Source: Vibrio rhizosphaerae (lineage in GTDB: Bacteria; Pseudomonadota; Gammaproteobacteria; Enterobacterales; Vibrionaceae). From it: a DNA stretch of 64,000 nt. Positions 1 through 64,000 of this stretch are shown one piece after another. The DNA lies in assembly GCF_024347095.1 (NCBI RefSeq), contig NZ_AP024904.1, positions 186,001 through 250,000 of the forward strand, written 5' to 3'. Both the position numbers and the translations under genes were made by a program. The stretch's first letter is position 1, and every line of letters begins with the position of its first letter. The notes below the pieces were generated by a model. It made no database searches, was not told the DNA's origin, and saw nothing but the letters and a program-made list of their open reading frames with translations.

Positions 1-256
1 AACCTATTCAATGCTATGTAGAGTGTTCAGATGCTTACTTGCGAACAAATGGGGCTTATCCGAGATGTGTATGGCGGGTGGGAACGCTAGTCAATCATTT
101 GTGAGCAAATTAGACAGTGTTGTGCTGTGGTTTGTGACGTAGTGATGTTTTTTACCGACATTTTGTCTGTCTTTTCATGCGATTAGGACAGAAGTTTCAT
201 TGGTTGGCGGTAAATATACAGAAGTATTCCTATAGAGTGGTTCTGTATAATGAGCT
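1..256 (+). promoter_or_regulatory. Conserved upstream module P1 of islet I
   Basis: Noncoding stretch ahead of hamA. By eye it matches, over nearly its whole length, the reverse complement of about 55718-55985 (upstream of the PHP-ATPase gene); its last part also matches 28173-28310. It contains the arms TATACAGAA (215-223) and TTCTGTATA (241-249) separated by 17 nt. The right arm overlaps a perfect -10-like TATAAT at 245-250, about 70 bp before hamA. This suggests a promoter with an overlapping operator, which is inference. The match starts at the very first bases, so the module may extend beyond the window. Confidence 0.6.
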
Positions 257-318
257 GTTATGAGCTACCAAACCTCAACATTCAAGTTAATATTCAACAC
301 ATTTGAAGTAAATTTTTT

Positions 319-1053
319 ATGACAGATAAACCTAGATATGGAAGTCAATATTCTGATACTGATTGGGGATGTGACTACTTTGAGATAGAAACAGACACAC
401 CGATTGGAAAAATCAAGGTATGTCATGTAGTAGTAAACGACATAAAGATAATATCTGAAGCACTAGCTAAAAAAGTACTCGATACTTCTTGGATGACAAA
501 TTTAGATGTAGGTACCAAGAGAGCATATGATAGAACAGTTCAAGAAACTGCTTCTGCACTAGTTGAGATATTTGAATCTACCACCACACCTTCTGATGTA
601 GGGAGTGAGTTTGGTGAAGTAATGGTTTCAATTGGATCTACCAAAGCACTTGAGAAAATATTTAATCATGTAATTTTGCCCATAGCAGAACTCTGGAAGC
701 CCCAGATTAAACAAAATGAAGGCTTTGATTTTCATACAGTATGTCCTGACATGTTTATAAATTTTGGAGAAGCAAAATATTCAGGAAGTGCAAACCCCCA
801 TGGTAATGCAATAAATCAATCAAAAGGTTTTATAGATGATGAAAAACATCTAAGGGATTATGTTCACTTAAGAGAGTTGGCTTCAGACGCAGCCATTGAA
901 AACCTGAACAATGATAGTTTTGGTGTTGTCGCGTCATTCTCAATAAATACATCTGACTCACTTGAAGTTTTAAAGAATGCTATTAATACAGCTCAAGATA
1001 AATTGAGTTTAGATAGTATAAAAGCAGTATATTTGGTTGGGGTAAGCACATGA
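319..1053 (+). CDS. hamA: Hachiman-type HamA nuclease (DUF1837)
   Basis: 244-residue protein of the HamA/AbpA (DUF1837) family, the effector of Hachiman anti-phage defence. In known systems HamA is a PD-(D/E)XK-like DNase restrained by HamB and released when phage DNA processing is sensed. Visible motifs are Glu100 in SEFGEV, Asp144 in CPDMF, and Glu151-Ala-Lys153 in GEAKYS, matching the E-x-K active-site signature of the family. The stop overlaps the hamB start by 4 nt (ATGA), implying translational coupling. The Shine-Dalgarno sequence is weak (GAAG about 10 nt upstream). The gene is AT-rich compared with the core genes, and it is preceded by conserved module P1. No signal peptide or membrane segment is seen, so it is cytoplasmic. 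Family assignment is from motifs and gene pairing, not a search. Confidence 0.85.
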   Translation: MTDKPRYGSQYSDTDWGCDYFEIETDTPIGKIKVCHVVVNDIKIISEALAKKVLDTSWMTNLDVGTKRAYDRTVQETASALVEIFESTTTPSDVGSEFGEVMVSIGSTKALEKIFNHVILPIAELWKPQIKQNEGFDFHTVCPDMFINFGEAKYSGSANPHGNAINQSKGFIDDEKHLRDYVHLRELASDAAIENLNNDSFGVVASFSINTSDSLEVLKNAINTAQDKLSLDSIKAVYLVGVST

Positions 1054-3335
1054 GCATAACCGATATTGTAGAAGATATTGAACCAATCAATGGTATTTCT
1101 GAACTATTAGATATTCTTCATAAAGAAGGCCCTGTAAGCTCTGAAGTATTAGAAAAGATAGCTTATTATAAAAAGTTCCACAGAGATAAGTTTCAGGAAC
1201 ATGAAGAGAAAATCATCACTTCTCTCGGACTCTTTTATAAATTACCTGAACCAAAAAATTTGTACTCATTCCTTTTGTCGGGTATTGGAAAACGACATAA
1301 GGAAGAGTTTGGTGAGTATCTTACCCCTGTTCAGGCAAGTGTAAGAAGAGCAGTTAATGAATATAAAGTGGTTTCTATATCTGCACCAACAAGTGCTGGA
1401 AAGTCATATTCTATCAGAGATTTTATTGCTGAAGATGATGGTGATGCTGTTGTAATTGTTCCTTCTAGAGCTTTGATCGCAGAGTATGTCAACACAATGA
1501 AGCAAAAGTTCAATGGTGACAAAAATGTGATGATATCCTCATTTGTAGATGACATATTCAAATCTAGGAATCTACGAAGAATATTTATTCTTACACCTGA
1601 ACGAGCAAGAGACCTATTTTCCAGCAATCTAAACTTAAATATAAAAGTATTTTTCTTTGATGAAGCTCAGGTTTCTGAAGAAAATGAAAGAGGGGTTATT
1701 TTCGATGTTCTTGTGCGAAGGGTTAAGCAATATTTTGACAAAGCAAAATTAATTTTTGCGCATCCGTTTGTAGAAAATCCTGACGCTCAACTTAAAAAGC
1801 ATAACTTTTCTGAAGCAGATGGCTATTCGAGATCATATAGCTATGGCTCTGTAGGTAAAATCTTTATATATCAGCATAAAAATAAAAAATATTATTACTT
1901 CTCTCCATTTATTGAACGCGGTCACCAGATTAAAAAATGTGTAGAGCATGAAAAAAAGTTCAGTGATTTTGCATTTGATGGAGCTCACTCCGTCCTTGTC
2001 TATGTGTCAAAAGCATCTATATATAACGGTAAATTCATTAAACCATTCAGAAAATATATTGATAATTATGAGAACATAGATTCAGTTGAAGCTGAAGAGA
2101 TAATTAACACAATTGAACACCTGCTGGGCGCTGATAACGATGAGCATAACTCTGAACTGGTCGCACTATTACGCAAAGGTATTGTTATTCATCATGGTTC
2201 AGTACCACTAGAAGTACGTTTTCTTGTCGAAGATTTAATAAGAAAGGGTTATGTAAAAATTTGCTTTGCGACAAGCACGCTTGCACAAGGTGTTAACATG
2301 CCGTTTGATATTGTATGGCTTGATAACATGCGAATTCTTGGTGATAGCGATCAAAGTAGATCGTTATCACTTAAAAACCTAATTGGAAGAGCTGGCCGAT
2401 TATCCAACAAACCTCAATTTGACTTTGGATATGTTTTCACAAAAAGTCCTGAGCTACTCTCCCAAAGAGTTAATGAGAAATTCCTATTAGATGAACAATC
2501 AATCATCGACAACCCAGAAACCATAGAAGATCCTGACATTTCGGAATTGATCAATTCAATAAAAGAAGGCAGCTTTGAAGATGATAAGCAAGCACCTTTA
2601 TCCAAAATTGAGCGCCTATCTGAATCAGAAATATTAAAATACTGTAAAGCAATATTAAGTATTATTTATAACGGAGACTCGATTAAGGATAATCTCTACG
2701 GGGCTAAGAATAAAGGAAAAAGAGAATCATTGGAAGAATACTTTAGATTCATATATGAAGCTTCAATTAATAGAGTCTTGTATGATGGTGAAATTGCAGT
2801 ATTTAATCAGGCAATTTCAATTTTCCTCCAGGTAATTCAAGGGCGATCCTTTAGAGAAATTGTCGGTATTCGATATAGTCATATTTCAAAAAAAGATGAG
2901 GGAAGACAAGGTTATGCTGCATTTTCACAGCCGGCTGCCAAATTGCCAAAGAGTACATTGACTCAAAAATATTCAATCTTTGATAAGTACACATTAGCAA
3001 AAAACGTTAGTTATGACGCGGTAGTTTTTGACACATATGATTATCTCGATCAAGTTATTTCATTCTCTCTGACCGAGTCCTTTATAACTTCTTTTAAAGT
3101 ATATAAAGATCAAACATCAGACCAGCGCTCTGATAAAATGATAGAGTTATTACGGTTCGGTACAAATAACACAGTACATACATTGCTAATGCGTTATGGA
3201 TTTCCACCTGAAGATATTGCAGAAATATCAAAATACATACTTTTCATTAACGAAGACACCATAAAATTCAAGCCTGACATATCAGATGCGCCAGAATATA
3301 TTCAAAAAATGGTAGATTGGTATTTGCCGGGCTAG
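1050..3335 (+). CDS. hamB: Hachiman-type HamB superfamily-2 helicase
   Basis: 761-residue DEAD/DEAH-like helicase, partner of HamA. Walker A is APTSAGKS (112-119). The Walker B variant is FFDEAQ (202-207), DEAQ rather than DEAH. Motif III/IV-like blocks follow, and motif VI is GRAGR at 446-450. The pairing of a DUF1837 protein with a helicase having a GRAGR motif is diagnostic of Hachiman/AbpAB. In characterised systems the helicase loads on DNA and gates the nuclease. The gene begins inside the hamA stop (ATGA) and ends 3 nt before an integron attC-like hairpin at 3338-3392. The C-terminal 250 residues show no motif I recognise and may hold the sensing region. The protein appears complete. 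Confidence 0.85.
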   Translation: MSITDIVEDIEPINGISELLDILHKEGPVSSEVLEKIAYYKKFHRDKFQEHEEKIITSLGLFYKLPEPKNLYSFLLSGIGKRHKEEFGEYLTPVQASVRRAVNEYKVVSISAPTSAGKSYSIRDFIAEDDGDAVVIVPSRALIAEYVNTMKQKFNGDKNVMISSFVDDIFKSRNLRRIFILTPERARDLFSSNLNLNIKVFFFDEAQVSEENERGVIFDVLVRRVKQYFDKAKLIFAHPFVENPDAQLKKHNFSEADGYSRSYSYGSVGKIFIYQHKNKKYYYFSPFIERGHQIKKCVEHEKKFSDFAFDGAHSVLVYVSKASIYNGKFIKPFRKYIDNYENIDSVEAEEIINTIEHLLGADNDEHNSELVALLRKGIVIHHGSVPLEVRFLVEDLIRKGYVKICFATSTLAQGVNMPFDIVWLDNMRILGDSDQSRSLSLKNLIGRAGRLSNKPQFDFGYVFTKSPELLSQRVNEKFLLDEQSIIDNPETIEDPDISELINSIKEGSFEDDKQAPLSKIERLSESEILKYCKAILSIIYNGDSIKDNLYGAKNKGKRESLEEYFRFIYEASINRVLYDGEIAVFNQAISIFLQVIQGRSFREIVGIRYSHISKKDEGRQGYAAFSQPAAKLPKSTLTQKYSIFDKYTLAKNVSYDAVVFDTYDYLDQVISFSLTESFITSFKVYKDQTSDQRSDKMIELLRFGTNNTVHTLLMRYGFPPEDIAEISKYILFINEDTIKFKPDISDAPEYIQKMVDWYLPG

Positions 3336-3337
3336 GC

Positions 3338-3392
3338 TCATAACAAGTAAATTCAGGTGACGCCTACGGCGCACCTGATTTAGGCGTTGGTC
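3338..3392 (+). repeat. Integron attC-like recombination site
   Basis: A 55-bp imperfect palindrome starts 3 nt after the hamB stop. The outer AAC (3342-3344) pairs with GTT (3386-3388). Next comes an unpaired block (aagt against the complement of agg/cg), then AAAT-CAGGTG pairs with CACCTG-ATTT with one extra T on the left arm, around a short loop. An outer R box, unpaired spacer, extrahelical base and inner L box are the defining attC features. Its position directly after a stop codon is also typical of a gene cassette. The right core reads GTTGGTC rather than strict GTTRRRY, so it may be decayed. No integrase gene is in the window. Confidence 0.55.
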
Positions 3393-3411
3393 AAAACTTT
3401 GGGAGAACAAC

Positions 3412-3471
3412 ATGGGTACTACGACCATTGGTGTTGACCTAGTCACTAAGACCATCCAAGTATGCGTTTAT
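3412..3471 (+). mobile_element. IS110-family transposase N-terminal remnant
   Basis: Translation from ATG 3412 gives MGTTTIGVDLVTKTIQVCVY, which resembles the DEDD transposase N-terminus of IS110/IS1111 elements (usual pattern M-x-TTTIGVDLAK-x-x-FQV). The frame loses similarity within about 20 codons and stops at 3496-3498, so only a stub remains. It lies about 20 nt after the attC-like site; the IS1111-attC group of this family is known to target attC sites. A GGGAG ribosome-binding sequence sits just upstream. Identification is from the short motif only. Confidence 0.6.
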
Positions 3472-3608
3472 TCGAACTTATATATAGCTTTGAATTGAAT
3501 CGCATTTTCCTCAGTAAAACGCATAAATCAGGATGTGATAGTATTCTTTGTCTGCGCCTTCTTTTATGCTAGCGCTATTCATCCACAACGAGCTTCAATG
3601 CAGCGATT

Positions 3609-4490
3609 ATGAAAACCTCCCTCGACCATCTGCCGGAATATAAACAGCATGAGCTGGCCACGATTTCAACCATTCTGCGTGACACGCTAGAAGATTACCT
3701 GCAAGGCAAAACCGGCAGTAAGCGTGAGTTTCGTATTCTGAAAATCATTTTGTTCGGCAGCCATGCCAAAGGTAGTTGGGTTAAGGATCCGGTCAACGGT
3801 TATATCAGTGATTACGATATTCTGGTGATTGTAAACAAGGCCGCTTTGGTAGAGGACGATGTGGTCTGGCAGCGTGCTGAGGAGCAAATTGATCGCAAAG
3901 TGGAATCCGCGCCGTTGGGTTTGATTGTCCACGATTTGCAGGAAGTGAATGAACGCTTGCAACAGGGGCATTATTTCTTTAAGGATATCCGCGAAGAGGG
4001 GATCGAACTGTTTGCTGCGACGCCGAAACCTTTGGTTATGCCGGGCGATTTGAGTGAATCTGAGCTGCGGGAAATTGCTCGCAAACACTATGAGCAGTGG
4101 TCTTATTCAGCATTCCGCTTTTTTCGTAATTATGAATTCTCTATTTCCGAGGATGATTTGATTCACGCAGCCTTTATGTTACACCAAGTCACGGAACGTT
4201 ATTTAGCCTGTACTCTACTCGTGTGTACTAATTACCTACCCAAATCCCACAATATTGAAAAACTGGGCAAACTCTGTTCGCAAATCGACCCTGAGTTTGC
4301 AACGATTTTTCCGATGGATAATAAATTCCACCGTCGTAGTTTTCGGCGATTGCAACGCGCTTATATTGATGCCCGTTATTCGGAGCACTACGAAATTACT
4401 GCAGAAGAATTGAATTATCTGGAGACAGAAGTCCGACGTTTGCAGGCGCTGGCGGAGCGGGTTTGTTTAGCGCGGATTGATTCTGCCTAA
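3609..4490 (+). CDS. Nucleotidyltransferase-HEPN fusion protein, copy 1
   Basis: 293-residue fusion of an MNT-type nucleotidyltransferase and a HEPN domain. The N-terminal half carries Gly50-Ser51 and the acidic pair Asp68/Asp70 (GS...SDYD), the metal and nucleotide-binding signature of the polymerase-beta fold. The C-terminal half (about 158-285) has the HEPN pattern of MNT-linked families, with ERYLA near 197-200, KSHNIEKL near 212-219 and a terminal RYSEHY. Split MNT/HEPN pairs form toxin-antitoxin systems in which the MNT AMPylates the HEPN RNase; whether a fused form does this is unknown. I see no canonical Rx4-6H RNase motif. Two near-identical paralogues lie at 25576-26457 and 51308-52189, differing most around residues 164-190. 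The ~120 bp upstream is nearly the same as that of copy 2. Confidence 0.8.
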   Translation: MKTSLDHLPEYKQHELATISTILRDTLEDYLQGKTGSKREFRILKIILFGSHAKGSWVKDPVNGYISDYDILVIVNKAALVEDDVVWQRAEEQIDRKVESAPLGLIVHDLQEVNERLQQGHYFFKDIREEGIELFAATPKPLVMPGDLSESELREIARKHYEQWSYSAFRFFRNYEFSISEDDLIHAAFMLHQVTERYLACTLLVCTNYLPKSHNIEKLGKLCSQIDPEFATIFPMDNKFHRRSFRRLQRAYIDARYSEHYEITAEELNYLETEVRRLQALAERVCLARIDSA

Positions 4491-4506
4491 TTATTCTCCC
4501 TTGAAG

Positions 4507-4979
4507 GGTTTTCTTTGATTAGTGATTGATTTGAGTGGTGTGAAACATTCTTAAAAAGTTAATTTGGTCACTGAACTCAGGGTGAAAAATCATGGACGAT
4601 TTTTCAGGATTGCTTGAGCAGGATGCGAATCAATCCGACCCTGATGACGCGCGCTGAACTTAAACCTAGGCCTTTTGGGGTACTTTTTCGGCCTTGAAAA
4701 AGTACCTGGGGCGCAGTCGGTGATGATAATGAGATCGGAGAAAGTCATTGCGTCCCAAACTCAGCATCACCCTTTTATTTTTCCAGCCATCGGCGTTGCA
4801 GTTTGACGCACAATCAGCGTCAGTGATTTCAGAGGCATTGGTGTTCTGTGCGCCAGTTCATCTTTCAGAGATGAAAGACGAACCAGAAAATCTTTTTTTG
4901 TTTGGCTTGGTCGCACGTTGTCCAGAACCAGCTTTTACGGGCGTCCTGCCCGGAAAAGCCTAACCATTCTTCCATGAAT
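4507..4979 (+). repeat. Hairpin-rich 473-bp repeat, unit 1
   Basis: First of two complete tandem direct repeats with an exact 473-bp period, starting at GGTTTTCTTT. Each unit contains several perfect or near-perfect palindromes: TGAAAAATC/GATTTTTCA, GTACTTTTTC/GAAAAAGTAC, a TTTCATCTCTGAAAGATG-type stem, GGGC/GCCC, and AACCATTC/GAATGGTT. A 71-codon open frame starting at TTG (4748) shifts content between copies and I judge it not to be a gene. The unit begins 17 nt after the stop of fusion copy 1. I do not recognise the family. Confidence 0.75.
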
Positions 4980-5452
4980 GGTTTTCTTTGTTTGGTGGTT
5001 GATTTGCGTGGTGTGAAACATTCTTAAAAAGTTAATTTGGTCACTGAACTCAGGGTGAAAAATCATGGACGATTTTTCAGGATTGCTTGAGCAGGATGCG
5101 AATCAATCCGACCCTGATGACGCGCGCTGAACTTAAACCTAGGCCTTTTGGGGTACTTTTTCGGCCTTGAAAAAGTACCTGGGGCGCTTTCGGAGATGGC
5201 AATGAGATCGAAGAAAGTCATTGCGTCCCAAACTCAGCAGCATCCTTTTACTTTTCCAGCCTTCGGCGTTGCAGTTTGACGCACAATTGCGTTCCTCAAT
5301 TTCAGAGGCATTGGTGCTCTGTGCGCCAGTTCATCTTTCAGAGATGAAAGACGAACCAGAAAATCTTTTTTTGTTTGGCTTGGTCGCACGCTTTCCAGAA
5401 CCGGCTTTTACGGGCGTCCTGCCCGGAAAAGCCTAACCATTCTTCCATGAAT
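4980..5452 (+). repeat. Hairpin-rich 473-bp repeat, unit 2
   Basis: Second tandem unit, nearly identical to 4507-4979 across most of its length. Differences concentrate in a short middle block around 5230-5300 (just after GCGTCCCAAACTCAGC). It carries the same stems and the same order. The 71-codon frame at 5221-5436 is the equivalent of the one in unit 1 and is not called as a gene. Confidence 0.75.
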
Positions 5453-5890
5453 GGTTTTCTTTGTTTGGTGGTTGATTTGCGTGGTGTGAAACATTCTTAA
5501 AAAGTTAATTTGGTCACTGAACTCAGGGTGAAAAATCATGGACGATTTTTCAGGATTGCTTGAGCAGGATGCGAATCAATCCGACCCTGATAACAGGCAC
5601 TGAACTCAACCCCTAGGCCTTTTGGGGTACTTTTTCGGCCTTGAAAAAGTACCTGGGGCGCTTTCGGAGATGGCAATGAGATCGGAGAAAGTCATTGCGT
5701 CCCAAACCAGCAGCCTATCATGATTACCTTTCCAGCCTTGGGCTCCCTGATTTGACGCACAATTGCGTTCCTCAATTTCAGAGGCATTGGTGCTCAGTGC
5801 GCCAGTTCATCTTTCAGAGATGAAATCGAAGAAAGTCATTGCGTCCCAAACTCAGCAGCATCCTTTTACTTTTCCAGCCTCCGGCGTGTG
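5453..5890 (+). repeat. Hairpin-rich repeat, unit 3, rearranged 3' end
   Basis: Third unit, intact up to about 5824. It then jumps back: 5825-5887 repeats the stretch that in unit 2 lies near 5210-5271 (GAAAGTCATTGCGTCCCAAA and following). The outward half with the GGGC/GCCC stem is missing. This looks like unequal recombination or slippage between repeat copies, and it marks the right border of islet I. Confidence 0.6.
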
Positions 5891-6357
5891 TCCCAAATCG
5901 TGCTTTACTTGAGTATTGAACTTTAAATTACATAACCGTTTTCATCCTGTGGGGGAATGTGCTCACCTTAATCATGTTGCCACCTTAATAAGGTGCTAGC
6001 AGCAAATAGCTATGGATATAACCGAAGATCATTATCAAGACGCCCTTATAATATAATCAGAGACATTCATTATTTATATTATTGAGCCTAACTAAAGCTT
6101 TGGCATAATTTTGAACGAGGAAGGATTTTTTCGAAGCACATGTTTGCAACCGCGCCAAATATCTGAAATAGAGCTCATGCTTTCAGAGCAAAAAATAGTT
6201 ATAACAGTAAGTTATGTTGACTTCACATCAGATTCTTGCTTCTCTAGTGCAAAGATGACCCACCTTCACATTATATAAAGTCATTATCGGTGAAGTGAAA
6301 AATAATAACTCTGCATATCAGCCGAGAGACTCCCCCGTAACGAATTGCTAAGGAAGT
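5891..6357. other. Intergenic region between islet I and chemoreceptor gene
   Basis: About 470 bp without a convincing gene in any frame. It is AT-rich with several short A/T tracts. AAGGA at 6350-6354 is the ribosome-binding site for the chemoreceptor that follows. I see no clear terminator or RNA gene. Confidence 0.4.
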
Positions 6358-8262
6358 ATGTTGATGAAAAAATTCCTCGAAAATAGGCTAATTGGCACCA
6401 AGTTGGCTCTTGGGTTTGGCTCTGTACTGCTACTGGCCTTGGTGGTCGGTATTGTTGGTATTACAGGCGTCAATACCTTACATGTGCGAGCTGAAAAGGT
6501 GCGACTTTCAAACGATCTTGATGACACCATTGTCGATATGCGAATCGATTTAGAACACTATGTTATTTCTGGGTCAGCAGAAAATAATAGTCAGGTGCAA
6601 CACGATATAAACCAACTGCAAGGCTATCTTCAAACCGCTGAACAATTATACAGTGGCGTTAAGGTGAAAGATTTAACTCAGCAAACTCAAAACAACCTTG
6701 CTGATTACCAAAAAACCTTAACGAAACTGATTGCTGCCCGAACGCGATGGGATGGTATCGATAGCAATGCAGTACAGTATTTGCAGTCAATTTATACGCA
6801 ATACAGACAAATCATTGAACAGCTTCGTCAACAAAACGATCCTCAAGCCTTTACTGCGGCTTTAGATGTTTCAAATGATTGGTACGCGCTCACGACGGAA
6901 ATGAACAAATACATTAGCAAAAAACAAGATATTCCGATTGAGCTGGTGACCACCCGGTTTCAGTCGGTCGTCAAAAAAACCGCAGCACTACAACTCCCTG
7001 ATGCCTTAGATGATTCTCGTAAAAGTATTCTCACCCTTCTGGGGAAATATGAAGAGCTTGGAAAAATTAACCCGGAGATCAATAAGAACCTGACAGATGC
7101 GCAAAACAGACTGATTGAGTTATCCATCCAAATGGATAAACAAATCGATGCGATTACGTCGATTCAAGAGCAAAATAGTATCGAAGATGGTCGCGAAGTT
7201 TCGATGTTATCCATCACCGCAACAGCAATCGCTATTTTGATCGGCATATTTTTCTCATTCTTTATTCGCCACATGATCGTCCAGCCCATGAATGAGGTTA
7301 TCCATGCAGTCGGCAAAATTGCCAAAGGTGATCTCACCCAGAATCTGTCCACCGACCGTAAGGATGAGCTTGGCCAGCTCTTTAATCACATTGGTGAAAT
7401 GAGCAAAACGCTGAACAAACTTATTTCTGAAGTTGTCTCGGGTGTCATGAGCTTAAGCGCCACAAGCGAGCAGTTAGAAAGCATCTCGAAGCAAAGCCAG
7501 CAGATGATGCAATCACAGCGCGATGAAACAGACCAAGTGGCAACGGCGATCAATGAAATGTCCGCCACAGTATCTGAGGTTGCCCGAAATGCTGAAACCG
7601 CCGCTGAAGCGACCACGAAAACCGACAATATCATTATTCAGGGCAATAACATTGTGAATGCCACTGCCCAAACAATCGATGCCTTAGCCAGTGACATCGC
7701 ATCCACAAGTGAAGCTATGGAGCAACTCAAACTCCGGACCGATAACGTTGGCAATGTTTTGGAAGTCATTAAGGCTGTCGCTGAACAAACAAACCTACTA
7801 GCACTAAATGCTGCGATTGAAGCTGCGCGCGCTGGTGAAGCCGGTAGAGGTTTTGCTGTTGTGGCAGATGAAGTCCGTGGACTCGCCAGCCGGACACAAA
7901 GCTCAGCCAAAGAGATCGAAGACCTGATTGTTGAACTGCAAGATGGTGCACAAGCGTCATTAGACAAAATGATTGGCAGTCGGGAGCTTTCAGGCAAGAA
8001 TGCAGAACAAGCGAAAGATGTTCTTACGTTATTTGAAGATATCAGTGAGCAAGTTCGTGATGTTCAAGATATGAACAATCAGATTGCAACCGCTGCGGAA
8101 GAACAATCTCAAGTTTCAGAAGATATTAATCGCAGTGTCGAGAATGTGCGTGAATTAGCGGATAAAACTGCGGAAGGCTCTTTAGAATCGGTAAACGCAG
8201 TAACCAACTTAAGACAACTCAGCCAGCAACTGAAAAAACTGACTGACCAGTTCTCGATTTAA
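6358..8262 (+). CDS. Methyl-accepting chemotaxis protein, HBM-type sensor
   Basis: 634-residue transmembrane chemoreceptor. A membrane helix lies near 13-35 and a second near 283-306. Between them is an all-helical periplasmic region of about 245 residues, whose length and helical pattern fit the helical bimodular (HBM) sensor, known from McpS-type receptors for organic acids. A HAMP domain follows (about 307-360), then the cytoplasmic signalling hairpin with the invariant core [19 protein letters not shown] near 477-495. No C-terminal CheR-docking pentapeptide is seen. ATG 6358 (spacing 3 nt from AAGGA) and ATG 6364 (9 nt) are both possible starts; the second fits spacing better. The ligand cannot be read from the sequence. 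Confidence 0.85.
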
Positions 8263-8372
8263 TCTCATCACGTCATTGAACCAAGAGTTAAAATTAGAGG
8301 TGGAGATGGTAAGCATACAAAGCGTTCAGTAGGGATGCGCAACACTGGGTGTTATCGTTCAAGGAGGCGATG

Positions 8373-8912
8373 ATGGCAAAGGTTATATCGGTGAGTAAGA
8401 GTGAAGAACATCACTTTTCCAAATCGGCCGTAAAAGCAATCACCTTAATCCAAGGAGAGGGGGTTGAGGGTGATGCGCACAGAGGTACGACGGTAAAACA
8501 TCGTTCTAGGGTAAAAGTTGATCCGACGCAGCCAAATTTAAGGCAAGTGCATCTCATCCATGGCGAATTGTTTAACGAATTAGATCAGCAGGGGTTCGAT
8601 ATAGAGCCCGCTGCATTGGGTGAAAACATCACGACACAGGGAATCGACTTACTCTCATTGCCCAAGGGGACAAGGTTACAATTTCCGAGTGGGGCACAAA
8701 TTTCTGTAACAGGTCTGCGAAACCCATGTCCGCAAATAGAAAATTATCAGAAAGGGTTGTTATCAGCCTTATTGGGCCGGGACGAGTCAGGAAAAACGGT
8801 CCGCAAAGCCGGTGTCATGGGGATTGTTGTCATGGGGGGTGATGTGCATGAAGGGGATCATATTGACGTTGTTTTCCCTGATGAGCCATTTCAAACGTTA
8901 GAGGTTGTTTAA
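8373..8912 (+). CDS. MOSC domain protein
   Basis: 179-residue single-domain MOSC protein (molybdenum cofactor sulfurase C-terminal fold, YiiM-like). MOSC proteins bind molybdenum cofactor or move sulfur on it. The family pattern is visible in GVEGDAHRG near 31-39, LGENITTQGIDL near 83-94, and the conserved Cys in TGLRNPCPQIE near 116-126. Two adjacent ATGs exist at 8370 and 8373. The strong AAGGAGG at 8361-8367 lies 5 nt before the second, so I take 8373; the upstream GTG at 8349 lacks support. It has no signal peptide. The neighbour downstream is an unrelated VOC protein, so no pathway link is visible. Confidence 0.8.
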   Translation: MAKVISVSKSEEHHFSKSAVKAITLIQGEGVEGDAHRGTTVKHRSRVKVDPTQPNLRQVHLIHGELFNELDQQGFDIEPAALGENITTQGIDLLSLPKGTRLQFPSGAQISVTGLRNPCPQIENYQKGLLSALLGRDESGKTVRKAGVMGIVVMGGDVHEGDHIDVVFPDEPFQTLEVV

Positions 8913-9017
8913 GGGTGAATCATGAACAATCGCTCTCATTTTACGATTTGGTGCGATAAGTCTGTCGCAGAACACAAGGGGTAGGTTTATTGTGCAACTG
9001 ACTCACGGGAGAACCTG

Positions 9018-9404
9018 ATGAACCTGGAACGAATCCACCATGTCGCTATCATTTGTTCTGATTATCAAAGGTCTAAAGCATTCTACACGGAAATCTTAGG
9101 TCTCAAGATTCTGGCGGAAAATTATCGAGAAAACCGGAACTCATATAAGTTAGACTTAGCATTGCCCAATGGTGAGCAACTAGAGTTATTCTCTTTTCCG
9201 TCGCCACCACCAAGAGTGAGTCATCCTGAAGCACAAGGTCTTAGACATTTGGCTTTTGCTGTCAGCTCTATTGAATCCACCGTAAGCGAGCTACATTTAC
9301 ATGGGATCGATGTTGAGCCTATTCGTATTGACGAATTTACAGGTAAAAAATTTACGTTTTTCCAAGACCCTGATGGCTTACCGCTCGAGTTGTGTGAAGA
9401 ATAA
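9018..9404 (+). CDS. gloA2: VOC family protein, YaeR/GloA2-like
   Basis: 128-residue vicinal-oxygen-chelate fold protein very similar in pattern to E. coli YaeR: HHVAIICSDY at the start, ELFSFP mid-protein, LRHLAFAV, and terminal FFQDPDGLPLELCEE. Metal ligands of the fold are expected at His8, Glu/Gln in the central block, the LRH histidine and the terminal Glu. Relatives include glyoxalase I and lactoylglutathione lyase, but the substrate of this subgroup is unproven. GGGAGAACC just upstream serves as ribosome-binding site. It is transcribed alone, with about 105 bp separating it from the MOSC gene. Confidence 0.8.
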   Translation: MNLERIHHVAIICSDYQRSKAFYTEILGLKILAENYRENRNSYKLDLALPNGEQLELFSFPSPPPRVSHPEAQGLRHLAFAVSSIESTVSELHLHGIDVEPIRIDEFTGKKFTFFQDPDGLPLELCEE

Positions 9405-9581
9405 ACAGGCGGGTGTCTGAAAAAGCCTAACCTTTATCTCATTTGCCCGGCCTCGGGTCTCAAAACATGATGCACCTTGCGTTTTCGCACCCCAAATAAC
9501 AACACAATCTACGGTAGGCATGGCATTCGTTACTTGATAGCCTAGGCACAATCAATTCAGACAGCATTATTAGGAAATCCT

Positions 9582-10739
9582 ATGGATAATTTTACTTACT
9601 TCAACCCAACTAAAATTCACTTTGGCAAAGGTCAGATTGCCACGCTGAAAGAAGAAATCGCTCCCAATAGCCGTGTTTTGCTGACTTACGGCGGGGGAAG
9701 TATTAAAGCAAACGGTGTCTACGAGCAAGTGCTCGATGCGCTGCAAGCGTGTACTGTGGTCGAGTTTGGCGGGATTGAACCGAACCCGCATTACGAAACC
9801 CTGATCAAAGCGGTGGCTGTGGCAAAGCAAGAGCAGATTGATGTCATTCTGGCTGTCGGTGGCGGCTCAGTGATCGATGGCAGTAAGTTTATTGCTGCTG
9901 CGGCATGTTATGACGGGGACGCCTGGGACATTATGACCACCGGTGGTGATTGTGTCCGTCGCGCTTTGCCTTTGGGCTGTGTGCTGACGTTGCCTGCGAC
10001 CGGCTCTGAAATGAACAAAAACAGCGTCGTTACCCGGGCAGAAACACAAGATAAACTTTCTTTTGGCTCTGATTTCGTCCGTCCGGTCTTCTCGATCCTT
10101 GATCCGCAAACGACGTATACATTGCCACCGCGTCAAATTGCCAATGGCGCTGTCGATAGCTTCGTTCACATCATGGAGCAGTACATGACTTATCCGGTCA
10201 ACGCCAAAGTCTCTGACCGTTTTGCCGAAAGTTTATTGCTGAATCTGCTGGAAGACGGCCCGGCAGCGCTGGCGACCCCGGAAGATTATGAAGTCCGGGC
10301 GAATCTGATGTGGACGGCGACAATGGCCCTCAACGGAACACTGAAAAACGGGGTCCCGTCTGACTGGGCAACTCATGCCATTGGTCATGAACTGACCGCG
10401 TTATACGGTCTCGACCACGCTCAGACGCTGGCGATTGTCATGCCGGCGCTGTGGCGCTACAAAAAAGAGCAGAAAAAAGGCAAGCTGTTACAGTATGCGC
10501 ATCGCGTCCTCAATATTACCTCGGGGACAGAAGATGAGCAGATTGAACAGGCGATTCAACAAACTGAAGCCTTCTTCACTCAGATGGGCAACCCGACCCG
10601 CCTGTCTGACTACAATCTGAGTGAGAAAGATATTCCGGCCGTGCAAGAAAAACTCACCGAGCACGGGATGCTGGCACTTGGAGAACATCAGGATATTACG
10701 CCGCACGATGCCGCAGCAATATTAAAAATGGCGCTGTAA
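9582..10739 (+). CDS. yqhD: NADPH-dependent aldehyde reductase YqhD
   Basis: 385-residue iron-containing alcohol dehydrogenase (group III), two residues shorter than E. coli YqhD. It reduces short-chain aldehydes, including lipid peroxidation products, with NADPH. Visible features are the GGGS nucleotide-binding turn near 38-41 and 93-96, and metal ligands Asp192, His196, and two further histidines in THAIGHELTALYG and GLDHAQ (about 265 and 279), in the same spacing as the E. coli enzyme (194, 198, 267, 281). It is a cytoplasmic dimer in the family. A strong terminator follows at 10761-10793, so it is monocistronic. In E. coli the neighbouring YqhC activates the gene; no such regulator is adjacent here. 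Confidence 0.9.
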   Translation: MDNFTYFNPTKIHFGKGQIATLKEEIAPNSRVLLTYGGGSIKANGVYEQVLDALQACTVVEFGGIEPNPHYETLIKAVAVAKQEQIDVILAVGGGSVIDGSKFIAAAACYDGDAWDIMTTGGDCVRRALPLGCVLTLPATGSEMNKNSVVTRAETQDKLSFGSDFVRPVFSILDPQTTYTLPPRQIANGAVDSFVHIMEQYMTYPVNAKVSDRFAESLLLNLLEDGPAALATPEDYEVRANLMWTATMALNGTLKNGVPSDWATHAIGHELTALYGLDHAQTLAIVMPALWRYKKEQKKGKLLQYAHRVLNITSGTEDEQIEQAIQQTEAFFTQMGNPTRLSDYNLSEKDIPAVQEKLTEHGMLALGEHQDITPHDAAAILKMAL

Positions 10740-10760
10740 CTGTGCAGTGAATCAAATCAG

Positions 10761-10793
10761 CCCGATCATGAGATCATCATGATCGGGTTTTTT
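10761..10793 (+). terminator. Rho-independent terminator of yqhD
   Basis: CCCGATCATGA pairs with TCATGATCGGG around a 5-nt loop, followed by six T. It starts 21 nt after the yqhD stop. Confidence 0.9.
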
Positions 10794-10937
10794 GTGCCGA
10801 CTCCCGGGTTGTAAATACAATACATCCCTCAATACCAGCCTTTGAAATTGTGATAAGAGACTTTACGCGTCCGATGGGATCGGTCATATTGCGGCACTGA
10901 CTAAAATCGCTGATGATTCAAACTCCCTTGGATGTAG

Positions 10938-12263
10938 ATGTTGAAGATGACCACCGTTCTGACTCATAAAGATTATTTAAAAATTGCTATTCCTTTTATC
11001 GTATCGACGGTCACTCAGCCGTTGCTGGGTGCGGTGGATACCGCTGTGATCGGTCAGCTTGGTTCGGCAGCGCTGATTGGTGGTGTTGCGGTCGGCACCG
11101 TGATCATGAATACCCTGTATTGGTTGTTCGGATTTTTCCGCGTGAGTACCACGGGGCAGAGTGCCATTGCTTTAGGCCAAAACAGTGAGTCAGCGAAGGC
11201 AAGTAGTTTGCTGCATCCTTTTGTCATGGCTGCGGTGGTTGGCGTTATTTTTATTCTGGGTCAGAGTCTGATTTGGCGCGGTGCTGAGTGGATTATTCAG
11301 CCGGAGCCGGAGGTCGCGGTGCAGACCCGGGAATACTTCTTCATCCTGATTTGGGGGGCGCCATTCGTATTACTCAACTATACCCTGATTGGCTGGCTGA
11401 TGGGGCAGGCAAAAGTCAAAGAGACGTTGCTGACTCAGATTTTCGGTAATGTACTGAATATCGTGTTAGATATTTTGTTTGTGGTCGGCTTGAATATGGG
11501 GGTGGCCGGAGTGGCGATCGCGACGTTGATGGCGCAGATGACTACGTTTGTGATTGGGATATATCTGGTGCGCCGGGCTGCGGGGTTCTCATTTGCGCCT
11601 TATCTGGGGTTAGCGAAAATGGGGCGTCAGGAACTCAAAACAATTGTCTCGGCCAATACCGATCTGATGTTGCGCACTGTGTGCCTGCTGGCGATGTTTA
11701 ACTGCATGGCGCGATTTGGTTCAGCGCTGGGGGCGGAGACGCTGGCAGCCAATTCTATTATGATGCAAATGACCTTTCTGATGAGCTACATGTTTGAAGG
11801 GGTGGCCAATGCATCGAGCGTGTTCAGTGGCAAATCGGTGGGTGAGAAATCACCGGGCCTGTTTGCCCGGATGTTAAAGGTGAATTTTCAGTGGACCAGT
11901 GGGCTGATTGCATTACTCACCTTGGTGATGGTGTTTAGCCATCAGCAGCAGGTGCGGCTGTTTACCCAGATCCCTGACGTGATTCAACAGTATCATCAGG
12001 TCAGTGGCTGGTTGATTGCTTTTCCGCTGGTGGCTGGATTCGGCCTGACGGTTTACGGGATTTTTACCGGTAGCGGTACCACCCGTCCGGTCAGAAATGC
12101 CACATTTATGGCATTGACGGTATTTCTGCTGGCGATTTATCTCACTATGGATGTGTGGGGAAATCAGGGGCTCTGGCTGGCGTTTACGCTGTTTTATATC
12201 GGGCGTTTTGCCTTTCTTTATCCGTCTATCGGTCAGGTGCGTCAGCGTTGTGTGGCTGATTGA
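10938..12263 (+). CDS. MATE family efflux transporter, DinF-like
   Basis: 441-residue integral membrane protein with 12 predicted helices. The N-terminal block IPFIVSTVTQPLLGAVDTAV and the following VIGQLGSAALIGG match the DinF branch of the MATE family, cation-driven exporters of drugs and metabolites. The charge-bearing Asp in GAVDTAV is the conserved first-helix acidic residue thought to bind the coupling ion. E. coli dinF lies beside lexA, but no lexA is present here and I see no SOS box upstream, so regulation is open. The start at ATG 10938 is followed by a second ATG at codon 4. Substrate unknown. Confidence 0.85.
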   Translation: MLKMTTVLTHKDYLKIAIPFIVSTVTQPLLGAVDTAVIGQLGSAALIGGVAVGTVIMNTLYWLFGFFRVSTTGQSAIALGQNSESAKASSLLHPFVMAAVVGVIFILGQSLIWRGAEWIIQPEPEVAVQTREYFFILIWGAPFVLLNYTLIGWLMGQAKVKETLLTQIFGNVLNIVLDILFVVGLNMGVAGVAIATLMAQMTTFVIGIYLVRRAAGFSFAPYLGLAKMGRQELKTIVSANTDLMLRTVCLLAMFNCMARFGSALGAETLAANSIMMQMTFLMSYMFEGVANASSVFSGKSVGEKSPGLFARMLKVNFQWTSGLIALLTLVMVFSHQQQVRLFTQIPDVIQQYHQVSGWLIAFPLVAGFGLTVYGIFTGSGTTRPVRNATFMALTVFLLAIYLTMDVWGNQGLWLAFTLFYIGRFAFLYPSIGQVRQRCVAD

Positions 12264-12423
12264 CGCCGGTCAATCCGGTCAATAAAGCCCTGCATTTGTC
12301 TCATATGACAGAAGGTATCGTTGGGGTATTTGGTTTGGCGGTTCAACGGCATGGATTCAAGACTGAATCAATGGTTCAATGCTGATTCGGTCGCATCATT
12401 GATTAGATAAGGATGTATCACTT

Positions 12424-13038
12424 ATGGCATTTTCTGCATGGTTATCACTATTTACTATCTGCCTGTTAGGTGCGATGTCTCCGGGGCCGAGTCTGGCGAT
12501 GGTGACCAAACATACACTTGCCGGAGGGCGGCTGAATGGGATTGCCACCGCTTGGGCCCATGCTTTGGGGATCGGTGCATATGCATTTCTGACGGTGATT
12601 GGGCTCTCGATTGTGTTGCAACAGGCGCAGTGGCTGTTTCAGGCAATTAGTTTGCTCGGGGCTGTTTATCTGGCTTATCTGGGCTGGAAGGCGTTGCGTT
12701 CCCGGGGCGGTGTGGCCACAAGTGTGGAGACCGGTATCCGTGTTTCGGTATGGCAATCGGCCAAAGAAGGGCTGATGATTTCGATGCTGAATCCGAAAAT
12801 TGCCTTATTTTTTACCGCATTATTTAGCCAGTTTATCACGCTGAGTCATGATGCGCTGAGCCGGGCCATTGTGGTGATGACGCCGCTGTTCGTGGATGGA
12901 TTATGGTACACCTTGCTGGCGTTACTGTTTTCCAGTGCGGCGGTATTGACTCGTTTAAAGCGTCAAGCCGTGCTGATCGATCGGATTTCTGGTGTGGTTT
13001 TGATCGCATTGGCTTGCCGGATTATGATAAATATTTGA
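12424..13038 (+). CDS. LysE/RhtB family amino-acid exporter
   Basis: 204-residue inner-membrane translocator with five to six hydrophobic helices. The family start pattern GAMSPGPSLAMVTKHTLAGG (residues about 17-36) is clear, as is MLNPKIALFF (about 121-130). Members export lysine, threonine, homoserine or related amino acids; the substrate here is not decided. AAGGATG lies just before the ATG. The stop codon TGA at 13036-13038 lies inside a perfect FNR-type box (13035-13048) that probably serves the downstream hcp gene. It is not clearly in an operon with the MATE gene (160-bp gap). Confidence 0.85.
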   Translation: MAFSAWLSLFTICLLGAMSPGPSLAMVTKHTLAGGRLNGIATAWAHALGIGAYAFLTVIGLSIVLQQAQWLFQAISLLGAVYLAYLGWKALRSRGGVATSVETGIRVSVWQSAKEGLMISMLNPKIALFFTALFSQFITLSHDALSRAIVVMTPLFVDGLWYTLLALLFSSAAVLTRLKRQAVLIDRISGVVLIALACRIMINI

Positions 13039-13048
13039 TTTAAATCAA
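13035..13048 (+). promoter_or_regulatory. Perfect FNR-type binding box upstream of hcp
   Basis: TTGAT-TTAA-ATCAA is an exact match to the FNR consensus TTGAT-N4-ATCAA. It is centred about 195 bp before the hcp ATG and overlaps the lysE-family stop codon. hcp-hcr is FNR-activated in E. coli, so the assignment is reasonable. The long leader implies either a distant start site or a second promoter nearer hcp. I could not define an NsrR site in 13120-13170. Confidence 0.6.
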
Positions 13049-13236
13049 TTTTTAGATTGTGTCATAATGACTCTTTCATGTCTATATGCACGAATTAAGT
13101 GTGTTAAAATGACCTACATCTTATCAGGTTATTATTTTAAATTAATGAAATATATATAGTTTTTTCATGGCATGGTTTATGCCCTTCTGGCTCCGGAATT
13201 CAAATAAATTCATACAACAATATCTGGAGCGAGCCT

Positions 13237-14898
13237 ATGTTTTGTATTCAATGTGAACAGACGATTCAAACCCCGGCAGGAAAAGGGTGTGCCTATGCGC
13301 AGGGGATGTGTGGTAAAACTGCTGAAGTCTCTGATTTACAAGATGTTCTGGTCTATTCACTGCAAGGGGTTTCTTTCTGGGCAAATCTCGGTCGGCAGTG
13401 TGGTGTGATTGATCCGATGATTGATCAATGGGCACCGAAAGCATTCTTCTCGACATTAACGAACGTCAATTTTGATCCGGAACGCATTGTTGAGCTGGCG
13501 ATTGAATCGAATCAATACCGTCGTTCGCTGGCTGAACGGGTTCAAGCTGCTGCTGTGCTGCACAATATGGTTATTCCAACGCCATACACCGCAGCTCTGG
13601 CCGACTTGCCGGAAAGTCGCGATGCATTATTGTCATTGGCACCGGATGCCACGGTCAATCGCGGCCACAATGAACTGCATGAAGATATTATCGGGTTAAG
13701 ACTTTTGTGTCTGTACGGCTTGAAAGGCGCTGCCGCTTATCTGGAACACGCCCGGGTGCTGGGACAAACAGATGCAGAGATGTACGGGCAATACCACAAG
13801 ATTATGGCTTGGTTAGGCAGTGATCCGGAAGAGGCCAAAGCATTGCTCGATACCGCAATGGAAATCGGGCTGATGAACTTTAAGATTATGGAAATGCTCG
13901 ATAAAGGGGAAACCGAGACCTTTGGGCATCCGGAACCCACCACCGTCAATGTGAAACCGGTCAAAGGGAAATGTATTTTAGTCTCCGGGCATGACCTGCA
14001 CGATTTGGAAAAAATTCTCCAGCAGACGGAAGGGTTGGGCATCAATGTTTATACCAATGGGGAAATGTTACCGGCTCATGCCTATCCGGAATTGAAAAAG
14101 TACCCGCATCTGGTCGGTAACTACGGTAGTGCGTGGCAGAACCAGCAGAAAGAATTTGCCAATTTCCCCGGTGCGATTGTCATGACCTCGAACTGCTTGC
14201 TCAATCCGAATGTCGGTCAGTATGCCGAGCGGATTTTTACCCGCAGTATTGTTGGTTGGCCGGGTGTGCAGCATATAGAAGGGGATGATTTTAGTGACGT
14301 GATCCGGTGTGCGCTTGCCCAAGACGGTTTCCGTCATGATGAAATTGAACATTTCATCACCATTGGATTTGGCCGCAATGCATTGATGCAAGCCGCGCCT
14401 GCTGTGATTGATCAAATTAAACAGGGCAATATTAAACACTTCTTCTTAGTGGGCGGGTGTGACGGTGATAAAGCGGAAAGAAGCTACTATACCGAATTTA
14501 CCGAAAAAGCACCGCAAGATAGTGTGATTCTGACGCTCGCCTGCGGGAAATACCGCTTCAACAAAAATGACTTCGGTGAGATTAACGGTATTCCGCGTTT
14601 ATTGGACGTCGGTCAATGTAATGATGCCTACTCCGCCATTCAACTGGCGCTGGCACTGGCAAATGAGTTTGACTGTGGTGTCAATGATTTACCGTTAACC
14701 TTGGTGTTGTCATGGTTTGAACAAAAAGCCATCGTGATTTTACTGACACTGCTCGCTTTAGGTGTGAAAGGCATTTATACCGGCCCGACGGCCCCGGCGT
14801 TCCTCACACCGAATTTGATGGCCATTCTGCAAAGCGAATTTGATATGCGCAGTATTACCACCGTGGATAATGACCTGAATACAATCCTTGTAGCATGA
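13237..14898 (+). CDS. hcp: Hybrid cluster protein (hydroxylamine/NO reductase)
   Basis: 553-residue Hcp. The N-terminal cysteines Cys3, Cys6, Cys18 and Cys25 match the enterobacterial class that binds a [2Fe-2S] cluster. The later Cys/His/Glu residues for the hybrid Fe-S-O cluster are also visible ([32 protein letters not shown]). Hcp is a high-affinity NO reductase under anaerobic conditions and also reduces hydroxylamine. In E. coli it also takes part in S-nitrosylation. Hcr, encoded 110 bp downstream, supplies electrons. The GGAGCGAG ribosome-binding site is at 13224-13231. Transcription is probably FNR-responsive through 13035-13048. The protein appears complete. Confidence 0.95.
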
Positions 14899-14923
14899 TT
14901 AATATGCACTATCATGCATTTGT

Positions 14924-14952
14924 TGCGCGCTCTCGGGAAACCGGGAGGCGCA
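14924..14952 (+). terminator. Hairpin between hcp and hcr
   Basis: GCGCGCTCTCGG and CCGGGAGGCGC pair around AAA with minor bulges. No long T run follows (ATTTCTGTTCTT), so it is more likely a partial terminator or mRNA processing/stability element that sets the hcp:hcr ratio. Confidence 0.5.
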
Positions 14953-15007
14953 TTTCTGTTCTTCCCCCAATTCAAAAAGTAACCATCATTTAAGAGGGAG
15001 TATAACG

Positions 15008-16042
15008 ATGATCGCAGAGGATTTTGATACGCCTGTTGCATTAGTCTGTACCGAAAAGTGGCATGAAACACCGGATACCGTGAGTTTCGTGCTGGCTTGC
15101 CCGGAGAATGCCCGCCGTTTTCATTTTAAACCCGGCCAGTTTGCGAGTTTAGGGTTTGAGATTGACGGTAAAATTGAGTATCGCGCCTACTCGATCAGCA
15201 CCTTGCCAGAACAGACGATGATGAAGTTTACGGTCAAGCGTGTCGAAGGCGGTAAAGTCTCCAACCATGTGATTGATCATCTCAGTTCGGGTGACCGGGT
15301 TCAGTTACTGAAACCGCAGGGCGCGTTTAATAATGTGGATTGTTCTCACCGCGGACGTGTTGCACTGATCAGTGCCGGATGCGGTATTACGCCGGTGATG
15401 TCGATGACCGCAGACTGGCTCTCGCGAGGGGGTGTCGATATTGTCTTTATTCATATTGCCCGAGATGTGCGCCATACCATTTATTATGAAGAGTTATTAC
15501 ATTTGAATACGGTTCACCCATCATTTCATCTGAAATTATTGCTCAAACAAGCCGGGAAGAGCGAGCATATGCAGGGGCGCCTGGATCAGGATTACCTGCT
15601 GAAACTTTGTCCGGATATTCTGGAAAGAACGGTCTATCTGTGCGGCCCCGAAGGCTTTATGCAAGATGTCACCACTTATCTCGATCAGATTGGGTTTCAA
15701 ATGTCAGACTGTTATCAGGAGCGATTCAGTGCCGCGGCTATCGGGATGGATTCACCACAGCCTGATGACGACAGCCACGCTTCGGTCACCGTTGAGGTGC
15801 CCGGTTTTGGCATCTCTGCCGATGCACAGCAAGGTGATACCTTGTTAGACGTTCTTGAGTCAGCCGGTGTGCCGGTGATTGCCGCGTGTCGCAGTGGGAT
15901 TTGCGGATCATGTAAATGCCGGGTCGAACAGGGGCAGATTGAGTTTTCCAGTCAGGAAACACTGAGTGAAGCGGAGATCCGGGATGGTTACGTGCTCGCC
16001 TGTTCGAGTCGGGTTCGTTCGGATCTGAAAGTGTCCCTCTGA
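15008..16042 (+). CDS. hcr: NADH oxidoreductase Hcr
   Basis: 344-residue electron-transfer partner of Hcp. It has an FAD-binding FNR-like domain (RAYSIST near 58-64, where FAD phosphate binds, and GKVSNHV), an NAD-binding domain (SAGCGITPVMSM near 121-132, CGPEGFM near 214-220), and a C-terminal plant-type [2Fe-2S] ferredoxin (CRSGICGSCKC near 296-306 and a final ACSS). The order FAD-NAD-Fd matches E. coli Hcr. It reduces Hcp with NADH. GAGGGAG lies about 8 nt before the ATG. It forms the second gene of the hcp-hcr unit; a paralogous reductase module occurs in the fusion protein at 36893-38710. Confidence 0.93.
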   Translation: MIAEDFDTPVALVCTEKWHETPDTVSFVLACPENARRFHFKPGQFASLGFEIDGKIEYRAYSISTLPEQTMMKFTVKRVEGGKVSNHVIDHLSSGDRVQLLKPQGAFNNVDCSHRGRVALISAGCGITPVMSMTADWLSRGGVDIVFIHIARDVRHTIYYEELLHLNTVHPSFHLKLLLKQAGKSEHMQGRLDQDYLLKLCPDILERTVYLCGPEGFMQDVTTYLDQIGFQMSDCYQERFSAAAIGMDSPQPDDDSHASVTVEVPGFGISADAQQGDTLLDVLESAGVPVIAACRSGICGSCKCRVEQGQIEFSSQETLSEAEIRDGYVLACSSRVRSDLKVSL

Positions 16043-16094
16043 ACCATGTCCGCAGCGGTCAAGGCGGCGAATACGTATTCGGCCAGAGTCAGCA

Positions 16095-17135
16095 TCAGAA
16101 CGTGAATGACAGTGCGAGTGTAAAAATTTGGCTGTCATTCTCAATGGATGTTGTTTGTAGCTGAGTAAAGTGACCACTGAGTGGTGTGTGCGGGCTGCGG
16201 ACATATTCCCATTCGGCATTTATCACTAATCGAGGCGTGAGCGGATAGCGCATTCCGATCAGATAGGTCTGGTTCGCGTGGCCGCGCAATTGCCCGTACT
16301 GAATATAAGGGAGCCAATGGCCCATATCCCGGGAAATACCCATGTACCAGTCGGCAAAAAGTCCCGAATCATATAGTGTTTCTACCGTCATATTGTAGCC
16401 GCGGTATAAATAGTTAAATCCGACCGACAGCATATCCAAGTCATAATGATAAACCGTGTTCCCGTTTTGATTCTGATCAGAGTTGACGGACAAATAGGAC
16501 AGATGGAGTTGATGATCGTCTTGAAACAGATCCACGGTTAAGCCATACGCATCACTGCTATCGAGTGTGAAAGGCTTGCCGAAGAATTGATAATCATTCT
16601 TCTCGGCTGCGGCAATGTAGGGGGAAATTTTGAGTTGTAATTGCTCGGTCGGCCAGTATTGCCACTCGTATGCGGCACCATTGTAATGGGTCACCCCGAC
16701 AAAGCTGTCATATATGTCGTGAGGCGGACGAATCCACGGATAGGCTGCCGAGACATAATAATACTCCGACAGTAAAAACATCGGGATTCTCAGCCGTCCG
16801 AGTTTCAGGGTTGAATTGCCTTGTGTATAAGCCAGATAAGCCCATTCTAACTCCGGATCTGAATAATTGTCCTGAGGGCGTTTGACAGCCTGAACCGAAC
16901 CGCGGAACTGATCATTGATAACCCAGTCCAGTTGCAGGCCGAGGGTACTGTCACAGTCTGCACACCATTGATCATCTATATCCCGATAGACAAAAACAGG
17001 CACATGGCTGTCAGAGCGGCTGAGGCTGAATGTACCAAAGCCACTGAGACGAATGGCGTCATTAAATTCGTACTGGTGTGCACTGGTTTGGAGTGTGATC
17101 ATCCAGACAAATATGAATTGTATCCAATGCTTCAT
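16095..17135 (-). CDS. Putative outer-membrane beta-barrel (porin-like)
   Basis: 346-residue exported protein. A signal peptide is visible (MKHWIQFIFVWMITLQTSAHQ, cleavage probably after SAH). The body alternates polar and aromatic residues in short strands (YEWQYW, LQLKISPYIA, HLHLSYLSVN, YNMTVETLYDSG) and ends in LALSFTF, with a terminal Phe as expected for BamA-assembled barrels. These features fit a porin-like barrel of about 16 strands, but I do not recognise a named family. Its start overlaps the stop of the upstream binding-protein gene by 4 nt, so the two are translated together, divergent from a hybrid sensor kinase. A role in ligand uptake or sensing for that kinase is inference. 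Confidence 0.65.
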   Translation of the reverse strand: MKHWIQFIFVWMITLQTSAHQYEFNDAIRLSGFGTFSLSRSDSHVPVFVYRDIDDQWCADCDSTLGLQLDWVINDQFRGSVQAVKRPQDNYSDPELEWAYLAYTQGNSTLKLGRLRIPMFLLSEYYYVSAAYPWIRPPHDIYDSFVGVTHYNGAAYEWQYWPTEQLQLKISPYIAAAEKNDYQFFGKPFTLDSSDAYGLTVDLFQDDHQLHLSYLSVNSDQNQNGNTVYHYDLDMLSVGFNYLYRGYNMTVETLYDSGLFADWYMGISRDMGHWLPYIQYGQLRGHANQTYLIGMRYPLTPRLVINAEWEYVRSPHTPLSGHFTQLQTTSIENDSQIFTLALSFTF

Positions 17136-17572
17136 AGGGCGTCCTCGTCACCAAAACGATAAAGAATGCGAACCTGATCTGAAAGCCAGTCTTGAGGAAT
17201 ATAGGCTATGCCATTGGGATGTTCGTCCAGCCACTGACTGATGGTATGCATATCCTCATTGTAGAGTTCATAAGGGGGGATAAATTTGCCGGAAAAACTT
17301 TGTCTGGCCCGAATAGCCTGCATTTGCGCCGGTGATTTTCCCAGTAGGCGAAGGTAGAAATGTGCCCGGATGCTGGAGTCGGCAGGTAAATCGGCCAATT
17401 GAATATGTGTGCCGTTAATGTGAGTCAACCGCCCCCGGTAGAGCATTTTGACCTGAACATCGGTTAACAACGGGAGTGCGTTCTTCTTGGTAATAATTGC
17501 AAATTGATCTGCAATACAGGATGTACTGAATAATAAAACACAAAGCACCCACCAAGGACCGGCAATACGCAA
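17132..17572 (-). CDS. Small periplasmic PstS-like substrate-binding protein
   Basis: 146-residue exported protein with a signal peptide (hydrophobic run about 6-18, then STSCIADQ). A cysteine sits near the cleavage region, but a lipobox is not clear. The block LTDVQVKMLYRGRLTHINGT, followed by DSSIRAHFYLRLLGKSPAQM and NGIAYIPQDWL, matches the short phosphate ABC transporter substrate-binding-like proteins common in Vibrio and Shewanella near sensor kinases. It holds only one lobe of the usual two-lobe fold. The stop overlaps the barrel gene start (ATGA type). It lies 100 bp from the divergent hybrid kinase, so a shared promoter region is likely. The ligand is unknown. Confidence 0.65.
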   Translation of the reverse strand: MRIAGPWWVLCVLLFSTSCIADQFAIITKKNALPLLTDVQVKMLYRGRLTHINGTHIQLADLPADSSIRAHFYLRLLGKSPAQMQAIRARQSFSGKFIPPYELYNEDMHTISQWLDEHPNGIAYIPQDWLSDQVRILYRFGDEDAL

Positions 17573-17672
17573 ATACAGTTCTCCATTGCAGTGAGATTAA
17601 GTTCGGGCAAGTCATTCTATAACGTCTATATTTAAAAAGTAGGCCAGCTTCGTAAAGTTTCAAGGAAGAATT

Positions 17673-20330
17673 ATGTCGGTACTCAAATGTTTATCGATAA
17701 AAAACCGACTGATTGTGTTATGCATCGTCCCGGTCATCATCATCAGTTGGGGGGCGTATCAGTGGTTCATGCAAGTCGAAAAGCGAATGAGCGGATACGC
17801 CAATACGATATCTCGCATCTCAATTCTCGAGAAAGTTTCTACTTTATCCGATCAATTTTATCAGCTACTGAATCTCAGGCAGGAGATCGGGGCGATCGAA
17901 CCCCATCAGTCTTTATTGTTTCATCAGACAACCAAAAACATCAGCGTGGCGCTGAAACAAAATCATGGGGAGATCATGGCTCAAGGCGATCAACAAGTCA
18001 TTGTGTCCAATCTCGATGAACTGACAAAACTGACAGAACGGCTATCCGGTATTCGGGATGATGCATTGATGGCTCAGTCATTGTGGGGGTTTGATTTAAT
18101 CTATGAAATGATGGTCGCGGTGCAAAAGCATTCAGGGGATTTAGCGCCCACACATATTTATCAGATGGAAACCACGTTTGGCCAGTTAAGCTGGTTTCTC
18201 TATTGGATTGAACGAGAAACCTGGTTAATGCAGCAAATTCGCGGCAAACATCAAATCGATAATTTTTTGCGACAAGAGTATTTTGAAATTATTGCCCGCC
18301 AGCAAACCTACATGGAATATTTTATCAATTTCGGTGCCAGTGATGCGCAATTGAATCAGATGACGAAATTCCTGTCCCAACAGGAATTCCAACATGCCAG
18401 TGTGATCAGAGACAAGTTGCTTTATGACCGGATTGACCCTCAACTGCTCGATAAATACATGAACAGCCTTGAACGCAAGCAGGATGCATTGCGACAACTT
18501 GTGCTGGGGTACGCTAAAACATTAGCGCAAAAGATTCAGACACTGGTGAAGCGTGATGAACAGTTTATCTATACGGCGATTGTGCTGGTTATTCTGACGC
18601 TATCTGGTTTGATCCTGCTGAGTATTAGCACGTCCTATCGGATTTCGACCCGATTGAGTCGGATCTTACATACGATGGCTCAGATTAATGAAAAGTCGCA
18701 GCTCAGCCAGATGAAGAAGATTCCCGTCGATGGTTATGACGAATTTGCCCGTTTTGCGATCGGCATGAATGAGGTGATGCAAACATTAACGGAGCAGAAA
18801 CGCCATCTGGTACAAGCCAAAGAAGAGGCCGTCTCTGCCAATCGGGCCAAAAGTGCCTTTCTTGCGAATATGTCCCATGAAATTCGCACGCCGCTGAATG
18901 GGATTATCGGTTTAACAGAAATGCTCAGGATGCACGAGTTAAGCGCGGCACAAAAAGAAGTGATTGCGGATATTGAAGTATCTTCACAAACCTTACTGGT
19001 ACTGATTAATGATATTTTAGACTTGTCTAAAATCGAATCCGGGCGACTGGCGATTTCACCGCACTCCTTCAATATTAAAGAGCTGATTTATGATGCCGTA
19101 AATATGCTCAATTCCAAGGCCGTTGCTCAATTTAATGAGCTGCAAATTTCACTTGATCCGAAACTACCGACACTAGTGATTGCCGATGAATTTCGTCTCC
19201 GGCAAGTTTTAATGAACCTGCTGTCAAATGCGGTGAAATTTACCCGTGAAGGTAAGATCAGGACAGAAATCACTTTTCAGGAAGCCGATGCCATGCTGAT
19301 TTGCCGTATCAAAGATACCGGGATCGGCATTGAGCAGGAGAAAATCGAACAAATCTTTGAGCCATTCTGCCAAGAGGATGACAGCATCACGCGCCGTTAT
19401 GGCGGCACCGGATTAGGGCTGCCGATCTGTAAGCAGTTAATGACGCTGATGGATGGCTCGCTGACGGTTGAGTCGGTCAAGGGCAAGGGGAGCTGTTTTG
19501 AAGTGAGGGTGCCGCTCAAACTGCCTGCGGAGCAGCCGAATCCTGAGCCAATCGACTTTCGCGCGTTGTTGATTTCCAACAGTTCGGTGTACAGTGCGCA
19601 AATTCATCAGGAGTGTCAGCGACTTGGCGGAGAATTGAGCCGAATTGAATCATTGGATGATATCGGCCAGAAAATTGATCGCTCATTAGATATTATTTTG
19701 TATTGTCCTTGCCTGACCCGCAATGCCAGCCAAGAGATTGAAAAATTGCGCCAGCTTTTCCCGTCAGTGAGAATCGTCACTTGTCAGCACCATCTATTCT
19801 TAAACCGGGCATTGGTGAGCCTGAGCGATGCAAATATCACCCTGCCGTTTTTGGGGAACCGAATGGCAGCGGCCCTGCGGGACACGCATCCGGCACTCCA
19901 TCAAGCCACGCCGGGGAAAAACAAAATGGCAGCCGACCGGTTGGCGAAACGTGTCTTAGTCGTGGAAGATAATCTGATGAATCAGAAGATTGCCAGCTTC
20001 TTCCTCGATAAAGCCGATTTTGAATATACCGTGGTCAACAATGGTCAGGAAGCATTAGATGTGATTACGCAGGGCGGCCAGTATGCGGCAGTCTTGATGG
20101 ATTGCATGATGCCGGTGATGGATGGTTTTACCGCCACTCGCAAAATTCGCCACTGGGAGATAGAAAATCAGCGCGGGCATGTGCCGATCATTGCGCTGAC
20201 GGCCAGCGTGCTCGATGAAGATATTACCAAATGTTATGAGGCAGGGATGGATGCATACCTGCCAAAACCGTACAAGGCAGAGCAACTGCTCGATATGCTC
20301 AACTCGCTTCAGGTGTCATCATCCCGGTGA
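17673..20330 (+). CDS. Hybrid sensor histidine kinase
   Basis: 885-residue membrane kinase. Helix 1 lies near 12-30. A helical periplasmic domain of about 260 residues follows, possibly NIT-like (nitrate/nitrite type), although I cannot confirm this. Helix 2 lies near 295-318. HisKA then carries the phospho-acceptor His402 in MSHEIRTPLNG, and HATPase carries the N-box NLLSNAVKFT, DTGIGI and GTGLGLPICK. A degenerate receiver-like stretch (about 630-735, DFRALLISNSS onward) precedes a full receiver with Asp810 in VLMDCMMPVMDG. No Hpt domain or separate response regulator is adjacent, so a phosphotransfer partner must be elsewhere. It is divergent from the binding-protein/barrel pair, which may deliver its signal. 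Confidence 0.85.
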   Translation: MSVLKCLSIKNRLIVLCIVPVIIISWGAYQWFMQVEKRMSGYANTISRISILEKVSTLSDQFYQLLNLRQEIGAIEPHQSLLFHQTTKNISVALKQNHGEIMAQGDQQVIVSNLDELTKLTERLSGIRDDALMAQSLWGFDLIYEMMVAVQKHSGDLAPTHIYQMETTFGQLSWFLYWIERETWLMQQIRGKHQIDNFLRQEYFEIIARQQTYMEYFINFGASDAQLNQMTKFLSQQEFQHASVIRDKLLYDRIDPQLLDKYMNSLERKQDALRQLVLGYAKTLAQKIQTLVKRDEQFIYTAIVLVILTLSGLILLSISTSYRISTRLSRILHTMAQINEKSQLSQMKKIPVDGYDEFARFAIGMNEVMQTLTEQKRHLVQAKEEAVSANRAKSAFLANMSHEIRTPLNGIIGLTEMLRMHELSAAQKEVIADIEVSSQTLLVLINDILDLSKIESGRLAISPHSFNIKELIYDAVNMLNSKAVAQFNELQISLDPKLPTLVIADEFRLRQVLMNLLSNAVKFTREGKIRTEITFQEADAMLICRIKDTGIGIEQEKIEQIFEPFCQEDDSITRRYGGTGLGLPICKQLMTLMDGSLTVESVKGKGSCFEVRVPLKLPAEQPNPEPIDFRALLISNSSVYSAQIHQECQRLGGELSRIESLDDIGQKIDRSLDIILYCPCLTRNASQEIEKLRQLFPSVRIVTCQHHLFLNRALVSLSDANITLPFLGNRMAAALRDTHPALHQATPGKNKMAADRLAKRVLVVEDNLMNQKIASFFLDKADFEYTVVNNGQEALDVITQGGQYAAVLMDCMMPVMDGFTATRKIRHWEIENQRGHVPIIALTASVLDEDITKCYEAGMDAYLPKPYKAEQLLDMLNSLQVSSSR

Positions 20331-20351
20331 GCCGAATGCTTTGCGCCCGGA

Positions 20352-20819
20352 CTAGCGGGTGTTGCTATCGGTGCGGTTGTTCAGCTCACTGAGTGGTATC
20401 CAGCAGACTTGGACACCGGCCTGATTGAACATCTCCTGACTGACCTGAATTTTATCCCCCCAGCGCGAGAGATAATCTTGGCTCTGTTCCGGGCAGTAAA
20501 CCATAGTGATTCCGGTCTGGATAATTTTGGCGGCACAGTTGGGGCAGGGAAAGTGCGTGACATAAATGTCACAGCCATCCAGATCGCGTTTGGCAAAGAG
20601 AATCGCATTTTCTTCCGCGTGCAGCGTTTTCAGATATTTCATATCCCGATCATCGATATCGACACTGTCCGAGATGCCATGCGGATAGCCATTAAATCCG
20701 ACCGATACAATTCGGTTCTGTTTGGTAATGACGGCACCAACCTGAGTAGACGGATCTTTACTCCAGGACGAGACCAGCTCGGCCATCTGATAGAAGCGGT
20801 GAACCCATTTTGACATCAT
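20352..20819 (-). CDS. Deoxycytidylate (dCMP) deaminase family protein
   Basis: 155-residue zinc-dependent deaminase. His67 and Glu69 lie in HAEENAI, and Cys92 and Cys95 in PCPNC; these are the zinc ligands and catalytic Glu of the cytidine/deoxycytidylate deaminase family. The KDPSTQVGAVI start is typical of dCMP deaminases (ComEB-like). It would convert dCMP to dUMP for thymidylate synthesis. It is a single-domain protein and lacks the kinase-like N-terminal domain of the phage-defence deaminase DcdV, so I read it as housekeeping. It faces the hybrid kinase gene tail to tail with a 21-bp gap. Two ATGs (20819, 20816) are possible. Confidence 0.85.
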   Translation of the reverse strand: MMSKWVHRFYQMAELVSSWSKDPSTQVGAVITKQNRIVSVGFNGYPHGISDSVDIDDRDMKYLKTLHAEENAILFAKRDLDGCDIYVTHFPCPNCAAKIIQTGITMVYCPEQSQDYLSRWGDKIQVSQEMFNQAGVQVCWIPLSELNNRTDSNTR

Positions 20820-20918
20820 TGTCTGACAACCCTATATGTTATTTTCGCTGATATGGATATCACGCAGTTTATATTGAATCTGGCACGGAGGGAACCGAGT
20901 GTTTTTTCCGATTCTTTT

Positions 20919-20936
20919 TGTAAGAGATCTCTCACA
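20919..20936 (+). promoter_or_regulatory. UvrY/VarA (GacA)-type binding palindrome
   Basis: TGTAAGAGATCTCTCACA is an almost perfect 18-bp palindrome and closely matches the UvrY/GacA box upstream of csrB genes (TGTAAG-N6-CTTACA). It lies about 170 bp before the predicted CsrB-like RNA start, the usual distance for such upstream activating sites. A half-like repeat TGTGAGATA follows at 20942. Confidence 0.75.
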
Positions 20937-21062
20937 TGGTCTGTGAGATATAGCTGTTTGTGTGTCAGTTTTATGGGGTGTTTGTCACCTTAACTCAATG
21001 ATAAATATAAATTTGTCTGTTTTTTAGCACTTTATCCGTGTAATCGTTTGCTTCACGAGGAT

Positions 21063-21090
21063 TTGCACGAAAATCGAATTCGCGTATTCT
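21063..21090 (+). promoter_or_regulatory. Promoter of CsrB-like RNA
   Basis: TTGCAC (-35, 21063-21068) and TATTCT (-10, 21085-21090) are separated by 16 bp, placing the start near 21097-21098. The AT-rich stretch upstream may act as an UP element. Confidence 0.55.
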
Positions 21091-21097
21091 GAATCTG

Positions 21098-21342
21098 TCG
21101 GTAGGATGCTGACAAGGAACAGGAAAGGCCCAAGGATTGGTCATCTTCAGGAAGAAGATTCGATGATTCAGGATGATTCATCGGCATGGATCGCGAAGGG
21201 ACACACGCCAAGATGGCGATGTAATGGAATGCGCTGAAGGAATCAGCAGACTATCAGGGAATAGATGCAGGGAGCACATCGAGTAGCTGGATTGCTGCAA
21301 GTAAGAACAGAAACCCCATCAAGCCTCGCTTGATGGGGTTTT
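21098..21342 (+). ncRNA. csrB: CsrB-family small RNA (CsrA-sequestering)
   Basis: No open frame runs through this region, and it carries over a dozen GGA motifs, many as AGGA or GGGA between short self-complementary arms: TCTTC-AGGA-AGAAGA, GATTC-AGGA-TGATTC, GCTG-AAGGA-ATCAGC, and CAGC-type arms around TGGA near 21280. This loop-presented GGA array is the hallmark of CsrB/CsrC RNAs that sequester the translational regulator CsrA. The RNA starts just after a promoter and ends in a terminator at 21313-21342, giving about 245 nt. Vibrio usually has three such RNAs (CsrB, C, D); which one this is cannot be decided, so the symbol names the family. The UvrY/VarA box at 20919-20936 supports BarA/UvrY control. 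Confidence 0.85.
21313..21342 (+). terminator. Terminator of the CsrB-like RNA
   Basis: ACCCCATCAAG pairs with CTTGATGGGGT around CCTCG, followed by TTTTC. It is a strong intrinsic terminator. Confidence 0.9.
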
Positions 21343-21407
21343 CTATTTGCATTCCGCTTAGTGGCGTGTAGGATAAGCGGCGTTTTCAATAGATGAAGGT
21401 GAAGGAT

Positions 21408-21827
21408 ATGCAAGCTGAGGTTACTTGGGTTGATGGATTGAAATTTATGGGTCAGTCCGCGTCAGGTCATTCCATTGTGATGGATGGCAGCGGCGGCAAA
21501 ACGGCACCGAGTCCGATGGAGATGGTGTTGATGGCTGCCGGGGGCTGTAGCTCTGTCGATGTGGTTGACGGACTGAAATCCGCAGGACAACGTGTAACCG
21601 ACTGCCGGGCGAAGCTGACCACGGAGCGTCGTGATACGGCACCGCGTCTGTTTACGCAGATCCATATCCACTTTGAGGTTTCCGGTGAAGCATTGGACCC
21701 GGCGATTGTCAGCAAAGTGACCGCAGATTCACTGGAAAAATACTGCTCGGTTTGTCTGATGCTCGGCCAAGGCGTGGAAATGCGTCACAGTTGGGAGATT
21801 GTCACTGCGGATGCCGAAAACGTCTGA
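21408..21827 (+). CDS. yhfA: OsmC family protein YhfA
   Basis: 139-residue OsmC-like protein that aligns by eye with E. coli YhfA: MQAEVTWVDGLKF at the start, APSPMEMVLMAAGGC (Cys near 47) and KYCSVCLML (Cys near 110). The two cysteines are the pair used by OsmC/Ohr proteins in thiol peroxidase activity, although YhfA itself has no assigned substrate. I place the start at ATG 21408 because AAGG lies 8 nt upstream and the first residues then match YhfA; the ATG at 21393 has no ribosome-binding site. It is cytoplasmic. It follows the CsrB-like RNA terminator by 65 bp. Confidence 0.88.
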   Translation: MQAEVTWVDGLKFMGQSASGHSIVMDGSGGKTAPSPMEMVLMAAGGCSSVDVVDGLKSAGQRVTDCRAKLTTERRDTAPRLFTQIHIHFEVSGEALDPAIVSKVTADSLEKYCSVCLMLGQGVEMRHSWEIVTADAENV

Positions 21828-21916
21828 TTTCACAGCTCTGTGCGTGGTGATCGCCAACATGAACAAGAGAACGGTGTGACTGTCAGTGAGATGAGACTCA
21901 GTGAGATGGGGTGGGG

Positions 21917-22723
21917 ATGAAAAAAAATAAATCCGCCTGGCGGCTTCATCCTCAGTTTGCTGTGACACAGGCACCGTCTGATGTTTTTATGAATTTTGAA
22001 GCGTTCGTTTCGAATACCGAGACCCGCATTCACAGCCATCCCTGGGGGCAGGTGCAACTGATTTCCGGCGGTATTTTAGAAATGGAAGCCGAGCAGACAC
22101 GGTTTCTTGCGCCCCCGCATTTGGCGATTTGGGTACCGGCTGGTGTCGTGCATCGCAGCTATAACCGTAAACCCCTCGACTACTGTTCGCTCAACATCGA
22201 TCAGTCGCTCACCACCGCCTTTCCTGAACAAACCAGTCTGCTCAAAATTACCCCGATTGTGCAGGCGATTATTGAAGATTTTCGCCAGCGGCAAGTGGGT
22301 GTCCCGCAGAGTGAAGCGGATCGGCGGCTGGTGGATGTGTTGCTCGATCAACTGTCTGCGCAAGAAACCGAACTCCACTTCTTGCCCTCATCTACACATA
22401 AATACCTCTCGCCTATTCTGGCTGTGGTTGAAGACAATCCGGCCGACGATACCAGCCTGAAAATCTGGGCGGAACGGGTCCATACCACTGAACGGACACT
22501 TGCACGCTGTTGTCAGAGCGAGCTGGGCATGAGTTTTACCGAATGGCGAATGCGGGTTCGCTATCTGCATTCTATGGAGTTATTGCGTCATGGCTGCTCA
22601 GTCAAAGAGGTTGCTTACACGCTTGGTTATCGTCAGGCCAGCCCGTTTATCAATATGTTTAAAAAGTACGCCGGTGTGACGCCAGAACAGTATAAGCACC
22701 GTTTCCTCACGCTTGATGAGTGA
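21917..22723 (+). CDS. AraC family transcriptional regulator with cupin domain
   Basis: 268-residue regulator. The N-terminal cupin has the metal/ligand-type motif HSHPWGQVQLISGG and APPHLAIWVPAGVVH. The C-terminal pair of helix-turn-helix motifs includes AERVHTTERTLARCCQSELG and VKEVAYTLGYRQASPFINMF. It resembles cupin-AraC regulators of small-molecule exporters. ATG 21917 follows GGGGTGGGG; a GTG six bases earlier is also in frame. It lies between yhfA and the yedI-like gene, all on the same strand but with 80-140 bp gaps, so its target is uncertain. Confidence 0.85.
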   Translation: MKKNKSAWRLHPQFAVTQAPSDVFMNFEAFVSNTETRIHSHPWGQVQLISGGILEMEAEQTRFLAPPHLAIWVPAGVVHRSYNRKPLDYCSLNIDQSLTTAFPEQTSLLKITPIVQAIIEDFRQRQVGVPQSEADRRLVDVLLDQLSAQETELHFLPSSTHKYLSPILAVVEDNPADDTSLKIWAERVHTTERTLARCCQSELGMSFTEWRMRVRYLHSMELLRHGCSVKEVAYTLGYRQASPFINMFKKYAGVTPEQYKHRFLTLDE

Positions 22724-22859
22724 GTATCCACTTGCTACTTGTGATTTTTCCGTGGTTTGGATGCATGATGTAGTACTGGATTGATGTGCTTGTCTTACTG
22801 TGCGAATCGGTTCATGATAAGCATCACATTTTAGTCAAATACCGAATGAGAGAACCTGT

Positions 22860-23771
22860 ATGGCGGGCGTTAGCTTACTTACCCTTCTGGATGATATTGC
22901 GACCTTACTCGACGATATCGCAGTGATGTCGAAAGTGGCTGCCAAAAAAACGGCCGGAGTACTGGGAGACGATCTGGCACTCAATGCGCAGCAAGTCTCC
23001 GGTGTGGCGGCAGAGCGTGAAATCCCGGTAGTGTGGGCCGTTGCCAAGGGGTCACTACGCAATAAAGTCATTCTCGTGCCGATTGCATGGGGACTCAGTC
23101 AAATCGCGCCGTGGCTGATTATGCCGTTACTGTTGATCGGTGGGTTATATCTCTGTTTTGAAGGGGCAGAGAAGGTGATTGAAAAATATGGTCATGCGCC
23201 GCATCAGGATGTTGAGCCGGAAGAAGAGACGGAATCCCTGTCTCTCGAAGCTTATGAAAAACGCAAAGTCGCAGGAGCGATCCGCACCGATTTTATTCTG
23301 TCGGCAGAGATCATTGTGATTGCTTTGGGAACCGTACAGGGACAGAGCGCTTTGAACCAAATCTTGGTGATGAGTTTTGTTGCGGTCTTAATGACCGCCG
23401 GTGTGTATGGATTAGTCGCCGGGATTGTCAAACTGGATGATCTCGGATTCTATCTCGAAAGGCGTTCCCATAGCCGGGGGATTTTCCATGTGATCGGGCA
23501 GATGCTGATTCACGCTGCTCCGCGGTTTATGAAACTGCTGACCGTGGTCGGTACGCTGGCGATGTTTCTGGTCGGCGGCAGTATTATCACCCATCAGGTG
23601 GTCTTGCTGCACCACGGGATTGAATCCCTGATCCACGGCATACCGGATATCTATCTGATGCAGTCTGTCGGGCGTCTGGTGGGGCAGAGTCTCACCGGGT
23701 TCCTCGCCGGATTAATCCTCGCCGGTGTCTGGACATGGGGACACCGTCGCTTTGCCCGCTCCGCTGAGTGA
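22860..23771 (+). CDS. yedI: DUF808 family membrane protein YedI
   Basis: 303-residue integral inner-membrane protein matching the YedI/DUF808 family: MAGVSLLTLLDDIATLLDDI and AVMSKVAAKKTAGVLGDDLA at the N-terminus, CFEGAEKVIEKYGH in the loop, and six or so hydrophobic segments. The molecular function of the family is not known. GAGAACCTGT precedes the ATG. The stop is followed by the arms TGGTGCGCAAT and ATTGCGCACCA (about 23811-23852), which could form a long stem and end transcription. Confidence 0.85.
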   Translation: MAGVSLLTLLDDIATLLDDIAVMSKVAAKKTAGVLGDDLALNAQQVSGVAAEREIPVVWAVAKGSLRNKVILVPIAWGLSQIAPWLIMPLLLIGGLYLCFEGAEKVIEKYGHAPHQDVEPEEETESLSLEAYEKRKVAGAIRTDFILSAEIIVIALGTVQGQSALNQILVMSFVAVLMTAGVYGLVAGIVKLDDLGFYLERRSHSRGIFHVIGQMLIHAAPRFMKLLTVVGTLAMFLVGGSIITHQVVLLHHGIESLIHGIPDIYLMQSVGRLVGQSLTGFLAGLILAGVWTWGHRRFARSAE

Positions 23772-23897
23772 GCAGGCGTTTATCAGTCATACTTATATTT
23801 TTGGTGCGCAATGATTTTCGTCGATACTCATGACAGCGCTGATTGCGCACCATTTCCTCCCGATAGATGGCACGGCAAAAATACCCGTCTGGAAAAA

Positions 23898-24851
23898 TTA
23901 ATGGAGTGTGCACGTTTTCACGATGAAATTTGTTTTTCCAGCCTCAACGGCTTTGACCAACACATGATTTAACGCAGGATCCAAAATAATGCCGCCTTTA
24001 GCCGCCTGACTTTCTTTGCAAGGTGTTTTCGCATCAAAATCAAACTTACTTGCCACGAGGACTGCGGTCTCAGTCGCACGGCTGCCAAAAGCCATACTTA
24101 AAATTAAGATGACATAACAAGCCATGATTTTGTTCACTGAATAGAAATTGTGCCCATTATCTTTCCTGAGACAAACCCGAAAAATCCGGGAGCTGCCTTT
24201 TTGAGCCTTGGATTTATAAATGGCGATTTTGGAAGATTGCGACTGATTGCCGATGGAATAATAAATGGTGAGCACGACAATCAGTACAAAAGAAATTAAA
24301 GCCAGCCAAGGTGTAAGAATAAGCAGCATCGCGATGGGTTTCGTGAAACTAAAATACTGAGCACTCACACCAAAAATCTGATTGAGCCAAATACTGGCGT
24401 AACCATCAAGAATATAGAGCGCTAAGGCCACAATGAATGCTGACAAGAGCGCCAACTCAAACTCTTTCTGCTTAAGCGTTCTGAAAAACCATTTATAAAT
24501 TGGAACACTGACACAGTAGATACATAGAAAACCCGAAATCATAAAAAATAGTACCAGAATTTTATGCCCCCTAAATGCCATCCCCGATAGCGACAACATT
24601 GCAAAAGCGACCCCTAAAATGCCGGCTAAATCATTGAGGTAATATGACGTCCCTTTGGCGTAAAGCCCAAAAGCGATTAACCACCACACCGCAAATAACA
24701 GCGCTGTTGCCCCAAATTGCCACTTTTCTATATCGGATAATAATTCTAGATGATTTCTAATTAGGTCGATTTCAAAATAGCCATTTATAAATAATAGTGT
24801 TGGAGAAAAAAGATAGCCTAATGACAAGAGAATTATGAAAAAATTACGCAC
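23898..24851 (-). CDS. Hypothetical multi-pass membrane protein
   Basis: 317-residue protein of unrecognised family. About six to seven hydrophobic helices are spread over residues 1-210 and one near 245-262. The N-terminal helix may act as a signal anchor. After the last helix comes a soluble tail of about 50 residues with two cysteines (TPCKES and VKTCTLH) that could form a disulfide if periplasmic. It is more AT-rich than the yedI-like gene and borders islet II; just beyond its start are an unassigned fragment and the first repeat. It may belong to the accessory region rather than the core. Confidence 0.6.
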   Translation of the reverse strand: MRNFFIILLSLGYLFSPTLLFINGYFEIDLIRNHLELLSDIEKWQFGATALLFAVWWLIAFGLYAKGTSYYLNDLAGILGVAFAMLSLSGMAFRGHKILVLFFMISGFLCIYCVSVPIYKWFFRTLKQKEFELALLSAFIVALALYILDGYASIWLNQIFGVSAQYFSFTKPIAMLLILTPWLALISFVLIVVLTIYYSIGNQSQSSKIAIYKSKAQKGSSRIFRVCLRKDNGHNFYSVNKIMACYVILILSMAFGSRATETAVLVASKFDFDAKTPCKESQAAKGGIILDPALNHVLVKAVEAGKTNFIVKTCTLH

Positions 24852-25019
24852 AACAACCCCGTAGAAATAAATTTATTTTTTGATTGAATGAAATGCCAAA
24901 TAAAGGTCGCTCACTTTCATTAAAGCGTGACAACACCGTCATCGCCCGTCTGGCACAAAACTGTCGTTATTATATCTCAACTCGCGCCATATTAGGGGAT
25001 ATGGCACTGAGTCCCCATT

Positions 25020-25570
25020 CTTTTGAAATCGAAAAACGCAGTTGTGCGTCAAATCTGGGAGCCGGAGACTAGGAAGATAAAACTTGTGATGCAGGTGTTT
25101 GGGACGCAATCACTTTCCTCTGTTTCATTAGCATTTTCGAAAGCGCCCCAGGTACTTTTTCAAGGCCGAAAAAGTACCCCAAAAGGCCTAGGTTTAAGTT
25201 CAGCGCACGTCATCAGGGTCGGATTGATTCGCATCCTGCTCAAGCAATCCTGAAAAATCATCCATGATTTTTCACCCTGAGAGCATCGAGCAATTGAGCC
25301 TTGTTGATTCAATGTTTCACTTCACTCAAACCACCCACCCACCGAAGAAAACCATTCATGGAAGAATGGTTAGGCTTTTCCGGGCAGGAGGCCCGTAAAA
25401 GCTGGTTCTGGACAACGCTCGCCCAAAGCCAAACAAAAAGAAGATTTTCTGGTTCGTCTTTCATCTCTGAAAGATGAACTGGCGCACAGAACACCAATGC
25501 CTCTGAAATTGAGGAACGCAACTGTGCGTCAAATTTCGGTGTCGGAGGTTAAAGAAAACCATCCAGGGAG
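25020..25570 (-). repeat. Hairpin-rich repeat at right side of islet II
   Basis: A copy in reverse orientation of the 473-bp family seen at 4507-5890, with the same stems (GTACTTTTTC/GAAAAAGTAC at about 25150-25177; TGAAAAATC/GATTTTTCA near 25250; AACCATTC/GAATGGTT near 25353). It differs from the tandem units by an inserted block (GAGCATCGAGCAATTGAG region) and by ending in a GTGCGTCAAA-TT-GGAG sequence at each side. It lies directly downstream of fusion copy 2, as the tandem units lie downstream of copy 1. Confidence 0.7.
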
Positions 25571-25575
25571 AATAA

Positions 25576-26457
25576 TTAGGCGGAATCAATCCGCGCTAAA
25601 CAAACCCGTTCCACCAATCCTCGTAGTCGCTGCACTTCTTTTTCCAGATGTGCCAATTCTTCCCCGGTAATTTCATAATGCTCCGAATAACGGGCTTCGA
25701 TATAGGCGCGTTGCAGGCGGCGGAAGCAGCGGCGGTGGAATTTATTATCGAGCGGAAAAATCGTTGCGAACTCAGGCTCGATTTGAGCGCACAGTTTCCC
25801 CAGTTTCTCAATATTATGAGATTTAGGTAAATAATTGGTACAGGTGAGTAGGGTACAGGCAAATAAATGTTCTGTCGTTTGATGAAGTTCGAATGCTGCT
25901 TTTTTTAGTCGTAAGTCTTTGCGCGCATAGTGATACATGGCCAAATCATCATTGGCACTTTCAAACCACTGTTGATAATGCTTACGTGCTATTTCTCGTT
26001 TTTCTTGCTCGGTTAAATCACCCGGCTCCGCCAACGGTTTCGGTGTCGCGGCAAACAGTTCAATGCCCTCTTCGCGGATATCCTTAAAGAAATAGTGACC
26101 CTGTTGCAAGCGCTCGTTCACTTCCTTTAAATCGTGAACAATCAAACCTAACGGTGCCGATTTCACTTTGCGATCAATTTGCTCTTCGGCACGCTGCCAG
26201 ACTACATAATCCTCCATCAACGCTGCTTTATTGACGATCACCAGAATATCGTAATCACTGATATAACCATTGACCGGATCCTTGACCCAACTGTCTTTGG
26301 CATGGCTGCCGAACAGAATAATTTTCAGAATGCGAAACTCACTCTTACTGCCCTGTTTACCTTGCAGGTAATCTTCCAGTGTATCGCGCAGAATCGTTGA
26401 GATGTCCGCCAGCTCACGCTGTTTGTATTCAGGCAGATGGTCGAGAGATGTTTTCAT
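25576..26457 (-). CDS. Nucleotidyltransferase-HEPN fusion protein, copy 2
   Basis: 293 residues, the same length as copies 1 and 3. The nucleotidyltransferase half (GSHAKDSW, ISDYDILV; Gly50-Ser51, Asp68, Asp70) is nearly identical to copy 1. The HEPN half diverges between about residues 165 and 186 (FESANDDLAMYHYARKDLRL) and becomes conserved again at HQTTEHLFACTLL. In copy 2 the usual ERY/ERF is EHL, so the arginine at that position is lost, which may alter RNase or AMP-acceptor function. About 120 bp upstream matches copy 1 almost base for base. Shared downstream sequence includes TTATTCTCCCT. It is the conserved gene of islet II. Confidence 0.8.
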   Translation of the reverse strand: MKTSLDHLPEYKQRELADISTILRDTLEDYLQGKQGSKSEFRILKIILFGSHAKDSWVKDPVNGYISDYDILVIVNKAALMEDYVVWQRAEEQIDRKVKSAPLGLIVHDLKEVNERLQQGHYFFKDIREEGIELFAATPKPLAEPGDLTEQEKREIARKHYQQWFESANDDLAMYHYARKDLRLKKAAFELHQTTEHLFACTLLTCTNYLPKSHNIEKLGKLCAQIEPEFATIFPLDNKFHRRCFRRLQRAYIEARYSEHYEITGEELAHLEKEVQRLRGLVERVCLARIDSA

Positions 26458-26756
26458 AATCGCAGTATTGAAACTCGTTGTGGATGAATAGCGCTAGCAT
26501 AAAAGAAGGTGCAGACAAAGAATACCATCACACCCTGATTTATGCATATTACTGAGAAAAATGCGATTCAATTCAAAGCAGTAGGGTAACCCTCTTTCAA
26601 ACTAGGCGTACATCATGATTTACTGAATGGTATATCAACATCTTGATGACAACAGACATGGTATATATTCACTAAATGCCTTGTCATATGCAGTGTATGC
26701 GATTAACTTTAATAGTTAAACGTTGTGAAATCACTTATCCTAAAAAGAGACAACAC

Positions 26757-27344
26757 ATGACTGATTTACACACCGAAACACCTTTAGCAAAAGCTATTTT
26801 TGAGCTATTCGATGCTCTAGCGCAGTCGATTGAAGACAATCACGGAGATTTAGCTGCAGGTTCAATAAAAGCTTATATTTTTGGTGGGTGTGCTGTTCAT
26901 CTATATACAAATGCACGCGGGAGCAACGATTTAGATACAGAGATTGACGCTGCAAACAAGCTAGATATATCCAGTATCATTTTAGCACTTGATCCAGTCT
27001 ACTTCGATGACCCCGAAGTAGGTGAGTCGACCCTAGATTGGGATGCGAATTTCAACATTGGTCTACCATCGCTTGGTCCCAATTACAAAGAAAATGCCAT
27101 ACCTCTAGTACATGGAGATTGTATACTTCATATCTACTTAGTCAGTGCTGTGGACATTGCAGTTTCTAAGTTATCTAGATTAGCAGAAGATGATTTAAAA
27201 GATATTATTGCACTGTTCAAAGCAAAACGCTTTAGTTTAGAAGACTTTAAACGGGTGGCGCAGGATGCTGTAGACTATAGCGCAACACCTGATAGTTTAC
27301 AAAGTAACGTAGAATTTGCTATAACAGCTATAGAAGAAGCGTGA
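26757..27344 (+). CDS. DUF6036-like nucleotidyltransferase
   Basis: 195-residue soluble protein. IFGGCAVHLYTNARGSNDLD (residues about 41-60) has the GG-x-A-x6-9-R-x-S-x-DLD pattern of minimal nucleotidyltransferases of the DUF6036/AbiEii-like type, often found in toxin-antitoxin or abortive infection loci. The upstream in-frame ATG at 26676 lacks a ribosome-binding site, whereas AAGAGA precedes ATG 26757 at good distance, so I use the latter. A 129-codon partner follows after 12 nt and a terminator closes the pair. It lies in the cargo position of islet II, opposite in direction to the flanking fusion gene. Its substrate is unknown. Confidence 0.65.
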   Translation: MTDLHTETPLAKAIFELFDALAQSIEDNHGDLAAGSIKAYIFGGCAVHLYTNARGSNDLDTEIDAANKLDISSIILALDPVYFDDPEVGESTLDWDANFNIGLPSLGPNYKENAIPLVHGDCILHIYLVSAVDIAVSKLSRLAEDDLKDIIALFKAKRFSLEDFKRVAQDAVDYSATPDSLQSNVEFAITAIEEA

Positions 27345-27356
27345 CCAGTAATCATA

Positions 27357-27746
27357 ATGGGTTTTGTAACAATGAAACGCACACAAGAAGTTTTTGACAG
27401 ATTGGTATCTAGCGAGTTCAGGTTGGCATCTTTTGAAGATGTTAAGACTGTTGCTCTAGCTATGTGGCATGAAAACTTCGTACCTCAAGTAACGCATTTA
27501 TCAGAGACTTCAGCTAAAGCCGCTGGCTATGTTGTTGACAAACTAATGCGCTTTAACTGTGTTTCTCAAGAACTCAAAGCTAAACTACGTGATGTACTAG
27601 CTGTACTTAAAGGGATGTTCAGCTTTACACCTGTAAAAGTAAAAGGTTGCGATAAACTAGCTCAAAGTTGGGGACTAGTAACAGATTTAAAATTACAAAT
27701 ACGTGAACTTCTTGAATATCAAACGCGGCACTATAAGCACGCTTAA
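27357..27746 (+). CDS. Hypothetical protein, partner of DUF6036-like gene
   Basis: 129-residue, mostly helical, charged protein with no motif I recognise. It starts 12 nt after the nucleotidyltransferase stop and is followed 12 nt later by a terminator, so the two form a bicistronic unit. ATG 27357 and ATG 27372 (MKRTQEVFDRL) are both possible; neither has a clear ribosome-binding site, which fits translational coupling. The arrangement of nucleotidyltransferase plus small helical protein resembles a toxin-antitoxin or abortive infection pair, but that is inference from layout only. Confidence 0.55.
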   Translation: MGFVTMKRTQEVFDRLVSSEFRLASFEDVKTVALAMWHENFVPQVTHLSETSAKAAGYVVDKLMRFNCVSQELKAKLRDVLAVLKGMFSFTPVKVKGCDKLAQSWGLVTDLKLQIRELLEYQTRHYKHA

Positions 27747-27757
27747 AATACTAGATT

Positions 27758-27783
27758 AAAGCACCTTTTGAGGTGCTTTTTTG
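27758..27783 (+). terminator. Terminator of DUF6036-like pair
   Basis: AAAGCACCT and AGGTGCTTT pair around TTTG, then a T run. Strong intrinsic terminator. Confidence 0.9.
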
Positions 27784-27934
27784 ATCAATGCATATAACTC
27801 TGACCTCAGCTGCAAAATAGCTTATTTGAGGCCTCTCGGAGGCTTGTCAATATGCATCCCGATATTGAGTCAAATGCATACTCATACTTAACAAATTCCC
27901 TGTCCATTATAGATCTCGCCATGAAAAATACGGC

Positions 27935-28147
27935 TTATTTTTTATCATTGATAAGCTCTAGGGGGGATATTCTTGGTTCGGATGTTCTACTGTTCTCGAT
28001 AGAGTAAGATACTAATACCTTATTCCCTAGCTTCTGATATGCAAAATAAAACGAGAAGCCAGCTAGAAATACTCCAGGAATAGAGACAAGAATATTCTTA
28101 ATATCTTCCCATGTAATGTTGCTAAACCAGAAAGTTAATGATTCCAT
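27935..28147 (-). CDS. Small membrane protein, probably truncated
   Basis: 70 residues with one hydrophobic helix (about 17-38, ILVSIPGVFLAGFSFYFAYQ). It ends in a TAA at 27935, and the same frame continues for about 45 more sense codons after that stop (to about 27795). Proteins of this general shape, a helix plus a soluble beta domain beginning K-V-L-V-S-Y, are usually longer, so this may be a nonsense-truncated remnant. It lies 34 bp after conserved module P3, in the position occupied by hamA and the PHP-ATPase gene in the other islets. Function unknown. Confidence 0.45.
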   Translation of the reverse strand: MESLTFWFSNITWEDIKNILVSIPGVFLAGFSFYFAYQKLGNKVLVSYSIENSRTSEPRISPLELINDKK

Positions 28148-28172
28148 ACTTGTTCTTTAGTTGTAGAGATAA

Positions 28173-28310
28173 CAGTTTATTGTACAGAACCACTCTATAA
28201 AAATACTTCTGTATAATTTACCTCCACCCGTTAAAGATTCTGCCCTAATAGCATGAAAAAAAAACAGATAAAATATCCGTAAAAATGTCACCGCGTCAGA
28301 ACAGAAATCA
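28173..28310 (-). promoter_or_regulatory. Conserved upstream module P3 of islet II
   Basis: Reverse-strand copy of the gene-proximal ~140 bp of module P1. The arms TGTACAGAA (28181-28189) and TTCTGTATA (28207-28215) keep the same 17-nt gap. The -10-like hexamer on the reverse strand is TACAAT. The distal part seen in P1 and P2 is missing here, replaced by the flanking hairpin-rich repeat. Confidence 0.6.
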
Positions 28311-28735
28311 CTGACGCTGATTGTGCGTCAAATTTGGGAGCCGGAGGCTAGGAAGATAAAACTTGTGATGCAGGTGTTTGGGACGCAATCCCATACCGCG
28401 ATTTCATTAGCATCTCCGACTGAGCCCCAGGTACTTTTTCAAGGCCGAAAAAGTACCCCAAAAGGCCTCGGGGTTGAGTTCAGTGACCAATCTAGCTTTT
28501 GCTATGTTTCACTCAACTCAACCACTCAACCAAGAAAATCATTCACGGAAGAATGATTAAGCTTTTCCGGGCAGGACGCCCGTAAAAGCTGGTTCTGGAA
28601 CGCGTGTGACCAAGCCAAACAAAAAAGATTTTCTGGTTCGTCTTTCATCTCTGAAAGATGAACTGGCACACAGAACACCAATGCCTCTGAAACCGCAAAA
28701 CGGAATTGTGCGTCATATTTCAGGGCCAAAAGTGA
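28311..28735 (-). repeat. Hairpin-rich repeat at left side of islet II
   Basis: Reverse copy of the 473-bp family with an internal deletion: the TGAAAAATC/GATTTTTCA stem and neighbouring bases between about 28480 and 28510 are gone. The GTACTTTTTC/GAAAAAGTAC, GGGC/GCCC and TCTTTCATCTCTGAAAGATG stems remain. It directly abuts module P3 on one side and the end of the caspase operon on the other. Confidence 0.7.
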
Positions 28736-28792
28736 TCATCCAACATCAATGACTACCCTCAAGCCCCGAAACACCAACCATGATGAGCAGCG

Positions 28793-30325
28793 CTACTTCT
28801 CCGTCGGGATATTGTTCGTGATCCACTGGTATGTTTCATCCGCACTTAACTGTGTCTCTATGTTTTTCAACGTCGCCCGATGGTTGTCGTCAAAGGTTGG
28901 TAAGTGATGATTCATGAAATCAAGCGCCGATTCTCCCACCGCAGGTTGCTGGCCTGCGCCTTGTAAGATGCTCAGCGCGGCATTCTGGAGTAAGTTTTGC
29001 GTGATCCCCATGGTTTTAGAGAGTTCTGCCGTGACTGGGAGTGTTGCGGTGGTTGGCCGTGCAGCGAAGGTCGCGATGGATGAAACAATGTTTTGCTTGA
29101 CCCACTCTAAAGCTTCTTCTGGTTTTTCTGTTTGAGACAAATCCCATGTAACAAACGGAGAATCCGTACAAATGCCAACGCCAATTTTTTCGAACAGGCT
29201 GTTTGCTTCTACAACGGAAGGGGTGTGACTATCTGCATCGACAACGCCAAGGTAACCGGCCCGTAATGTCGGGGGAAAATCGAATGTCATTTCACCAATT
29301 TCTTCAGCGCATTTCATTTTAAACATCACTTGCAGTGCTTTGACATCGGGAGAGTCCCCCAGAAGCTGCTCCAAATTGTCTATGACGACACGCAATAAAT
29401 CCTGATTGAGTATTTTTCTTCGCAGTAAGGTATGTGCAGCAAACAGCCCGATAATAGGATTATCAAATTTACCTCTGAGCGCAATGCGCATCGACTGACC
29501 TGACAGGCCTTGTGTTCCGGCAATCAAAGACGTTGTCATGATTTCCGTTGAGGCGAGGGTCTGGTTCTGCGGATCAAAACCTAAAGACCTGTCAGCCATT
29601 AACAACCGGAGACTGTCATAAGCAATTTGCCTCTTGGTGTACAGACCGAATAGCTGGGTTTGAAAACGGTTAGTTAACCAGATCGGTATCGCCCGCTGCT
29701 GAGCGGGGTGTTCTCCGGTCGGTTGTTCAATCAGTTCTACAATATAGCCGCCTTGACGCAGTGCCAGAGAAAAGCCCAGCCAGCCCTGACTCTCATTTTG
29801 AATCGGAGTATGTATCCTTGAATCAAATATCAGGTGGTTATCTGCCCCTAAAACGCGAAAATAGACGCGGATAGGCTGTGCCTGCGCCTGATTGATCGTT
29901 CGAATCATGCACACGAGATTGGGGCTGTTCGTATGATCGGTTGATACTTGTTGATTCGATGTTGTTTGACTCAATGCCGCTGCTGCTTGCTCATAGTCAT
30001 GATGCGATGTGATTGCATTTGATAGCGGTACAGCACTATAGACCGCCGGTTGAGGCGCTGGCATGACGAGATCTTGATTGAACCTGATGGCCGTTGACTG
30101 GGTTTGTCCGCCTAACTTACCTTCCACCTGATAAATACCTTTTGGCAGTGTCAGTGTCACGGAATTGCTATATGAGTCGATGACCTGTATCGCACTGTTT
30201 TGGGGTCGTTCCAGCCTCGGATCATCCGCCATCATGGCGACGACCTCACCAAAGCCATCGTAAAGTGTGATTTGTAACTCCGGATGGTCGAAGGTTATGG
30301 TTAGATTGTGGTTAGAATTTGACAT
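28793..30325 (-). CDS. Hypothetical protein of hydrolase-caspase operon
   Basis: 510-residue protein of unrecognised family. Residues 1-215 look like two beta-rich domains with alternating hydrophobic strands (LTITFDHPELQITLYDG, VTLTLPKGIYQVEGKLGG). From about 225 the protein is helical and contains a repeat-like segment (NPIIGLFAAHTLLRRKI, DNLEQLLGDSPDVKALQVMF) and a Gly/Ala/Gln-rich tail. No catalytic motif is seen. It starts inside the caspase gene (14-nt overlap) behind GAAGGAGA, so the two are translationally coupled. A role as sensor, substrate or scaffold of the caspase is inference. It is the last gene of the operon and ends 58 bp from an islet II repeat. Confidence 0.6.
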   Translation of the reverse strand: MSNSNHNLTITFDHPELQITLYDGFGEVVAMMADDPRLERPQNSAIQVIDSYSNSVTLTLPKGIYQVEGKLGGQTQSTAIRFNQDLVMPAPQPAVYSAVPLSNAITSHHDYEQAAAALSQTTSNQQVSTDHTNSPNLVCMIRTINQAQAQPIRVYFRVLGADNHLIFDSRIHTPIQNESQGWLGFSLALRQGGYIVELIEQPTGEHPAQQRAIPIWLTNRFQTQLFGLYTKRQIAYDSLRLLMADRSLGFDPQNQTLASTEIMTTSLIAGTQGLSGQSMRIALRGKFDNPIIGLFAAHTLLRRKILNQDLLRVVIDNLEQLLGDSPDVKALQVMFKMKCAEEIGEMTFDFPPTLRAGYLGVVDADSHTPSVVEANSLFEKIGVGICTDSPFVTWDLSQTEKPEEALEWVKQNIVSSIATFAARPTTATLPVTAELSKTMGITQNLLQNAALSILQGAGQQPAVGESALDFMNHHLPTFDDNHRATLKNIETQLSADETYQWITNNIPTEK

Positions 30326-31310
30326 GTTTGTCTCCTTCTCTTATCGCAATGTTGGAACCATCAACACCGTCACATAACAGATGTATGCCTGCGCCCAGAG
30401 GCAAGTTCACCGATTGTGCGGTCGCGACAATGGTTTTCAAAACACTATCTTCAGGCCCAATGACATCGATGTTTCTGCCGACTTTGGCTGTGCTAAACGC
30501 AATGACGACTTTTCTTGAGGGCAGTGCGTCACCAAAAATAGGTTCATTTTCACTGATAAAACTGATATCCACTTCCGGTATCTGAGTCTTGCCGTCGTTT
30601 TCTGCCAAAGCTCGGGTTCGATTCTCAACATATTGCTTCAGGCGTTTTGCCGGTACGCCGCCTTGAGTCTGGGCGGCATTGCCATAAAGCGCTTCTAGGA
30701 GTGCTTGGGTGAAATATCCCCTGACGTCTGAACTGTCGATATCATTTTCCGCTTCATAAGCGGCATTTTGGTACTCTGTGGAATAAGCGATCATCCGTCT
30801 TTCATGACCAGAGAGTTGATCGGGTTTGGGACGGCCTAAAGAGGATGCTGCGCCTTTGCTATTACTGAGTCTGACCCGGCAACAGTCAAAAAAGCAGACA
30901 ATTTCTTCAAAGCGCCCGGTGCCAGCCAACAGTTCGTAGTAGGCCTCTGAATCCAGTGCGGCATTGCGTCTGATATGCGACCAAACCGATAAACACAAGT
31001 CTGCGCCCATACTGCTACTCGCCAGACCGTGGCCGCTGAAATATAAGTAAAAGCGGCGCACCTGATGACTTCCAATCCGGTCAAATAACTCGACAAGTGC
31101 AACATCAATATCTTCTTGGATCGGCTTATTGGTGTTGGCTGAAGAGACAATCAGTCGTCTGTTTTCCTGAGGAAGGCCACCGCCGTTGTTGGTATCGGTC
31201 AGCCATTGATCGAACGCTATCGCATCGTTGATTGCCCCACTCAAGTTCTTAAAGCCAGGATAGTGGTTAATCCCAACGACCAACCCATAGTCATTTGGAT
31301 ATGTTGCCAT
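30312..31310 (-). CDS. Caspase-like cysteine peptidase (C14 family)
   Basis: 332-residue protein with a caspase-hemoglobinase fold at the N-terminus: GLVVGINHYPGFKNLSGAIN at 9-28, catalytic His94 in FSGHG, and Cys143 in FFDCCR preceded by Asp142. These are the dyad and S1-pocket features of prokaryotic metacaspase-like (C14B/orthocaspase) enzymes. The C-terminal ~80 residues are of unknown type. Prokaryotic caspases often act as proteolytic effectors in defence or signalling. It starts 5 nt after the alpha/beta hydrolase stop and overlaps the 510-residue partner by 14 nt, forming a tight three-gene operon. The family is firm; the biological role is inference. Confidence 0.8.
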   Translation of the reverse strand: MATYPNDYGLVVGINHYPGFKNLSGAINDAIAFDQWLTDTNNGGGLPQENRRLIVSSANTNKPIQEDIDVALVELFDRIGSHQVRRFYLYFSGHGLASSSMGADLCLSVWSHIRRNAALDSEAYYELLAGTGRFEEIVCFFDCCRVRLSNSKGAASSLGRPKPDQLSGHERRMIAYSTEYQNAAYEAENDIDSSDVRGYFTQALLEALYGNAAQTQGGVPAKRLKQYVENRTRALAENDGKTQIPEVDISFISENEPIFGDALPSRKVVIAFSTAKVGRNIDVIGPEDSVLKTIVATAQSVNLPLGAGIHLLCDGVDGSNIAIREGDKHVKF

Positions 31311-31315
31311 TGAAA

Positions 31316-32743
31316 CTAGCCCTCTTGCAGGAGTGTATTGATGCTACTGATGGTGGCCTCATCATCGTCAAAGTCTCCGTGTGTTTCTGAAGTTGTGATA
31401 AATGGTGCCACTGCCCCCGGGTTTAACTCGCTACTGTTGGACAGAATTAAGCGGTTATCCTGACGCATAAAATCTCTGACTTTGGCGAAAGCATTTTCTT
31501 TGTATTGTTCTGGCTGGCTGATATACCGTTCCATGCCAATGATGGGCATATCATCTTTCCCTTCAAGGACACCGGAGATAAAGTAGAGCAGCGAGCGGGT
31601 ATAAACGTAGGGAACCAGCATGTCATTACATTCATATTGGTCACTCATGGTGTACATTTTGAACGACTGGTAGAAGTTCGGTTGAGGGAGGATGTGTTGT
31701 ATAAATAAATCATATCTGGCTGCCGGAGCCAGAAAAATTAAGTTGCGGATATCGAGTGATTGCTGGCGTTGTTTCATTGCTTTGAACAGGTGGCAGATGG
31801 CGATGGCCCCGGCACTATGACCAACGATATCAATTTTAATATGATGCTGTTGTTGTAAGGCGATCAGTTTCTCCAGCAGATATGTGCCCGCATGTTGTTC
31901 GACCCCGCTGAGATTGGTATTCTCTTGCCACATTTCCTGAGCTGATAATTTCATCCCTCCCCAGACCCACTCCCCGACATCGGCTAGGTAATACTGTTGC
32001 AGGATTTCTTCAACAATAGTGGGGTATAAACCGTGATGTGTCCCATTGGCTAAACGTCGGATGACTTGCACGCTCAGCTTGGCTAAGTCTTTGATCAGTT
32101 TAACGGAGATCCCCCTCGCTTGCCCTTTTGAGGTTTGTGGTCCGGTTATTTTCTGTGCATTGTAACCGGTGAGCATCGCACTGATTTGCGGATCCGTCAT
32201 ATCGATTTCCGTTTCAAGTTCTGCTTCGATTTCATCGATCAGATTATCCAGCTCCATTTCTGTCAGGGAAAAATCCGCACCCTTAGCCCCCTGAGAAAGG
32301 GTCGGCGTTAAATGCTCAAAAGGTCGCTCATTATTGAGCTCATCGAGTATTTCAGCATCTGTAAGCTCTTTTGCGCCTCTTGTGCCGATTTGAAAATCTG
32401 CGGGAAGGTATTTACTTGCTTTTTTGGCGACCCAGAGCAGGAGCTTCTTAAAGAGCTTCGTTTTGTAGACATCGGTGATACGATCCTGAACGGTTTCTAA
32501 CAACCCCGTTTCCCAGACAATCGTGAGTGGGTGCGCGCCTTTGTAGCTTTTGGAAAGTTTTTCGGCGATTTGCATGCCGGCGGATTCTTTAATTAATCCA
32601 CCATGAAAGTGGATCACGAGTTTATCTTGGGTTTTTAAGAATTCGATGAGGGCATCGACATCTTCTGGCGTTGAATAGTCCTTGCCGGTTTTACGAAATG
32701 TGCCGTCATCTCCGACGTTCAGGTAGTTCAGTTTAGAAAGCAT
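31316..32743 (-). CDS. Alpha/beta hydrolase (lipase-like) of caspase operon
   Basis: 475-residue protein with an alpha/beta hydrolase core. The oxyanion-hole strand is LVIHFHGGL (His47-Gly48) and the nucleophile elbow is GHSAG with Ser310. An inserted region of about 200 residues between them is rich in acidic stretches and holds a basic hydrophobic helix (FKKLLLWVAKKASKYL), which could contact membrane. A late Asp and His (around FDDDE and ETHGDF) could complete the triad. I set the start at ATG 32743 because AGAGGA lies 7 nt before it; the ATG at 32773 has none. As first gene of a hydrolase-caspase-510 aa operon it may be the membrane-attacking effector, which is inference. Confidence 0.7.
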   Translation of the reverse strand: MLSKLNYLNVGDDGTFRKTGKDYSTPEDVDALIEFLKTQDKLVIHFHGGLIKESAGMQIAEKLSKSYKGAHPLTIVWETGLLETVQDRITDVYKTKLFKKLLLWVAKKASKYLPADFQIGTRGAKELTDAEILDELNNERPFEHLTPTLSQGAKGADFSLTEMELDNLIDEIEAELETEIDMTDPQISAMLTGYNAQKITGPQTSKGQARGISVKLIKDLAKLSVQVIRRLANGTHHGLYPTIVEEILQQYYLADVGEWVWGGMKLSAQEMWQENTNLSGVEQHAGTYLLEKLIALQQQHHIKIDIVGHSAGAIAICHLFKAMKQRQQSLDIRNLIFLAPAARYDLFIQHILPQPNFYQSFKMYTMSDQYECNDMLVPYVYTRSLLYFISGVLEGKDDMPIIGMERYISQPEQYKENAFAKVRDFMRQDNRLILSNSSELNPGAVAPFITTSETHGDFDDDEATISSINTLLQEG

Positions 32744-33009
32744 ATTCTTATCCTCTGTATAAAACAAAGGCATAACGACGTTTTACGGATAAAACATATG
32801 CGATGTTGTGTTATGAAACTTGCATATTTGTTGAGTTGAGTTTAGTCCATTATCAGTTAAGCATCGCTTAAAATTTGTCCGGTTTTTTCAAGGCGGATTG
32901 TTGCTCATTCGGGCTTTAGAACATATTTCACGCAATTCAAATGAAAAGATTTTCAGGTGACTCGGCAGCTTGGTAAGAGTGGCCGAAGGCCAGTCCCGAA
33001 GGTTATCGC
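32744..33009. other. Intergenic region upstream of hydrolase-caspase operon
   Basis: About 270 bp with no convincing gene. It should hold the promoter of the hydrolase-caspase operon, but no single -10/-35 pair stands out. It also receives the end of the neighbouring chemoreceptor transcript, whose terminator lies at 33010-33039. Confidence 0.35.
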
Positions 33010-33039
33010 AAAAAGGGTCACTTCAACGTGACCCTTTTT
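33010..33039 (-). terminator. Terminator of dCache chemoreceptor gene
   Basis: AAAAAGGGTCAC and GTGACCCTTTTT pair perfectly around a 6-nt loop. The A and T tracts make it bidirectional, so it also shields the caspase operon. Confidence 0.85.
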
Positions 33040-33093
33040 AGCTTTCGTATGGAAGACCGACAGTATGCAAAACCAACAGTAGGTGAGGCCGAT

Positions 33094-34989
33094 TTAGATC
33101 TGGAACTCACCGACTTCATGATCAACTTGTTTTGCAAGCTGACTGAGGCGTTTCGATTGATCTACACCGGTTTGGCTTTCTTCCGCCAGTTCAGCGGCAA
33201 CCTGACGAATGGTCTCACTGTTTTGGCTGATTTCACTGGTCACCGCCGTTTGCTCTTCTGCTGCGGTGGCAATTTGAGTTGCCATGTTAGAAATACTGAC
33301 GATGGCATCGGCAATTTCTTCCAGACTTGCAGTGGCGGCATCGGCATCGGTCACACTGGTTTGTGCTTTGGTACTGCTTTTCTGCATCGAAGTGACGGCT
33401 TTGGTCGTTTGCTCTTGTAGTAACTCAATCATTTTCTGAATTTCTTCCGTAGATGAATGCGTTCTTTGTGACAAGGAGCGAACTTCATCGGCAACGACGG
33501 CAAAGCCGCGGCCATGTTCACCCGCCCGGGCAGCCTCGATGGCGGCGTTCAGTGCTAACAAGTTTGTTTGTTCGGCAATGCCATTGATAGTAGACAAAAT
33601 GCTGCTGATTTGCTGAGCGTGTTGATCCAACGCAGCGATTTGCTCAGTCGCTCGACTGACTTCAGTTGCCAGCTCGTGCGTTGAGTGACGGCTTTTCCGT
33701 ACTTGGTCGCTGCCTTTTTGACCCAGTTCAACAGAGCGAGCGGCGGCTTGTGCAGTCTGGTCGGCATTACCGGCAATTTCATGGGTTGCCATGGCCATTT
33801 CGGTCACCGCAGAGGCAACCATATCGATTTCTTGTTGCTGTCTGGCAACACGGGAAGCGCTTTGAGTGGACGAGTTCGAGACTTGTTGTGCTTCGTGAGC
33901 AACATCAGTAGAAAGGGCTTTCAAACGTCCGACAACCCCATGCATGTGGCTGACAAAGTCATTAAAGCCTTGCGCAAGAATACCAATCTCGTCTGCGCGT
34001 TTGACTTCAATGCGAGCACGCAGATCACCTTTACCTTTAGAAATATCTTGTAGCGCATGGGATACACGAGTTAGGTCGCTGAACAGGACGATGAATAACC
34101 AGTAGAGGAGGGCACCAAAGATCACCACCAGCACGAAGGCGGTAATGATTTGGCGCGTCAATACTTTGTAAACCGGTGCCATCAGCTCGGCTTTGTTCAT
34201 GGTAAAGACGAGACTCCAATCAGTGTTAGGGATGCGTTGTGCATAAGCAAATACATCGGTGCCATTGAAATTCACTTCTTCCAGCTTGTCGTCTTTGGTC
34301 AGTTTTTCAAGAGAGGCCGGTGCAAAAATTGGAGAGATAGACTCGGCCTTTTTCATGACCATTTCTTTGTCGGCGTGAGCGATAATGTCGTTCTGGGTTG
34401 AAACCATCATGGCTTGACCTGAGCCCGGAATATCCAACGCTGCGACTTTCTCGGAGAGTTGCTTCAAGCTTAAATTGGCGCCAACAGTCCCGTAAGGCTT
34501 GCCATCCTTCATGACCGGGTGGGTGAGGATAATAACCAATTCTTTCGTCGTTGAGCTTAGGTTCGGTCCAAGAATTCCCGGCCCGCCGACAGACATGGCA
34601 TCTTTGTACCAGCTTTTTTTGCGAGGGTCATAGTCAGGGCGTTTTGCATCCAGTGCCGGATCTTGGCGGTACATCTTGCCGTCGTTATTGCCGTAGTAGG
34701 TTAAAGCAAAATTACCACTTTCGTAGGCTTGCTTGATCGCTGCGTAAGGAGACGGGTCAGTCGGATTTTCCAGATTATGGGCCAGTGCTTTTGCAATGGT
34801 TCTGCGGGTGACGAGCCAATCGCTGGTGTTATCGCCATATGCACTGGCAAAGTGACGAATATCTTTCAGCAGCGACTCACGCATTTGATTGGTCAAGGAG
34901 GTTGCCGTTTCGGTCACCAGATAAGCAGTTGTGATAGCAACCGCGAGCAGGCTGACACCTAATATTCGGGTACGGAGGGAAAGAGTCAT
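33094..34989 (-). CDS. Methyl-accepting chemotaxis protein, dCache sensor
   Basis: 631-residue chemoreceptor. A membrane helix lies near 8-28, then a periplasmic double-Cache domain of about 250 residues with typical blocks ([48 protein letters not shown]). A second helix lies near 280-302, followed by HAMP and the signalling core [20 protein letters not shown]. dCache receptors mostly sense amino acids, organic acids or amines. The W-Y-K-D block around RKKSWYKDA is the position used by amino-acid-binding dCache receptors, but the ligand is not certain. I choose ATG 34989 because AAGGA lies 8 nt upstream; the earlier ATG at 35007 lacks a site. Confidence 0.87.
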
Positions 34990-35149
34990 TGACTTGTTCC
35001 TTATCATCGTTGTCGTTGAGAGACAATGTGTTCATTAGATTGTGAATCTTTTATTGAGTTTATATAAGTGTAATTGATTCTTTCCAACTGTCTATTTACA
35101 AATTTATTAAGAATAATGTAGCACAGTTGAGAAGCTGACGGCGCAGCCT

Positions 35150-35531
35150 GATTTCCGGTGATTACCGGGACAAACGCATCACACACGCCATTGCTATTGC
35201 TCCGGGCTATGTGCCTGCGATATTGCCGCAATCGTTAGAAGCCTTGTCCGCTCAAACCGTGATCGTGGGTGGTGAACTCGATCAGACCATTCCGCCGAAG
35301 TTACAAATTCTTCCTTATATAACCACGTACCAGAACCGACTGACTTACAAAGAAATCAAAGGTGCATCGCACTTTAGTTTTATGCAAAACTGTAAGCCTC
35401 AAGCGATTGAAATCCTGGTGGAGGAGGGGGCTGCATTTGTTTGTCAGGAAGCGGGGCGTGTGGATCGAATGTCAATTCATCAGGCGTTGCTTGATATCGT
35501 CGAACAACAGAAGGCAAAAATAGAGCTCTGA
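35150..35531 (+). pseudogene. 5'-truncated alpha/beta hydrolase
   Basis: The frame reads YRDKRITHAIAIAPGYVPAI from about 35167 and continues to a stop at 35529-35531, giving the last ~120 residues of a dienelactone-hydrolase-like alpha/beta hydrolase. The catalytic Asp (GGELDQTIPP) and His (GASHFSF) regions are present. The N-terminal half with the nucleophile serine is missing, and upstream sequence in all frames does not restore it. ATG 35211 is internal to the fold, so a functional protein is unlikely. A terminator-like stem follows at 35539. Confidence 0.65.
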
Positions 35532-35538
35532 TTTAGGG

Positions 35539-35563
35539 ATAGCCGCACACCGGGTGCGGCTAT
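35539..35563 (+). terminator. Stem-loop after truncated hydrolase
   Basis: ATAGCCGCAC pairs with GTGCGGCTAT around ACCGG. Only a weak T-rich tail follows, so it may act from either side between this remnant and pyrC. Confidence 0.6.
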
Positions 35564-35616
35564 CTATTGCAAAAGAGCGTTCTAGCAACAGAGCGGTCAA
35601 AGCCCGCTCACAAAAC

Positions 35617-36657
35617 TCAAGCTGAGGTGTCGGGCTTAACTTGCCATGCGATCATTTCACCTGCGCGGATCGGCACCACGGTTTCGTTACCGAACGGCAT
35701 GACTTCAGGGACTTGCCAAGGGGTTTTGACCAGCGTGATAGTGTCGGTATTGCGTGGTAAGCCATAGAAATCCGGGCCGTGGTGGCTGGCAAACCCTTCC
35801 AGACGGTCTAATTTGCCCGCTTGTTCAAAGACTTCTGCATACAGTTCAATCGCAGCATGTGCGGTATAAGAGCCTGCACAACCACAGGCATTTTCTTTGT
35901 TGGCTTTGGTATGAGGCGCGGAATCGGTGCCGAGGAAGAACTTCGGATTGCCGGAAGTGGCCGCCTGAATCAACGCTTGTTGATGCGTATTGCGTTTGAG
36001 AATCGGCAGGCAGTAATAGTGAGGTTTAATGCCGCCGACGAGCATGTGATTGCGGTTATACAACAGATGGTGTGCGGTGATGGTCGCTGCTACATTAGGC
36101 CCCGCCTGCTCCACAAATTGGACTGCATCCGCGGTGGTAATGTGCTCAACGACAATCTTCAATTCAGGGAAATCACGCACAATCGGTGCCAGTACATCGC
36201 GCAGAAATGTCGCTTCCCGATCAAAAATATCGACGTCATGGTGGGTGACTTCACCGTGGATCAACAGCAGCAGCCCAGCATCTTGCATCGCTTTAAGCAC
36301 CGGATAAATGGTGTTGATCGCGGTGACACCGGAGTCGGAATTGGTGGTCGCACCGGCAGGATACAGTTTAGCAGCAACGACACCGGATAATTTGGCCTGC
36401 TGGATCATTTCTGGCGTCGTGTTATCGGTTAAATACAGTGACATCAGAGGGGTGAATCCGGTGCGGGGCTGAGCATCCATAATCCGTTGCCGGTAAGCCT
36501 GCGCCATTGCGGGTGTGGTTGTCGGTGGAACCGTATTGGGCATAATCAGGGCGCGGCCGTTATAGCGGCTGATATCTCTGACTGTGTCTGGCAAAACGTC
36601 TCCGTCCCGCAGGTGTACGTGCCAGTCATCGGGGCGGGTCAGTGTGAGTGTTGTCAT
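35617..36657 (-). CDS. pyrC: Dihydroorotase
   Basis: 346-residue class II dihydroorotase, close in length to E. coli PyrC (348). It closes carbamoyl aspartate to dihydroorotate in pyrimidine synthesis. Visible metal-site residues are His13 and His15 in [11 protein letters not shown], carboxylated Lys97 in AAKLYPAG, histidines in [10 protein letters not shown] and VVEHITT, and Asp in [20 protein letters not shown] precedes the start by good spacing. It is cytoplasmic and transcribed alone. I did not find the C-rich start/hairpin arrangement known for pyrimidine control of E. coli pyrC clearly enough to claim it. Confidence 0.95.
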
Positions 36658-36892
36658 AAACGATTTCCACCTTTATCTCTGTTGCTGAAAGTATCTCTGC
36701 TACTGAAATGTCAGTCCGCTCGGATGCATCAAAGAGCGAACGATATGAATGCCGGGGATCATAGAAGAAAAAGTAATCCATTGCATCTATTAAATACTGG
36801 GGCATCAATAAAACACTACGGTTGGGCTTGGATGCATAGTTTATCGTGATATGCTTATCGGCTATCACTCAAGAACCAAGGAAAGTAACAGC

Positions 36893-38710
36893 ATGTCAGC
36901 AAAAGTTGATCAAATTCATATTTATCCGGTGAAATCCGTCGGTGGGATTTCATTATCACAAAGTTGGGCGGATAAAGAAGGACTGGCCTTTGACCGACGT
37001 TTTATGCTGGCGTTAGCGGACGGAAGTATGGTGACCGCCAGAAAGTTTCCTCGTTTGGTGACGGTGCGTTCGGCACTGATGCCGGATGGCGTGATATTTC
37101 AGGCTGAAGGGCAAGCACCGCTGCATATTCGCTATGCTGATTTTAAAATGCAGGAAATCGCCACCACGGTCTGGCGCGATACCTTCACGGCCTACACGAC
37201 GACCGATGAAGCCAATGACTGGTTCAGTCGGGTCATTGATCGTCAGGTTGAACTGATATTTACCGGGGAACTTTCACAGCGCTATCGTGAGTCGGTTGGT
37301 AATACGGTCGGATTTGCCGATGGTTATCCTCTGCTGATTATCAGCCAAGGTTCATTGGATGAACTGAATCGTCGCAGCCCTGAACAGCATGTGATGCAGC
37401 AGTTCAGACCCAATCTTGTCGTCGCCGGAACCGAGCCGTTTGCCGAAGATGGCTGGAAGCGTATTCGGATCGGGACGGCTGAATTTGAACTGGTCAAACC
37501 CTGTGAACGCTGCATTTTAACCACAGTTGAGCTAGAGCGCGGTCAACTGAGAGCATCACAAGAGCCGCTGAAGACATTAGCACAATTCCGGCGAGACACA
37601 TCCGGCGGGGTGTTCTTTGGTCAGAATATGGTGGTTCGGACCGCGGGCATGGTGCGGGTCGATGATGTGGTTGAAGTGCTGGAATATAAAGACAAAGTGC
37701 AATATCCCGATGAGCAGCCCCAGTGGTATAGCATGACTTGTGTCGAGAAAGAGGAAATTGCCCGCAATTTCGTGACATTCTGGCTCGAGCCACAGCACGG
37801 TCAAATCCCGGTTTATCAGCCGGGACAGCATTTACCCATCGCGTTAACCATCAATGGTGAAACGATCCATCGTCATTATACGTTGTCTTCCAGCCCTTCC
37901 CGGCCGGGACGGCTGGCGATTTCAGTCAAGCGGATGAACGGCGGGCGGGTGTCGAACTGGTTACTGGACCATTTCCAAATCGGTGACGTGCTTGAGGCTC
38001 AAAACCCGAACGGTGAGTTCCATTTACAGTCGGATTCATCTCATGCTCCGTTGCTGCTTTTGTCGGCTGGCAGCGGGGTTACGCCGATGCTGTCGATGTT
38101 GCGTTATCTGGCGGATCATCAACAAGTCCGGGATGTGGTGTTTTATCATCAATGCAGTTCGGTGGATGATATTCCGTGTCGTGAAGAGATCGAGCATTTG
38201 AACGATCAGCATGCGGGTTTGAAGGTGATTATCTCCCTCACGCAACCCCCGCAGGACTGGTTTGGCTTGAAAGGGCGGTTTTCGTTATCGCATCTGCGTC
38301 AGGTGAAGGATGTTGAACGGCGTCAGGTGTTTGTCTGCGGGCCGGACGGGTTCATGCAGAAAGCGAAAAATTTGCTGATGAAGGCCGGTTTACCCGCGCA
38401 TTATTACCATCAGGAAGCATTCGGTGCTCAAAAGGTTGCGGAGCGGCCGCATCTGAATGTGAGCCTGACGTTTAACGGTAAAACGGTGGCGGGCAACAAT
38501 CAACGGACATTGTTAGAGCAGGCGGAAGATCAAGGCATCGCGATCAGCAATAGCTGTCGGGCCGGGTTATGTGGTGCTTGTCGGGTGAAGGTCACGCAAG
38601 GGCGAGTGTCGCAGCCCGATGTTCCGGCGCTGGATGATCAAGCACGTCAGGCTGGCATGGTATTAGCGTGTTGTTGTGTACCGGATTCCGATCTGGAGAT
38701 TCAATATTAA
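36893..38710 (+). CDS. MOSC-ferredoxin reductase fusion (YcbX-like)
   Basis: 605-residue multidomain oxidoreductase. Residues 1-270 form a MOSC N-terminal beta barrel plus MOSC domain, with the cofactor-binding cysteine in VKPCERCILTT, as in YcbX/mARC proteins that reduce N-hydroxylated compounds. Residues about 280-500 form an FAD/NAD reductase (HYTLSSSPS, GSGVTPMLSMLRY, CGPDGFM), and the end is a [2Fe-2S] ferredoxin (SCRAGLCGACRVKV, ACCC). The reductase half is paralogous to Hcr in this window. The whole would pass electrons from NAD(P)H through FAD and Fe-S to molybdenum cofactor. ATG 36893 follows AAGGAAAG; the upstream ATG at 36851 is not supported. Confidence 0.82.
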   Translation: MSAKVDQIHIYPVKSVGGISLSQSWADKEGLAFDRRFMLALADGSMVTARKFPRLVTVRSALMPDGVIFQAEGQAPLHIRYADFKMQEIATTVWRDTFTAYTTTDEANDWFSRVIDRQVELIFTGELSQRYRESVGNTVGFADGYPLLIISQGSLDELNRRSPEQHVMQQFRPNLVVAGTEPFAEDGWKRIRIGTAEFELVKPCERCILTTVELERGQLRASQEPLKTLAQFRRDTSGGVFFGQNMVVRTAGMVRVDDVVEVLEYKDKVQYPDEQPQWYSMTCVEKEEIARNFVTFWLEPQHGQIPVYQPGQHLPIALTINGETIHRHYTLSSSPSRPGRLAISVKRMNGGRVSNWLLDHFQIGDVLEAQNPNGEFHLQSDSSHAPLLLLSAGSGVTPMLSMLRYLADHQQVRDVVFYHQCSSVDDIPCREEIEHLNDQHAGLKVIISLTQPPQDWFGLKGRFSLSHLRQVKDVERRQVFVCGPDGFMQKAKNLLMKAGLPAHYYHQEAFGAQKVAERPHLNVSLTFNGKTVAGNNQRTLLEQAEDQGIAISNSCRAGLCGACRVKVTQGRVSQPDVPALDDQARQAGMVLACCCVPDSDLEIQY

Positions 38711-38792
38711 AGGACATTGCCTGATGATGAGCGTACCGGGTGACCGGTACGTTCGAGCGATTGGTGAGCGCTGCTTTATCCGGTTGTCGGCA

Positions 38793-39419
38793 TCATCTCA
38801 TTGTGTCGCCGACTCCCAGTAAACTCTGGCGTAATTGATGCAGTTGCGCCAGTTGCCCGTCAAACAGCTGTTCGGCGATGTGTGCCGCTGCCACGCCGGA
38901 CTGCATTTTCTTTTGCGCTTCACGTAATAATAAGATGAGATGCACTTCCGGTGAGAGACCTTCAACGGGTTGCGGGCATTGTACCTGCCATTGCTTGAGT
39001 AAATGAGTCAACGGATTGTCATGCAGTTCAGGTGCAAACTGGCACACTTCGTCAGTCAGTACACCGAGCAGATGGGCGTGGACTGGCATTTGTGGTGTGG
39101 TGTCAGAGAGACGATTCAGCACGGCACGGCATAACGGGCTGAGAGTGACAAATCCGGCTTGTGCCGGAAAGTCGTGACGCAGCCGGGCTGAAAATTCAAT
39201 GCGTGTCAGGCGGGTCTGCGGAAAAATAGTCAGCGCATGCAGGCACTGAAAGGGGATCCACAGCGCTTGCTGTGCCGTTGCCGCATATTCGTGCTTGCCG
39301 AGTTTTAAGAGCACCGTACCCTGCTCAACGAGCAGCAGAACGTGTTTCAGCGATTTTTTCCGGGCGGTGAGTTGTAGGTAATCGGTGGTGGCTGAATCCA
39401 CTTGAATGGCGTAGTGCAT
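38793..39419 (-). CDS. Cupin-only AraC-like protein
   Basis: 208-residue protein whose N-terminal half resembles the cupin sensor domain of AraC-type regulators (LKHVLLLVEQGTVLLKLG, QQALWIPFQCLHALTIFP, RIEFSARL, then FVTLSPLCRAVLNRL). The expected C-terminal double helix-turn-helix is not evident: the last 60 residues are helical (REAQKKMQSGVAAAHIAEQL) but lack the GF/Y-x-S-x-S-x-F-x-R-x-F signature. It could be a truncated regulator or a ligand-binding modulator. ATG 39419 (AGAGAG upstream) is preferred to the upstream in-frame start at 39455. Confidence 0.55.
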   Translation of the reverse strand: MHYAIQVDSATTDYLQLTARKKSLKHVLLLVEQGTVLLKLGKHEYAATAQQALWIPFQCLHALTIFPQTRLTRIEFSARLRHDFPAQAGFVTLSPLCRAVLNRLSDTTPQMPVHAHLLGVLTDEVCQFAPELHDNPLTHLLKQWQVQCPQPVEGLSPEVHLILLLREAQKKMQSGVAAAHIAEQLFDGQLAQLHQLRQSLLGVGDTMR

Positions 39420-39746
39420 GGTCGGTCTCTCTTTGTCAAACGCGCATACTTTCAAACGCGCCTAGGTTAACGTGTCCGCCCGTAAAAGCCAAATAAACTA
39501 GGCTATACTCAACTGGGAGCTTTTCATTCTGTCAGGTATGATTGATCAACCATGAAGCGATCGCCCTGCCGGGCTGAGATTCCGTCGGGTCAGGCAAAAA
39601 GGATAGGATTGGCTTTAGATGATGAAATCTGATAGGCTTGCTCTCCTTTTCTGGTCAGACCAGAGATGTAGTTAGTCAACAATAGCTGCGAATACGGGGA
39701 AGTGTGCGTAGAATGAGCCAGTTTTTTCGAATCATATAGTATTATA
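39420..39746. other. Divergent intergenic region
   Basis: About 330 bp between the cupin protein and the acyltransferase gene. It contains two short stems (CCTGCCGG/CCGtCGGGTCAGG near 39567-39592, and CTGGTCAGACCAG near 39652-39664). No gene or recognised RNA is visible. Confidence 0.35.
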
Positions 39747-40898
39747 ATGACATCAATAACCGATCCTTATGCAGAAATTCGTCCTTATGACGACGATGAG
39801 ATTCCTGCAGCTATCAATCGTCTCATTCAGGACGATGAATTTATCCATGCGATTGTTCAGCATCGATTCAAACACCATGCAGGGTGGATTCAAACCCTGA
39901 TCAGTCCTTGGGTCAAAGTGTATTTAAAGCTCAAGTGGCGCAAACTGAATTCCGTTGCAGCCATTCAGCTGGAAGTGAAGAAATATCTCGATCAAACCTT
40001 AGCAACCACCTCCGGTGGCGTGACGTATTCCGGTCTCGACAAGCTGGATAAAAATCAAGCTTATCTGTTTGTGTCCAACCATCGCGATATTGCGATGGAT
40101 CCGGCGCTGGTGAACTATGGGTTGCATGTTTCCGGCCATCAAACCGTCAGAATCGCGATTGGCGATAATCTGTTACGTAAACCTTGTGCGACTGAGCTGA
40201 TGAAACTGAATAAAAGTTTTATCGTGAAGCGTTCTGCCAAAGGGCCGCGTGAAATGATGAAGGCCTTGGCAACGTTGTCCGGCTACATCAAAAACTCGTT
40301 AGAAACCGGCCATTCGATTTGGATTGCGCAGCGTGAAGGTCGGGCCAAAGACGGCAATGATTTTACGGATCCGGCTATTCTGAAGATGTTTTATGTGGAA
40401 GGTCGCAGTAAAAAAATCGACTTTGCAACATATATTAAGTCACTGAAAATTGTGCCGGTCGCAATTGCCTACGAAAACGATCCCTGCGATCTGGCCAAAG
40501 CCAAAGAGCTGTATGAGAAAGCGACGCTGGGCGCGTATGAAAAAAGCGAATTTGAAGATATTGACAGTATCATTCAAGGAATCGTCGGTGAAAAAGGGCG
40601 GATTCATGTGGCATTCGGTGATGTGATTGAGCAGGATTTCACCACGCCAGATGCATTGGCTGAAGAGATTGACCGCCAGATTCATCAACATTATCAGCTG
40701 TTTCCGATCAATCGACTGGCTGCCGGATGTGAAAGTGATGAAGTGACTCAGGCGACACGCGAGATACTCAACCAAAAACTGGCTTGTCTGCCGGAAGGCG
40801 CACATCCGTATCTGCTGGCCAGCTATGCCAATCCGGTCAAAAACAAACCTCAAGTTTCCGACAGCAATTCGCTGTCAGAAATCGACTCAAGCGTCTGA
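39747..40898 (+). CDS. PlsC-like glycerolipid acyltransferase
   Basis: 383-residue protein of the 1-acylglycerol-3-phosphate acyltransferase superfamily. The catalytic block is SNHRDIAMDPAL with His112 and Asp118, one residue more apart than the classical H-x4-D. Later blocks match acceptor-binding motifs (SFIVKRSAKGPREMMKAL, IWIAQREGRAKDGNDFTDPA, LKIVPVAIAYENDPC). No clear membrane helix is visible, so it is probably membrane-peripheral. It likely transfers acyl groups to a lysophospholipid or similar acceptor. It differs from canonical PlsC in its long N-terminal (~100 residues) and C-terminal extensions. It appears monocistronic. Confidence 0.75.
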   Translation: MTSITDPYAEIRPYDDDEIPAAINRLIQDDEFIHAIVQHRFKHHAGWIQTLISPWVKVYLKLKWRKLNSVAAIQLEVKKYLDQTLATTSGGVTYSGLDKLDKNQAYLFVSNHRDIAMDPALVNYGLHVSGHQTVRIAIGDNLLRKPCATELMKLNKSFIVKRSAKGPREMMKALATLSGYIKNSLETGHSIWIAQREGRAKDGNDFTDPAILKMFYVEGRSKKIDFATYIKSLKIVPVAIAYENDPCDLAKAKELYEKATLGAYEKSEFEDIDSIIQGIVGEKGRIHVAFGDVIEQDFTTPDALAEEIDRQIHQHYQLFPINRLAAGCESDEVTQATREILNQKLACLPEGAHPYLLASYANPVKNKPQVSDSNSLSEIDSSV

Positions 40899-40908
40899 CA
40901 TCCTTCCC

Positions 40909-40968
40909 GATTCTCCCACTGCCAATGGTCGGGAGAATCACCGTAGCAAGAACATTATCTTGCTACGG
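40909..40968 (+). terminator. Double stem between acyltransferase and LRR-like gene
   Basis: Two stems in series: GATTCTCCC/GGGAGAATC (40909-40939) and CCGTAGCAAG/CTTGCTACGG (40941-40968). The second overlaps the last codons of the convergent gene. No long T run, so efficiency is uncertain. Confidence 0.5.
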
Positions 40969-41608
40969 CACCACCCAGTGTTAAATTTTTCGGCCATTTC
41001 TGGATTGCGTTCCCGCCCAGATAGATGTTGCCTTTCACGGTCATCGTTTCAGGAAAAGCATGAACTCCCGAGCCTCCGATATATAAATTCCCTTCGACAA
41101 TCAGGCCGTCCGGCAGCGCTGTTAACGGTGTGCGGATGACACTCAAATCGCCTTTGACTCTCAGCCGGGCCGGCAGTGTTTCTAATGGCGTGTCCGTAAA
41201 ATTTAAATAACCGCCGACCCGGACGCCCCGGGGCCAACGTTTGATTTTGGAACCGAGTAAATTGGCATAGCCTTTAATTTTGGTTCCGGGATACACGGTC
41301 TCTAACTGACAATTGGTTGCAACCAGCCCGCCTTGAATATCGATGTCTCTGGGCAGTACACGAATCGGGGTTCGGGAAATATTCAAATCTCGTTTAATCA
41401 CCAGACCGGATGGTAACTCAGTGATGGGCTTGCCGCTGAGATCCAAATTGCCGTAATTATCCAGATAGTTGAGGATCTGGTAATGATTCAACCCTGAAGC
41501 CACAGTGATTTGAGCCAAGCTGAGACTCAGTAATCCGATCAAGACAGTCAAAAGTGTACGCACTTTGTATCTGAGTATAAAAACACTGAACATAAAAACG
41601 CGGGACAT
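40955..41608 (-). CDS. Exported LRR-like beta-solenoid protein
   Basis: 217-residue protein with an N-terminal hydrophobic export segment (LLTVLIGLLSLSLAQITVASG). It is followed by about eight short repeats of roughly 20 residues with the pattern L-P-x-x-L-x-V-x-G-x-L-x-I-x-x-T-x-L (ELPSGLVIKRDLNISRTPI, TLPARLRVKGDLSVIRTPL, ALPDGLIVEGNLYIGGSGV). This gives a right-handed leucine-rich or bacterial solenoid fold, probably periplasmic. No catalytic motif is seen; a binding or surface role is inference. I choose ATG 41608; the longer frame starts at a TTG (41656) without a ribosome-binding site. Confidence 0.6.
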   Translation of the reverse strand: MSRVFMFSVFILRYKVRTLLTVLIGLLSLSLAQITVASGLNHYQILNYLDNYGNLDLSGKPITELPSGLVIKRDLNISRTPIRVLPRDIDIQGGLVATNCQLETVYPGTKIKGYANLLGSKIKRWPRGVRVGGYLNFTDTPLETLPARLRVKGDLSVIRTPLTALPDGLIVEGNLYIGGSGVHAFPETMTVKGNIYLGGNAIQKWPKNLTLGGAVAR

Positions 41609-41834
41609 GAAAAGGGTCTGTAGATGCAGTATGGCCGATTGATAGGGGGCTTGCAATGCTGAAAGATGCGGACAAAATCACGATCGAAGTGATGAGTTGA
41701 GAGCGATATCTTCGGGGAGGAAGGGCCAAAAACAGACCACAGACACAAGGTATTCTTGTCTGTGGTGAGCAGTCACAGAACCGGATAAATGGTTCTGTGA
41801 CTGATATTCAGTGAGATGTGATTTTATCGATGAT

Positions 41835-42140
41835 TTATCCGCGGGCCAGCGAGCGGGATTTAAGTTCAAAAATCAGTTTTTCGGCACTGACTTCAAACTG
41901 AAAACGGGCATGAAGTTCTTGTGTATTTTCAGTGATCGGGGTGGTCTCATACTTCACATCTGCGCAGACTTGTTTTGCCAGAGCGATGTATTTATCCAGC
42001 TCAGCCTGAAGTGCGGCTGCACCATTGGCGAGTACCGTGACCTCAGCAACATCGTCCCCTTCTTTGATGATGTAGCCGATTTCACCGAATGTTCCACAGG
42101 CTTCGCAGATTTCGTTTTCTATATTGTCATTTGTACTCAT
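41835..42140 (-). CDS. yfcZ: YfcZ/YiiS family protein (DUF406)
   Basis: 101-residue small cytoplasmic protein matching the DUF406 family in shape: an N-terminal cysteine pair (CEAC), a central helix with A-E-L-x-K-Y, and the terminal F-x-F-E-V-S-A-E-K-L-I-F-E-L block comparable with the end of E. coli YfcZ. The family has no known function. GGGTAACTTT precedes the start. It is transcribed alone, convergent with nothing close. Confidence 0.75.
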   Translation of the reverse strand: MSTNDNIENEICEACGTFGEIGYIIKEGDDVAEVTVLANGAAALQAELDKYIALAKQVCADVKYETTPITENTQELHARFQFEVSAEKLIFELKSRSLARG

Positions 42141-42806
42141 AAAGTTACCCCATTAGTCAGGAACTGATACTCGAATGTTCTGATTGTGTGAGTGACACAC
42201 GATGACCTCAGTATATACCTGAATGATTTCAAACAAGTTGATTTATCACAATGGATGCCGTCTCTCGTGGCTGTTACCGCCCGCGCATGATCGGGGATTC
42301 GATTACGGTGGATAACTAAGTAACACGTTGATTTTGTGTGACAATGGTGATGTATGATGCATCAGAAATATTTATATGTGATTCAACTCTCATAATCATC
42401 AGGATTCATGCCAAGGGGGTAACAGAATTCAGGTGATATTATTGTTCTGCTCAATAGATCTGAGATGATAGCTCGGATATTCAGGCGCTATCATATCTAA
42501 GCACCTGAGTGAACACCATTCTATTCCAATTCGGTGACCTGATCGGAGAGAGCCAGGTGACAATATCCGTGCATCAATTGTCAGCCATATTTTGATTTGG
42601 CAGGGCAGAATGTAATTTGATGACAGCTTGAATGGTGCTGATTACTTTTGGATTGAAGGTTGGGAACTCCGATATTGCTGAGATAACAGCACGGCAATTT
42701 GACGTCCCATATTTTTTGAATGGATTATCATGGTGAAATGCCTCTTACCTTGGCATAACGTGTTTACGGAAAGGTGGGGCTCACCTAATTTAAAGAGAGT
42801 CATATT
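42141..42806. other. Long intergenic region upstream of luxT-like gene
   Basis: About 665 bp with no convincing open frame. One stem is visible, TGATAGC/GCTATCA (about 42468-42493). AAAGAGAG at 42793-42800 is the ribosome-binding site of the next gene. I find no terminator plus GGA array or other RNA signature. A small RNA cannot be excluded by eye. Confidence 0.35.
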
Positions 42807-43295
42807 ATGCCTAAGCGTAGCAGAGAAGAAACAGAAGTCACGATACAGACCATATTAGATGCAGTCGTCTATCAGGTGCTGAACCTCGGTTATGACCGCA
42901 TGTCGTATACGACACTCAGTCAGCAGACAGGTATTTCACGCACGGGGATCAGCCATCACTTTCCTAAAAAGACGGACTTTGCCACAGCCCTGAATAGCCA
43001 GATTTTTCTGCTGTTCACCTCTTATCTTGAGTTGGAAAATGGGGTTGCGGCATTCCGTCGGAGCTGGATGCAGGCATTGGAACACAGCCAGTTTGTTGCG
43101 ATTTTAAGATTTCTGTTCCACCACATCATTTCTGCTGAACGCTCGGTGGATGTCTCGCGTCAGGGGTTAGAACGGATGTACCATTTGATTGAAGAAAAGC
43201 TCGGAACCGATGCGGATAAAGAGCTGGAATGGTTGTTGGGTAAATCATTGGTGGCGATGAGCAATCATGAAATTCTGGAACCGGAGGCGGTTTAA
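42807..43295 (+). CDS. luxT: TetR family regulator, LuxT/SwrT-like
   Basis: 162-residue TetR-type regulator. The N-terminal helix-turn-helix region (MPKRSREETEVTIQTILDAV; YTTLSQQTGISRTGISHHFP) strongly resembles Vibrio LuxT/SwrT, which modulates quorum-sensing small RNAs, luminescence, siderophores and swarming genes. The C-terminal ligand domain is short (about 100 residues), also as in LuxT. The assignment rests on remembered family pattern and the Vibrio context. Its 665-bp upstream region suggests complex control. A bidirectional terminator at 43321-43352 separates it from the convergent chemoreceptor. Confidence 0.75.
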   Translation: MPKRSREETEVTIQTILDAVVYQVLNLGYDRMSYTTLSQQTGISRTGISHHFPKKTDFATALNSQIFLLFTSYLELENGVAAFRRSWMQALEHSQFVAILRFLFHHIISAERSVDVSRQGLERMYHLIEEKLGTDADKELEWLLGKSLVAMSNHEILEPEAV

Positions 43296-43320
43296 CCGAA
43301 GTCATCTATCCGGTGGATAA

Positions 43321-43352
43321 ATCAAAAGGACTGCTGATGCAGTCCTTTTGAT
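43321..43352 (+). terminator. Bidirectional terminator after luxT-like gene
   Basis: ATCAAAAGGACTGC and GCAGTCCTTTTGAT pair perfectly around TGAT. The A/T ends allow use from both strands, serving the convergent chemoreceptor too. Confidence 0.85.
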
Positions 43353-43428
43353 TTGGTTGGGGGGCTGAGTTATCTGACCGATACACGGGCATTGATACAG
43401 CCCGTGAATGGTGTTGGTTTTCCTTGTG

Positions 43429-45462
43429 TTAACGGAAAAAATCGACCTGATTTTTCAGATGTTCTGCCAGAGATTGTAGTGCTGAAGCGCTCTCCGCTGT
43501 TTTCGCATTGGTTTGTTGACCTTGCTGATTCAACTGACTGATTTCTGAAGCACTTTGGGCTACATCAGCAGAAACCTGTGCTTGTTGCTCTGCGGTTGTG
43601 GCAATGGTTTGGGCTTGAGAAGCAATCGAATGGATCTGTTCCGCGATAGTTTCGAGTGATGTTCCGGCATCCTGAGACTTATTCAACATATTATCCGCAT
43701 GATGTTGACTCTGTTGCATCAACTGGACGGCATTTTTCGTTGAATGTTTGAGTTTGTCGATAATGGTGACCACACTCTGAACGGATGTTTGCGTTCTTTG
43801 CGCTAACGTTCTGACTTCATCGGCGACGACCGCAAAACCACGGCCCTGATCACCAGCCCGTGCCGCTTCGATCGCTGCATTGAGGGCCAGCAGATTGGTC
43901 TGTTCGGCAATGGCATCAATCATTTCCGTGACCGTCTGAATGCTTTCACTATCGGTTCTGAGCTGATCGATAGCCTGAGAGGATTGTGTTAACTGATCAT
44001 TGAGTTGAGCCACATCGATACAAACATCTTCCACCAAATTCAAACCCGATTGAGTATTCTCGTTGGCCTGGCGGACATTTTCTGCAATCGCTTCGACCTG
44101 CATGGCAACATCTTTCGCGGAGGTTGCCATCTCTTCAATGGCAGTTACGACCTGTTCAACCTGTTCATGTTGCCGTTCGGACTGATTTAATCCGACATTC
44201 GCATCGCTGAGCACGCTGGCGGACTGATCCTGAACCTGATCACTGGTCGAACGGATATTCCCAACCAATTGGTTCAGTTGCGCCATTGTTGCTGCTGCAC
44301 TGTTATATAGCCGGATAATTTCATTCTTGGTATCTTTGGCGCCGGTTTTGATGCTTTGGCTGATTTCCCCTTGTCCCAGTCGTTCCATTATCTGGCTTAA
44401 GCTGATTAACGGTTTGATGGTGTGGCTGAGGAATAGCGCAATGATGACAAATGTTGCCCCGCCGACCAACGATGAAATCAGGACAATCAATTTCAGGAGT
44501 GCCTGACTACCCTCGGTGATTTCATCAATATTGGTGCCGCCAAGTAGTTTCCACTCCCAGCCGGGAACATCGGTATAGACGAGATAGCGTTCTTGAATGT
44601 CTCCTTGCGTGGCCTGACGATAGCGAATCAAACCGTTACTATTTTTGAAAATATCGTGAAAGATGGTATTTCCGTCTGCATCTTTTTCGGCAAGAATCGA
44701 GTCTGCTTGTGTATTGTTGCCGCCGAGCAGATATTTTCCTTGGGCATGTTCACGTGCATCTACGACCATTGTGCTACCGGTTTTGCCCCACTTCACCTGA
44801 GTGAGATTACTCAAGAGCTTGATGGTTGCTTCTTCAACAGGAACACCGATAAACGAGATGGCCACAATCTGCTGGTGGCGATTTTTGATCGGATTGTAGT
44901 AAGTGAGATAATGCGTGCCAAACAGATTGACCTGAGCATAGTAGGGCTCACCACGGCTGAGTTTTGCATAGCCCGGGTGAGATTGCCCCAGCAACGTTCC
45001 GACGGCTCTCGCCCCTTGTTTATTTTTCAATGAAGTCGACACGCGCACCCAGTCCTGACCTGTCGGCAGAAATAAAGTGGCAATCGCGCCGGTGTCTCGC
45101 GTGAATTGATCCACGATATCGGTTGAGCCAATAACGCTTGTCCCGTTCATCGTCACATCTGTCACCGGGTAGCCACGAAAGTCAATGACCTGATCCTGCC
45201 ATGTTAATCCTTTCAGGTAGCTGTTCTGGAAGGTTGATTCCAGTGTTTTGCTGGTATCCAGATAAGTGAAAAACTGTTGCGAGATGGCTTGGGCGATCCC
45301 CTCGACTTTAGATTGGTGATCGGTGAGTGTTGAGTTTAAGAGAATACTTGCAGCGCTACGGTATACAAGTAATGCAATGGTTGAAAAAGAGATGATTAAG
45401 CAAAAGAGCATGATTACTCGTAATTGAGTGTTAATACTCTTGTTTTCGTAGTAACGAATCAT
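43429..45462 (-). CDS. Methyl-accepting chemotaxis protein, fused Cache sensor
   Basis: 677-residue chemoreceptor. A membrane helix lies near 15-37, and a periplasmic region of about 280 residues has Cache-type blocks ([55 protein letters not shown]). These suggest the Cache_3-Cache_2 fusion typical of one Vibrio/Pseudomonas receptor class. A second helix lies near 322-345, then HAMP and the signalling tip [20 protein letters not shown]. No CheR-docking tail is visible. It is convergent with the luxT-like gene. The ligand is unknown. Confidence 0.85.
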
Positions 45463-45816
45463 AGGCGTCCTATAGTAAAAATGAATGAGCTAACGTCTAT
45501 AGAGTTTCATTTTTGAGTGAATTAACTTACTAGAAAGTCAATATTGCGTGATTCGATTCAGTAGCACATTGATTTGGATTAACAATTAGCGTCGTTTGTA
45601 CGAAATAAATAAGAATGAACACGATCACTTCATATCGGTGCTTGTTTGGCCCTGATATCGGCTATTTCGCGTTATGTTTTTGAACCGAGATCACGTAATG
45701 ACAGGTCAGTTCAGCGTCTAGCGCCGAACTGACCTGCAACAATACCTTGTCAGCAGATGTCCGATGATCCGGATAGGAAGGAAAGTCGGCCGGCTGAGCC
45801 GGGCCGAGACGTTGAA
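45463..45816. other. Intergenic region with strong stem-loop
   Basis: About 350 bp without a gene. It includes the promoter side of the Cache chemoreceptor and, at 45702-45736, the perfect arms CAGGTCAGTTC and GAACTGACCTG with further pairing (GCG/CGC) inside the loop. The stem lies 80 bp after the homocysteine methyltransferase stop and may terminate that gene on the reverse strand. Confidence 0.5.
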
Positions 45817-46731
45817 TTAAGGTTTTAGATGTTGACGGAGTTCAGCAATATGCGCCGCCCCGATCCCACAGCAGCCGCCGATGAGTGAGGCGCCCTGACG
45901 GCACCATTGTTCCGCCCAGTTCACATAAGCCGGTGGCGTCATATCCGCTCTGATTTCATCGATCTCTTCATTCGCTGCCGCATCTTTTTTCTGCGGGGCA
46001 AATGCATTGGCATAAGCGCCGAGTTTGATGTGGTTTTTTCCGAGTTCAGCAAGCGTATTGCGGGCGACATCAATGGCATCACCGATGGTTTCCGGCTGAC
46101 AACAGTTGAACAGAATTGCTTGAACATCCAGTTCGGCCATTGCCCGGACCGCTTGTGCAACGGTTTCACCGGAGCGGATCGAGGGGTGTTCGACCGGCTC
46201 TGAATCTTCCAGCGTAAATGAAACCCAAACCGGTTTTGGCTGTTTGCTGAAATGGTCAATCGATGCCTTGATGGCGATTGCTTCAGCAATCAGGCTTTGT
46301 GTTTCGAGCAGCCAGAAATCCACATAAGAGTCGAGTCCCTGAATCAGCGGTGCTGCAATTTCATCAACCCGGGCGGGTTCATATAAGTCCGGGCGATAGG
46401 AACCGAACAAGGGCGGCAGAGAGCCAGCAACCTGAGCGCCCGTCTGTGTGGCTGTGACGGCCTGACGAGCCATTTGCCCGGCAGTTTGTGCCAGCGTCAG
46501 CGCTTCATTTTTAAAACGGGTTTCACCGATATGAAAGGGAACCAAGGCATAGCTGTTCGTGCTGATGACCTCAGAGCCACTGTGGATGAACACTTCATGT
46601 GCCTGTTGAACAATCTCTGGTGTTTCAATCACAGCAAGGGCAGACCATTCGGGTTGGCGAAAGGGCGCTCCGAGACGTTCCAGTTCCCGGCTCATTCCGC
46701 CGTCGAGGAGGGTGACTTGATGTTCTGACAT
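45817..46731 (-). CDS. Homocysteine S-methyltransferase family protein
   Basis: 304-residue zinc-dependent methyltransferase. The zinc cysteines are visible at Cys210 (FNCCQPE) and Cys287-288 (GGCCGIG), the signature of MmuM, BHMT and MetH-N domains. The N-terminal LLDGGMSRELE is the family start. It most likely moves a methyl group from S-methylmethionine or S-adenosylmethionine to homocysteine to yield methionine. No permease (mmuP) is adjacent. It is slightly shorter than E. coli MmuM (310). Divergent from the PAS/chemoreceptor pair with a 240-bp gap. Confidence 0.85.
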   Translation of the reverse strand: MSEHQVTLLDGGMSRELERLGAPFRQPEWSALAVIETPEIVQQAHEVFIHSGSEVISTNSYALVPFHIGETRFKNEALTLAQTAGQMARQAVTATQTGAQVAGSLPPLFGSYRPDLYEPARVDEIAAPLIQGLDSYVDFWLLETQSLIAEAIAIKASIDHFSKQPKPVWVSFTLEDSEPVEHPSIRSGETVAQAVRAMAELDVQAILFNCCQPETIGDAIDVARNTLAELGKNHIKLGAYANAFAPQKKDAAANEEIDEIRADMTPPAYVNWAEQWCRQGASLIGGCCGIGAAHIAELRQHLKP

Positions 46732-46970
46732 GAGATACCTCTGTGTTGATTGATGACCAAGAAAAAAATTAAATATACGTCTGGCAGTGTAGATGTCCGC
46801 GAGCAGTTTATCGCAATCGACCCGCGATGCAATAGATTCTGTGATTTTCCAGCTTGCGCATAAAGAAAATGAATCATAGAAAGTTGATATGTATCAAGGT
46901 ATAAACTTTGCCATATTTTAGCCATAGCATATAGTTTCTTAAGAGGATCGATCATTGTCTAGGGAGAGGT

Positions 46971-47498
46971 ATGGCGGCTACAGAACAGGAAGTATCATTC
47001 GATCGGAATGAACTGATTATCACCAAAACGGATTTGCAGGGGAAAATCACCTACGCAAACCGCACATTTATGCGCGTCGCGAACTATGTAGAATCAGATC
47101 TGCTGGGTCAGGATCATAATCTGATCCGCCATCCTTCAATGCCGCGAGGTGTCTTCTATGGTTTATGGCACGCCCTGAAATCAGGAACAGAGTTTTTCGG
47201 TTTTGTGAAAAACTATACCTCAGATAAAAATTACTACTGGGTTTTTGCCAATATCACGCCGGATCGTATCGGCACGGATGTTGTTGGTTTTTATTCAGTA
47301 CGCCGGGTCGCTCCCAAAGCTGCGGTACAAACCATTGAAGGCATCTATCAAAAAATGCGCGAACTGGAACAGGCCACTGAAAGAAAACAAGCGCCTGAAG
47401 CTTCGTGGCGATGGCTGGTTGATTTGATTCATCAGCAATATCATATGGAGTATGAAGAATTCGTCATCGACCTTTACCAGAAACATCGTTCAGATTAA
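46971..47498 (+). CDS. PAS domain aerotaxis-type sensor
   Basis: 175-residue soluble protein with a single PAS domain of the Aer type (ITKTDLQGKITYANRTFMRV, then LGQDHNLIRHPSMPRGVFYG and DKNYYWVFANITP). In Aer this domain binds FAD and reads redox state. Here it stands alone, without HAMP or signalling domain; the downstream gene, 10 nt away, supplies a membrane chemoreceptor without its own large sensor. The two probably work as a split Aer-like receptor, as also found in other Vibrionaceae (inference from arrangement). The C-terminal ~50 residues are helical. Confidence 0.8.
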   Translation: MAATEQEVSFDRNELIITKTDLQGKITYANRTFMRVANYVESDLLGQDHNLIRHPSMPRGVFYGLWHALKSGTEFFGFVKNYTSDKNYYWVFANITPDRIGTDVVGFYSVRRVAPKAAVQTIEGIYQKMRELEQATERKQAPEASWRWLVDLIHQQYHMEYEEFVIDLYQKHRSD

Positions 47499-47508
47499 GG
47501 AGTGAATG

Positions 47509-48990
47509 ATGCGTCATACGAGTCAGGTCAGTAGCAATATTTTATTTCAGCGCCAGAAGTTTTTGATTATCTGTTCAGTATTCACGATTGTGATTATTGG
47601 GTTATCGATTAGCAATATCTACGACCACGGTTTCAACTATTTTAATATTTTCTTACCGATCTTTACCGTGATTTTTTCAGCTTATGCCTATTGGGATCAA
47701 CTGCAACCACTGATGGTGCTGAAACGGATTTGTGATGCTTTGAATGAGGCTAAAAAAGGCAATGTTCATATTCGTATTACTGATACCAAAGGGTTGGGAG
47801 AAGTGGGGCATGTTGCATGGGCATTGAATGATTTTCTCGATATTGTTGAGACAAACTTTAAAGAATTATCGAATACTTTTCAGCGAACCAGTAAGGGCGT
47901 GTTCTACCGCCGTGGGCTGGTGGACGGGATGCCCGGTGAGTTTTTCGAGACGATGCGGAGTATCAATGAGGCAATCGAATCGATGCAGCAAGCACATGTT
48001 TTTTCTCGGAAAAATCGTTTGAAAAGTGAATTGCATCATCTCAATACCACCAATTTGATCGTCAATCTAAAAAATAATCAGGAAGAACTGGTGACCTTGT
48101 CGAATCAGATGGATGATGTGCTGATGATTGCCACAGAGAGCCGTGATGGTGCAGAACAGAGTCGGGAAGTGGTGCGCGAGATTCGTCACGCGCTGGATGA
48201 TGTCAATGTCCGGATGGAGAGCATGGAACAGACCGCGCAGACGTTGGGCAAGGAAAGCGTCCGGATTGCCGATACCATTAAAGTGATTACCGGTATTGCC
48301 GAGCAGACCAATTTGCTGGCCTTGAATGCTGCCATCGAAGCCGCCCGGGCAGGGGATGTCGGACGCGGCTTTGCCGTCGTTGCCGATGAAGTCCGTTTGC
48401 TGGCGGATCGCACCAGAAGTTCAACGGCAGATATCAGTGAGATCATTAATTCACTGATTGGCCCGATTGAAGAAATGGTGTCTCAGACACTGGCAGTCGG
48501 ACAACAGATGAAAAGTGTCGGGGATGAAGTGACGAATTTCCATGGCAATTTTGACAAGGTTGCCAACGCATCCCAGCAAACTATCTCGTTAATGAATCAG
48601 GCGAAGGACTGTTCGTTTGCATCGTTGATTAAACTGGATCATGTCATTTATAAACAGAATGGCTATATCGCATTGGAATCAAACGGCGAAGGTGAGGAGG
48701 CAAAAGCAGTTCAGGTTGATCACTTCAATTGCCGGATGGGGCAATGGTATTACGAAGGTGAGGGATATACCGCATTTAGCCAGACAAATGCCTACCATCG
48801 TTTAGAAGAGCACCACAAAGCTGTGCATGACAGTATGCAAGCAGCGCTGCAATTGGTGCGTGAAGATTGGCTTGCAGACGATGAGGTGCTGAATCGTCTG
48901 GTGGCGATGGTCGATAAAGCTGAGTATGCCAGTAACCGTGTCATCGAATATGTCTCTGAAATGGTCAGGGAAAAACATCATCACGCATAG
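47509..48990 (+). CDS. Chemoreceptor with C-terminal CZB zinc domain
   Basis: 493-residue membrane-anchored chemotaxis transducer. Two close hydrophobic helices lie near 18-38 and 45-62 with almost no periplasmic part, so sensing must be cytoplasmic or come from the PAS protein encoded just upstream. HAMP-like and signalling regions follow with [20 protein letters not shown]. The end carries a chemoreceptor zinc-binding (CZB) domain: [23 protein letters not shown] with the His-x3-Cys pair, and [13 protein letters not shown] domains sense zinc or oxidised cysteine such as hypochlorite. AAGGAG lies 6 nt before ATG 47509 and 3 nt before the adjacent ATG 47506, so the former is chosen. Confidence 0.85.
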
Positions 48991-49031
48991 AGGTGCTGGG
49001 GCGATCGCATAAACAAATGCCGGATAAACAA

Positions 49032-49058
49032 AAAAGACCCGATATGATTGGGTCTTTT
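49032..49058 (+). terminator. Terminator of PAS/CZB chemoreceptor operon
   Basis: AAAAGACCC pairs with GGGTCTTTT around GATATGATT, with flanking A and T tracts. Confidence 0.85.
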
Positions 49059-49130
49059 CTGCCATTGTGCGCCCATGCCTTGATATGTCTGTTCCTCAGG
49101 CAGAAACGACAAACTCAGCATGAGAACGCA

Positions 49131-50351
49131 TTAATGAACCTTACTTAAATCAACCAATGGTTTTTTCACCTGCTTGACCGGGCGTTTGCCTTGAATGTCT
49201 GCGACAGCCGCTAAAGCCTGTTTGACTTCTCCGCTGTTACGTAAAACCGTATAAGTGACATCAAAATGTTTCGATGCACCGGCCCCGATTTTCGGAACCA
49301 ATCCCAGCGGACGTTGATACTTGGTGTTATAAGCGTAGCTGGTGCCCGGTTCAATTCCGGTAACATAGCCTTGTTGCAGCGTATCGGTATTCTTCCAGAT
49401 GGTCAGAACCGGCAGCTGTTTGATGTTGTAACCGACGGAGACGCCGAGGTTTCCGGCCTGATTATGCAGGACCGCCAGCGTGTTGCCCTGTTTGTCACCG
49501 ATAGGTTTCAGGTTATAAACCATTTCATCATAGCCTTTGGTCGGACCGAGGTAGGTTTGCCAGTCTTTCAGGCCTTTTTTCGCGTAATCGTTAAAGGGAG
49601 AAATCTCACTGGCCGCTGCGGTAATTTTGGCACCTTTTTCCAGAATCGGACGGCCAAAGTTAGAGTGGTAAATGATTTGATACTCGTCTTCATAATCGGC
49701 TTTATTCGTTAAAGTGTCATGGACGGCGAACTGGTTGCTGCCGGGGGTGACAGAGAATGAGGTGAGTGTCACGAGTTCTGCTTTCTTGAAGGTTCTTTCA
49801 GAGACTTCCCCTTCGACGGTAATGGTATAAGGCGGTTGATCGTCGATCGTCACTTTAACCGTTGAAGCCGGGGTATTTTGAAGGCGGCCATGTAAACTGA
49901 GGAGTTGACCGTTGTCGTCAACGCCCGGGTGCCCCGTCCACTCGTAACCGCAGCGCACCATCATCTCATTGAAACCATCTAACCAGCCCAGTCCGTTGCG
50001 GCTTTCTAAATCGATAAAGGCAGGATTGACGATCTCTTTGACCGGCGAATCCCAGCCGAGAATGCGTTTGCCATCTTTCTTAACATTAAATATCCCCATG
50101 CCACGGGTGGGGACCAAGGTGATTTCTAACTCACCGTTGTTGATCACTAACGTTTCAACTCCCATCTGTTTGCCGCCATGCAACTGGCGTTTTTCGACGG
50201 AGAACGGTTGTTGGATTCCTAAATCTTTGTTGGTGACTTTCCAGGCACCGACATCAATATTGGCGGCAGCATCAGTTAAAACAAACTCCGCAGCGTTGAC
50301 AAGACCGGGAGCAGCAATAAGTAGGGCAGCGACGAGTGGTTTGATCTTCAT
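49131..50351 (-). CDS. Periplasmic aldose 1-epimerase-like protein (DUF4432)
   Basis: 406-residue exported protein with signal peptide MKIKPLVAALLIAAPGLVNA. The body matches the DUF4432/galactose-mutarotase-like fold: VPTRGMGIFNVKKDGKRILG, LDGFNEMMVRCGYEWTGHPG, LHGRLQNTPAS, YHSNFGRPILEKG, and GIEPGTSY with a Glu in the position of the catalytic base. It probably acts on an unknown sugar in the periplasm. Cytoplasmic DUF4432 proteins are commoner, so export is notable. A 14-bp palindrome 42-55 bp upstream of its start looks like a LacI-family operator. Confidence 0.75.
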   Translation of the reverse strand: MKIKPLVAALLIAAPGLVNAAEFVLTDAAANIDVGAWKVTNKDLGIQQPFSVEKRQLHGGKQMGVETLVINNGELEITLVPTRGMGIFNVKKDGKRILGWDSPVKEIVNPAFIDLESRNGLGWLDGFNEMMVRCGYEWTGHPGVDDNGQLLSLHGRLQNTPASTVKVTIDDQPPYTITVEGEVSERTFKKAELVTLTSFSVTPGSNQFAVHDTLTNKADYEDEYQIIYHSNFGRPILEKGAKITAAASEISPFNDYAKKGLKDWQTYLGPTKGYDEMVYNLKPIGDKQGNTLAVLHNQAGNLGVSVGYNIKQLPVLTIWKNTDTLQQGYVTGIEPGTSYAYNTKYQRPLGLVPKIGAGASKHFDVTYTVLRNSGEVKQALAAVADIQGKRPVKQVKKPLVDLSKVH

Positions 50352-50392
50352 GACGTTTGATTCCTTGATTGTGAGTTTGATTTATTGTTCTA

Positions 50393-50406
50393 CTGAATCG
50401 ATTCAG
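50393..50406 (-). promoter_or_regulatory. LacI-family-type operator upstream of DUF4432 gene
   Basis: CTGAATCGATTCAG is a perfect 14-bp palindrome with the central CG typical of LacI/GalR-family sites. It lies 42-55 bp before the start of the exported sugar-epimerase-like gene. No LacI-type repressor gene is in the window. Confidence 0.55.
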
Positions 50407-50658
50407 CTAATAAAATACAAACTCACCATTCAGGATCAAATGCAAATCAGTGAAGGTGTGAGCTAATTCTTATGTTTGACAGTGCATGAACCGATTTCTG
50501 ATTGATGGATCACGTTCAGCAATTGGAGAATTATTGAGCAAATTTTTTATGTTCATCATAAGGTGAGGGAGAATGAATGATAGATGCGATGACCTCTTGT
50601 TATACCGCTTGCCTGAGACTAGAATGACCAATATAAAGACCATTTAAGAGACCTGTTT

Positions 50659-50907
50659 ATGACCTCTAAAATTTTGGCTGATGTTGCTGCCAGTATTACT
50701 GAGTTAAAAGCCAACCCGATGAAAGTTGCAACCAGTGCTTACGGTGAACCGGTCGCTGTACTCAACCGAAATGAGCCAGTATTTTATTGCGTACCCGCTG
50801 AAGCGTACGAAATGATGATGGATAAACTCGAAGATCTTGAGCTACTTGCTATTGCGAAAGAGCGTGAATCTGAAGAGAGCATTTCGGTTCATATTGATGA
50901 CCTATAA
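50659..50907 (+). CDS. Phd/YefM-family antitoxin
   Basis: 82-residue antitoxin (MTSKILADVAASITELKANP, GEPVAVLNRNEPVFYCVP, then an acidic tail). The N-terminal half matches the Phd/YefM DNA-binding fold and the C-terminal half would wrap the toxin. It is followed by a RelE-fold toxin gene overlapping by 11 nt. The pair closely resembles Vibrio and plasmid StbD-StbE/RelBE modules, often found in chromosomal integrons. GAGACC precedes the ATG. The complex would repress its own promoter in 50460-50658. Confidence 0.85.
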   Translation: MTSKILADVAASITELKANPMKVATSAYGEPVAVLNRNEPVFYCVPAEAYEMMMDKLEDLELLAIAKERESEESISVHIDDL

Positions 50908-51181
50908 ACTTGAATTCAAAAAGAGTGCACTCAAAGAGTGGGAAAAGCTTGGTTCAACGCTGCAACAGCAATTTAAGAAAAAGCTGATTGAGCGATTAGA
51001 GAACCCGTATGTGCCAGCCTCAAAACTTTCTGGTGCTGACAATATGTACAAAATAAAATTGCGCCAATCGGGTTACCGCATAGTCTACAAAGTCGAAGAC
51101 GATATCATTATTGTCACCGTCTTAGCCGTCGGCAAGCGCGAGCGTAATGATGTTTACCGTAAGGCGATGAAACGGCGCTAG
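50897..51181 (+). CDS. RelE/StbE-family mRNA interferase toxin
   Basis: 94-residue RelE-fold toxin (MTYKLEFKKSALKEWEKLGS, LKIRQSGYRIVYKVEDD-like core, VLAVGKRERNDVYRKA). Basic residues Lys/Arg near the C-terminus and the conserved Tyr (NDVYRKA) are those of ribosome-dependent RelE RNases. The correct start is ATG 50897, inside the antitoxin stop region; the longer frame from 50837 is a shadow of the antitoxin gene. It ends just before a partial hairpin-rich repeat (51190) that borders islet III, so the pair may be part of that islet or may stabilise it. Confidence 0.87.
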   Translation: MTYKLEFKKSALKEWEKLGSTLQQQFKKKLIERLENPYVPASKLSGADNMYKIKLRQSGYRIVYKVEDDIIIVTVLAVGKRERNDVYRKAMKRR

Positions 51182-51189
51182 TGTTCAAA

Positions 51190-51290
51190 ATAGTAACTGG
51201 CGCACAGGCATCAATGCCCCCTGAAATCGAAAAATACAATAGTGCGTCAAGTTTTGGGGGCCTAAGGCTGGGAATGACGAAAGTTAAACA
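51190..51290 (-). repeat. Partial hairpin-family repeat at islet III right border
   Basis: AACTGGCGCACAG...ATCAATGC...CTGAAATCGA and GTGCGTCAAGTTTTGGGGGCC match one end of the 473-bp family in reverse orientation; the GTACTTTTTC and GGGC stems are absent. It lies between the toxin gene and fusion copy 3, in the same relative place as the repeats next to copies 1 and 2. Confidence 0.55.
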
Positions 51291-51307
51291 ACGGTGGTTT
51301 TGTGTCC

Positions 51308-52189
51308 TCAAGCCCCGTTAATCCGCGCTAAACAAACCCGTTCAACCACTGCTTTTAACTGCAACACTTTCCCTTCGAGATAAGCCAGCTCTTCTGCGGT
51401 AATTTCATAATGTTCTGAATAACGGGCTTCGATATAGGCGCGTTGCAGGCGACGGAAGCTGCGACGGTGGAATTTATTGTCGAGCAGGAAAATCGTCTTA
51501 AACTCAGGCTCGATTTGCGCACACAGTTTACTCAGCTTCTCGATATTGTGGGATTTGGGTAAATAGTTGGTGCATGTGAGTAATACACAGGCCAAAAAAC
51601 GTTCCGTCGATTGATGTAATTCAAAAGCAGCGATCGATAACTCTTTTTGATTTAAATAGTGATGATAACCGGAGATAAAAGCATTCGCGCTTTTAAACCA
51701 CTGTGCATAATGTTTACGGGCAATTTCCCGTTTTTCGGCCTCGGTTAAATCCCCCGGCTCCATCAGTGGTTTCGGTGTCGCGGCAAACAGTTCAATCCCT
51801 TCTTCACGGATATCCCGGAAAAAGTAGTGCCCCTGCTGCAATCGTTCGTTCACTTCCTGTAAATCGTGAACAATCAAACCCAACGGCGCAGATTTCACTT
51901 TGCGATCAATTTGCTCTTCCGCCCGCTGCCAGACGACATAATCTTCCACCAAGGCAGCTTTGTTGACGATCACCAGAATATCGTAATCGCTGATGTAACC
52001 ATTGACCGGATCGCTGACCCAATTCCCTTTGGCGTGGCTACCGAACAGGATGATTTTCAGGATACGAAACTCACTTTTACTCCCGGTTTTGCCCTCAAGA
52101 TAGTCTTCCAGCGTATCGCGCAGAATGGTCGAGATCGTGGCAAGCTCTTGCTGTTTAAATTCAGGCAGATGATCGAGGGAGGTTTTCAT
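51308..52189 (-). CDS. Nucleotidyltransferase-HEPN fusion protein, copy 3
   Basis: 293 residues, third paralogue. The nucleotidyltransferase half (GSHAKGNWVSDPVNG, ISDYDILV) and the end (RRLQRAYIEARYSEHYEITA) are almost the same as copies 1 and 2. Residues 165-186 differ again (FKSANAFISGYHHYLNQKEL), and then HQSTERFLACVLLTCTNYLP returns to consensus, with the Arg retained. Upstream conservation with the other copies is limited to about 35 bp (CTTCTTTTATGCTA). It follows the PHP-ATPase gene on the same strand after about 400 bp and is the conserved gene of islet III. Confidence 0.8.
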   Translation of the reverse strand: MKTSLDHLPEFKQQELATISTILRDTLEDYLEGKTGSKSEFRILKIILFGSHAKGNWVSDPVNGYISDYDILVIVNKAALVEDYVVWQRAEEQIDRKVKSAPLGLIVHDLQEVNERLQQGHYFFRDIREEGIELFAATPKPLMEPGDLTEAEKREIARKHYAQWFKSANAFISGYHHYLNQKELSIAAFELHQSTERFLACVLLTCTNYLPKSHNIEKLSKLCAQIEPEFKTIFLLDNKFHRRSFRRLQRAYIEARYSEHYEITAEELAYLEGKVLQLKAVVERVCLARINGA

Positions 52190-52592
52190 AAAACAACATT
52201 TGGTCAGTGATGAATGGCTTTAGCATAAAAGAAGCACTCAGCAAAAAACACTGTTTATCATAGTATTAGCATTGTTGAAGGATAAAATGCGACGCGGTTC
52301 TTTTTTATTTCTACCCTCGATGATTGTCTCAGATTTTGGCTTCGAGGCATCACACAATGATGCTTATGTGCCAGAACACATTGTGTATTCGGGATGTCCC
52401 GTATGTTCATCGCGATGTTAACTCACCACATGAAAGCCTTTATACATAGAATAATGAACAGTCTCGTTCTTCTTGCTTGGGTACTTCACGCCTGGCTCAT
52501 GCGCCAGTTTGGAGCGGCGGAAATCGGTCGCTGTGAAGCAGATTGTTATGTAAGTCGAAATAGGCTCAGCTATAAGATAAACAAATATAACT
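52190..52592. other. Intergenic region between PHP-ATPase gene and fusion copy 3
   Basis: About 400 bp. Open frames at 52394-52621 (+) and 52418-52651 (-) overlap each other and the ATPase 3' end and resemble nothing I know. Only the conserved block next to the fusion start is interpretable. Confidence 0.35.
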
Positions 52593-55500
52593 TCAATAAT
52601 ATTTTCGTTTCCGTGTATTGAAGGCAGGCATAGCGCCTTCAAGCACTTCAACTATTTTTTGGTTTATTGCCCTATTTTCTATACTTCCCGATAACGTTGA
52701 GAAAGTGTAAGAGTTCTCTTTGTTTAAATTGACGTATATAACTTGCTCTGCGTCAGAGACAACGGCAAGGTTGGGATTGTGAGTAACCATAATGATTTGA
52801 CGCTTTTTCTTTGCTGCTCTAATAAATGGAACTAACACAGTCGCCACACTATGATTGTCAAGGTTATCCTCTGGCTGATCGATAATAAGCGGAATATCAT
52901 TCTTATCTAAAAGGAGATAGAACACTAGCAGAAGAGCACCCCTTTCACCAGGGGATAGTTGCTCCAGCTCTTTATCACCTTGTTTCAGTTGATAGTTGTA
53001 ACCGAGAAAGCTCAATGAAAATAAGTAGTTATAAAGGCCTTGCAAGTCTTTAACTTGCTGCGCTATTTCGCGGGGTACGTTATTTTGCCCCGATCTTTTG
53101 TCATATTTAAACGCTTCTATCAATTTATCTAAAAAATTTATAACACTATCTTTGTCATCAAAGTCAATTTCACTGGCTAATGCAACTATCTCTTTCTCAC
53201 CTCCGTCTTTGGAATGGAATGACCCCATCCTGTTCTGAAGAATATATCCTAGAAATTTAGAAACAAAATCCGACGACTTCACTAGCGAAGCATCAACTTC
53301 TATTTTATAGTTTTTTAATGTATCTGAGTTCTTGGCTATAATCTCATTTAGCTTGCTTCTAGCACTCTTGTAGACACCTATAACTTCATACCTTTTATCA
53401 AATATTTCTCTAGCTATAGCTCTACGTTTTTCGTATTCCTGCTCTATCTTTCTCGGTAGTTCTTCGTTCAAATAAACAAGTTCGGCTTCAAAGTAGAGAA
53501 TTGTATTTGGTGCTTCTCTACTGCCAAGCAAAGTTTTTTTGTCTTTTTCCCAGCCCTCTTTAGCTGTTATATATTCTTGATATGCTTGCTGCTCCGAATC
53601 CAGTCTGCCTTTTTCAAGCTTCAACAAATTTTTATTATCTTCAAGAATATCGTTAAGTGACTTATTATCAGGCTCACTTCTTTCGGAATCATTTTTTTCG
53701 ATTTCTCCCAAAAGTAACTTGCTGGATTCAAGTGACTTTTCCTCTAATTTCAAAATATGGTTTAATCGTGATAGATCTATTTCTACTGATATCAGTTTTT
53801 CTATATCAACATCAAAACCAAACAACTTTCCACCAATTTCATCCTTGAATTCTGCGAAATCGTTATTCTTCTGTTTTATAGATGAAATTACATCACTAAT
53901 TTTTTGAATATTATTTATCGAGACTTTTTTATCACTCTCGGACTTTTTGATCGAACCCTCAATTCTTTCAATTTCTGCCCGAATATCAGAGATTCTTTTG
54001 TTAATTGACTCATGCTTCTGTTTTTTAACCGGGTCTTCGTTCGGGTTGGAGATTGGCACAGGTTCTTCTAGAGCTTGAAGCTCTTCTCTCTTCTTCTTAA
54101 GCTTATTTGCGACTTCGGCCTTATAATGGTCTGTTGCCTTTCGTTCCAAATCAATTATTTCTGAATTTATATCTTTAATGTCCGAAATTAATGCATCAAT
54201 ATCCTCAGTCACTGCTACAGTTTTTTTCTCTATCAACTCCTTAAATGACAACGCCCCAAGGTTTTCTGTTTCGGGTATGTGGGAGAAAACAACGCTTTCT
54301 ATCTCTTCTTGAAATTCGGACGCAGAACTAATTTCATTAGTAAGTCTTTCAAAACGACCCTGCGGCAAATATTTAACCTCGAGCACATCGGTATCCGCGG
54401 GCGATTCATCTAGGTTTTTCGTGTTTTCATTACCGCTTTCCCAAGTTACCTTCGCTTCGAATTTTTTCGCTAACCGTCCATTTTTAGCCCTAAATTTATT
54501 AGGTGTTAAGAAAGAAAAATCCTTGTTGTCATGGTAATTGGAGCAAAGAGAAAGGATGTCAGCAATCGCGCTCTTACCACTACCTTTATTGCCAATGACG
54601 GCCACTAGCTCACTGCTAAATGGTATACAAACATCTTTGAACCAAACATTATTATCTGAATAGCCCTCAACTTGGGTAATGGTTAATTTTTTTATATACT
54701 TCGTCTTATTCTTTGAAACTCTTTCAAATAACGGTGGAGCATCGCCAATAAAAACCCTTTCTAAAGGTTCATTTATTGCCTGCTTCAAGCCATCAAAAGT
54801 CGGGTCAGCCTTGAGCCAGGTAAAGCATTTTCCTATACGATCTTTGTCATCCGAGGAAGATAGGTAATGCGCATCACTACAATCAAGAAGCAAATCATTC
54901 ACTCCTTGTTCAGTTAACTGATTTTTTGCCTTGATAAAAGTTTCTATAGATTCTGCAGAAGTAAAAACAATATCTGCCTTATTAATAATGGACTTTTTAG
55001 TAGCTATCGATGCATCAGTCCATTTTAGTTCCGCCCACTCGGTTTTTCCAATTGCAATGAGATACTTTCCTAAAAAACAATCTTTTTTAAGGGCGTCAAA
55101 TATTTTATCTTCTTTTACATTAAGGTTATTAAAGCCTTCCATTAAATCCGATCCATATCTATGAAGCTGATTTTCTGGTACGGATTTTTTAATCTTAGCC
55201 CCTAATTCTTTTAAACTTTCCGGTGTGATCGCTCTAGACCAAGTATTATCTGACTCAAATGTGTAGCTCTGCTCCAGAGTGTTAAGAAATTGGCTCTGTA
55301 TAGTTTCGACAGAAACTTCATCTGAAAAAATTACATGCAAATTTATTCTCTTTAAATCTTGAAATTGTACCCCAGCAAATTTTTCGATTCTAAACTCGAT
55401 TACCGGCAATAATTTTAAGTTACTGAGCCTTCCTTTTAGCTGCTGCTCATTGGTTAGCTTTTTATACCCATCAATAAATAAATAATCGTTTATTCCGATT

Positions 55501-55658
55501 ACTGAAAACTCTTCCGGTAAACTTTCGAGATCTTGTATATAACTTTCCCAGGTCTCTTCGTTATCTTTCCCATATTTCTGGTAAACAGAAAAAGGAGTAT
55601 GGACATGCAAGTCCCACTTCCTCCACACGGCGCCTTTCGGATAATTATTATTTATCAT
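52593..55658 (-). CDS. PHP domain-AAA/SMC-like ATPase (TrlF-type)
   Basis: 1021-residue cytoplasmic protein. It has an N-terminal PHP phosphoesterase domain with metal ligands His18 and His20 in WDLHVHTPFS and a late CSDAH block (about 261-265). An SMC/RecN-like ATPase follows: Walker A GNKGSGKS at 356-363, about 400 residues of coiled coil rich in Lys/Glu, then the signature LSPGERGALLLVFYLLLD, Walker B PLIIDQPEDNLDN and H-loop MVTHNPNLAV. This order fits the TrlF family; related PHP- or nuclease-ATPases occur in phage-defence islands. ATG 55658 follows AAGGA; the longer frame to 55703 has none. It sits behind module P2 in islet III. A defence role is inference. Confidence 0.8.
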   Translation of the reverse strand: MINNNYPKGAVWRKWDLHVHTPFSVYQKYGKDNEETWESYIQDLESLPEEFSVIGINDYLFIDGYKKLTNEQQLKGRLSNLKLLPVIEFRIEKFAGVQFQDLKRINLHVIFSDEVSVETIQSQFLNTLEQSYTFESDNTWSRAITPESLKELGAKIKKSVPENQLHRYGSDLMEGFNNLNVKEDKIFDALKKDCFLGKYLIAIGKTEWAELKWTDASIATKKSIINKADIVFTSAESIETFIKAKNQLTEQGVNDLLLDCSDAHYLSSSDDKDRIGKCFTWLKADPTFDGLKQAINEPLERVFIGDAPPLFERVSKNKTKYIKKLTITQVEGYSDNNVWFKDVCIPFSSELVAVIGNKGSGKSAIADILSLCSNYHDNKDFSFLTPNKFRAKNGRLAKKFEAKVTWESGNENTKNLDESPADTDVLEVKYLPQGRFERLTNEISSASEFQEEIESVVFSHIPETENLGALSFKELIEKKTVAVTEDIDALISDIKDINSEIIDLERKATDHYKAEVANKLKKKREELQALEEPVPISNPNEDPVKKQKHESINKRISDIRAEIERIEGSIKKSESDKKVSINNIQKISDVISSIKQKNNDFAEFKDEIGGKLFGFDVDIEKLISVEIDLSRLNHILKLEEKSLESSKLLLGEIEKNDSERSEPDNKSLNDILEDNKNLLKLEKGRLDSEQQAYQEYITAKEGWEKDKKTLLGSREAPNTILYFEAELVYLNEELPRKIEQEYEKRRAIAREIFDKRYEVIGVYKSARSKLNEIIAKNSDTLKNYKIEVDASLVKSSDFVSKFLGYILQNRMGSFHSKDGGEKEIVALASEIDFDDKDSVINFLDKLIEAFKYDKRSGQNNVPREIAQQVKDLQGLYNYLFSLSFLGYNYQLKQGDKELEQLSPGERGALLLVFYLLLDKNDIPLIIDQPEDNLDNHSVATVLVPFIRAAKKKRQIIMVTHNPNLAVVSDAEQVIYVNLNKENSYTFSTLSGSIENRAINQKIVEVLEGAMPAFNTRKRKYY

Positions 55659-55717
55659 TAGAGTCCTTATCCATTTCCAAAGTTGTATAAAGCGTTTCGG
55701 CACGCATATTTACATAA

Positions 55718-55985
55718 CAGTTTATTGTACAGAACTACTCTATGAGAATATTTCTGTATAACTTACTGACACTTGATGAAATTTCTGTCCTAATGGCATA
55801 AAAACACAAACAAAATACCAGTAAAAAATGTCACTACGTCAGAAATCACAACACTGTCTAACTCACTCACAAATGATTGACTAACGTTCCCACCCACCAT
55901 AAACATCTCAGATAAGCGCCATTGGTTTGCAAATAAGCACTTAAACACAGTAAATAGCATTGGATAGGTTACAGAAAATCGCCAG
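55718..55985 (-). promoter_or_regulatory. Conserved upstream module P2 of islet III
   Basis: Reverse complement matches positions 1-256 nearly throughout, including CAATCATTTGTGAG, AATGCTAT and TTAGACAGTGTTGTG blocks. The arms TGTACAGAA (55726-55734) and TTCTGTATA (55752-55760) are 17 nt apart, as in P1 and P3. The -10-like hexamer on the reverse strand is TACAAT. The gene start is 68 bp away, almost as for hamA. Confidence 0.65.
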
Positions 55986-56079
55986 AAAAAATTGACACAA
56001 ACATGACATTTTTTGATGTAGATAGGCTTTGTACAAAATTGCAGCGTTTTTATTATCAGGAAATTGGCCTTCTAAGAAT

Positions 56080-56790
56080 GTTTCACTAAATTCAAACAAA
56101 CCACTCAACCAAGAAAATCATTCAAGGATGAATGATTAGGCTTTTCCGGGCAGGACGCCCGTAAAAGCTGGTTCTGGAAAGCGCACACCCAAGCCCAACA
56201 AAAAAGATGTTCTGGTTCGTCTTTCATCTTTGAAAGATGAACTGGCGCACTGGGCACCGATGCTTCTGAAATCACTGACGCTGATTGTGCGTCAAATCTG
56301 GGAGCCTGAGGCTGGGAAGATAAAATTGTGACTCTGCGGTTTGGTGCGCAATCCCATTACGCGATTTCATTAGCATCTCCGACTGCGCCCCAGGTACTTT
56401 TTCAAGGCCGAAAAAGTACCCCAAAAGGCCTTTGGGTTGAGTTTAGCGCACATAATCAGGGTCGGATTGATTCGCATCCTGCTCAAGCAATTCTGAAAAA
56501 TCGTCCATGATTTTTCACCCTGAGAGCATCGTTCAATTGAGCTTTGTTGATTCAATGTTTCACTAAATTCAAACAAACCACCCAACCAAGAAAACCATTC
56601 ATGGATGAATGGTTAAGCTTTTCCGGGCAGGACGCCCGTAAAAGCTGGTTCTGGAAAGCGCACTCCCAAGCTCAACAAAAAAGATTTTCTGGTTCGTCTT
56701 TCATCTTTGAAAGATGAACTGGCGCACTGAGTAACGATGTCTCTGAAATCGAAAAACGAATTGTGCGTCAAATTTCGGTGCCGGAGGCGG
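56080..56790 (-). repeat. Two reverse hairpin-rich repeats left of islet III
   Basis: About 56080-56290 is a partial unit (AATGTTTCACT..., AATCATTC/GAATGATT stem, GGGC/GCCC stem, TCTTTCATCTTTGAAAGATG). About 56291-56790 is a fuller unit with GTACTTTTTC/GAAAAAGTAC, TGAAAAATC/GATTTTTCA and AACCATTC/GAATGGTT. Both are in reverse orientation and border xds. Frames of 60-71 codons inside them are not called as genes. Confidence 0.7.
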
Positions 56791-56903
56791 GGGAATAGGA
56801 AAAGTGCTCATGCGCGGTTTGACACGTTCAGACTCAAGCAAACGCCAGTCGCAAAACAATGACAGGGGACGGCAAGCGTCCCCTGATTGAAGAAAGGTGT
56901 TGA

Positions 56904-59501
56904 TTAGGCGTAGCGTCGGATTACCAGTAGCCCGAATAAAGAGACCAAAAGCACGCCGTTGACTGCGCCGCCCATTTTCAGCTCCAGCACCGCAGGATCA
57001 TGGTCTGATGCGCGGTATTGGTCACGGTATTTAGGCAGGTCGCCCTTATATTTGTTGCTGTAGTCAAACAGAGAAGACTCAGCCGCATTGATATGCCAGT
57101 CGGTGGCATCAATGACATGCATTTTCAGACTCGGGCTAATCAGAATGTGGTCTAAAGAACCCACCTCATCGTTGTATGAGTAACTCCAGTTGTCAGGATG
57201 AATCATACTGACCGCACTGATGTAACCATAACCCTGCGTGATGTCAGCACCTTGATCGCCAAACTGCGGTTTGCCGTTGATGAAGGTATTTCTGGCGGCA
57301 TGAATAGTTTTGCCGTATTTCGCCGGAGTGTAATCGGTCAGAACCAGGAGTGGATCTTCCTTACCGTACGCGTTGAGGTCGCCGAGAATCACTTGATGGC
57401 CCGGGATCTTTTTCAGTGCTTCGCCAAGAGCCACGGCTGCGGCAACGCGGAAGTTCTCACATGAGCCTTGGAAATCGCGGTCTTGCTGGCCTTGTCCGCC
57501 ACTCTCAACCGGTGCGGCATCTTCCCAGCAGGTTGAACCTTTGGATTTAAAGTGGTTTACCGCGATGGTCAGTGCTTGCTCACCACCTTGATTACTGCGG
57601 ACGGTAAAGGTTGGTGCGAGAGAATCGCGCTGATAGTTTTTACCGTCTTCAATGAGATTGCCATCTTTGTCATACACCGCCGGAGCCTGCTGTGAAGGCA
57701 TGTGGATAATCCGTGGGGTGGTCAGCGTGACCCGTTGGCTGCGATAGATGAGGCCGGTGGTAATTGCATCGGTGCCGATGGAATCCCGTGAATCGATGGT
57801 GCCGTCCTGATTGGTATCCATCGCCACATACTGATAGCGGTTTTCCGGTTTGCGAATCTGTTGATTGAGCTGTTCGACCAACTGATGAATCGCGCCACCC
57901 TCTCCGAAACCGTTATTTTCAATTTCCATCAGGCCGACGATATCCGCATCGAGCTGCAAGATAGCGCGCACGATTTTTGCCTGCTGGATTTCAAATTCAG
58001 CGGCAGTTTTGGCCCCGCGGTTGCTGCCATGCGTATTGGCATCGCCGCCAAACGGCGAATTGAAATAATTCAGTACATTAAACGTCGCAATCCGTAAATC
58101 ACCGCCTTTTTTCACTTGTGGCGCAGCATTCCGGGGGGAATTGTGCACGAAATTATCCTGAGACAGGGTATTGGTCATGACCAGACGATATTCACCATAG
58201 GTGTAGGTGAGAATGCCCTGAGCACCACGGAGGGTATCATTGATACGGATATAATCTTCAGTCGAACCGTCCTGATCGATGTCGCTGCGGCCAAATTGCG
58301 GGTAGTAAGGAATTTTGCCATCTGCGGCTGTCTGGTCGGATTCGATAAACAGACGACGCTGCGCATTTTCCAGACTTTGCTGTTTGGCTTGTTCTGAACC
58401 GGCAGCGAAATTTTGGTTTGGCTGAACGTTAACACGCCCCTGTGCGACGACCATGTTGTTGCGTCGGGCATCGTAATCGTAACTGAAAGTCCGCGTGACA
58501 CGCATGTTCAGATCGGCAGGGAGATTGACCAGCATACCTTCATAACGCTCCAGCGTTTGGGCAAAGTTATCATCACTCTCCGATGGGACGATATCCGTTG
58601 CCTGTGGCGGTTGCTGCTCGCCCAGTTTGACCCATTGACGGTTATCCGCAGAGAGCTCGGTTAAATCATAATATTCTTTGACTTTACCTTTGGCACAAAC
58701 CACATCGCCGGGTTTGAGATCGGAGGCTGACTGGCCGGTGTAAATAAATAACCCTTCAGAAGTATTGCTGTTGTAGTCATCTTCCAGCGCTTGCAGGTAG
58801 AAGCCTTTGGTGATGCCGGTGGTGACACCACTGACCACACCTTTCACCGTATATTGCTGATCCGTGGTGTTACCGGAGCCACTGAGCAGCGGCGAGCGAC
58901 TGCCTTCTCCCTGAACTTCTTGAATTGAGATAAAGGATTCACCTTCGCAAGTAAAGGTCGGCACCGGGCTGTCGATGTCAACGCTGCCGAGTCCGTCGAT
59001 ATTGTCTTTTGCAGCCGTGGTCCACTGTGAGGCCACATAGGTTGGCGACGGGGTGAATGCATTGGACTGACGCACTAAGGTGACGTCTTTGGCAAAATAG
59101 CTGCCGCCCATGGTGCCAATCACATCATGTACAGCGCCGTTGTGCAGTAAAGCTACCGGGTCATTACCATTAAAATTCAGGACGCTTCCGTTGGTCTCCT
59201 GACTGAGTGCCAGAATATCCTGACTGGCTTGGGTGTTGGCAATGACGAGTACACCGTGGGCTGGAATGGTCCGCCCGTCGAGTGGGAGTTTATTGCCCCA
59301 TTCGCCATTGCCATTGATGGATTTTGCTAGTGTATAACCGTCCAGCGTGCTGGATTGATCACTGGTATTGGCGATTTCGATGGCCTTGTTGAATCCCGAG
59401 CCTTCGACATACTGGGACAGCAAAATATCGGCATGGGCCGATAACGAGAGGATGCTTCCGATGGCAATCGAAAGATATGATAGCGAGCTTTTGACTTTCA
59501 T
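56904..59501 (-). CDS. xds: Secreted endonuclease, ExeM/NucH (Xds) type
   Basis: 865-residue exported nuclease. The signal peptide ends near SLSAHA-DILLSQ. An N-terminal lamin-tail-like domain follows (YVEGSGFNKAIEIANTS), then an OB-like region (about 190-300) and a C-terminal endonuclease/exonuclease/phosphatase domain with ATFNVLNYFNSPFGGD, MEIENNG, NHFKSKGS, LGDLNAYGKEDP and SDHDP, which carry the catalytic Glu, Asp, Asn and His. In Vibrio cholerae Xds degrades extracellular DNA for phosphate, biofilm and NET escape. The tail GGAVNGVLLVSLFGLLVIRR resembles a GlyGly-CTERM sorting signal for rhombosortase and type II secretion. Confidence 0.88.
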   Translation of the reverse strand: MKVKSSLSYLSIAIGSILSLSAHADILLSQYVEGSGFNKAIEIANTSDQSSTLDGYTLAKSINGNGEWGNKLPLDGRTIPAHGVLVIANTQASQDILALSQETNGSVLNFNGNDPVALLHNGAVHDVIGTMGGSYFAKDVTLVRQSNAFTPSPTYVASQWTTAAKDNIDGLGSVDIDSPVPTFTCEGESFISIQEVQGEGSRSPLLSGSGNTTDQQYTVKGVVSGVTTGITKGFYLQALEDDYNSNTSEGLFIYTGQSASDLKPGDVVCAKGKVKEYYDLTELSADNRQWVKLGEQQPPQATDIVPSESDDNFAQTLERYEGMLVNLPADLNMRVTRTFSYDYDARRNNMVVAQGRVNVQPNQNFAAGSEQAKQQSLENAQRRLFIESDQTAADGKIPYYPQFGRSDIDQDGSTEDYIRINDTLRGAQGILTYTYGEYRLVMTNTLSQDNFVHNSPRNAAPQVKKGGDLRIATFNVLNYFNSPFGGDANTHGSNRGAKTAAEFEIQQAKIVRAILQLDADIVGLMEIENNGFGEGGAIHQLVEQLNQQIRKPENRYQYVAMDTNQDGTIDSRDSIGTDAITTGLIYRSQRVTLTTPRIIHMPSQQAPAVYDKDGNLIEDGKNYQRDSLAPTFTVRSNQGGEQALTIAVNHFKSKGSTCWEDAAPVESGGQGQQDRDFQGSCENFRVAAAVALGEALKKIPGHQVILGDLNAYGKEDPLLVLTDYTPAKYGKTIHAARNTFINGKPQFGDQGADITQGYGYISAVSMIHPDNWSYSYNDEVGSLDHILISPSLKMHVIDATDWHINAAESSLFDYSNKYKGDLPKYRDQYRASDHDPAVLELKMGGAVNGVLLVSLFGLLVIRRYA

Positions 59502-59811
59502 TTCTGATCCACTTGACGTTGTTTTCCATAATGAGGTGAATTTCGTTCGTTACAAAGCAAATAATAAGCATTGATAATTCACTAGCAAAATAACGAGCGA
59601 CTCCTTTTATTCCTCGGTGTAGTTTTGCTTTTTAATATGAAACTAAAAATACATTTCAGTGAATTTGAGAAGTGAATCGCATAAATAGCGTCAATAAATT
59701 GATATGTGTCACATTATCATATGCAACAACATTTTAATGAAGAGGCTTTTACCACCGCGTGACGGTGGCTGAAGAAGTGCTGTGAGTGGCTCACAGCACG
59801 GGGATATGGGT
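59502..59811. other. Intergenic region upstream of xds
   Basis: About 310 bp, AT-rich; no gene. Holds the xds promoter side and the downstream end of the RimK-like gene. A GC stem (ACCACCGCG...CGGTGGC, about 59750-59769) may terminate one of them; no T run is obvious. Confidence 0.35.
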
Positions 59812-61263
59812 CTAGAAGCCGCGCATCTGAATCCGGCGGAGAAACTCGGTCATAATCCGGTCGTAAAGAAGGTCACCTAAGAAAGCGTCTTCCACATGGT
59901 GGTCGATACTCGGATTATCATTGACTTCAATGACATAGACCTGACCATCAACCTCTTTTAAATCCACACCATATAAGCCATTGCCGATTAAATTGGCGGC
60001 TTTCAGCGCGGTGTCGATGACATTTTTAGGCACTTGTTTGAGATCCAGTGTTTCAAAGCTGCCGGACGTGGTTCTGCCATTATTGTGGTGGTGATAAATC
60101 TGCCAGTGGCCGCGACTCATCATGTATTTGCACGAGAAAATTGCTTGGCGGTTGAGAATCCCGATCCGCCAGTCAAAATCTGTCGGCATAAATGCCTGAG
60201 CCAGAATCAGTGCACTCTTCTCAAATAACAAGGCAGCTTCTTGCTTTAGTGAATCCACATCACTGACTTTGATGACGCCGCGTGAGAAGGCCCCGTCAGG
60301 AATTTTGAGTACCATCGGAAATGACAGCTCAGCAAGCAGTTTTTCTTGCCAGTCCGGATCAAAGCTTTGCACAATCACGCTCTTCGGTGCGGGAATATGA
60401 TTACGTTGCAGTAACTCGGTCAGAAAGACTTTATTGGTACATTTCATAATGGATTCAGAATCATCCATGACCACCAGTCCCATTTTTTCAGCTGTTTTGG
60501 CAAAGCGATAGGTTTCGTTACTGATATTGGTTGTGGCGCGAATGAATAACCCGTCAAACTCGCCTAAACGAGACAGATGCTCTGCCGTAATCGTTTCCAG
60601 ATTCATACCGAGTCGCTGGGCGGCTTTCTGGAATCGTTTAAGGGCGGCTTTATCCGATGGCGGCATTTTTTCTTCCGGATCGACTAACATCGCAAGATCG
60701 TAGCGAGACGCTTTATTTTGTTTCGGGCTTTTCCAGACTTTCTGGGAGAATTTTTCCAGTGATTCAATAAAGAAGTCCTGTTCTGGGTCAGTCAGTTCCT
60801 GAAACGGGAATGGTCGAATCGATTTGATGTGCCACTGCTGATTATGTCTGGATAGCACCAGATGGATCACCGGAATCATAAACTGCTCAAACAGATGACG
60901 TGCCAGTTTCTCCAACCCTTTTTGCGGGGTGCGGCCAAAGTAAATTTTGCACTGTAGTTCATGCTCTGACGGATAGAGTTTATTCAGTTTGAGCAGATTG
61001 GAAGAGTGCAGAAATGGTTGATGGATGTCGTTAATCGCCATCACCCGGGGAATGACCCGGTGTCCTCTTGCTTCAGCCATGAGTGAGCAATAGTAACCGC
61101 TACTCATATAGTCATAGCTGCGACATAAGTTCACAACCTGAATCGATTTGTGGGTGGGTTTCCAGTCGGCGTTCAGATAGTTCTGAACACTGATGACTTG
61201 ATCGGAAGGGAAATATTGGTGCCAGTCATCGGTATGATCGGTCACAATGAAAAGATTTGCCAT
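59812..61263 (-). CDS. RimK-like ATP-grasp ligase
   Basis: 483-residue protein. An N-terminal domain of about 190 residues (LFIVTDHTDDWHQYFPSDQV, SGYYCSLMAEARGHRV) is followed by a RimK-type ATP-grasp domain (CTNKVFLTELLQRNHIPAPK, ILNRQAIFSCKYM, GLYGVDLKEVDGQVYVIEVN with the metal-binding Glu/Asn). RimK family enzymes add glutamate or other residues to protein tails or make peptides. This longer type is regularly found next to a GNAT/peptidase-C39 gene, as here, divergent across 130 bp. The pair probably acts on one peptide or protein target, which is unknown. Confidence 0.78.
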   Translation of the reverse strand: MANLFIVTDHTDDWHQYFPSDQVISVQNYLNADWKPTHKSIQVVNLCRSYDYMSSGYYCSLMAEARGHRVIPRVMAINDIHQPFLHSSNLLKLNKLYPSEHELQCKIYFGRTPQKGLEKLARHLFEQFMIPVIHLVLSRHNQQWHIKSIRPFPFQELTDPEQDFFIESLEKFSQKVWKSPKQNKASRYDLAMLVDPEEKMPPSDKAALKRFQKAAQRLGMNLETITAEHLSRLGEFDGLFIRATTNISNETYRFAKTAEKMGLVVMDDSESIMKCTNKVFLTELLQRNHIPAPKSVIVQSFDPDWQEKLLAELSFPMVLKIPDGAFSRGVIKVSDVDSLKQEAALLFEKSALILAQAFMPTDFDWRIGILNRQAIFSCKYMMSRGHWQIYHHHNNGRTTSGSFETLDLKQVPKNVIDTALKAANLIGNGLYGVDLKEVDGQVYVIEVNDNPSIDHHVEDAFLGDLLYDRIMTEFLRRIQMRGF

Positions 61264-61394
61264 GTTTTATGATTCCGGTTGCATGATCGTTTATCTCTTA
61301 TCAAGCGTCATCCTTGATCAGGATAAGTCGCTTGTAGAGATGAACGTATCGACATAATATTGCATCGCAATCTTCTAACCTTTTGAGGCATCGT

Positions 61395-62507
61395 ATGGAC
61401 ATTCGTCATGCGAACCACACTGATCTTTCTGCGCTAAATGCACTAGAGCAACAGCTTTTCACCGGAGACAAAATCTCACCACGTCAAATGCGGCGGTTTT
61501 TGAAATCGGCACACGCGGCCATGTTTGTTGCCGAATCCGACAGCCAACTGGCAGGCTATGCTTTACTTCTGTTTCACCAAGGTACACAGCTATCAAGGTT
61601 GTATTCGATTGCCGTAAACCCTGACTTCAGAGGACGAGGCATTGCTCAACAACTGATGGAGCAATGTGAGCGTGCAGCTCTTGATCAAGGTGCTTGTACA
61701 TTACGGCTAGAAGTCCGTGATGACAATAGGGCAGCGTTAAAATTATATGAAAAAATGGGCTATAAACGGCTCAAAATACTGATGCATTATTATGATGACC
61801 AGTGTGACGGGATTCGGATGCAAAAACGGCTTGATCCGCATGAGCCTCGTTTAGAGATTCCGGTTCCGCTTTATGTCCAGACGACTCCGTTTACCTGCGG
61901 TGCCGCCTGTTTGTTGATGAGTTTTGCACGCTTTGAACCGGATACCGAGCTGAGCCGTACCCATGAGCTACAGCTATGGCGTGAGGCAACAACAATCTAT
62001 ATGACATCAGGGCATGGCGGCTGTAGCGGACATGGGCTGGCGCTGGCTGCGGCGCGGCGCGGATTTGAGGTGGAACTGTGGAGCCGTTCTTCAACGGTGC
62101 CTTTCATCGACGGGGTGCGGGATCCGAATAAAAAGTCGGTGATTGAATTAGTTCATCAGGACTTTTGTCAGCAACTGACTGCCCATTCAAATGTCACCGT
62201 CACAGATTTGCCACCGACACAGGCTGAGTTTGAACACTGGCTGGAGCAGGGGGCGAGTGTGTTACTGATGATCAGCACATATCGATTTACCGGTAACAAA
62301 GAGCCACACTGGATTTTACTCAGCGGGATGAGCGAACACTTTTTCTTTATTCACGATCCGCATGTGGATGATCAGGCTGATGTGGTCGCGGCGGCTTATA
62401 TTCCGGTCGGTAAGGCGGTGCTGACTCAGATCATTGGCTATGGTAAGCAGAAGCAGACATCGTGTGTGGTGATACGCAAAAAGAAAGCGCTCGAGAGAGC
62501 TGATTAA
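61395..62507 (+). CDS. GNAT acetyltransferase-peptidase C39-like fusion
   Basis: 370-residue fusion. Residues 1-150 are a GNAT acetyltransferase (SRLYSIAVNPDFRGRGIAQQ, RLEVRDDNRAALKLYEKMGY, giving the acetyl-CoA loop R-G-x-G-I-A). The rest is a papain-like C39 peptidase domain with Cys in VQTTPFTCGAACLLMSFARF, His in KEPHWILLSG and Asp in HDPHVDD, the triad used by bacteriocin-leader peptidases. Start at ATG 61395 with GAGG 6 nt upstream; the upstream TTG is not supported. Divergent from the RimK-like ligase. A joint role in modifying or maturing a peptide is inference. Confidence 0.75.
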   Translation: MDIRHANHTDLSALNALEQQLFTGDKISPRQMRRFLKSAHAAMFVAESDSQLAGYALLLFHQGTQLSRLYSIAVNPDFRGRGIAQQLMEQCERAALDQGACTLRLEVRDDNRAALKLYEKMGYKRLKILMHYYDDQCDGIRMQKRLDPHEPRLEIPVPLYVQTTPFTCGAACLLMSFARFEPDTELSRTHELQLWREATTIYMTSGHGGCSGHGLALAAARRGFEVELWSRSSTVPFIDGVRDPNKKSVIELVHQDFCQQLTAHSNVTVTDLPPTQAEFEHWLEQGASVLLMISTYRFTGNKEPHWILLSGMSEHFFFIHDPHVDDQADVVAAAYIPVGKAVLTQIIGYGKQKQTSCVVIRKKKALERAD

Positions 62508-62613
62508 ACGATTGAATCGATAGGAACGCCTAACACGAGCATCCGTAACGTGTTAGGTCAGACAATGGGTTTTGTACCGATGTGCCGTGTATAGATGCTG
62601 AACAGTAATATAC

Positions 62614-62781
62614 TCAGGCACATTTTTTATAGTCATTGTTTACGCATTGTTGCATTCCGGCTTCCTGAGCCTGACGAACCAGTTCTTCTCTTTCTGTCGT
62701 CACGGTTTCTGTTTCCTCGGGTGAGCGAAACGTTTCGATATCAAGTTCTGAAGGAACAAAGACATAATGTTTATTGAACAT
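62614..62781 (-). CDS. Small hypothetical protein, 55 residues
   Basis: A complete short gene: ATG at 62781, stop TGA at 62614. It encodes MFNKHYVFVPSELDIETFRS followed by an acidic/helical stretch (PEETETVTTEREELVRQ) and ending CVNNDYKKCA with two cysteines. GAGAGA lies 8 nt upstream. Codon use and acidic coiled-coil character fit a real small protein better than chance, but I do not recognise it. It lies between the GNAT-C39 gene and gnd. Confidence 0.5.
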   Translation of the reverse strand: MFNKHYVFVPSELDIETFRSPEETETVTTEREELVRQAQEAGMQQCVNNDYKKCA

Positions 62782-62824
62782 TTTTCGATCTCTCTATGGT
62801 GCTGATTGGGTGTTACAGATAAAA

Positions 62825-62856
62825 AAAGATGCTGCTTGATTTTAAGCAGCATCTTT
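62825..62856 (-). terminator. Terminator of gnd
   Basis: AAAGATGCTGCTT pairs with AAGCAGCATCTTT around GATTTT, with an A tract on the plus strand that gives a U run on the gnd transcript. Confidence 0.88.
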
Positions 62857-62922
62857 ATAAAGGTCAAATTTTAATCACAAATCTATTAGTAAACGAACGA
62901 TTTGCTGTCTGACTTGCGATGT

Positions 62923-64000
62923 TTAGACGTCGTAAGTGGTTGATGCCGTATCACCACCGGTGCCTGTCCAGTTGGTGTGGAAGAATTCACCCCGTGGACG
63001 GTCAACACGCTCATAAGTATGCGCACCGAAGTAGTCACGCTGTGCCTGAAGCAGGTTCGCCGGTAAACGAGCGGTGGTATAACCGTCAAGGAATGTCAGT
63101 GCCGATGTGGTACAAGGCATTGGAATACCGACTTCCAGAGACTTGGCCGCGACTTTACGCCATGCTGCCAGACAGTTATCCAGAATGCCTTTGAAGTAAG
63201 CATCAGCGCCTAAGAACGCGAGTTCTGGGTTGGCATCATAAGCATCACGGATATTACCGAGGAATGCAGAACGGATGATACAACCGCCGCGCCACATCAG
63301 TGCCACGTTACCGTAGTTCAGTTCCCAGCCGTTTTCATCAGATGCTTCGCGCATCAGCATAAAGCCTTGTGCGTAAGAGATGATTTTTGAAGCCAGCAGC
63401 GCCTGACGCAGCGCATCAAGCCATTCTTTCTTATCGCCACTGACTTTCTCGATGGTTTTACCAAATTGAGCTTCAGCCGCAACACGCTGATCTTTGAGCG
63501 CTGACAGACAACGCGCAAAGACGGATTCACTGATCAATGTCAGAGGGATACCAAGATCTAAGGCATTGATACCTGTCCATTTACCGGTCCCTTTCTGGCC
63601 GGCAGTATCAAGAATCTTCTCAACCAGCGGGCTGCCGTCTTCATCTTTATAGCCCAGAATATCGGCGGTGATCTCGATTAAGTAACTATTCAGCTCCGTT
63701 TCATTCCAGTCACTGAACGTTTGTTGCATCTCTTCATGACTCAGGCCCAGACCGTCTTTCATGAATTGGTATGCTTCAGTGATGAGCTGCATGTCACCGT
63801 ATTCGATACCGTTGTGCACCATTTTAACGAAGTGGCCGGCACCGTTGTTACCAACCCAGTCACAGCAAGGTTCACCGGCATCTGTTTTGGCTGAAATTGC
63901 CTGGAAGATCGGTTTGACGGCTGGCCATGCCTGAGGTGAACCACCCGGCATGATGGAAGGGCCAAAACGAGCGCCTTCTTCACCACCGGAAACACCGGTA
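62923..64000 (-). CDS. gnd: 6-phosphogluconate dehydrogenase, partial (5' end outside window)
   Basis: C-terminal three quarters of Gnd, running off the right edge; the frame is open to 63999. It oxidises and decarboxylates 6-phosphogluconate to ribulose 5-phosphate with NADP in the pentose phosphate pathway. Visible blocks are SGGEEGARFGPSIMPGG (substrate loop), GAGHFVKMVHNGIEYGDMQ with the catalytic Lys and Asn, KGTGKWTGINALDLGIP, and the terminal RAQRDYFGAHTYERVDRPRG-type helix and tail (HTNWTGTGGDTASTTYDV). It ends in the terminator at 62825-62856. Confidence 0.95.
   Translation of the reverse strand, partial: TGVSGGEEGARFGPSIMPGGSPQAWPAVKPIFQAISAKTDAGEPCCDWVGNNGAGHFVKMVHNGIEYGDMQLITEAYQFMKDGLGLSHEEMQQTFSDWNETELNSYLIEITADILGYKDEDGSPLVEKILDTAGQKGTGKWTGINALDLGIPLTLISESVFARCLSALKDQRVAAEAQFGKTIEKVSGDKKEWLDALRQALLASKIISYAQGFMLMREASDENGWELNYGNVALMWRGGCIIRSAFLGNIRDAYDANPELAFLGADAYFKGILDNCLAAWRKVAAKSLEVGIPMPCTTSALTFLDGYTTARLPANLLQAQRDYFGAHTYERVDRPRGEFFHTNWTGTGGDTASTTYDV

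What the first reader, a model, noticed from the sequence alone, without database searches (positions are those of the whole stretch)
1..56800. Three islets share one cassette plan with exchangeable cargo
Reading each islet in its own direction gives the same order: module P, variable cargo, a 293-codon nucleotidyltransferase-HEPN gene, then hairpin-rich repeats. Islet I runs 1-5890 (+), islet II 28735-25020 (-), islet III 56790-51190 (-). Islets II and III also have a repeat before P; the equivalent for islet I would lie left of the window. Cargo is hamAB, a DUF6036-like pair plus truncated membrane gene, and a PHP-ATPase. Conserved flanks with unrelated defence-type cargo suggest a cassette system that gains genes by recombination between direct repeats. 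The fusion gene would be the conserved addiction or control part.
Basis: partly seen in the sequence, partly recalled or inferred. Interest (0 to 1): 0.88.

Follow-up and report, generated by a model that had tools for sequence, protein, structure and literature searches.

The report
Scattered integron islets lacking an integrase
In a group of marine vibrios, small genome islets carry a docking site into which swappable anti-phage and other genes appear to have been captured as integron cassettes, although no gene for the capturing enzyme was found in this genome, so the islets look like an old gene-collecting machine that was broken up, copied and still has its contents exchanged.

Summary
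In detail: three islets share module P, exchangeable cargo, a 293-codon nucleotidyltransferase-HEPN gene (NH) and ~475-nt repeats (R); the predicted repeat left of position 1 exists. Against Vibrio ruber and Vibrio sp. MEBiC08052 all three sites hold different cargo, and elsewhere an R-only site here is occupied in both. The interpretation changes: P ends at an attI-like crossover, and behind 15 of 21 P places the cargo ends in a mirrored core plus attC-like site (controls 5 of 151), so many cargoes are integron gene cassettes (Hachiman-like, DUF3800, FRG; Gabija-like in V. ruber). Two relatives keep integrase remnants between P core and NH. This genome has seven P cores and no integrase above the family cut-off. 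A second layer, probably homologous recombination in R and NH, swaps blocks without attC (bacteriocins, toxin-antitoxin pairs; CRISPR arrays also adjoin R). NH is not shown to be an addiction module: it is absent from one exchanged cassette, lacks Rx4-6H, and has a ~24-residue hypervariable patch not shared between copies of one genome but sometimes shared between genera. Integrase action, promoter activity and NH function are inferred.

The parts
1..262 (+). Islet I module P, attI-like site; core 215-251, crossover GTTA at 257-260 (an R copy lies left of the window at -411 to -93)
   Evidence: R end plus P 91% identical in V. ruber
257..3392 (+). Hachiman-like gene cassette: starts GTTATGAGC, ORF 319-1053, HamB-like helicase 1050-3335, inverse core GCTCATAAC 3336-3344, attC-like site to about 3392
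   Evidence: PADLOC HamB; 9-nt inverse core and attC-like site with arm energy -24.5
3393..3482 (+). Relic abutting the attC; short frame that looks like the start of an IS110/IS1111-type transposase
   Evidence: reading of the sequence only, also in V. ruber L035; family name recalled, not searched
3609..4490 (+). Islet I NH gene (nucleotidyltransferase-HEPN); hypervariable patch about residues 165-188
4521..5887 (+). R tandem repeats (units of about 473 nt)
23898..24851 (-). Remnant of an earlier islet II cargo gene
   Evidence: 92% to the 337-aa gene behind P at the V. ruber site L137; 775 nt of this stretch missing in MEBiC L136
25004..25558 (-). Islet II R block beyond NH
25576..26457 (-). 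Islet II NH gene
26676..27746 (+). Islet II cargo: DUF6036 nucleotidyltransferase gene and 129-aa partner; no attC-like site found
28169..28301 (-). Islet II module P (core 28179-28215)
28304..28721 (-). Islet II R block before P
51195..51250 (-). R remnant beyond islet III NH, next to a ParE/Phd pair at 50659-51181 (+)
51308..52189 (-). Islet III NH gene
52545..55718 (-). PHP-ATPase (Ppl-like) gene cassette: gene 52593-55703, inverse core TTACATAAC at 52553-52545; the attC lacks its 3' crossover
   Evidence: not detected by the attC scanner
55713..55970 (-). Islet III module P (core 55724-55760)
56099..56804 (-). Islet III R block before P
   Evidence: partial Rfam TwoAYGGAY match on the other strand at 56587-56659

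Best explanation
Each islet is a dispersed, integron-derived platform without its integrase. P is a copy of the attI region of an ancestral Vibrio chromosomal integron; its conserved ...TGTTA end is the crossover. Gene cassettes (defence operons with their own attC) were joined there by integron-type site-specific recombination. The integrase gene was lost; truncated remnants survive between P and NH in two relatives. NH-R-P platforms were copied to many places on both chromosomes. Block exchange today most likely runs by homologous recombination in the long shared arms (R, P, NH), which swaps whole cassettes and can leave R-only sites; a foreign integrase acting in trans is possible. NH is a passenger or partner of the platform: a fused nucleotidyltransferase whose HEPN half most likely recognises a target, with a specificity patch kept different between the copies of one genome while gene conversion homogenises the rest. 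Shown in sequence: P ends, inverse cores, attC-like sites, integrase remnants, cargo differences at the same site, the R-only site, the patch pattern. Inferred: capture at P itself, present activity, homologous recombination as the engine, NH function.
For: Inverse core of at least 8 nt within 6 kb behind 13 of 21 P places against 9 of 151 control GTTA (Fisher 6e-9); attC-like site at the inverse core in 15 of 21 against 5 of 151 (5e-13). Of the 7 P cores in this genome 5 have an inverse core at the cargo end (islets I and III, C1:1.499, 1.922 and 2.182 Mb), 2 do not (islet II, Gabija-like locus at C1:1.502 Mb). No attC-like site in 41.1 kb of core window. Integrase N-terminal remnants of 37-39 residues lie between a P core and an NH gene or fragment at 4 places in G143 and G188. 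From integrase ATG to the P-core GTTA is 202 nt in G143, and 199 nt in G189 to a TTATGC behind a similar inverted repeat that is not itself a P match; in the 11 of 12 intact Vibrio loci that I could read the GTTA taken as crossover lies at 214-225. Integrase over the cut-off in 35 of 61 Vibrio genomes, in 0 of 7 of this genome and six relatives with NH. Same-site replacement at islets I, II and III; R-only against occupied site. R within 250 nt upstream of 22 of 25 P hits of 110 nt or more, one place counted twice. Patch data.
Against: Islet II and the Gabija-like locus of this genome have P but no attC found behind it; the islet III attC lacks its last crossover. P shares position and layout with Vibrio attI, but no alignment statistic to canonical attI was made, and no activity is known. 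The simple promoter scan found no sigma-70-like site in P of islet I. Many R blocks bound cargo without attC-like sites: none was found in the G188 arrays L129-L133 or the G101 arrays L141-L142, so integron capture explains only part of the cargo. The home-made attC scanner gives probable false hits inside a pyocin gene (L024, L037, L038) and misses islet III and L137. No integrase remnant was seen in the stretches of this genome that I held. In MEBiC islet III has NH but no P, and no R on the cargo side, and metabolic-type genes instead.
Confidence: 0.8

Rival explanations
1. One reading: cassettes move only by homologous recombination between direct R repeats, without any integron part.
For: R-to-R replacement at islet II in MEBiC; R-only site of about four tandem units where relatives have R-NH-R-cargo; R-bounded cargo without attC-like sites; no recombinase among the cargo proteins that were scanned (not every ORF was scanned).
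Against: Does not explain inverse cores and attC-like sites at cargo ends, nor integrase remnants beside P.
Confidence: 0.12
2. NH is a one-gene addiction module that stabilises each islet; the patch keeps the copies from protecting one another.
For: HEPN and nucleotidyltransferase domains as in known toxin-antitoxin pairs; among the copies aligned, 0 of 153 (this genome), 0 of 253 (V. ruber) and 0 of 78 (MEBiC) pairs share a patch at 80% or more, as expected if redundant copies lose their hold.
Against: No Rx4-6H motif: invariant R256 and H260 have three residues between them. HEPN domains fused to nucleotidyltransferases typically lack the catalytic residues and were proposed to bind substrate (PMC3710099, passages). 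NH is absent from an exchanged cassette and has been lost at L118; 7 of 18 copies have no R within 200 nt.
Confidence: 0.2
3. Ordinary co-inherited defence islands; the likeness of the islets is only duplication.
For: Some sites align for long stretches with the relatives, for example the NH loci at C1:1.00-1.04 Mb (L031, L032).
Against: Cargo differs at the same site for islets I, II and III.
Confidence: 0.03

Closest known systems
Sedentary chromosomal integron of Vibrio with anti-phage cassettes
   Same: Gene cassettes with attC joined at an attI-like site beside an integrase (remnant in relatives); defence cargo, as described in PMC12409362 (passages read)
   Different: No integrase over the cut-off here; P cores at seven places on two chromosomes; usually one or a few attC-like sites per place; one 3.1-kb two-gene cassette; embedded in R repeats and NH genes
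CALIN (cluster of attC sites lacking an integrase)
   Same: attC cassettes without integrase, proposed to be degraded integrons (PMC9024848, passages)
   Different: attI-like sites are kept and multiplied; often one attC-like site per place, below that program's default of two; repeats and NH genes add a second exchange route
HEPN-MNT toxin-antitoxin systems
   Same: Same two domains; nucleotidyltransferase residues G50, S51, D68, D70 invariant in 52 sequences
   Different: One fused chain; no Rx4-6H; hypervariable patch; many paralogues per genome. Closest solved structure by sequence is the HEPN domain 4nqf
Polymorphic bacteriocin and contact-inhibition loci with exchangeable toxin tips
   Same: S-type pyocin family with a conserved N-terminal part and different nuclease tips, with immunity-type genes; EndoU tip behind haemagglutinin repeats
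   Different: Here they share the R/NH platform with defence cassettes, and CRISPR arrays adjoin R

Membership tests
Integron | Integron integrase gene (TIGR02249 over the cut-off) beside attI | tested here: not met
   None over the cut-off in this genome; weak matches at 74 bits or less, taken as XerC/D-like. Remnants of 37-39 residues beside P in two relatives. Hence integron-derived, not a complete integron.
Integron | Gene cassettes whose attC inverse core mirrors the cassette start | tested here: met
   15 of 21 P places against 5 of 151 controls; 5 of 7 P cores in this genome
Integron | attI site at the start of the array | tested here: inconclusive
   P-core GTTA 202 nt from a remnant integrase ATG, near the 214-225 of intact loci; activity not testable here
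Integron | Cassette promoter next to attI | tested here: inconclusive
   No consensus promoter-like site in P of islet I; transcription unknown
CALIN | At least two attC sites close together and no integrase (default of IntegronFinder 2) | tested here: inconclusive
   One attC-like site at islet I, two at C1:2.18 Mb (L023); my scanner is not IntegronFinder
HEPN-MNT toxin-antitoxin | HEPN RNase motif Rx4-6H | tested here: not met
   Invariant R256 and H260 have three residues between them in 52 sequences; motif as given in PMC3710099 (passages)
HEPN-MNT toxin-antitoxin | Separate toxin and antitoxin genes | tested here: not met
   One fused chain in the 18 copies of this genome and the 52 aligned sequences
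Hachiman | HamB helicase and HamA nuclease pair | tested here: inconclusive
   HamB profile E 1.7e-61; the 244-aa partner has no Pfam or PADLOC hit at 0.01
Gabija | GajA (OLD-TOPRIM ATPase) and GajB (UvrD-type helicase) pair | tested here: inconclusive
   Pfam AAA_15, OLD-like TOPRIM and UvrD matches in adjacent genes of L112 and of V. ruber L040; PADLOC not run on them

The most novel reading that the evidence does not exclude
A Vibrio lineage has replaced its single integron by a distributed one. It lost the integrase, multiplied attI and spread it over both chromosomes on a platform of ~475-nt structured repeats plus a nucleotidyltransferase-HEPN gene whose hypervariable patch works as an allotype, no two alike in a genome. 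The NH protein polices or marks the platforms, and cassettes are exchanged by homologous recombination or by integrases acting in trans.
Probability: 0.25. Interest if true: 0.87.

Novelty: new variant of a known kind. Interest (0 to 1): 0.72.

Why it matters
It would show how an integron can outlive its integrase: the docking site is copied many times and cassettes go on being exchanged by other means. That makes two questions directly testable: how integrase-less arrays arise, and whether attI sites can spread. The platform gathers anti-phage systems, bacteriocins, toxin-antitoxin pairs and CRISPR arrays, so listing what lies between its arms is a route to new defence genes. The NH family is a natural set of paralogues in which one short patch varies on a conserved backbone, useful for finding what a fused nucleotidyltransferase-HEPN protein recognises.

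Tried and rejected
NH as addiction protein: no partner gene seen, no Rx4-6H, absent from an exchanged cassette; kept as a rival only. Patch coupled to cargo: rejected, since islet III has the same patch in three species with three cargoes, and the patch-sharing copies in Terasakiispira and Saccharospirillum that I compared have no neighbouring protein in common with the Vibrio copies at E 1e-3 (12 comparisons). Hailong HalB as structural relative: E 1.6e-4 but TM about 0.3 and rmsd about 13, not accepted. R on plasmids: no match. P as a plain regulated promoter: not excluded; the inverse cores argue for attI. R as a structured RNA: folding z -4.2 and partial TwoAYGGAY matches are noted, with no evidence of transcription. 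Papers: the listings of searches showed nothing describing this platform (two returned no paper); 23, 74, 76 and 82 were also run; only the held open library was searched.

Limits: the inverse-core test used a fixed expression. It missed the P of islets II and III, the first P of L022 and that of L046, and it scored L026 as a miss because of one changed base; II, III, L022 and L026 were then looked at one by one, L046 was not resolved. Of 22 rows two are the same place, hence 21. The loci were fetched because they carry P. Control positions needed 3 kb of following sequence, test positions 0.7 kb. V. ruber is a draft in about 100 contigs. P counts by blast (8) and by pattern (7) differ. Cargo families were scanned for chosen ORFs only. 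The patch is short, so its synonymous rates are noisy.

Full report
What was checked. NH is a 293-codon gene at 3609-4490, 25576-26457 and 51308-52189; R repeats and P modules flank it and the cargo as described. The R copy predicted left of position 1 exists at window -411 to -93. The window is C2:186001-250000 of a 4.56-Mb genome in two contigs. In that genome NH has 18 full copies and two fragments, R 94 matches and P 8. The full order P-cargo-NH-R occurs at four of the 18 NH copies; elsewhere the modules stand apart: 11 of 18 NH copies have R within 200 nt and 6 of 18 have P within 4 kb.

Who has it. NH was found in none of the 79 other genomes of a first relatives search. R was found in 7 of 196 Vibrio genomes, this one included, one of them (G189) only weakly; NH is in all six others of these, with 19 to 44 match rows each, fragments included. 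Named relatives are Vibrio ruber DSM 16370 and Vibrio sp. MEBiC08052. More distant NH genes lie in Terasakiispira, Saccharospirillum, Marinomonas and alphaproteobacteria, the latter also on plasmids. On three plasmids looked at, no defence operon is annotated beside NH; one has a HigB/HigA pair 2 kb away, and those gene tables are incomplete.

Cargo at the same site. Islet I in V. ruber: left flank 97% identical, the end of R and P 91%, then other cargo (a DUF3800 gene and a 125-aa ORF instead of the Hachiman-like pair), then 91% identity from window 3391 through NH and R. In MEBiC the matching flanks of islet I lie about 30 kb apart. Islet III in V. ruber: 92% up to the end of P and 98% from about 43 nt upstream of NH, with three ORFs, one an SMC-like ATPase, instead of the PHP-ATPase; in MEBiC the NH side is 96% identical, but there is no P and no R on the cargo side, and the cargo includes an aldo-keto reductase and a transporter. 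Islet II in MEBiC: both flanks kept, R on both sides, but a pyocin DNase with a small gene instead of NH, DUF6036 pair and P; in V. ruber R and P are followed by three ORFs in a row, the last being the longer form of the window's truncated membrane gene, and the right flank was not found. In three other relatives (G101, G143, G188) the left flank gene of islet II is kept but no R, P or NH was seen there. At C2:0.64 Mb this genome has only tandem R between two flanks that in MEBiC, and as far as two contigs show in V. ruber, enclose R, NH and a two-gene cargo.

What P is. The P core TTATACAGAA...TTCTGTATAATAAACTGTTA ends at the same place in the copies that could be aligned over it, and cargo-specific DNA starts right there. 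Behind P of islet I the cargo starts GTTATGAGC and ends, just after the HamB-like gene, with GCTCATAACAAG and a hairpin site ending in GCGTTG. That is the mirrored layout of an integron gene cassette (layout recalled). An inverse core at the cargo end was also found at islet III and at C1:1.499, 1.922 and 2.182 Mb, but not at islet II or the Gabija-like locus: 5 of 7 P cores of this genome. Over 21 P places in fetched loci, 13 have an inverse core of 8 nt or more within 6 kb and 15 have an attC-like site at an inverse core; 151 control GTTA positions in core DNA give 9 and 5. A separate scanner found no attC-like site in 41.1 kb of core window, but it also gives probable false hits inside a pyocin gene and misses two sites seen by eye.

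Where the integrase went. No match in this genome or in the six relatives passes the integron-integrase cut-off, while 35 of 61 sampled Vibrio genomes have one that does. In G143 and G188 four N-terminal remnants of 37-39 residues lie between a P core and an NH gene or fragment; none was seen in the stretches of this genome that I held. From integrase start to the P-core GTTA is 202 nt in G143; in G189 a TTATGC behind a similar inverted repeat lies at 199 nt; in 11 of 12 intact loci the GTTA that I take for the crossover lies at 214-225 nt. So P is best read as the attI region. R lies within 250 nt upstream of P in 22 of 25 hits, and the order NH-R-P in one direction recurs.

Other cargo on the platform. 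Between or beside R blocks lie an S-type pyocin family with a constant N-terminal part and different nuclease tips with immunity-type genes, ParE/Phd, HipA and GNAT genes, an EndoU tip behind haemagglutinin repeats, and CRISPR arrays with a 28-nt repeat close behind R. G188 has a 75-kb array of ORFs, R blocks, full NH genes and NH fragments without detected attC-like sites. Since only part of the cargo has attC-like sites, a second exchange route must exist; homologous recombination in the shared arms is the simplest and is inferred.

The NH gene. The 18 copies are on average 79% identical outside and 28% inside a 24-residue patch. Entropy peaks at residues 169-186 (54 sequences), which the model (mean pLDDT 92) places at the end of the first and the start of the second HEPN helix. 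In the ten closest paralogue pairs the synonymous difference is 0.11-0.29 in codons 1-160 but 0.72-1.29 in the patch, so the patches are old while the flanks have been homogenised, most likely by gene conversion. Among aligned copies no pair within a genome shares a patch at 80% or more (0 of 153, 0 of 253, 0 of 78), while 13 of 18 have such a match in V. ruber and 7 of 18 in MEBiC. Some patches are shared with Terasakiispira at 85-96% nucleotide identity against 73-80% for the backbone. The patch does not follow cargo. The nucleotidyltransferase residues are invariant in 52 sequences; the Rx4-6H motif is not formed. A target-recognising nucleotidyltransferase is the likeliest reading, an addiction protein the next.

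Judgement. Known: defence cassettes in Vibrio chromosomal integrons (passages of PMC12409362) and integrase-less attC clusters (passages of PMC9024848). Not seen in the listings of searches: a lineage with many attI-like sites and no integrase, or the NH platform.

Noticed in passing
L113:6017-6460 and 7760-8509, L114:2578-3514 (own genome C2:0.37-0.38 Mb), L169:6625-7020 (MEBiC): CRISPR arrays with repeat GTTCACTGCCGCATAGGCAGCTTAGAAA lie close behind R blocks (L113), near one (L114), and in MEBiC between R and NH. L114 is called from its match to the MEBiC array; cas genes were not looked for.
   Followed up: partly
window:56587-56659 and the same place in other R copies: The strand opposite to NH in R matches part of Rfam TwoAYGGAY at gathering score. 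In 137 distinct copies the first loop reads ANGGA in 120 of 135 readable ones, and one stem pair is C-G in 111, T-A in 17, C-A in 6, T-G in 1. PMC4333381 (passages) suggests CsrA binding for that family.
   Followed up: partly
L129-L132 (G188 C2:806001-885900): A 75-kb array with full NH genes and 3' NH fragments that start at recurring positions (residues 118, 214, 223-225).
   Followed up: partly
L025:1-8800 (own C1:1.25 Mb): Haemagglutinin-repeat gene and an EndoU toxin tip with a small gene, interleaved with two NH genes on the other strand; in V. ruber and MEBiC a 3100-codon ORF lies beside NH.
   Followed up: no
L025:10400-11809: PET-hydrolase-like domain with ricin-type lectin repeats between two R blocks (Pfam).
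   Followed up: no
window:28793-31310: Right flank of islet II: a gene that by eye reads like a caspase-type peptidase and a 510-aa partner; matched in MEBiC, not in V. ruber.
   Followed up: no
L118:3477-3701: Upstream region and first codons of a lost NH gene at a site where V. ruber L051 has the whole gene.
   Followed up: partly
L023:1-104: Qrr small RNA gene near the C1:2.18 Mb islet (Rfam).
   Followed up: no
L071:10001-17900 (Saccharospirillum): Two NH genes with different patches, and an 831-codon ORF distantly similar to the window's HamB-like helicase (26%, E 2e-22).
   Followed up: no
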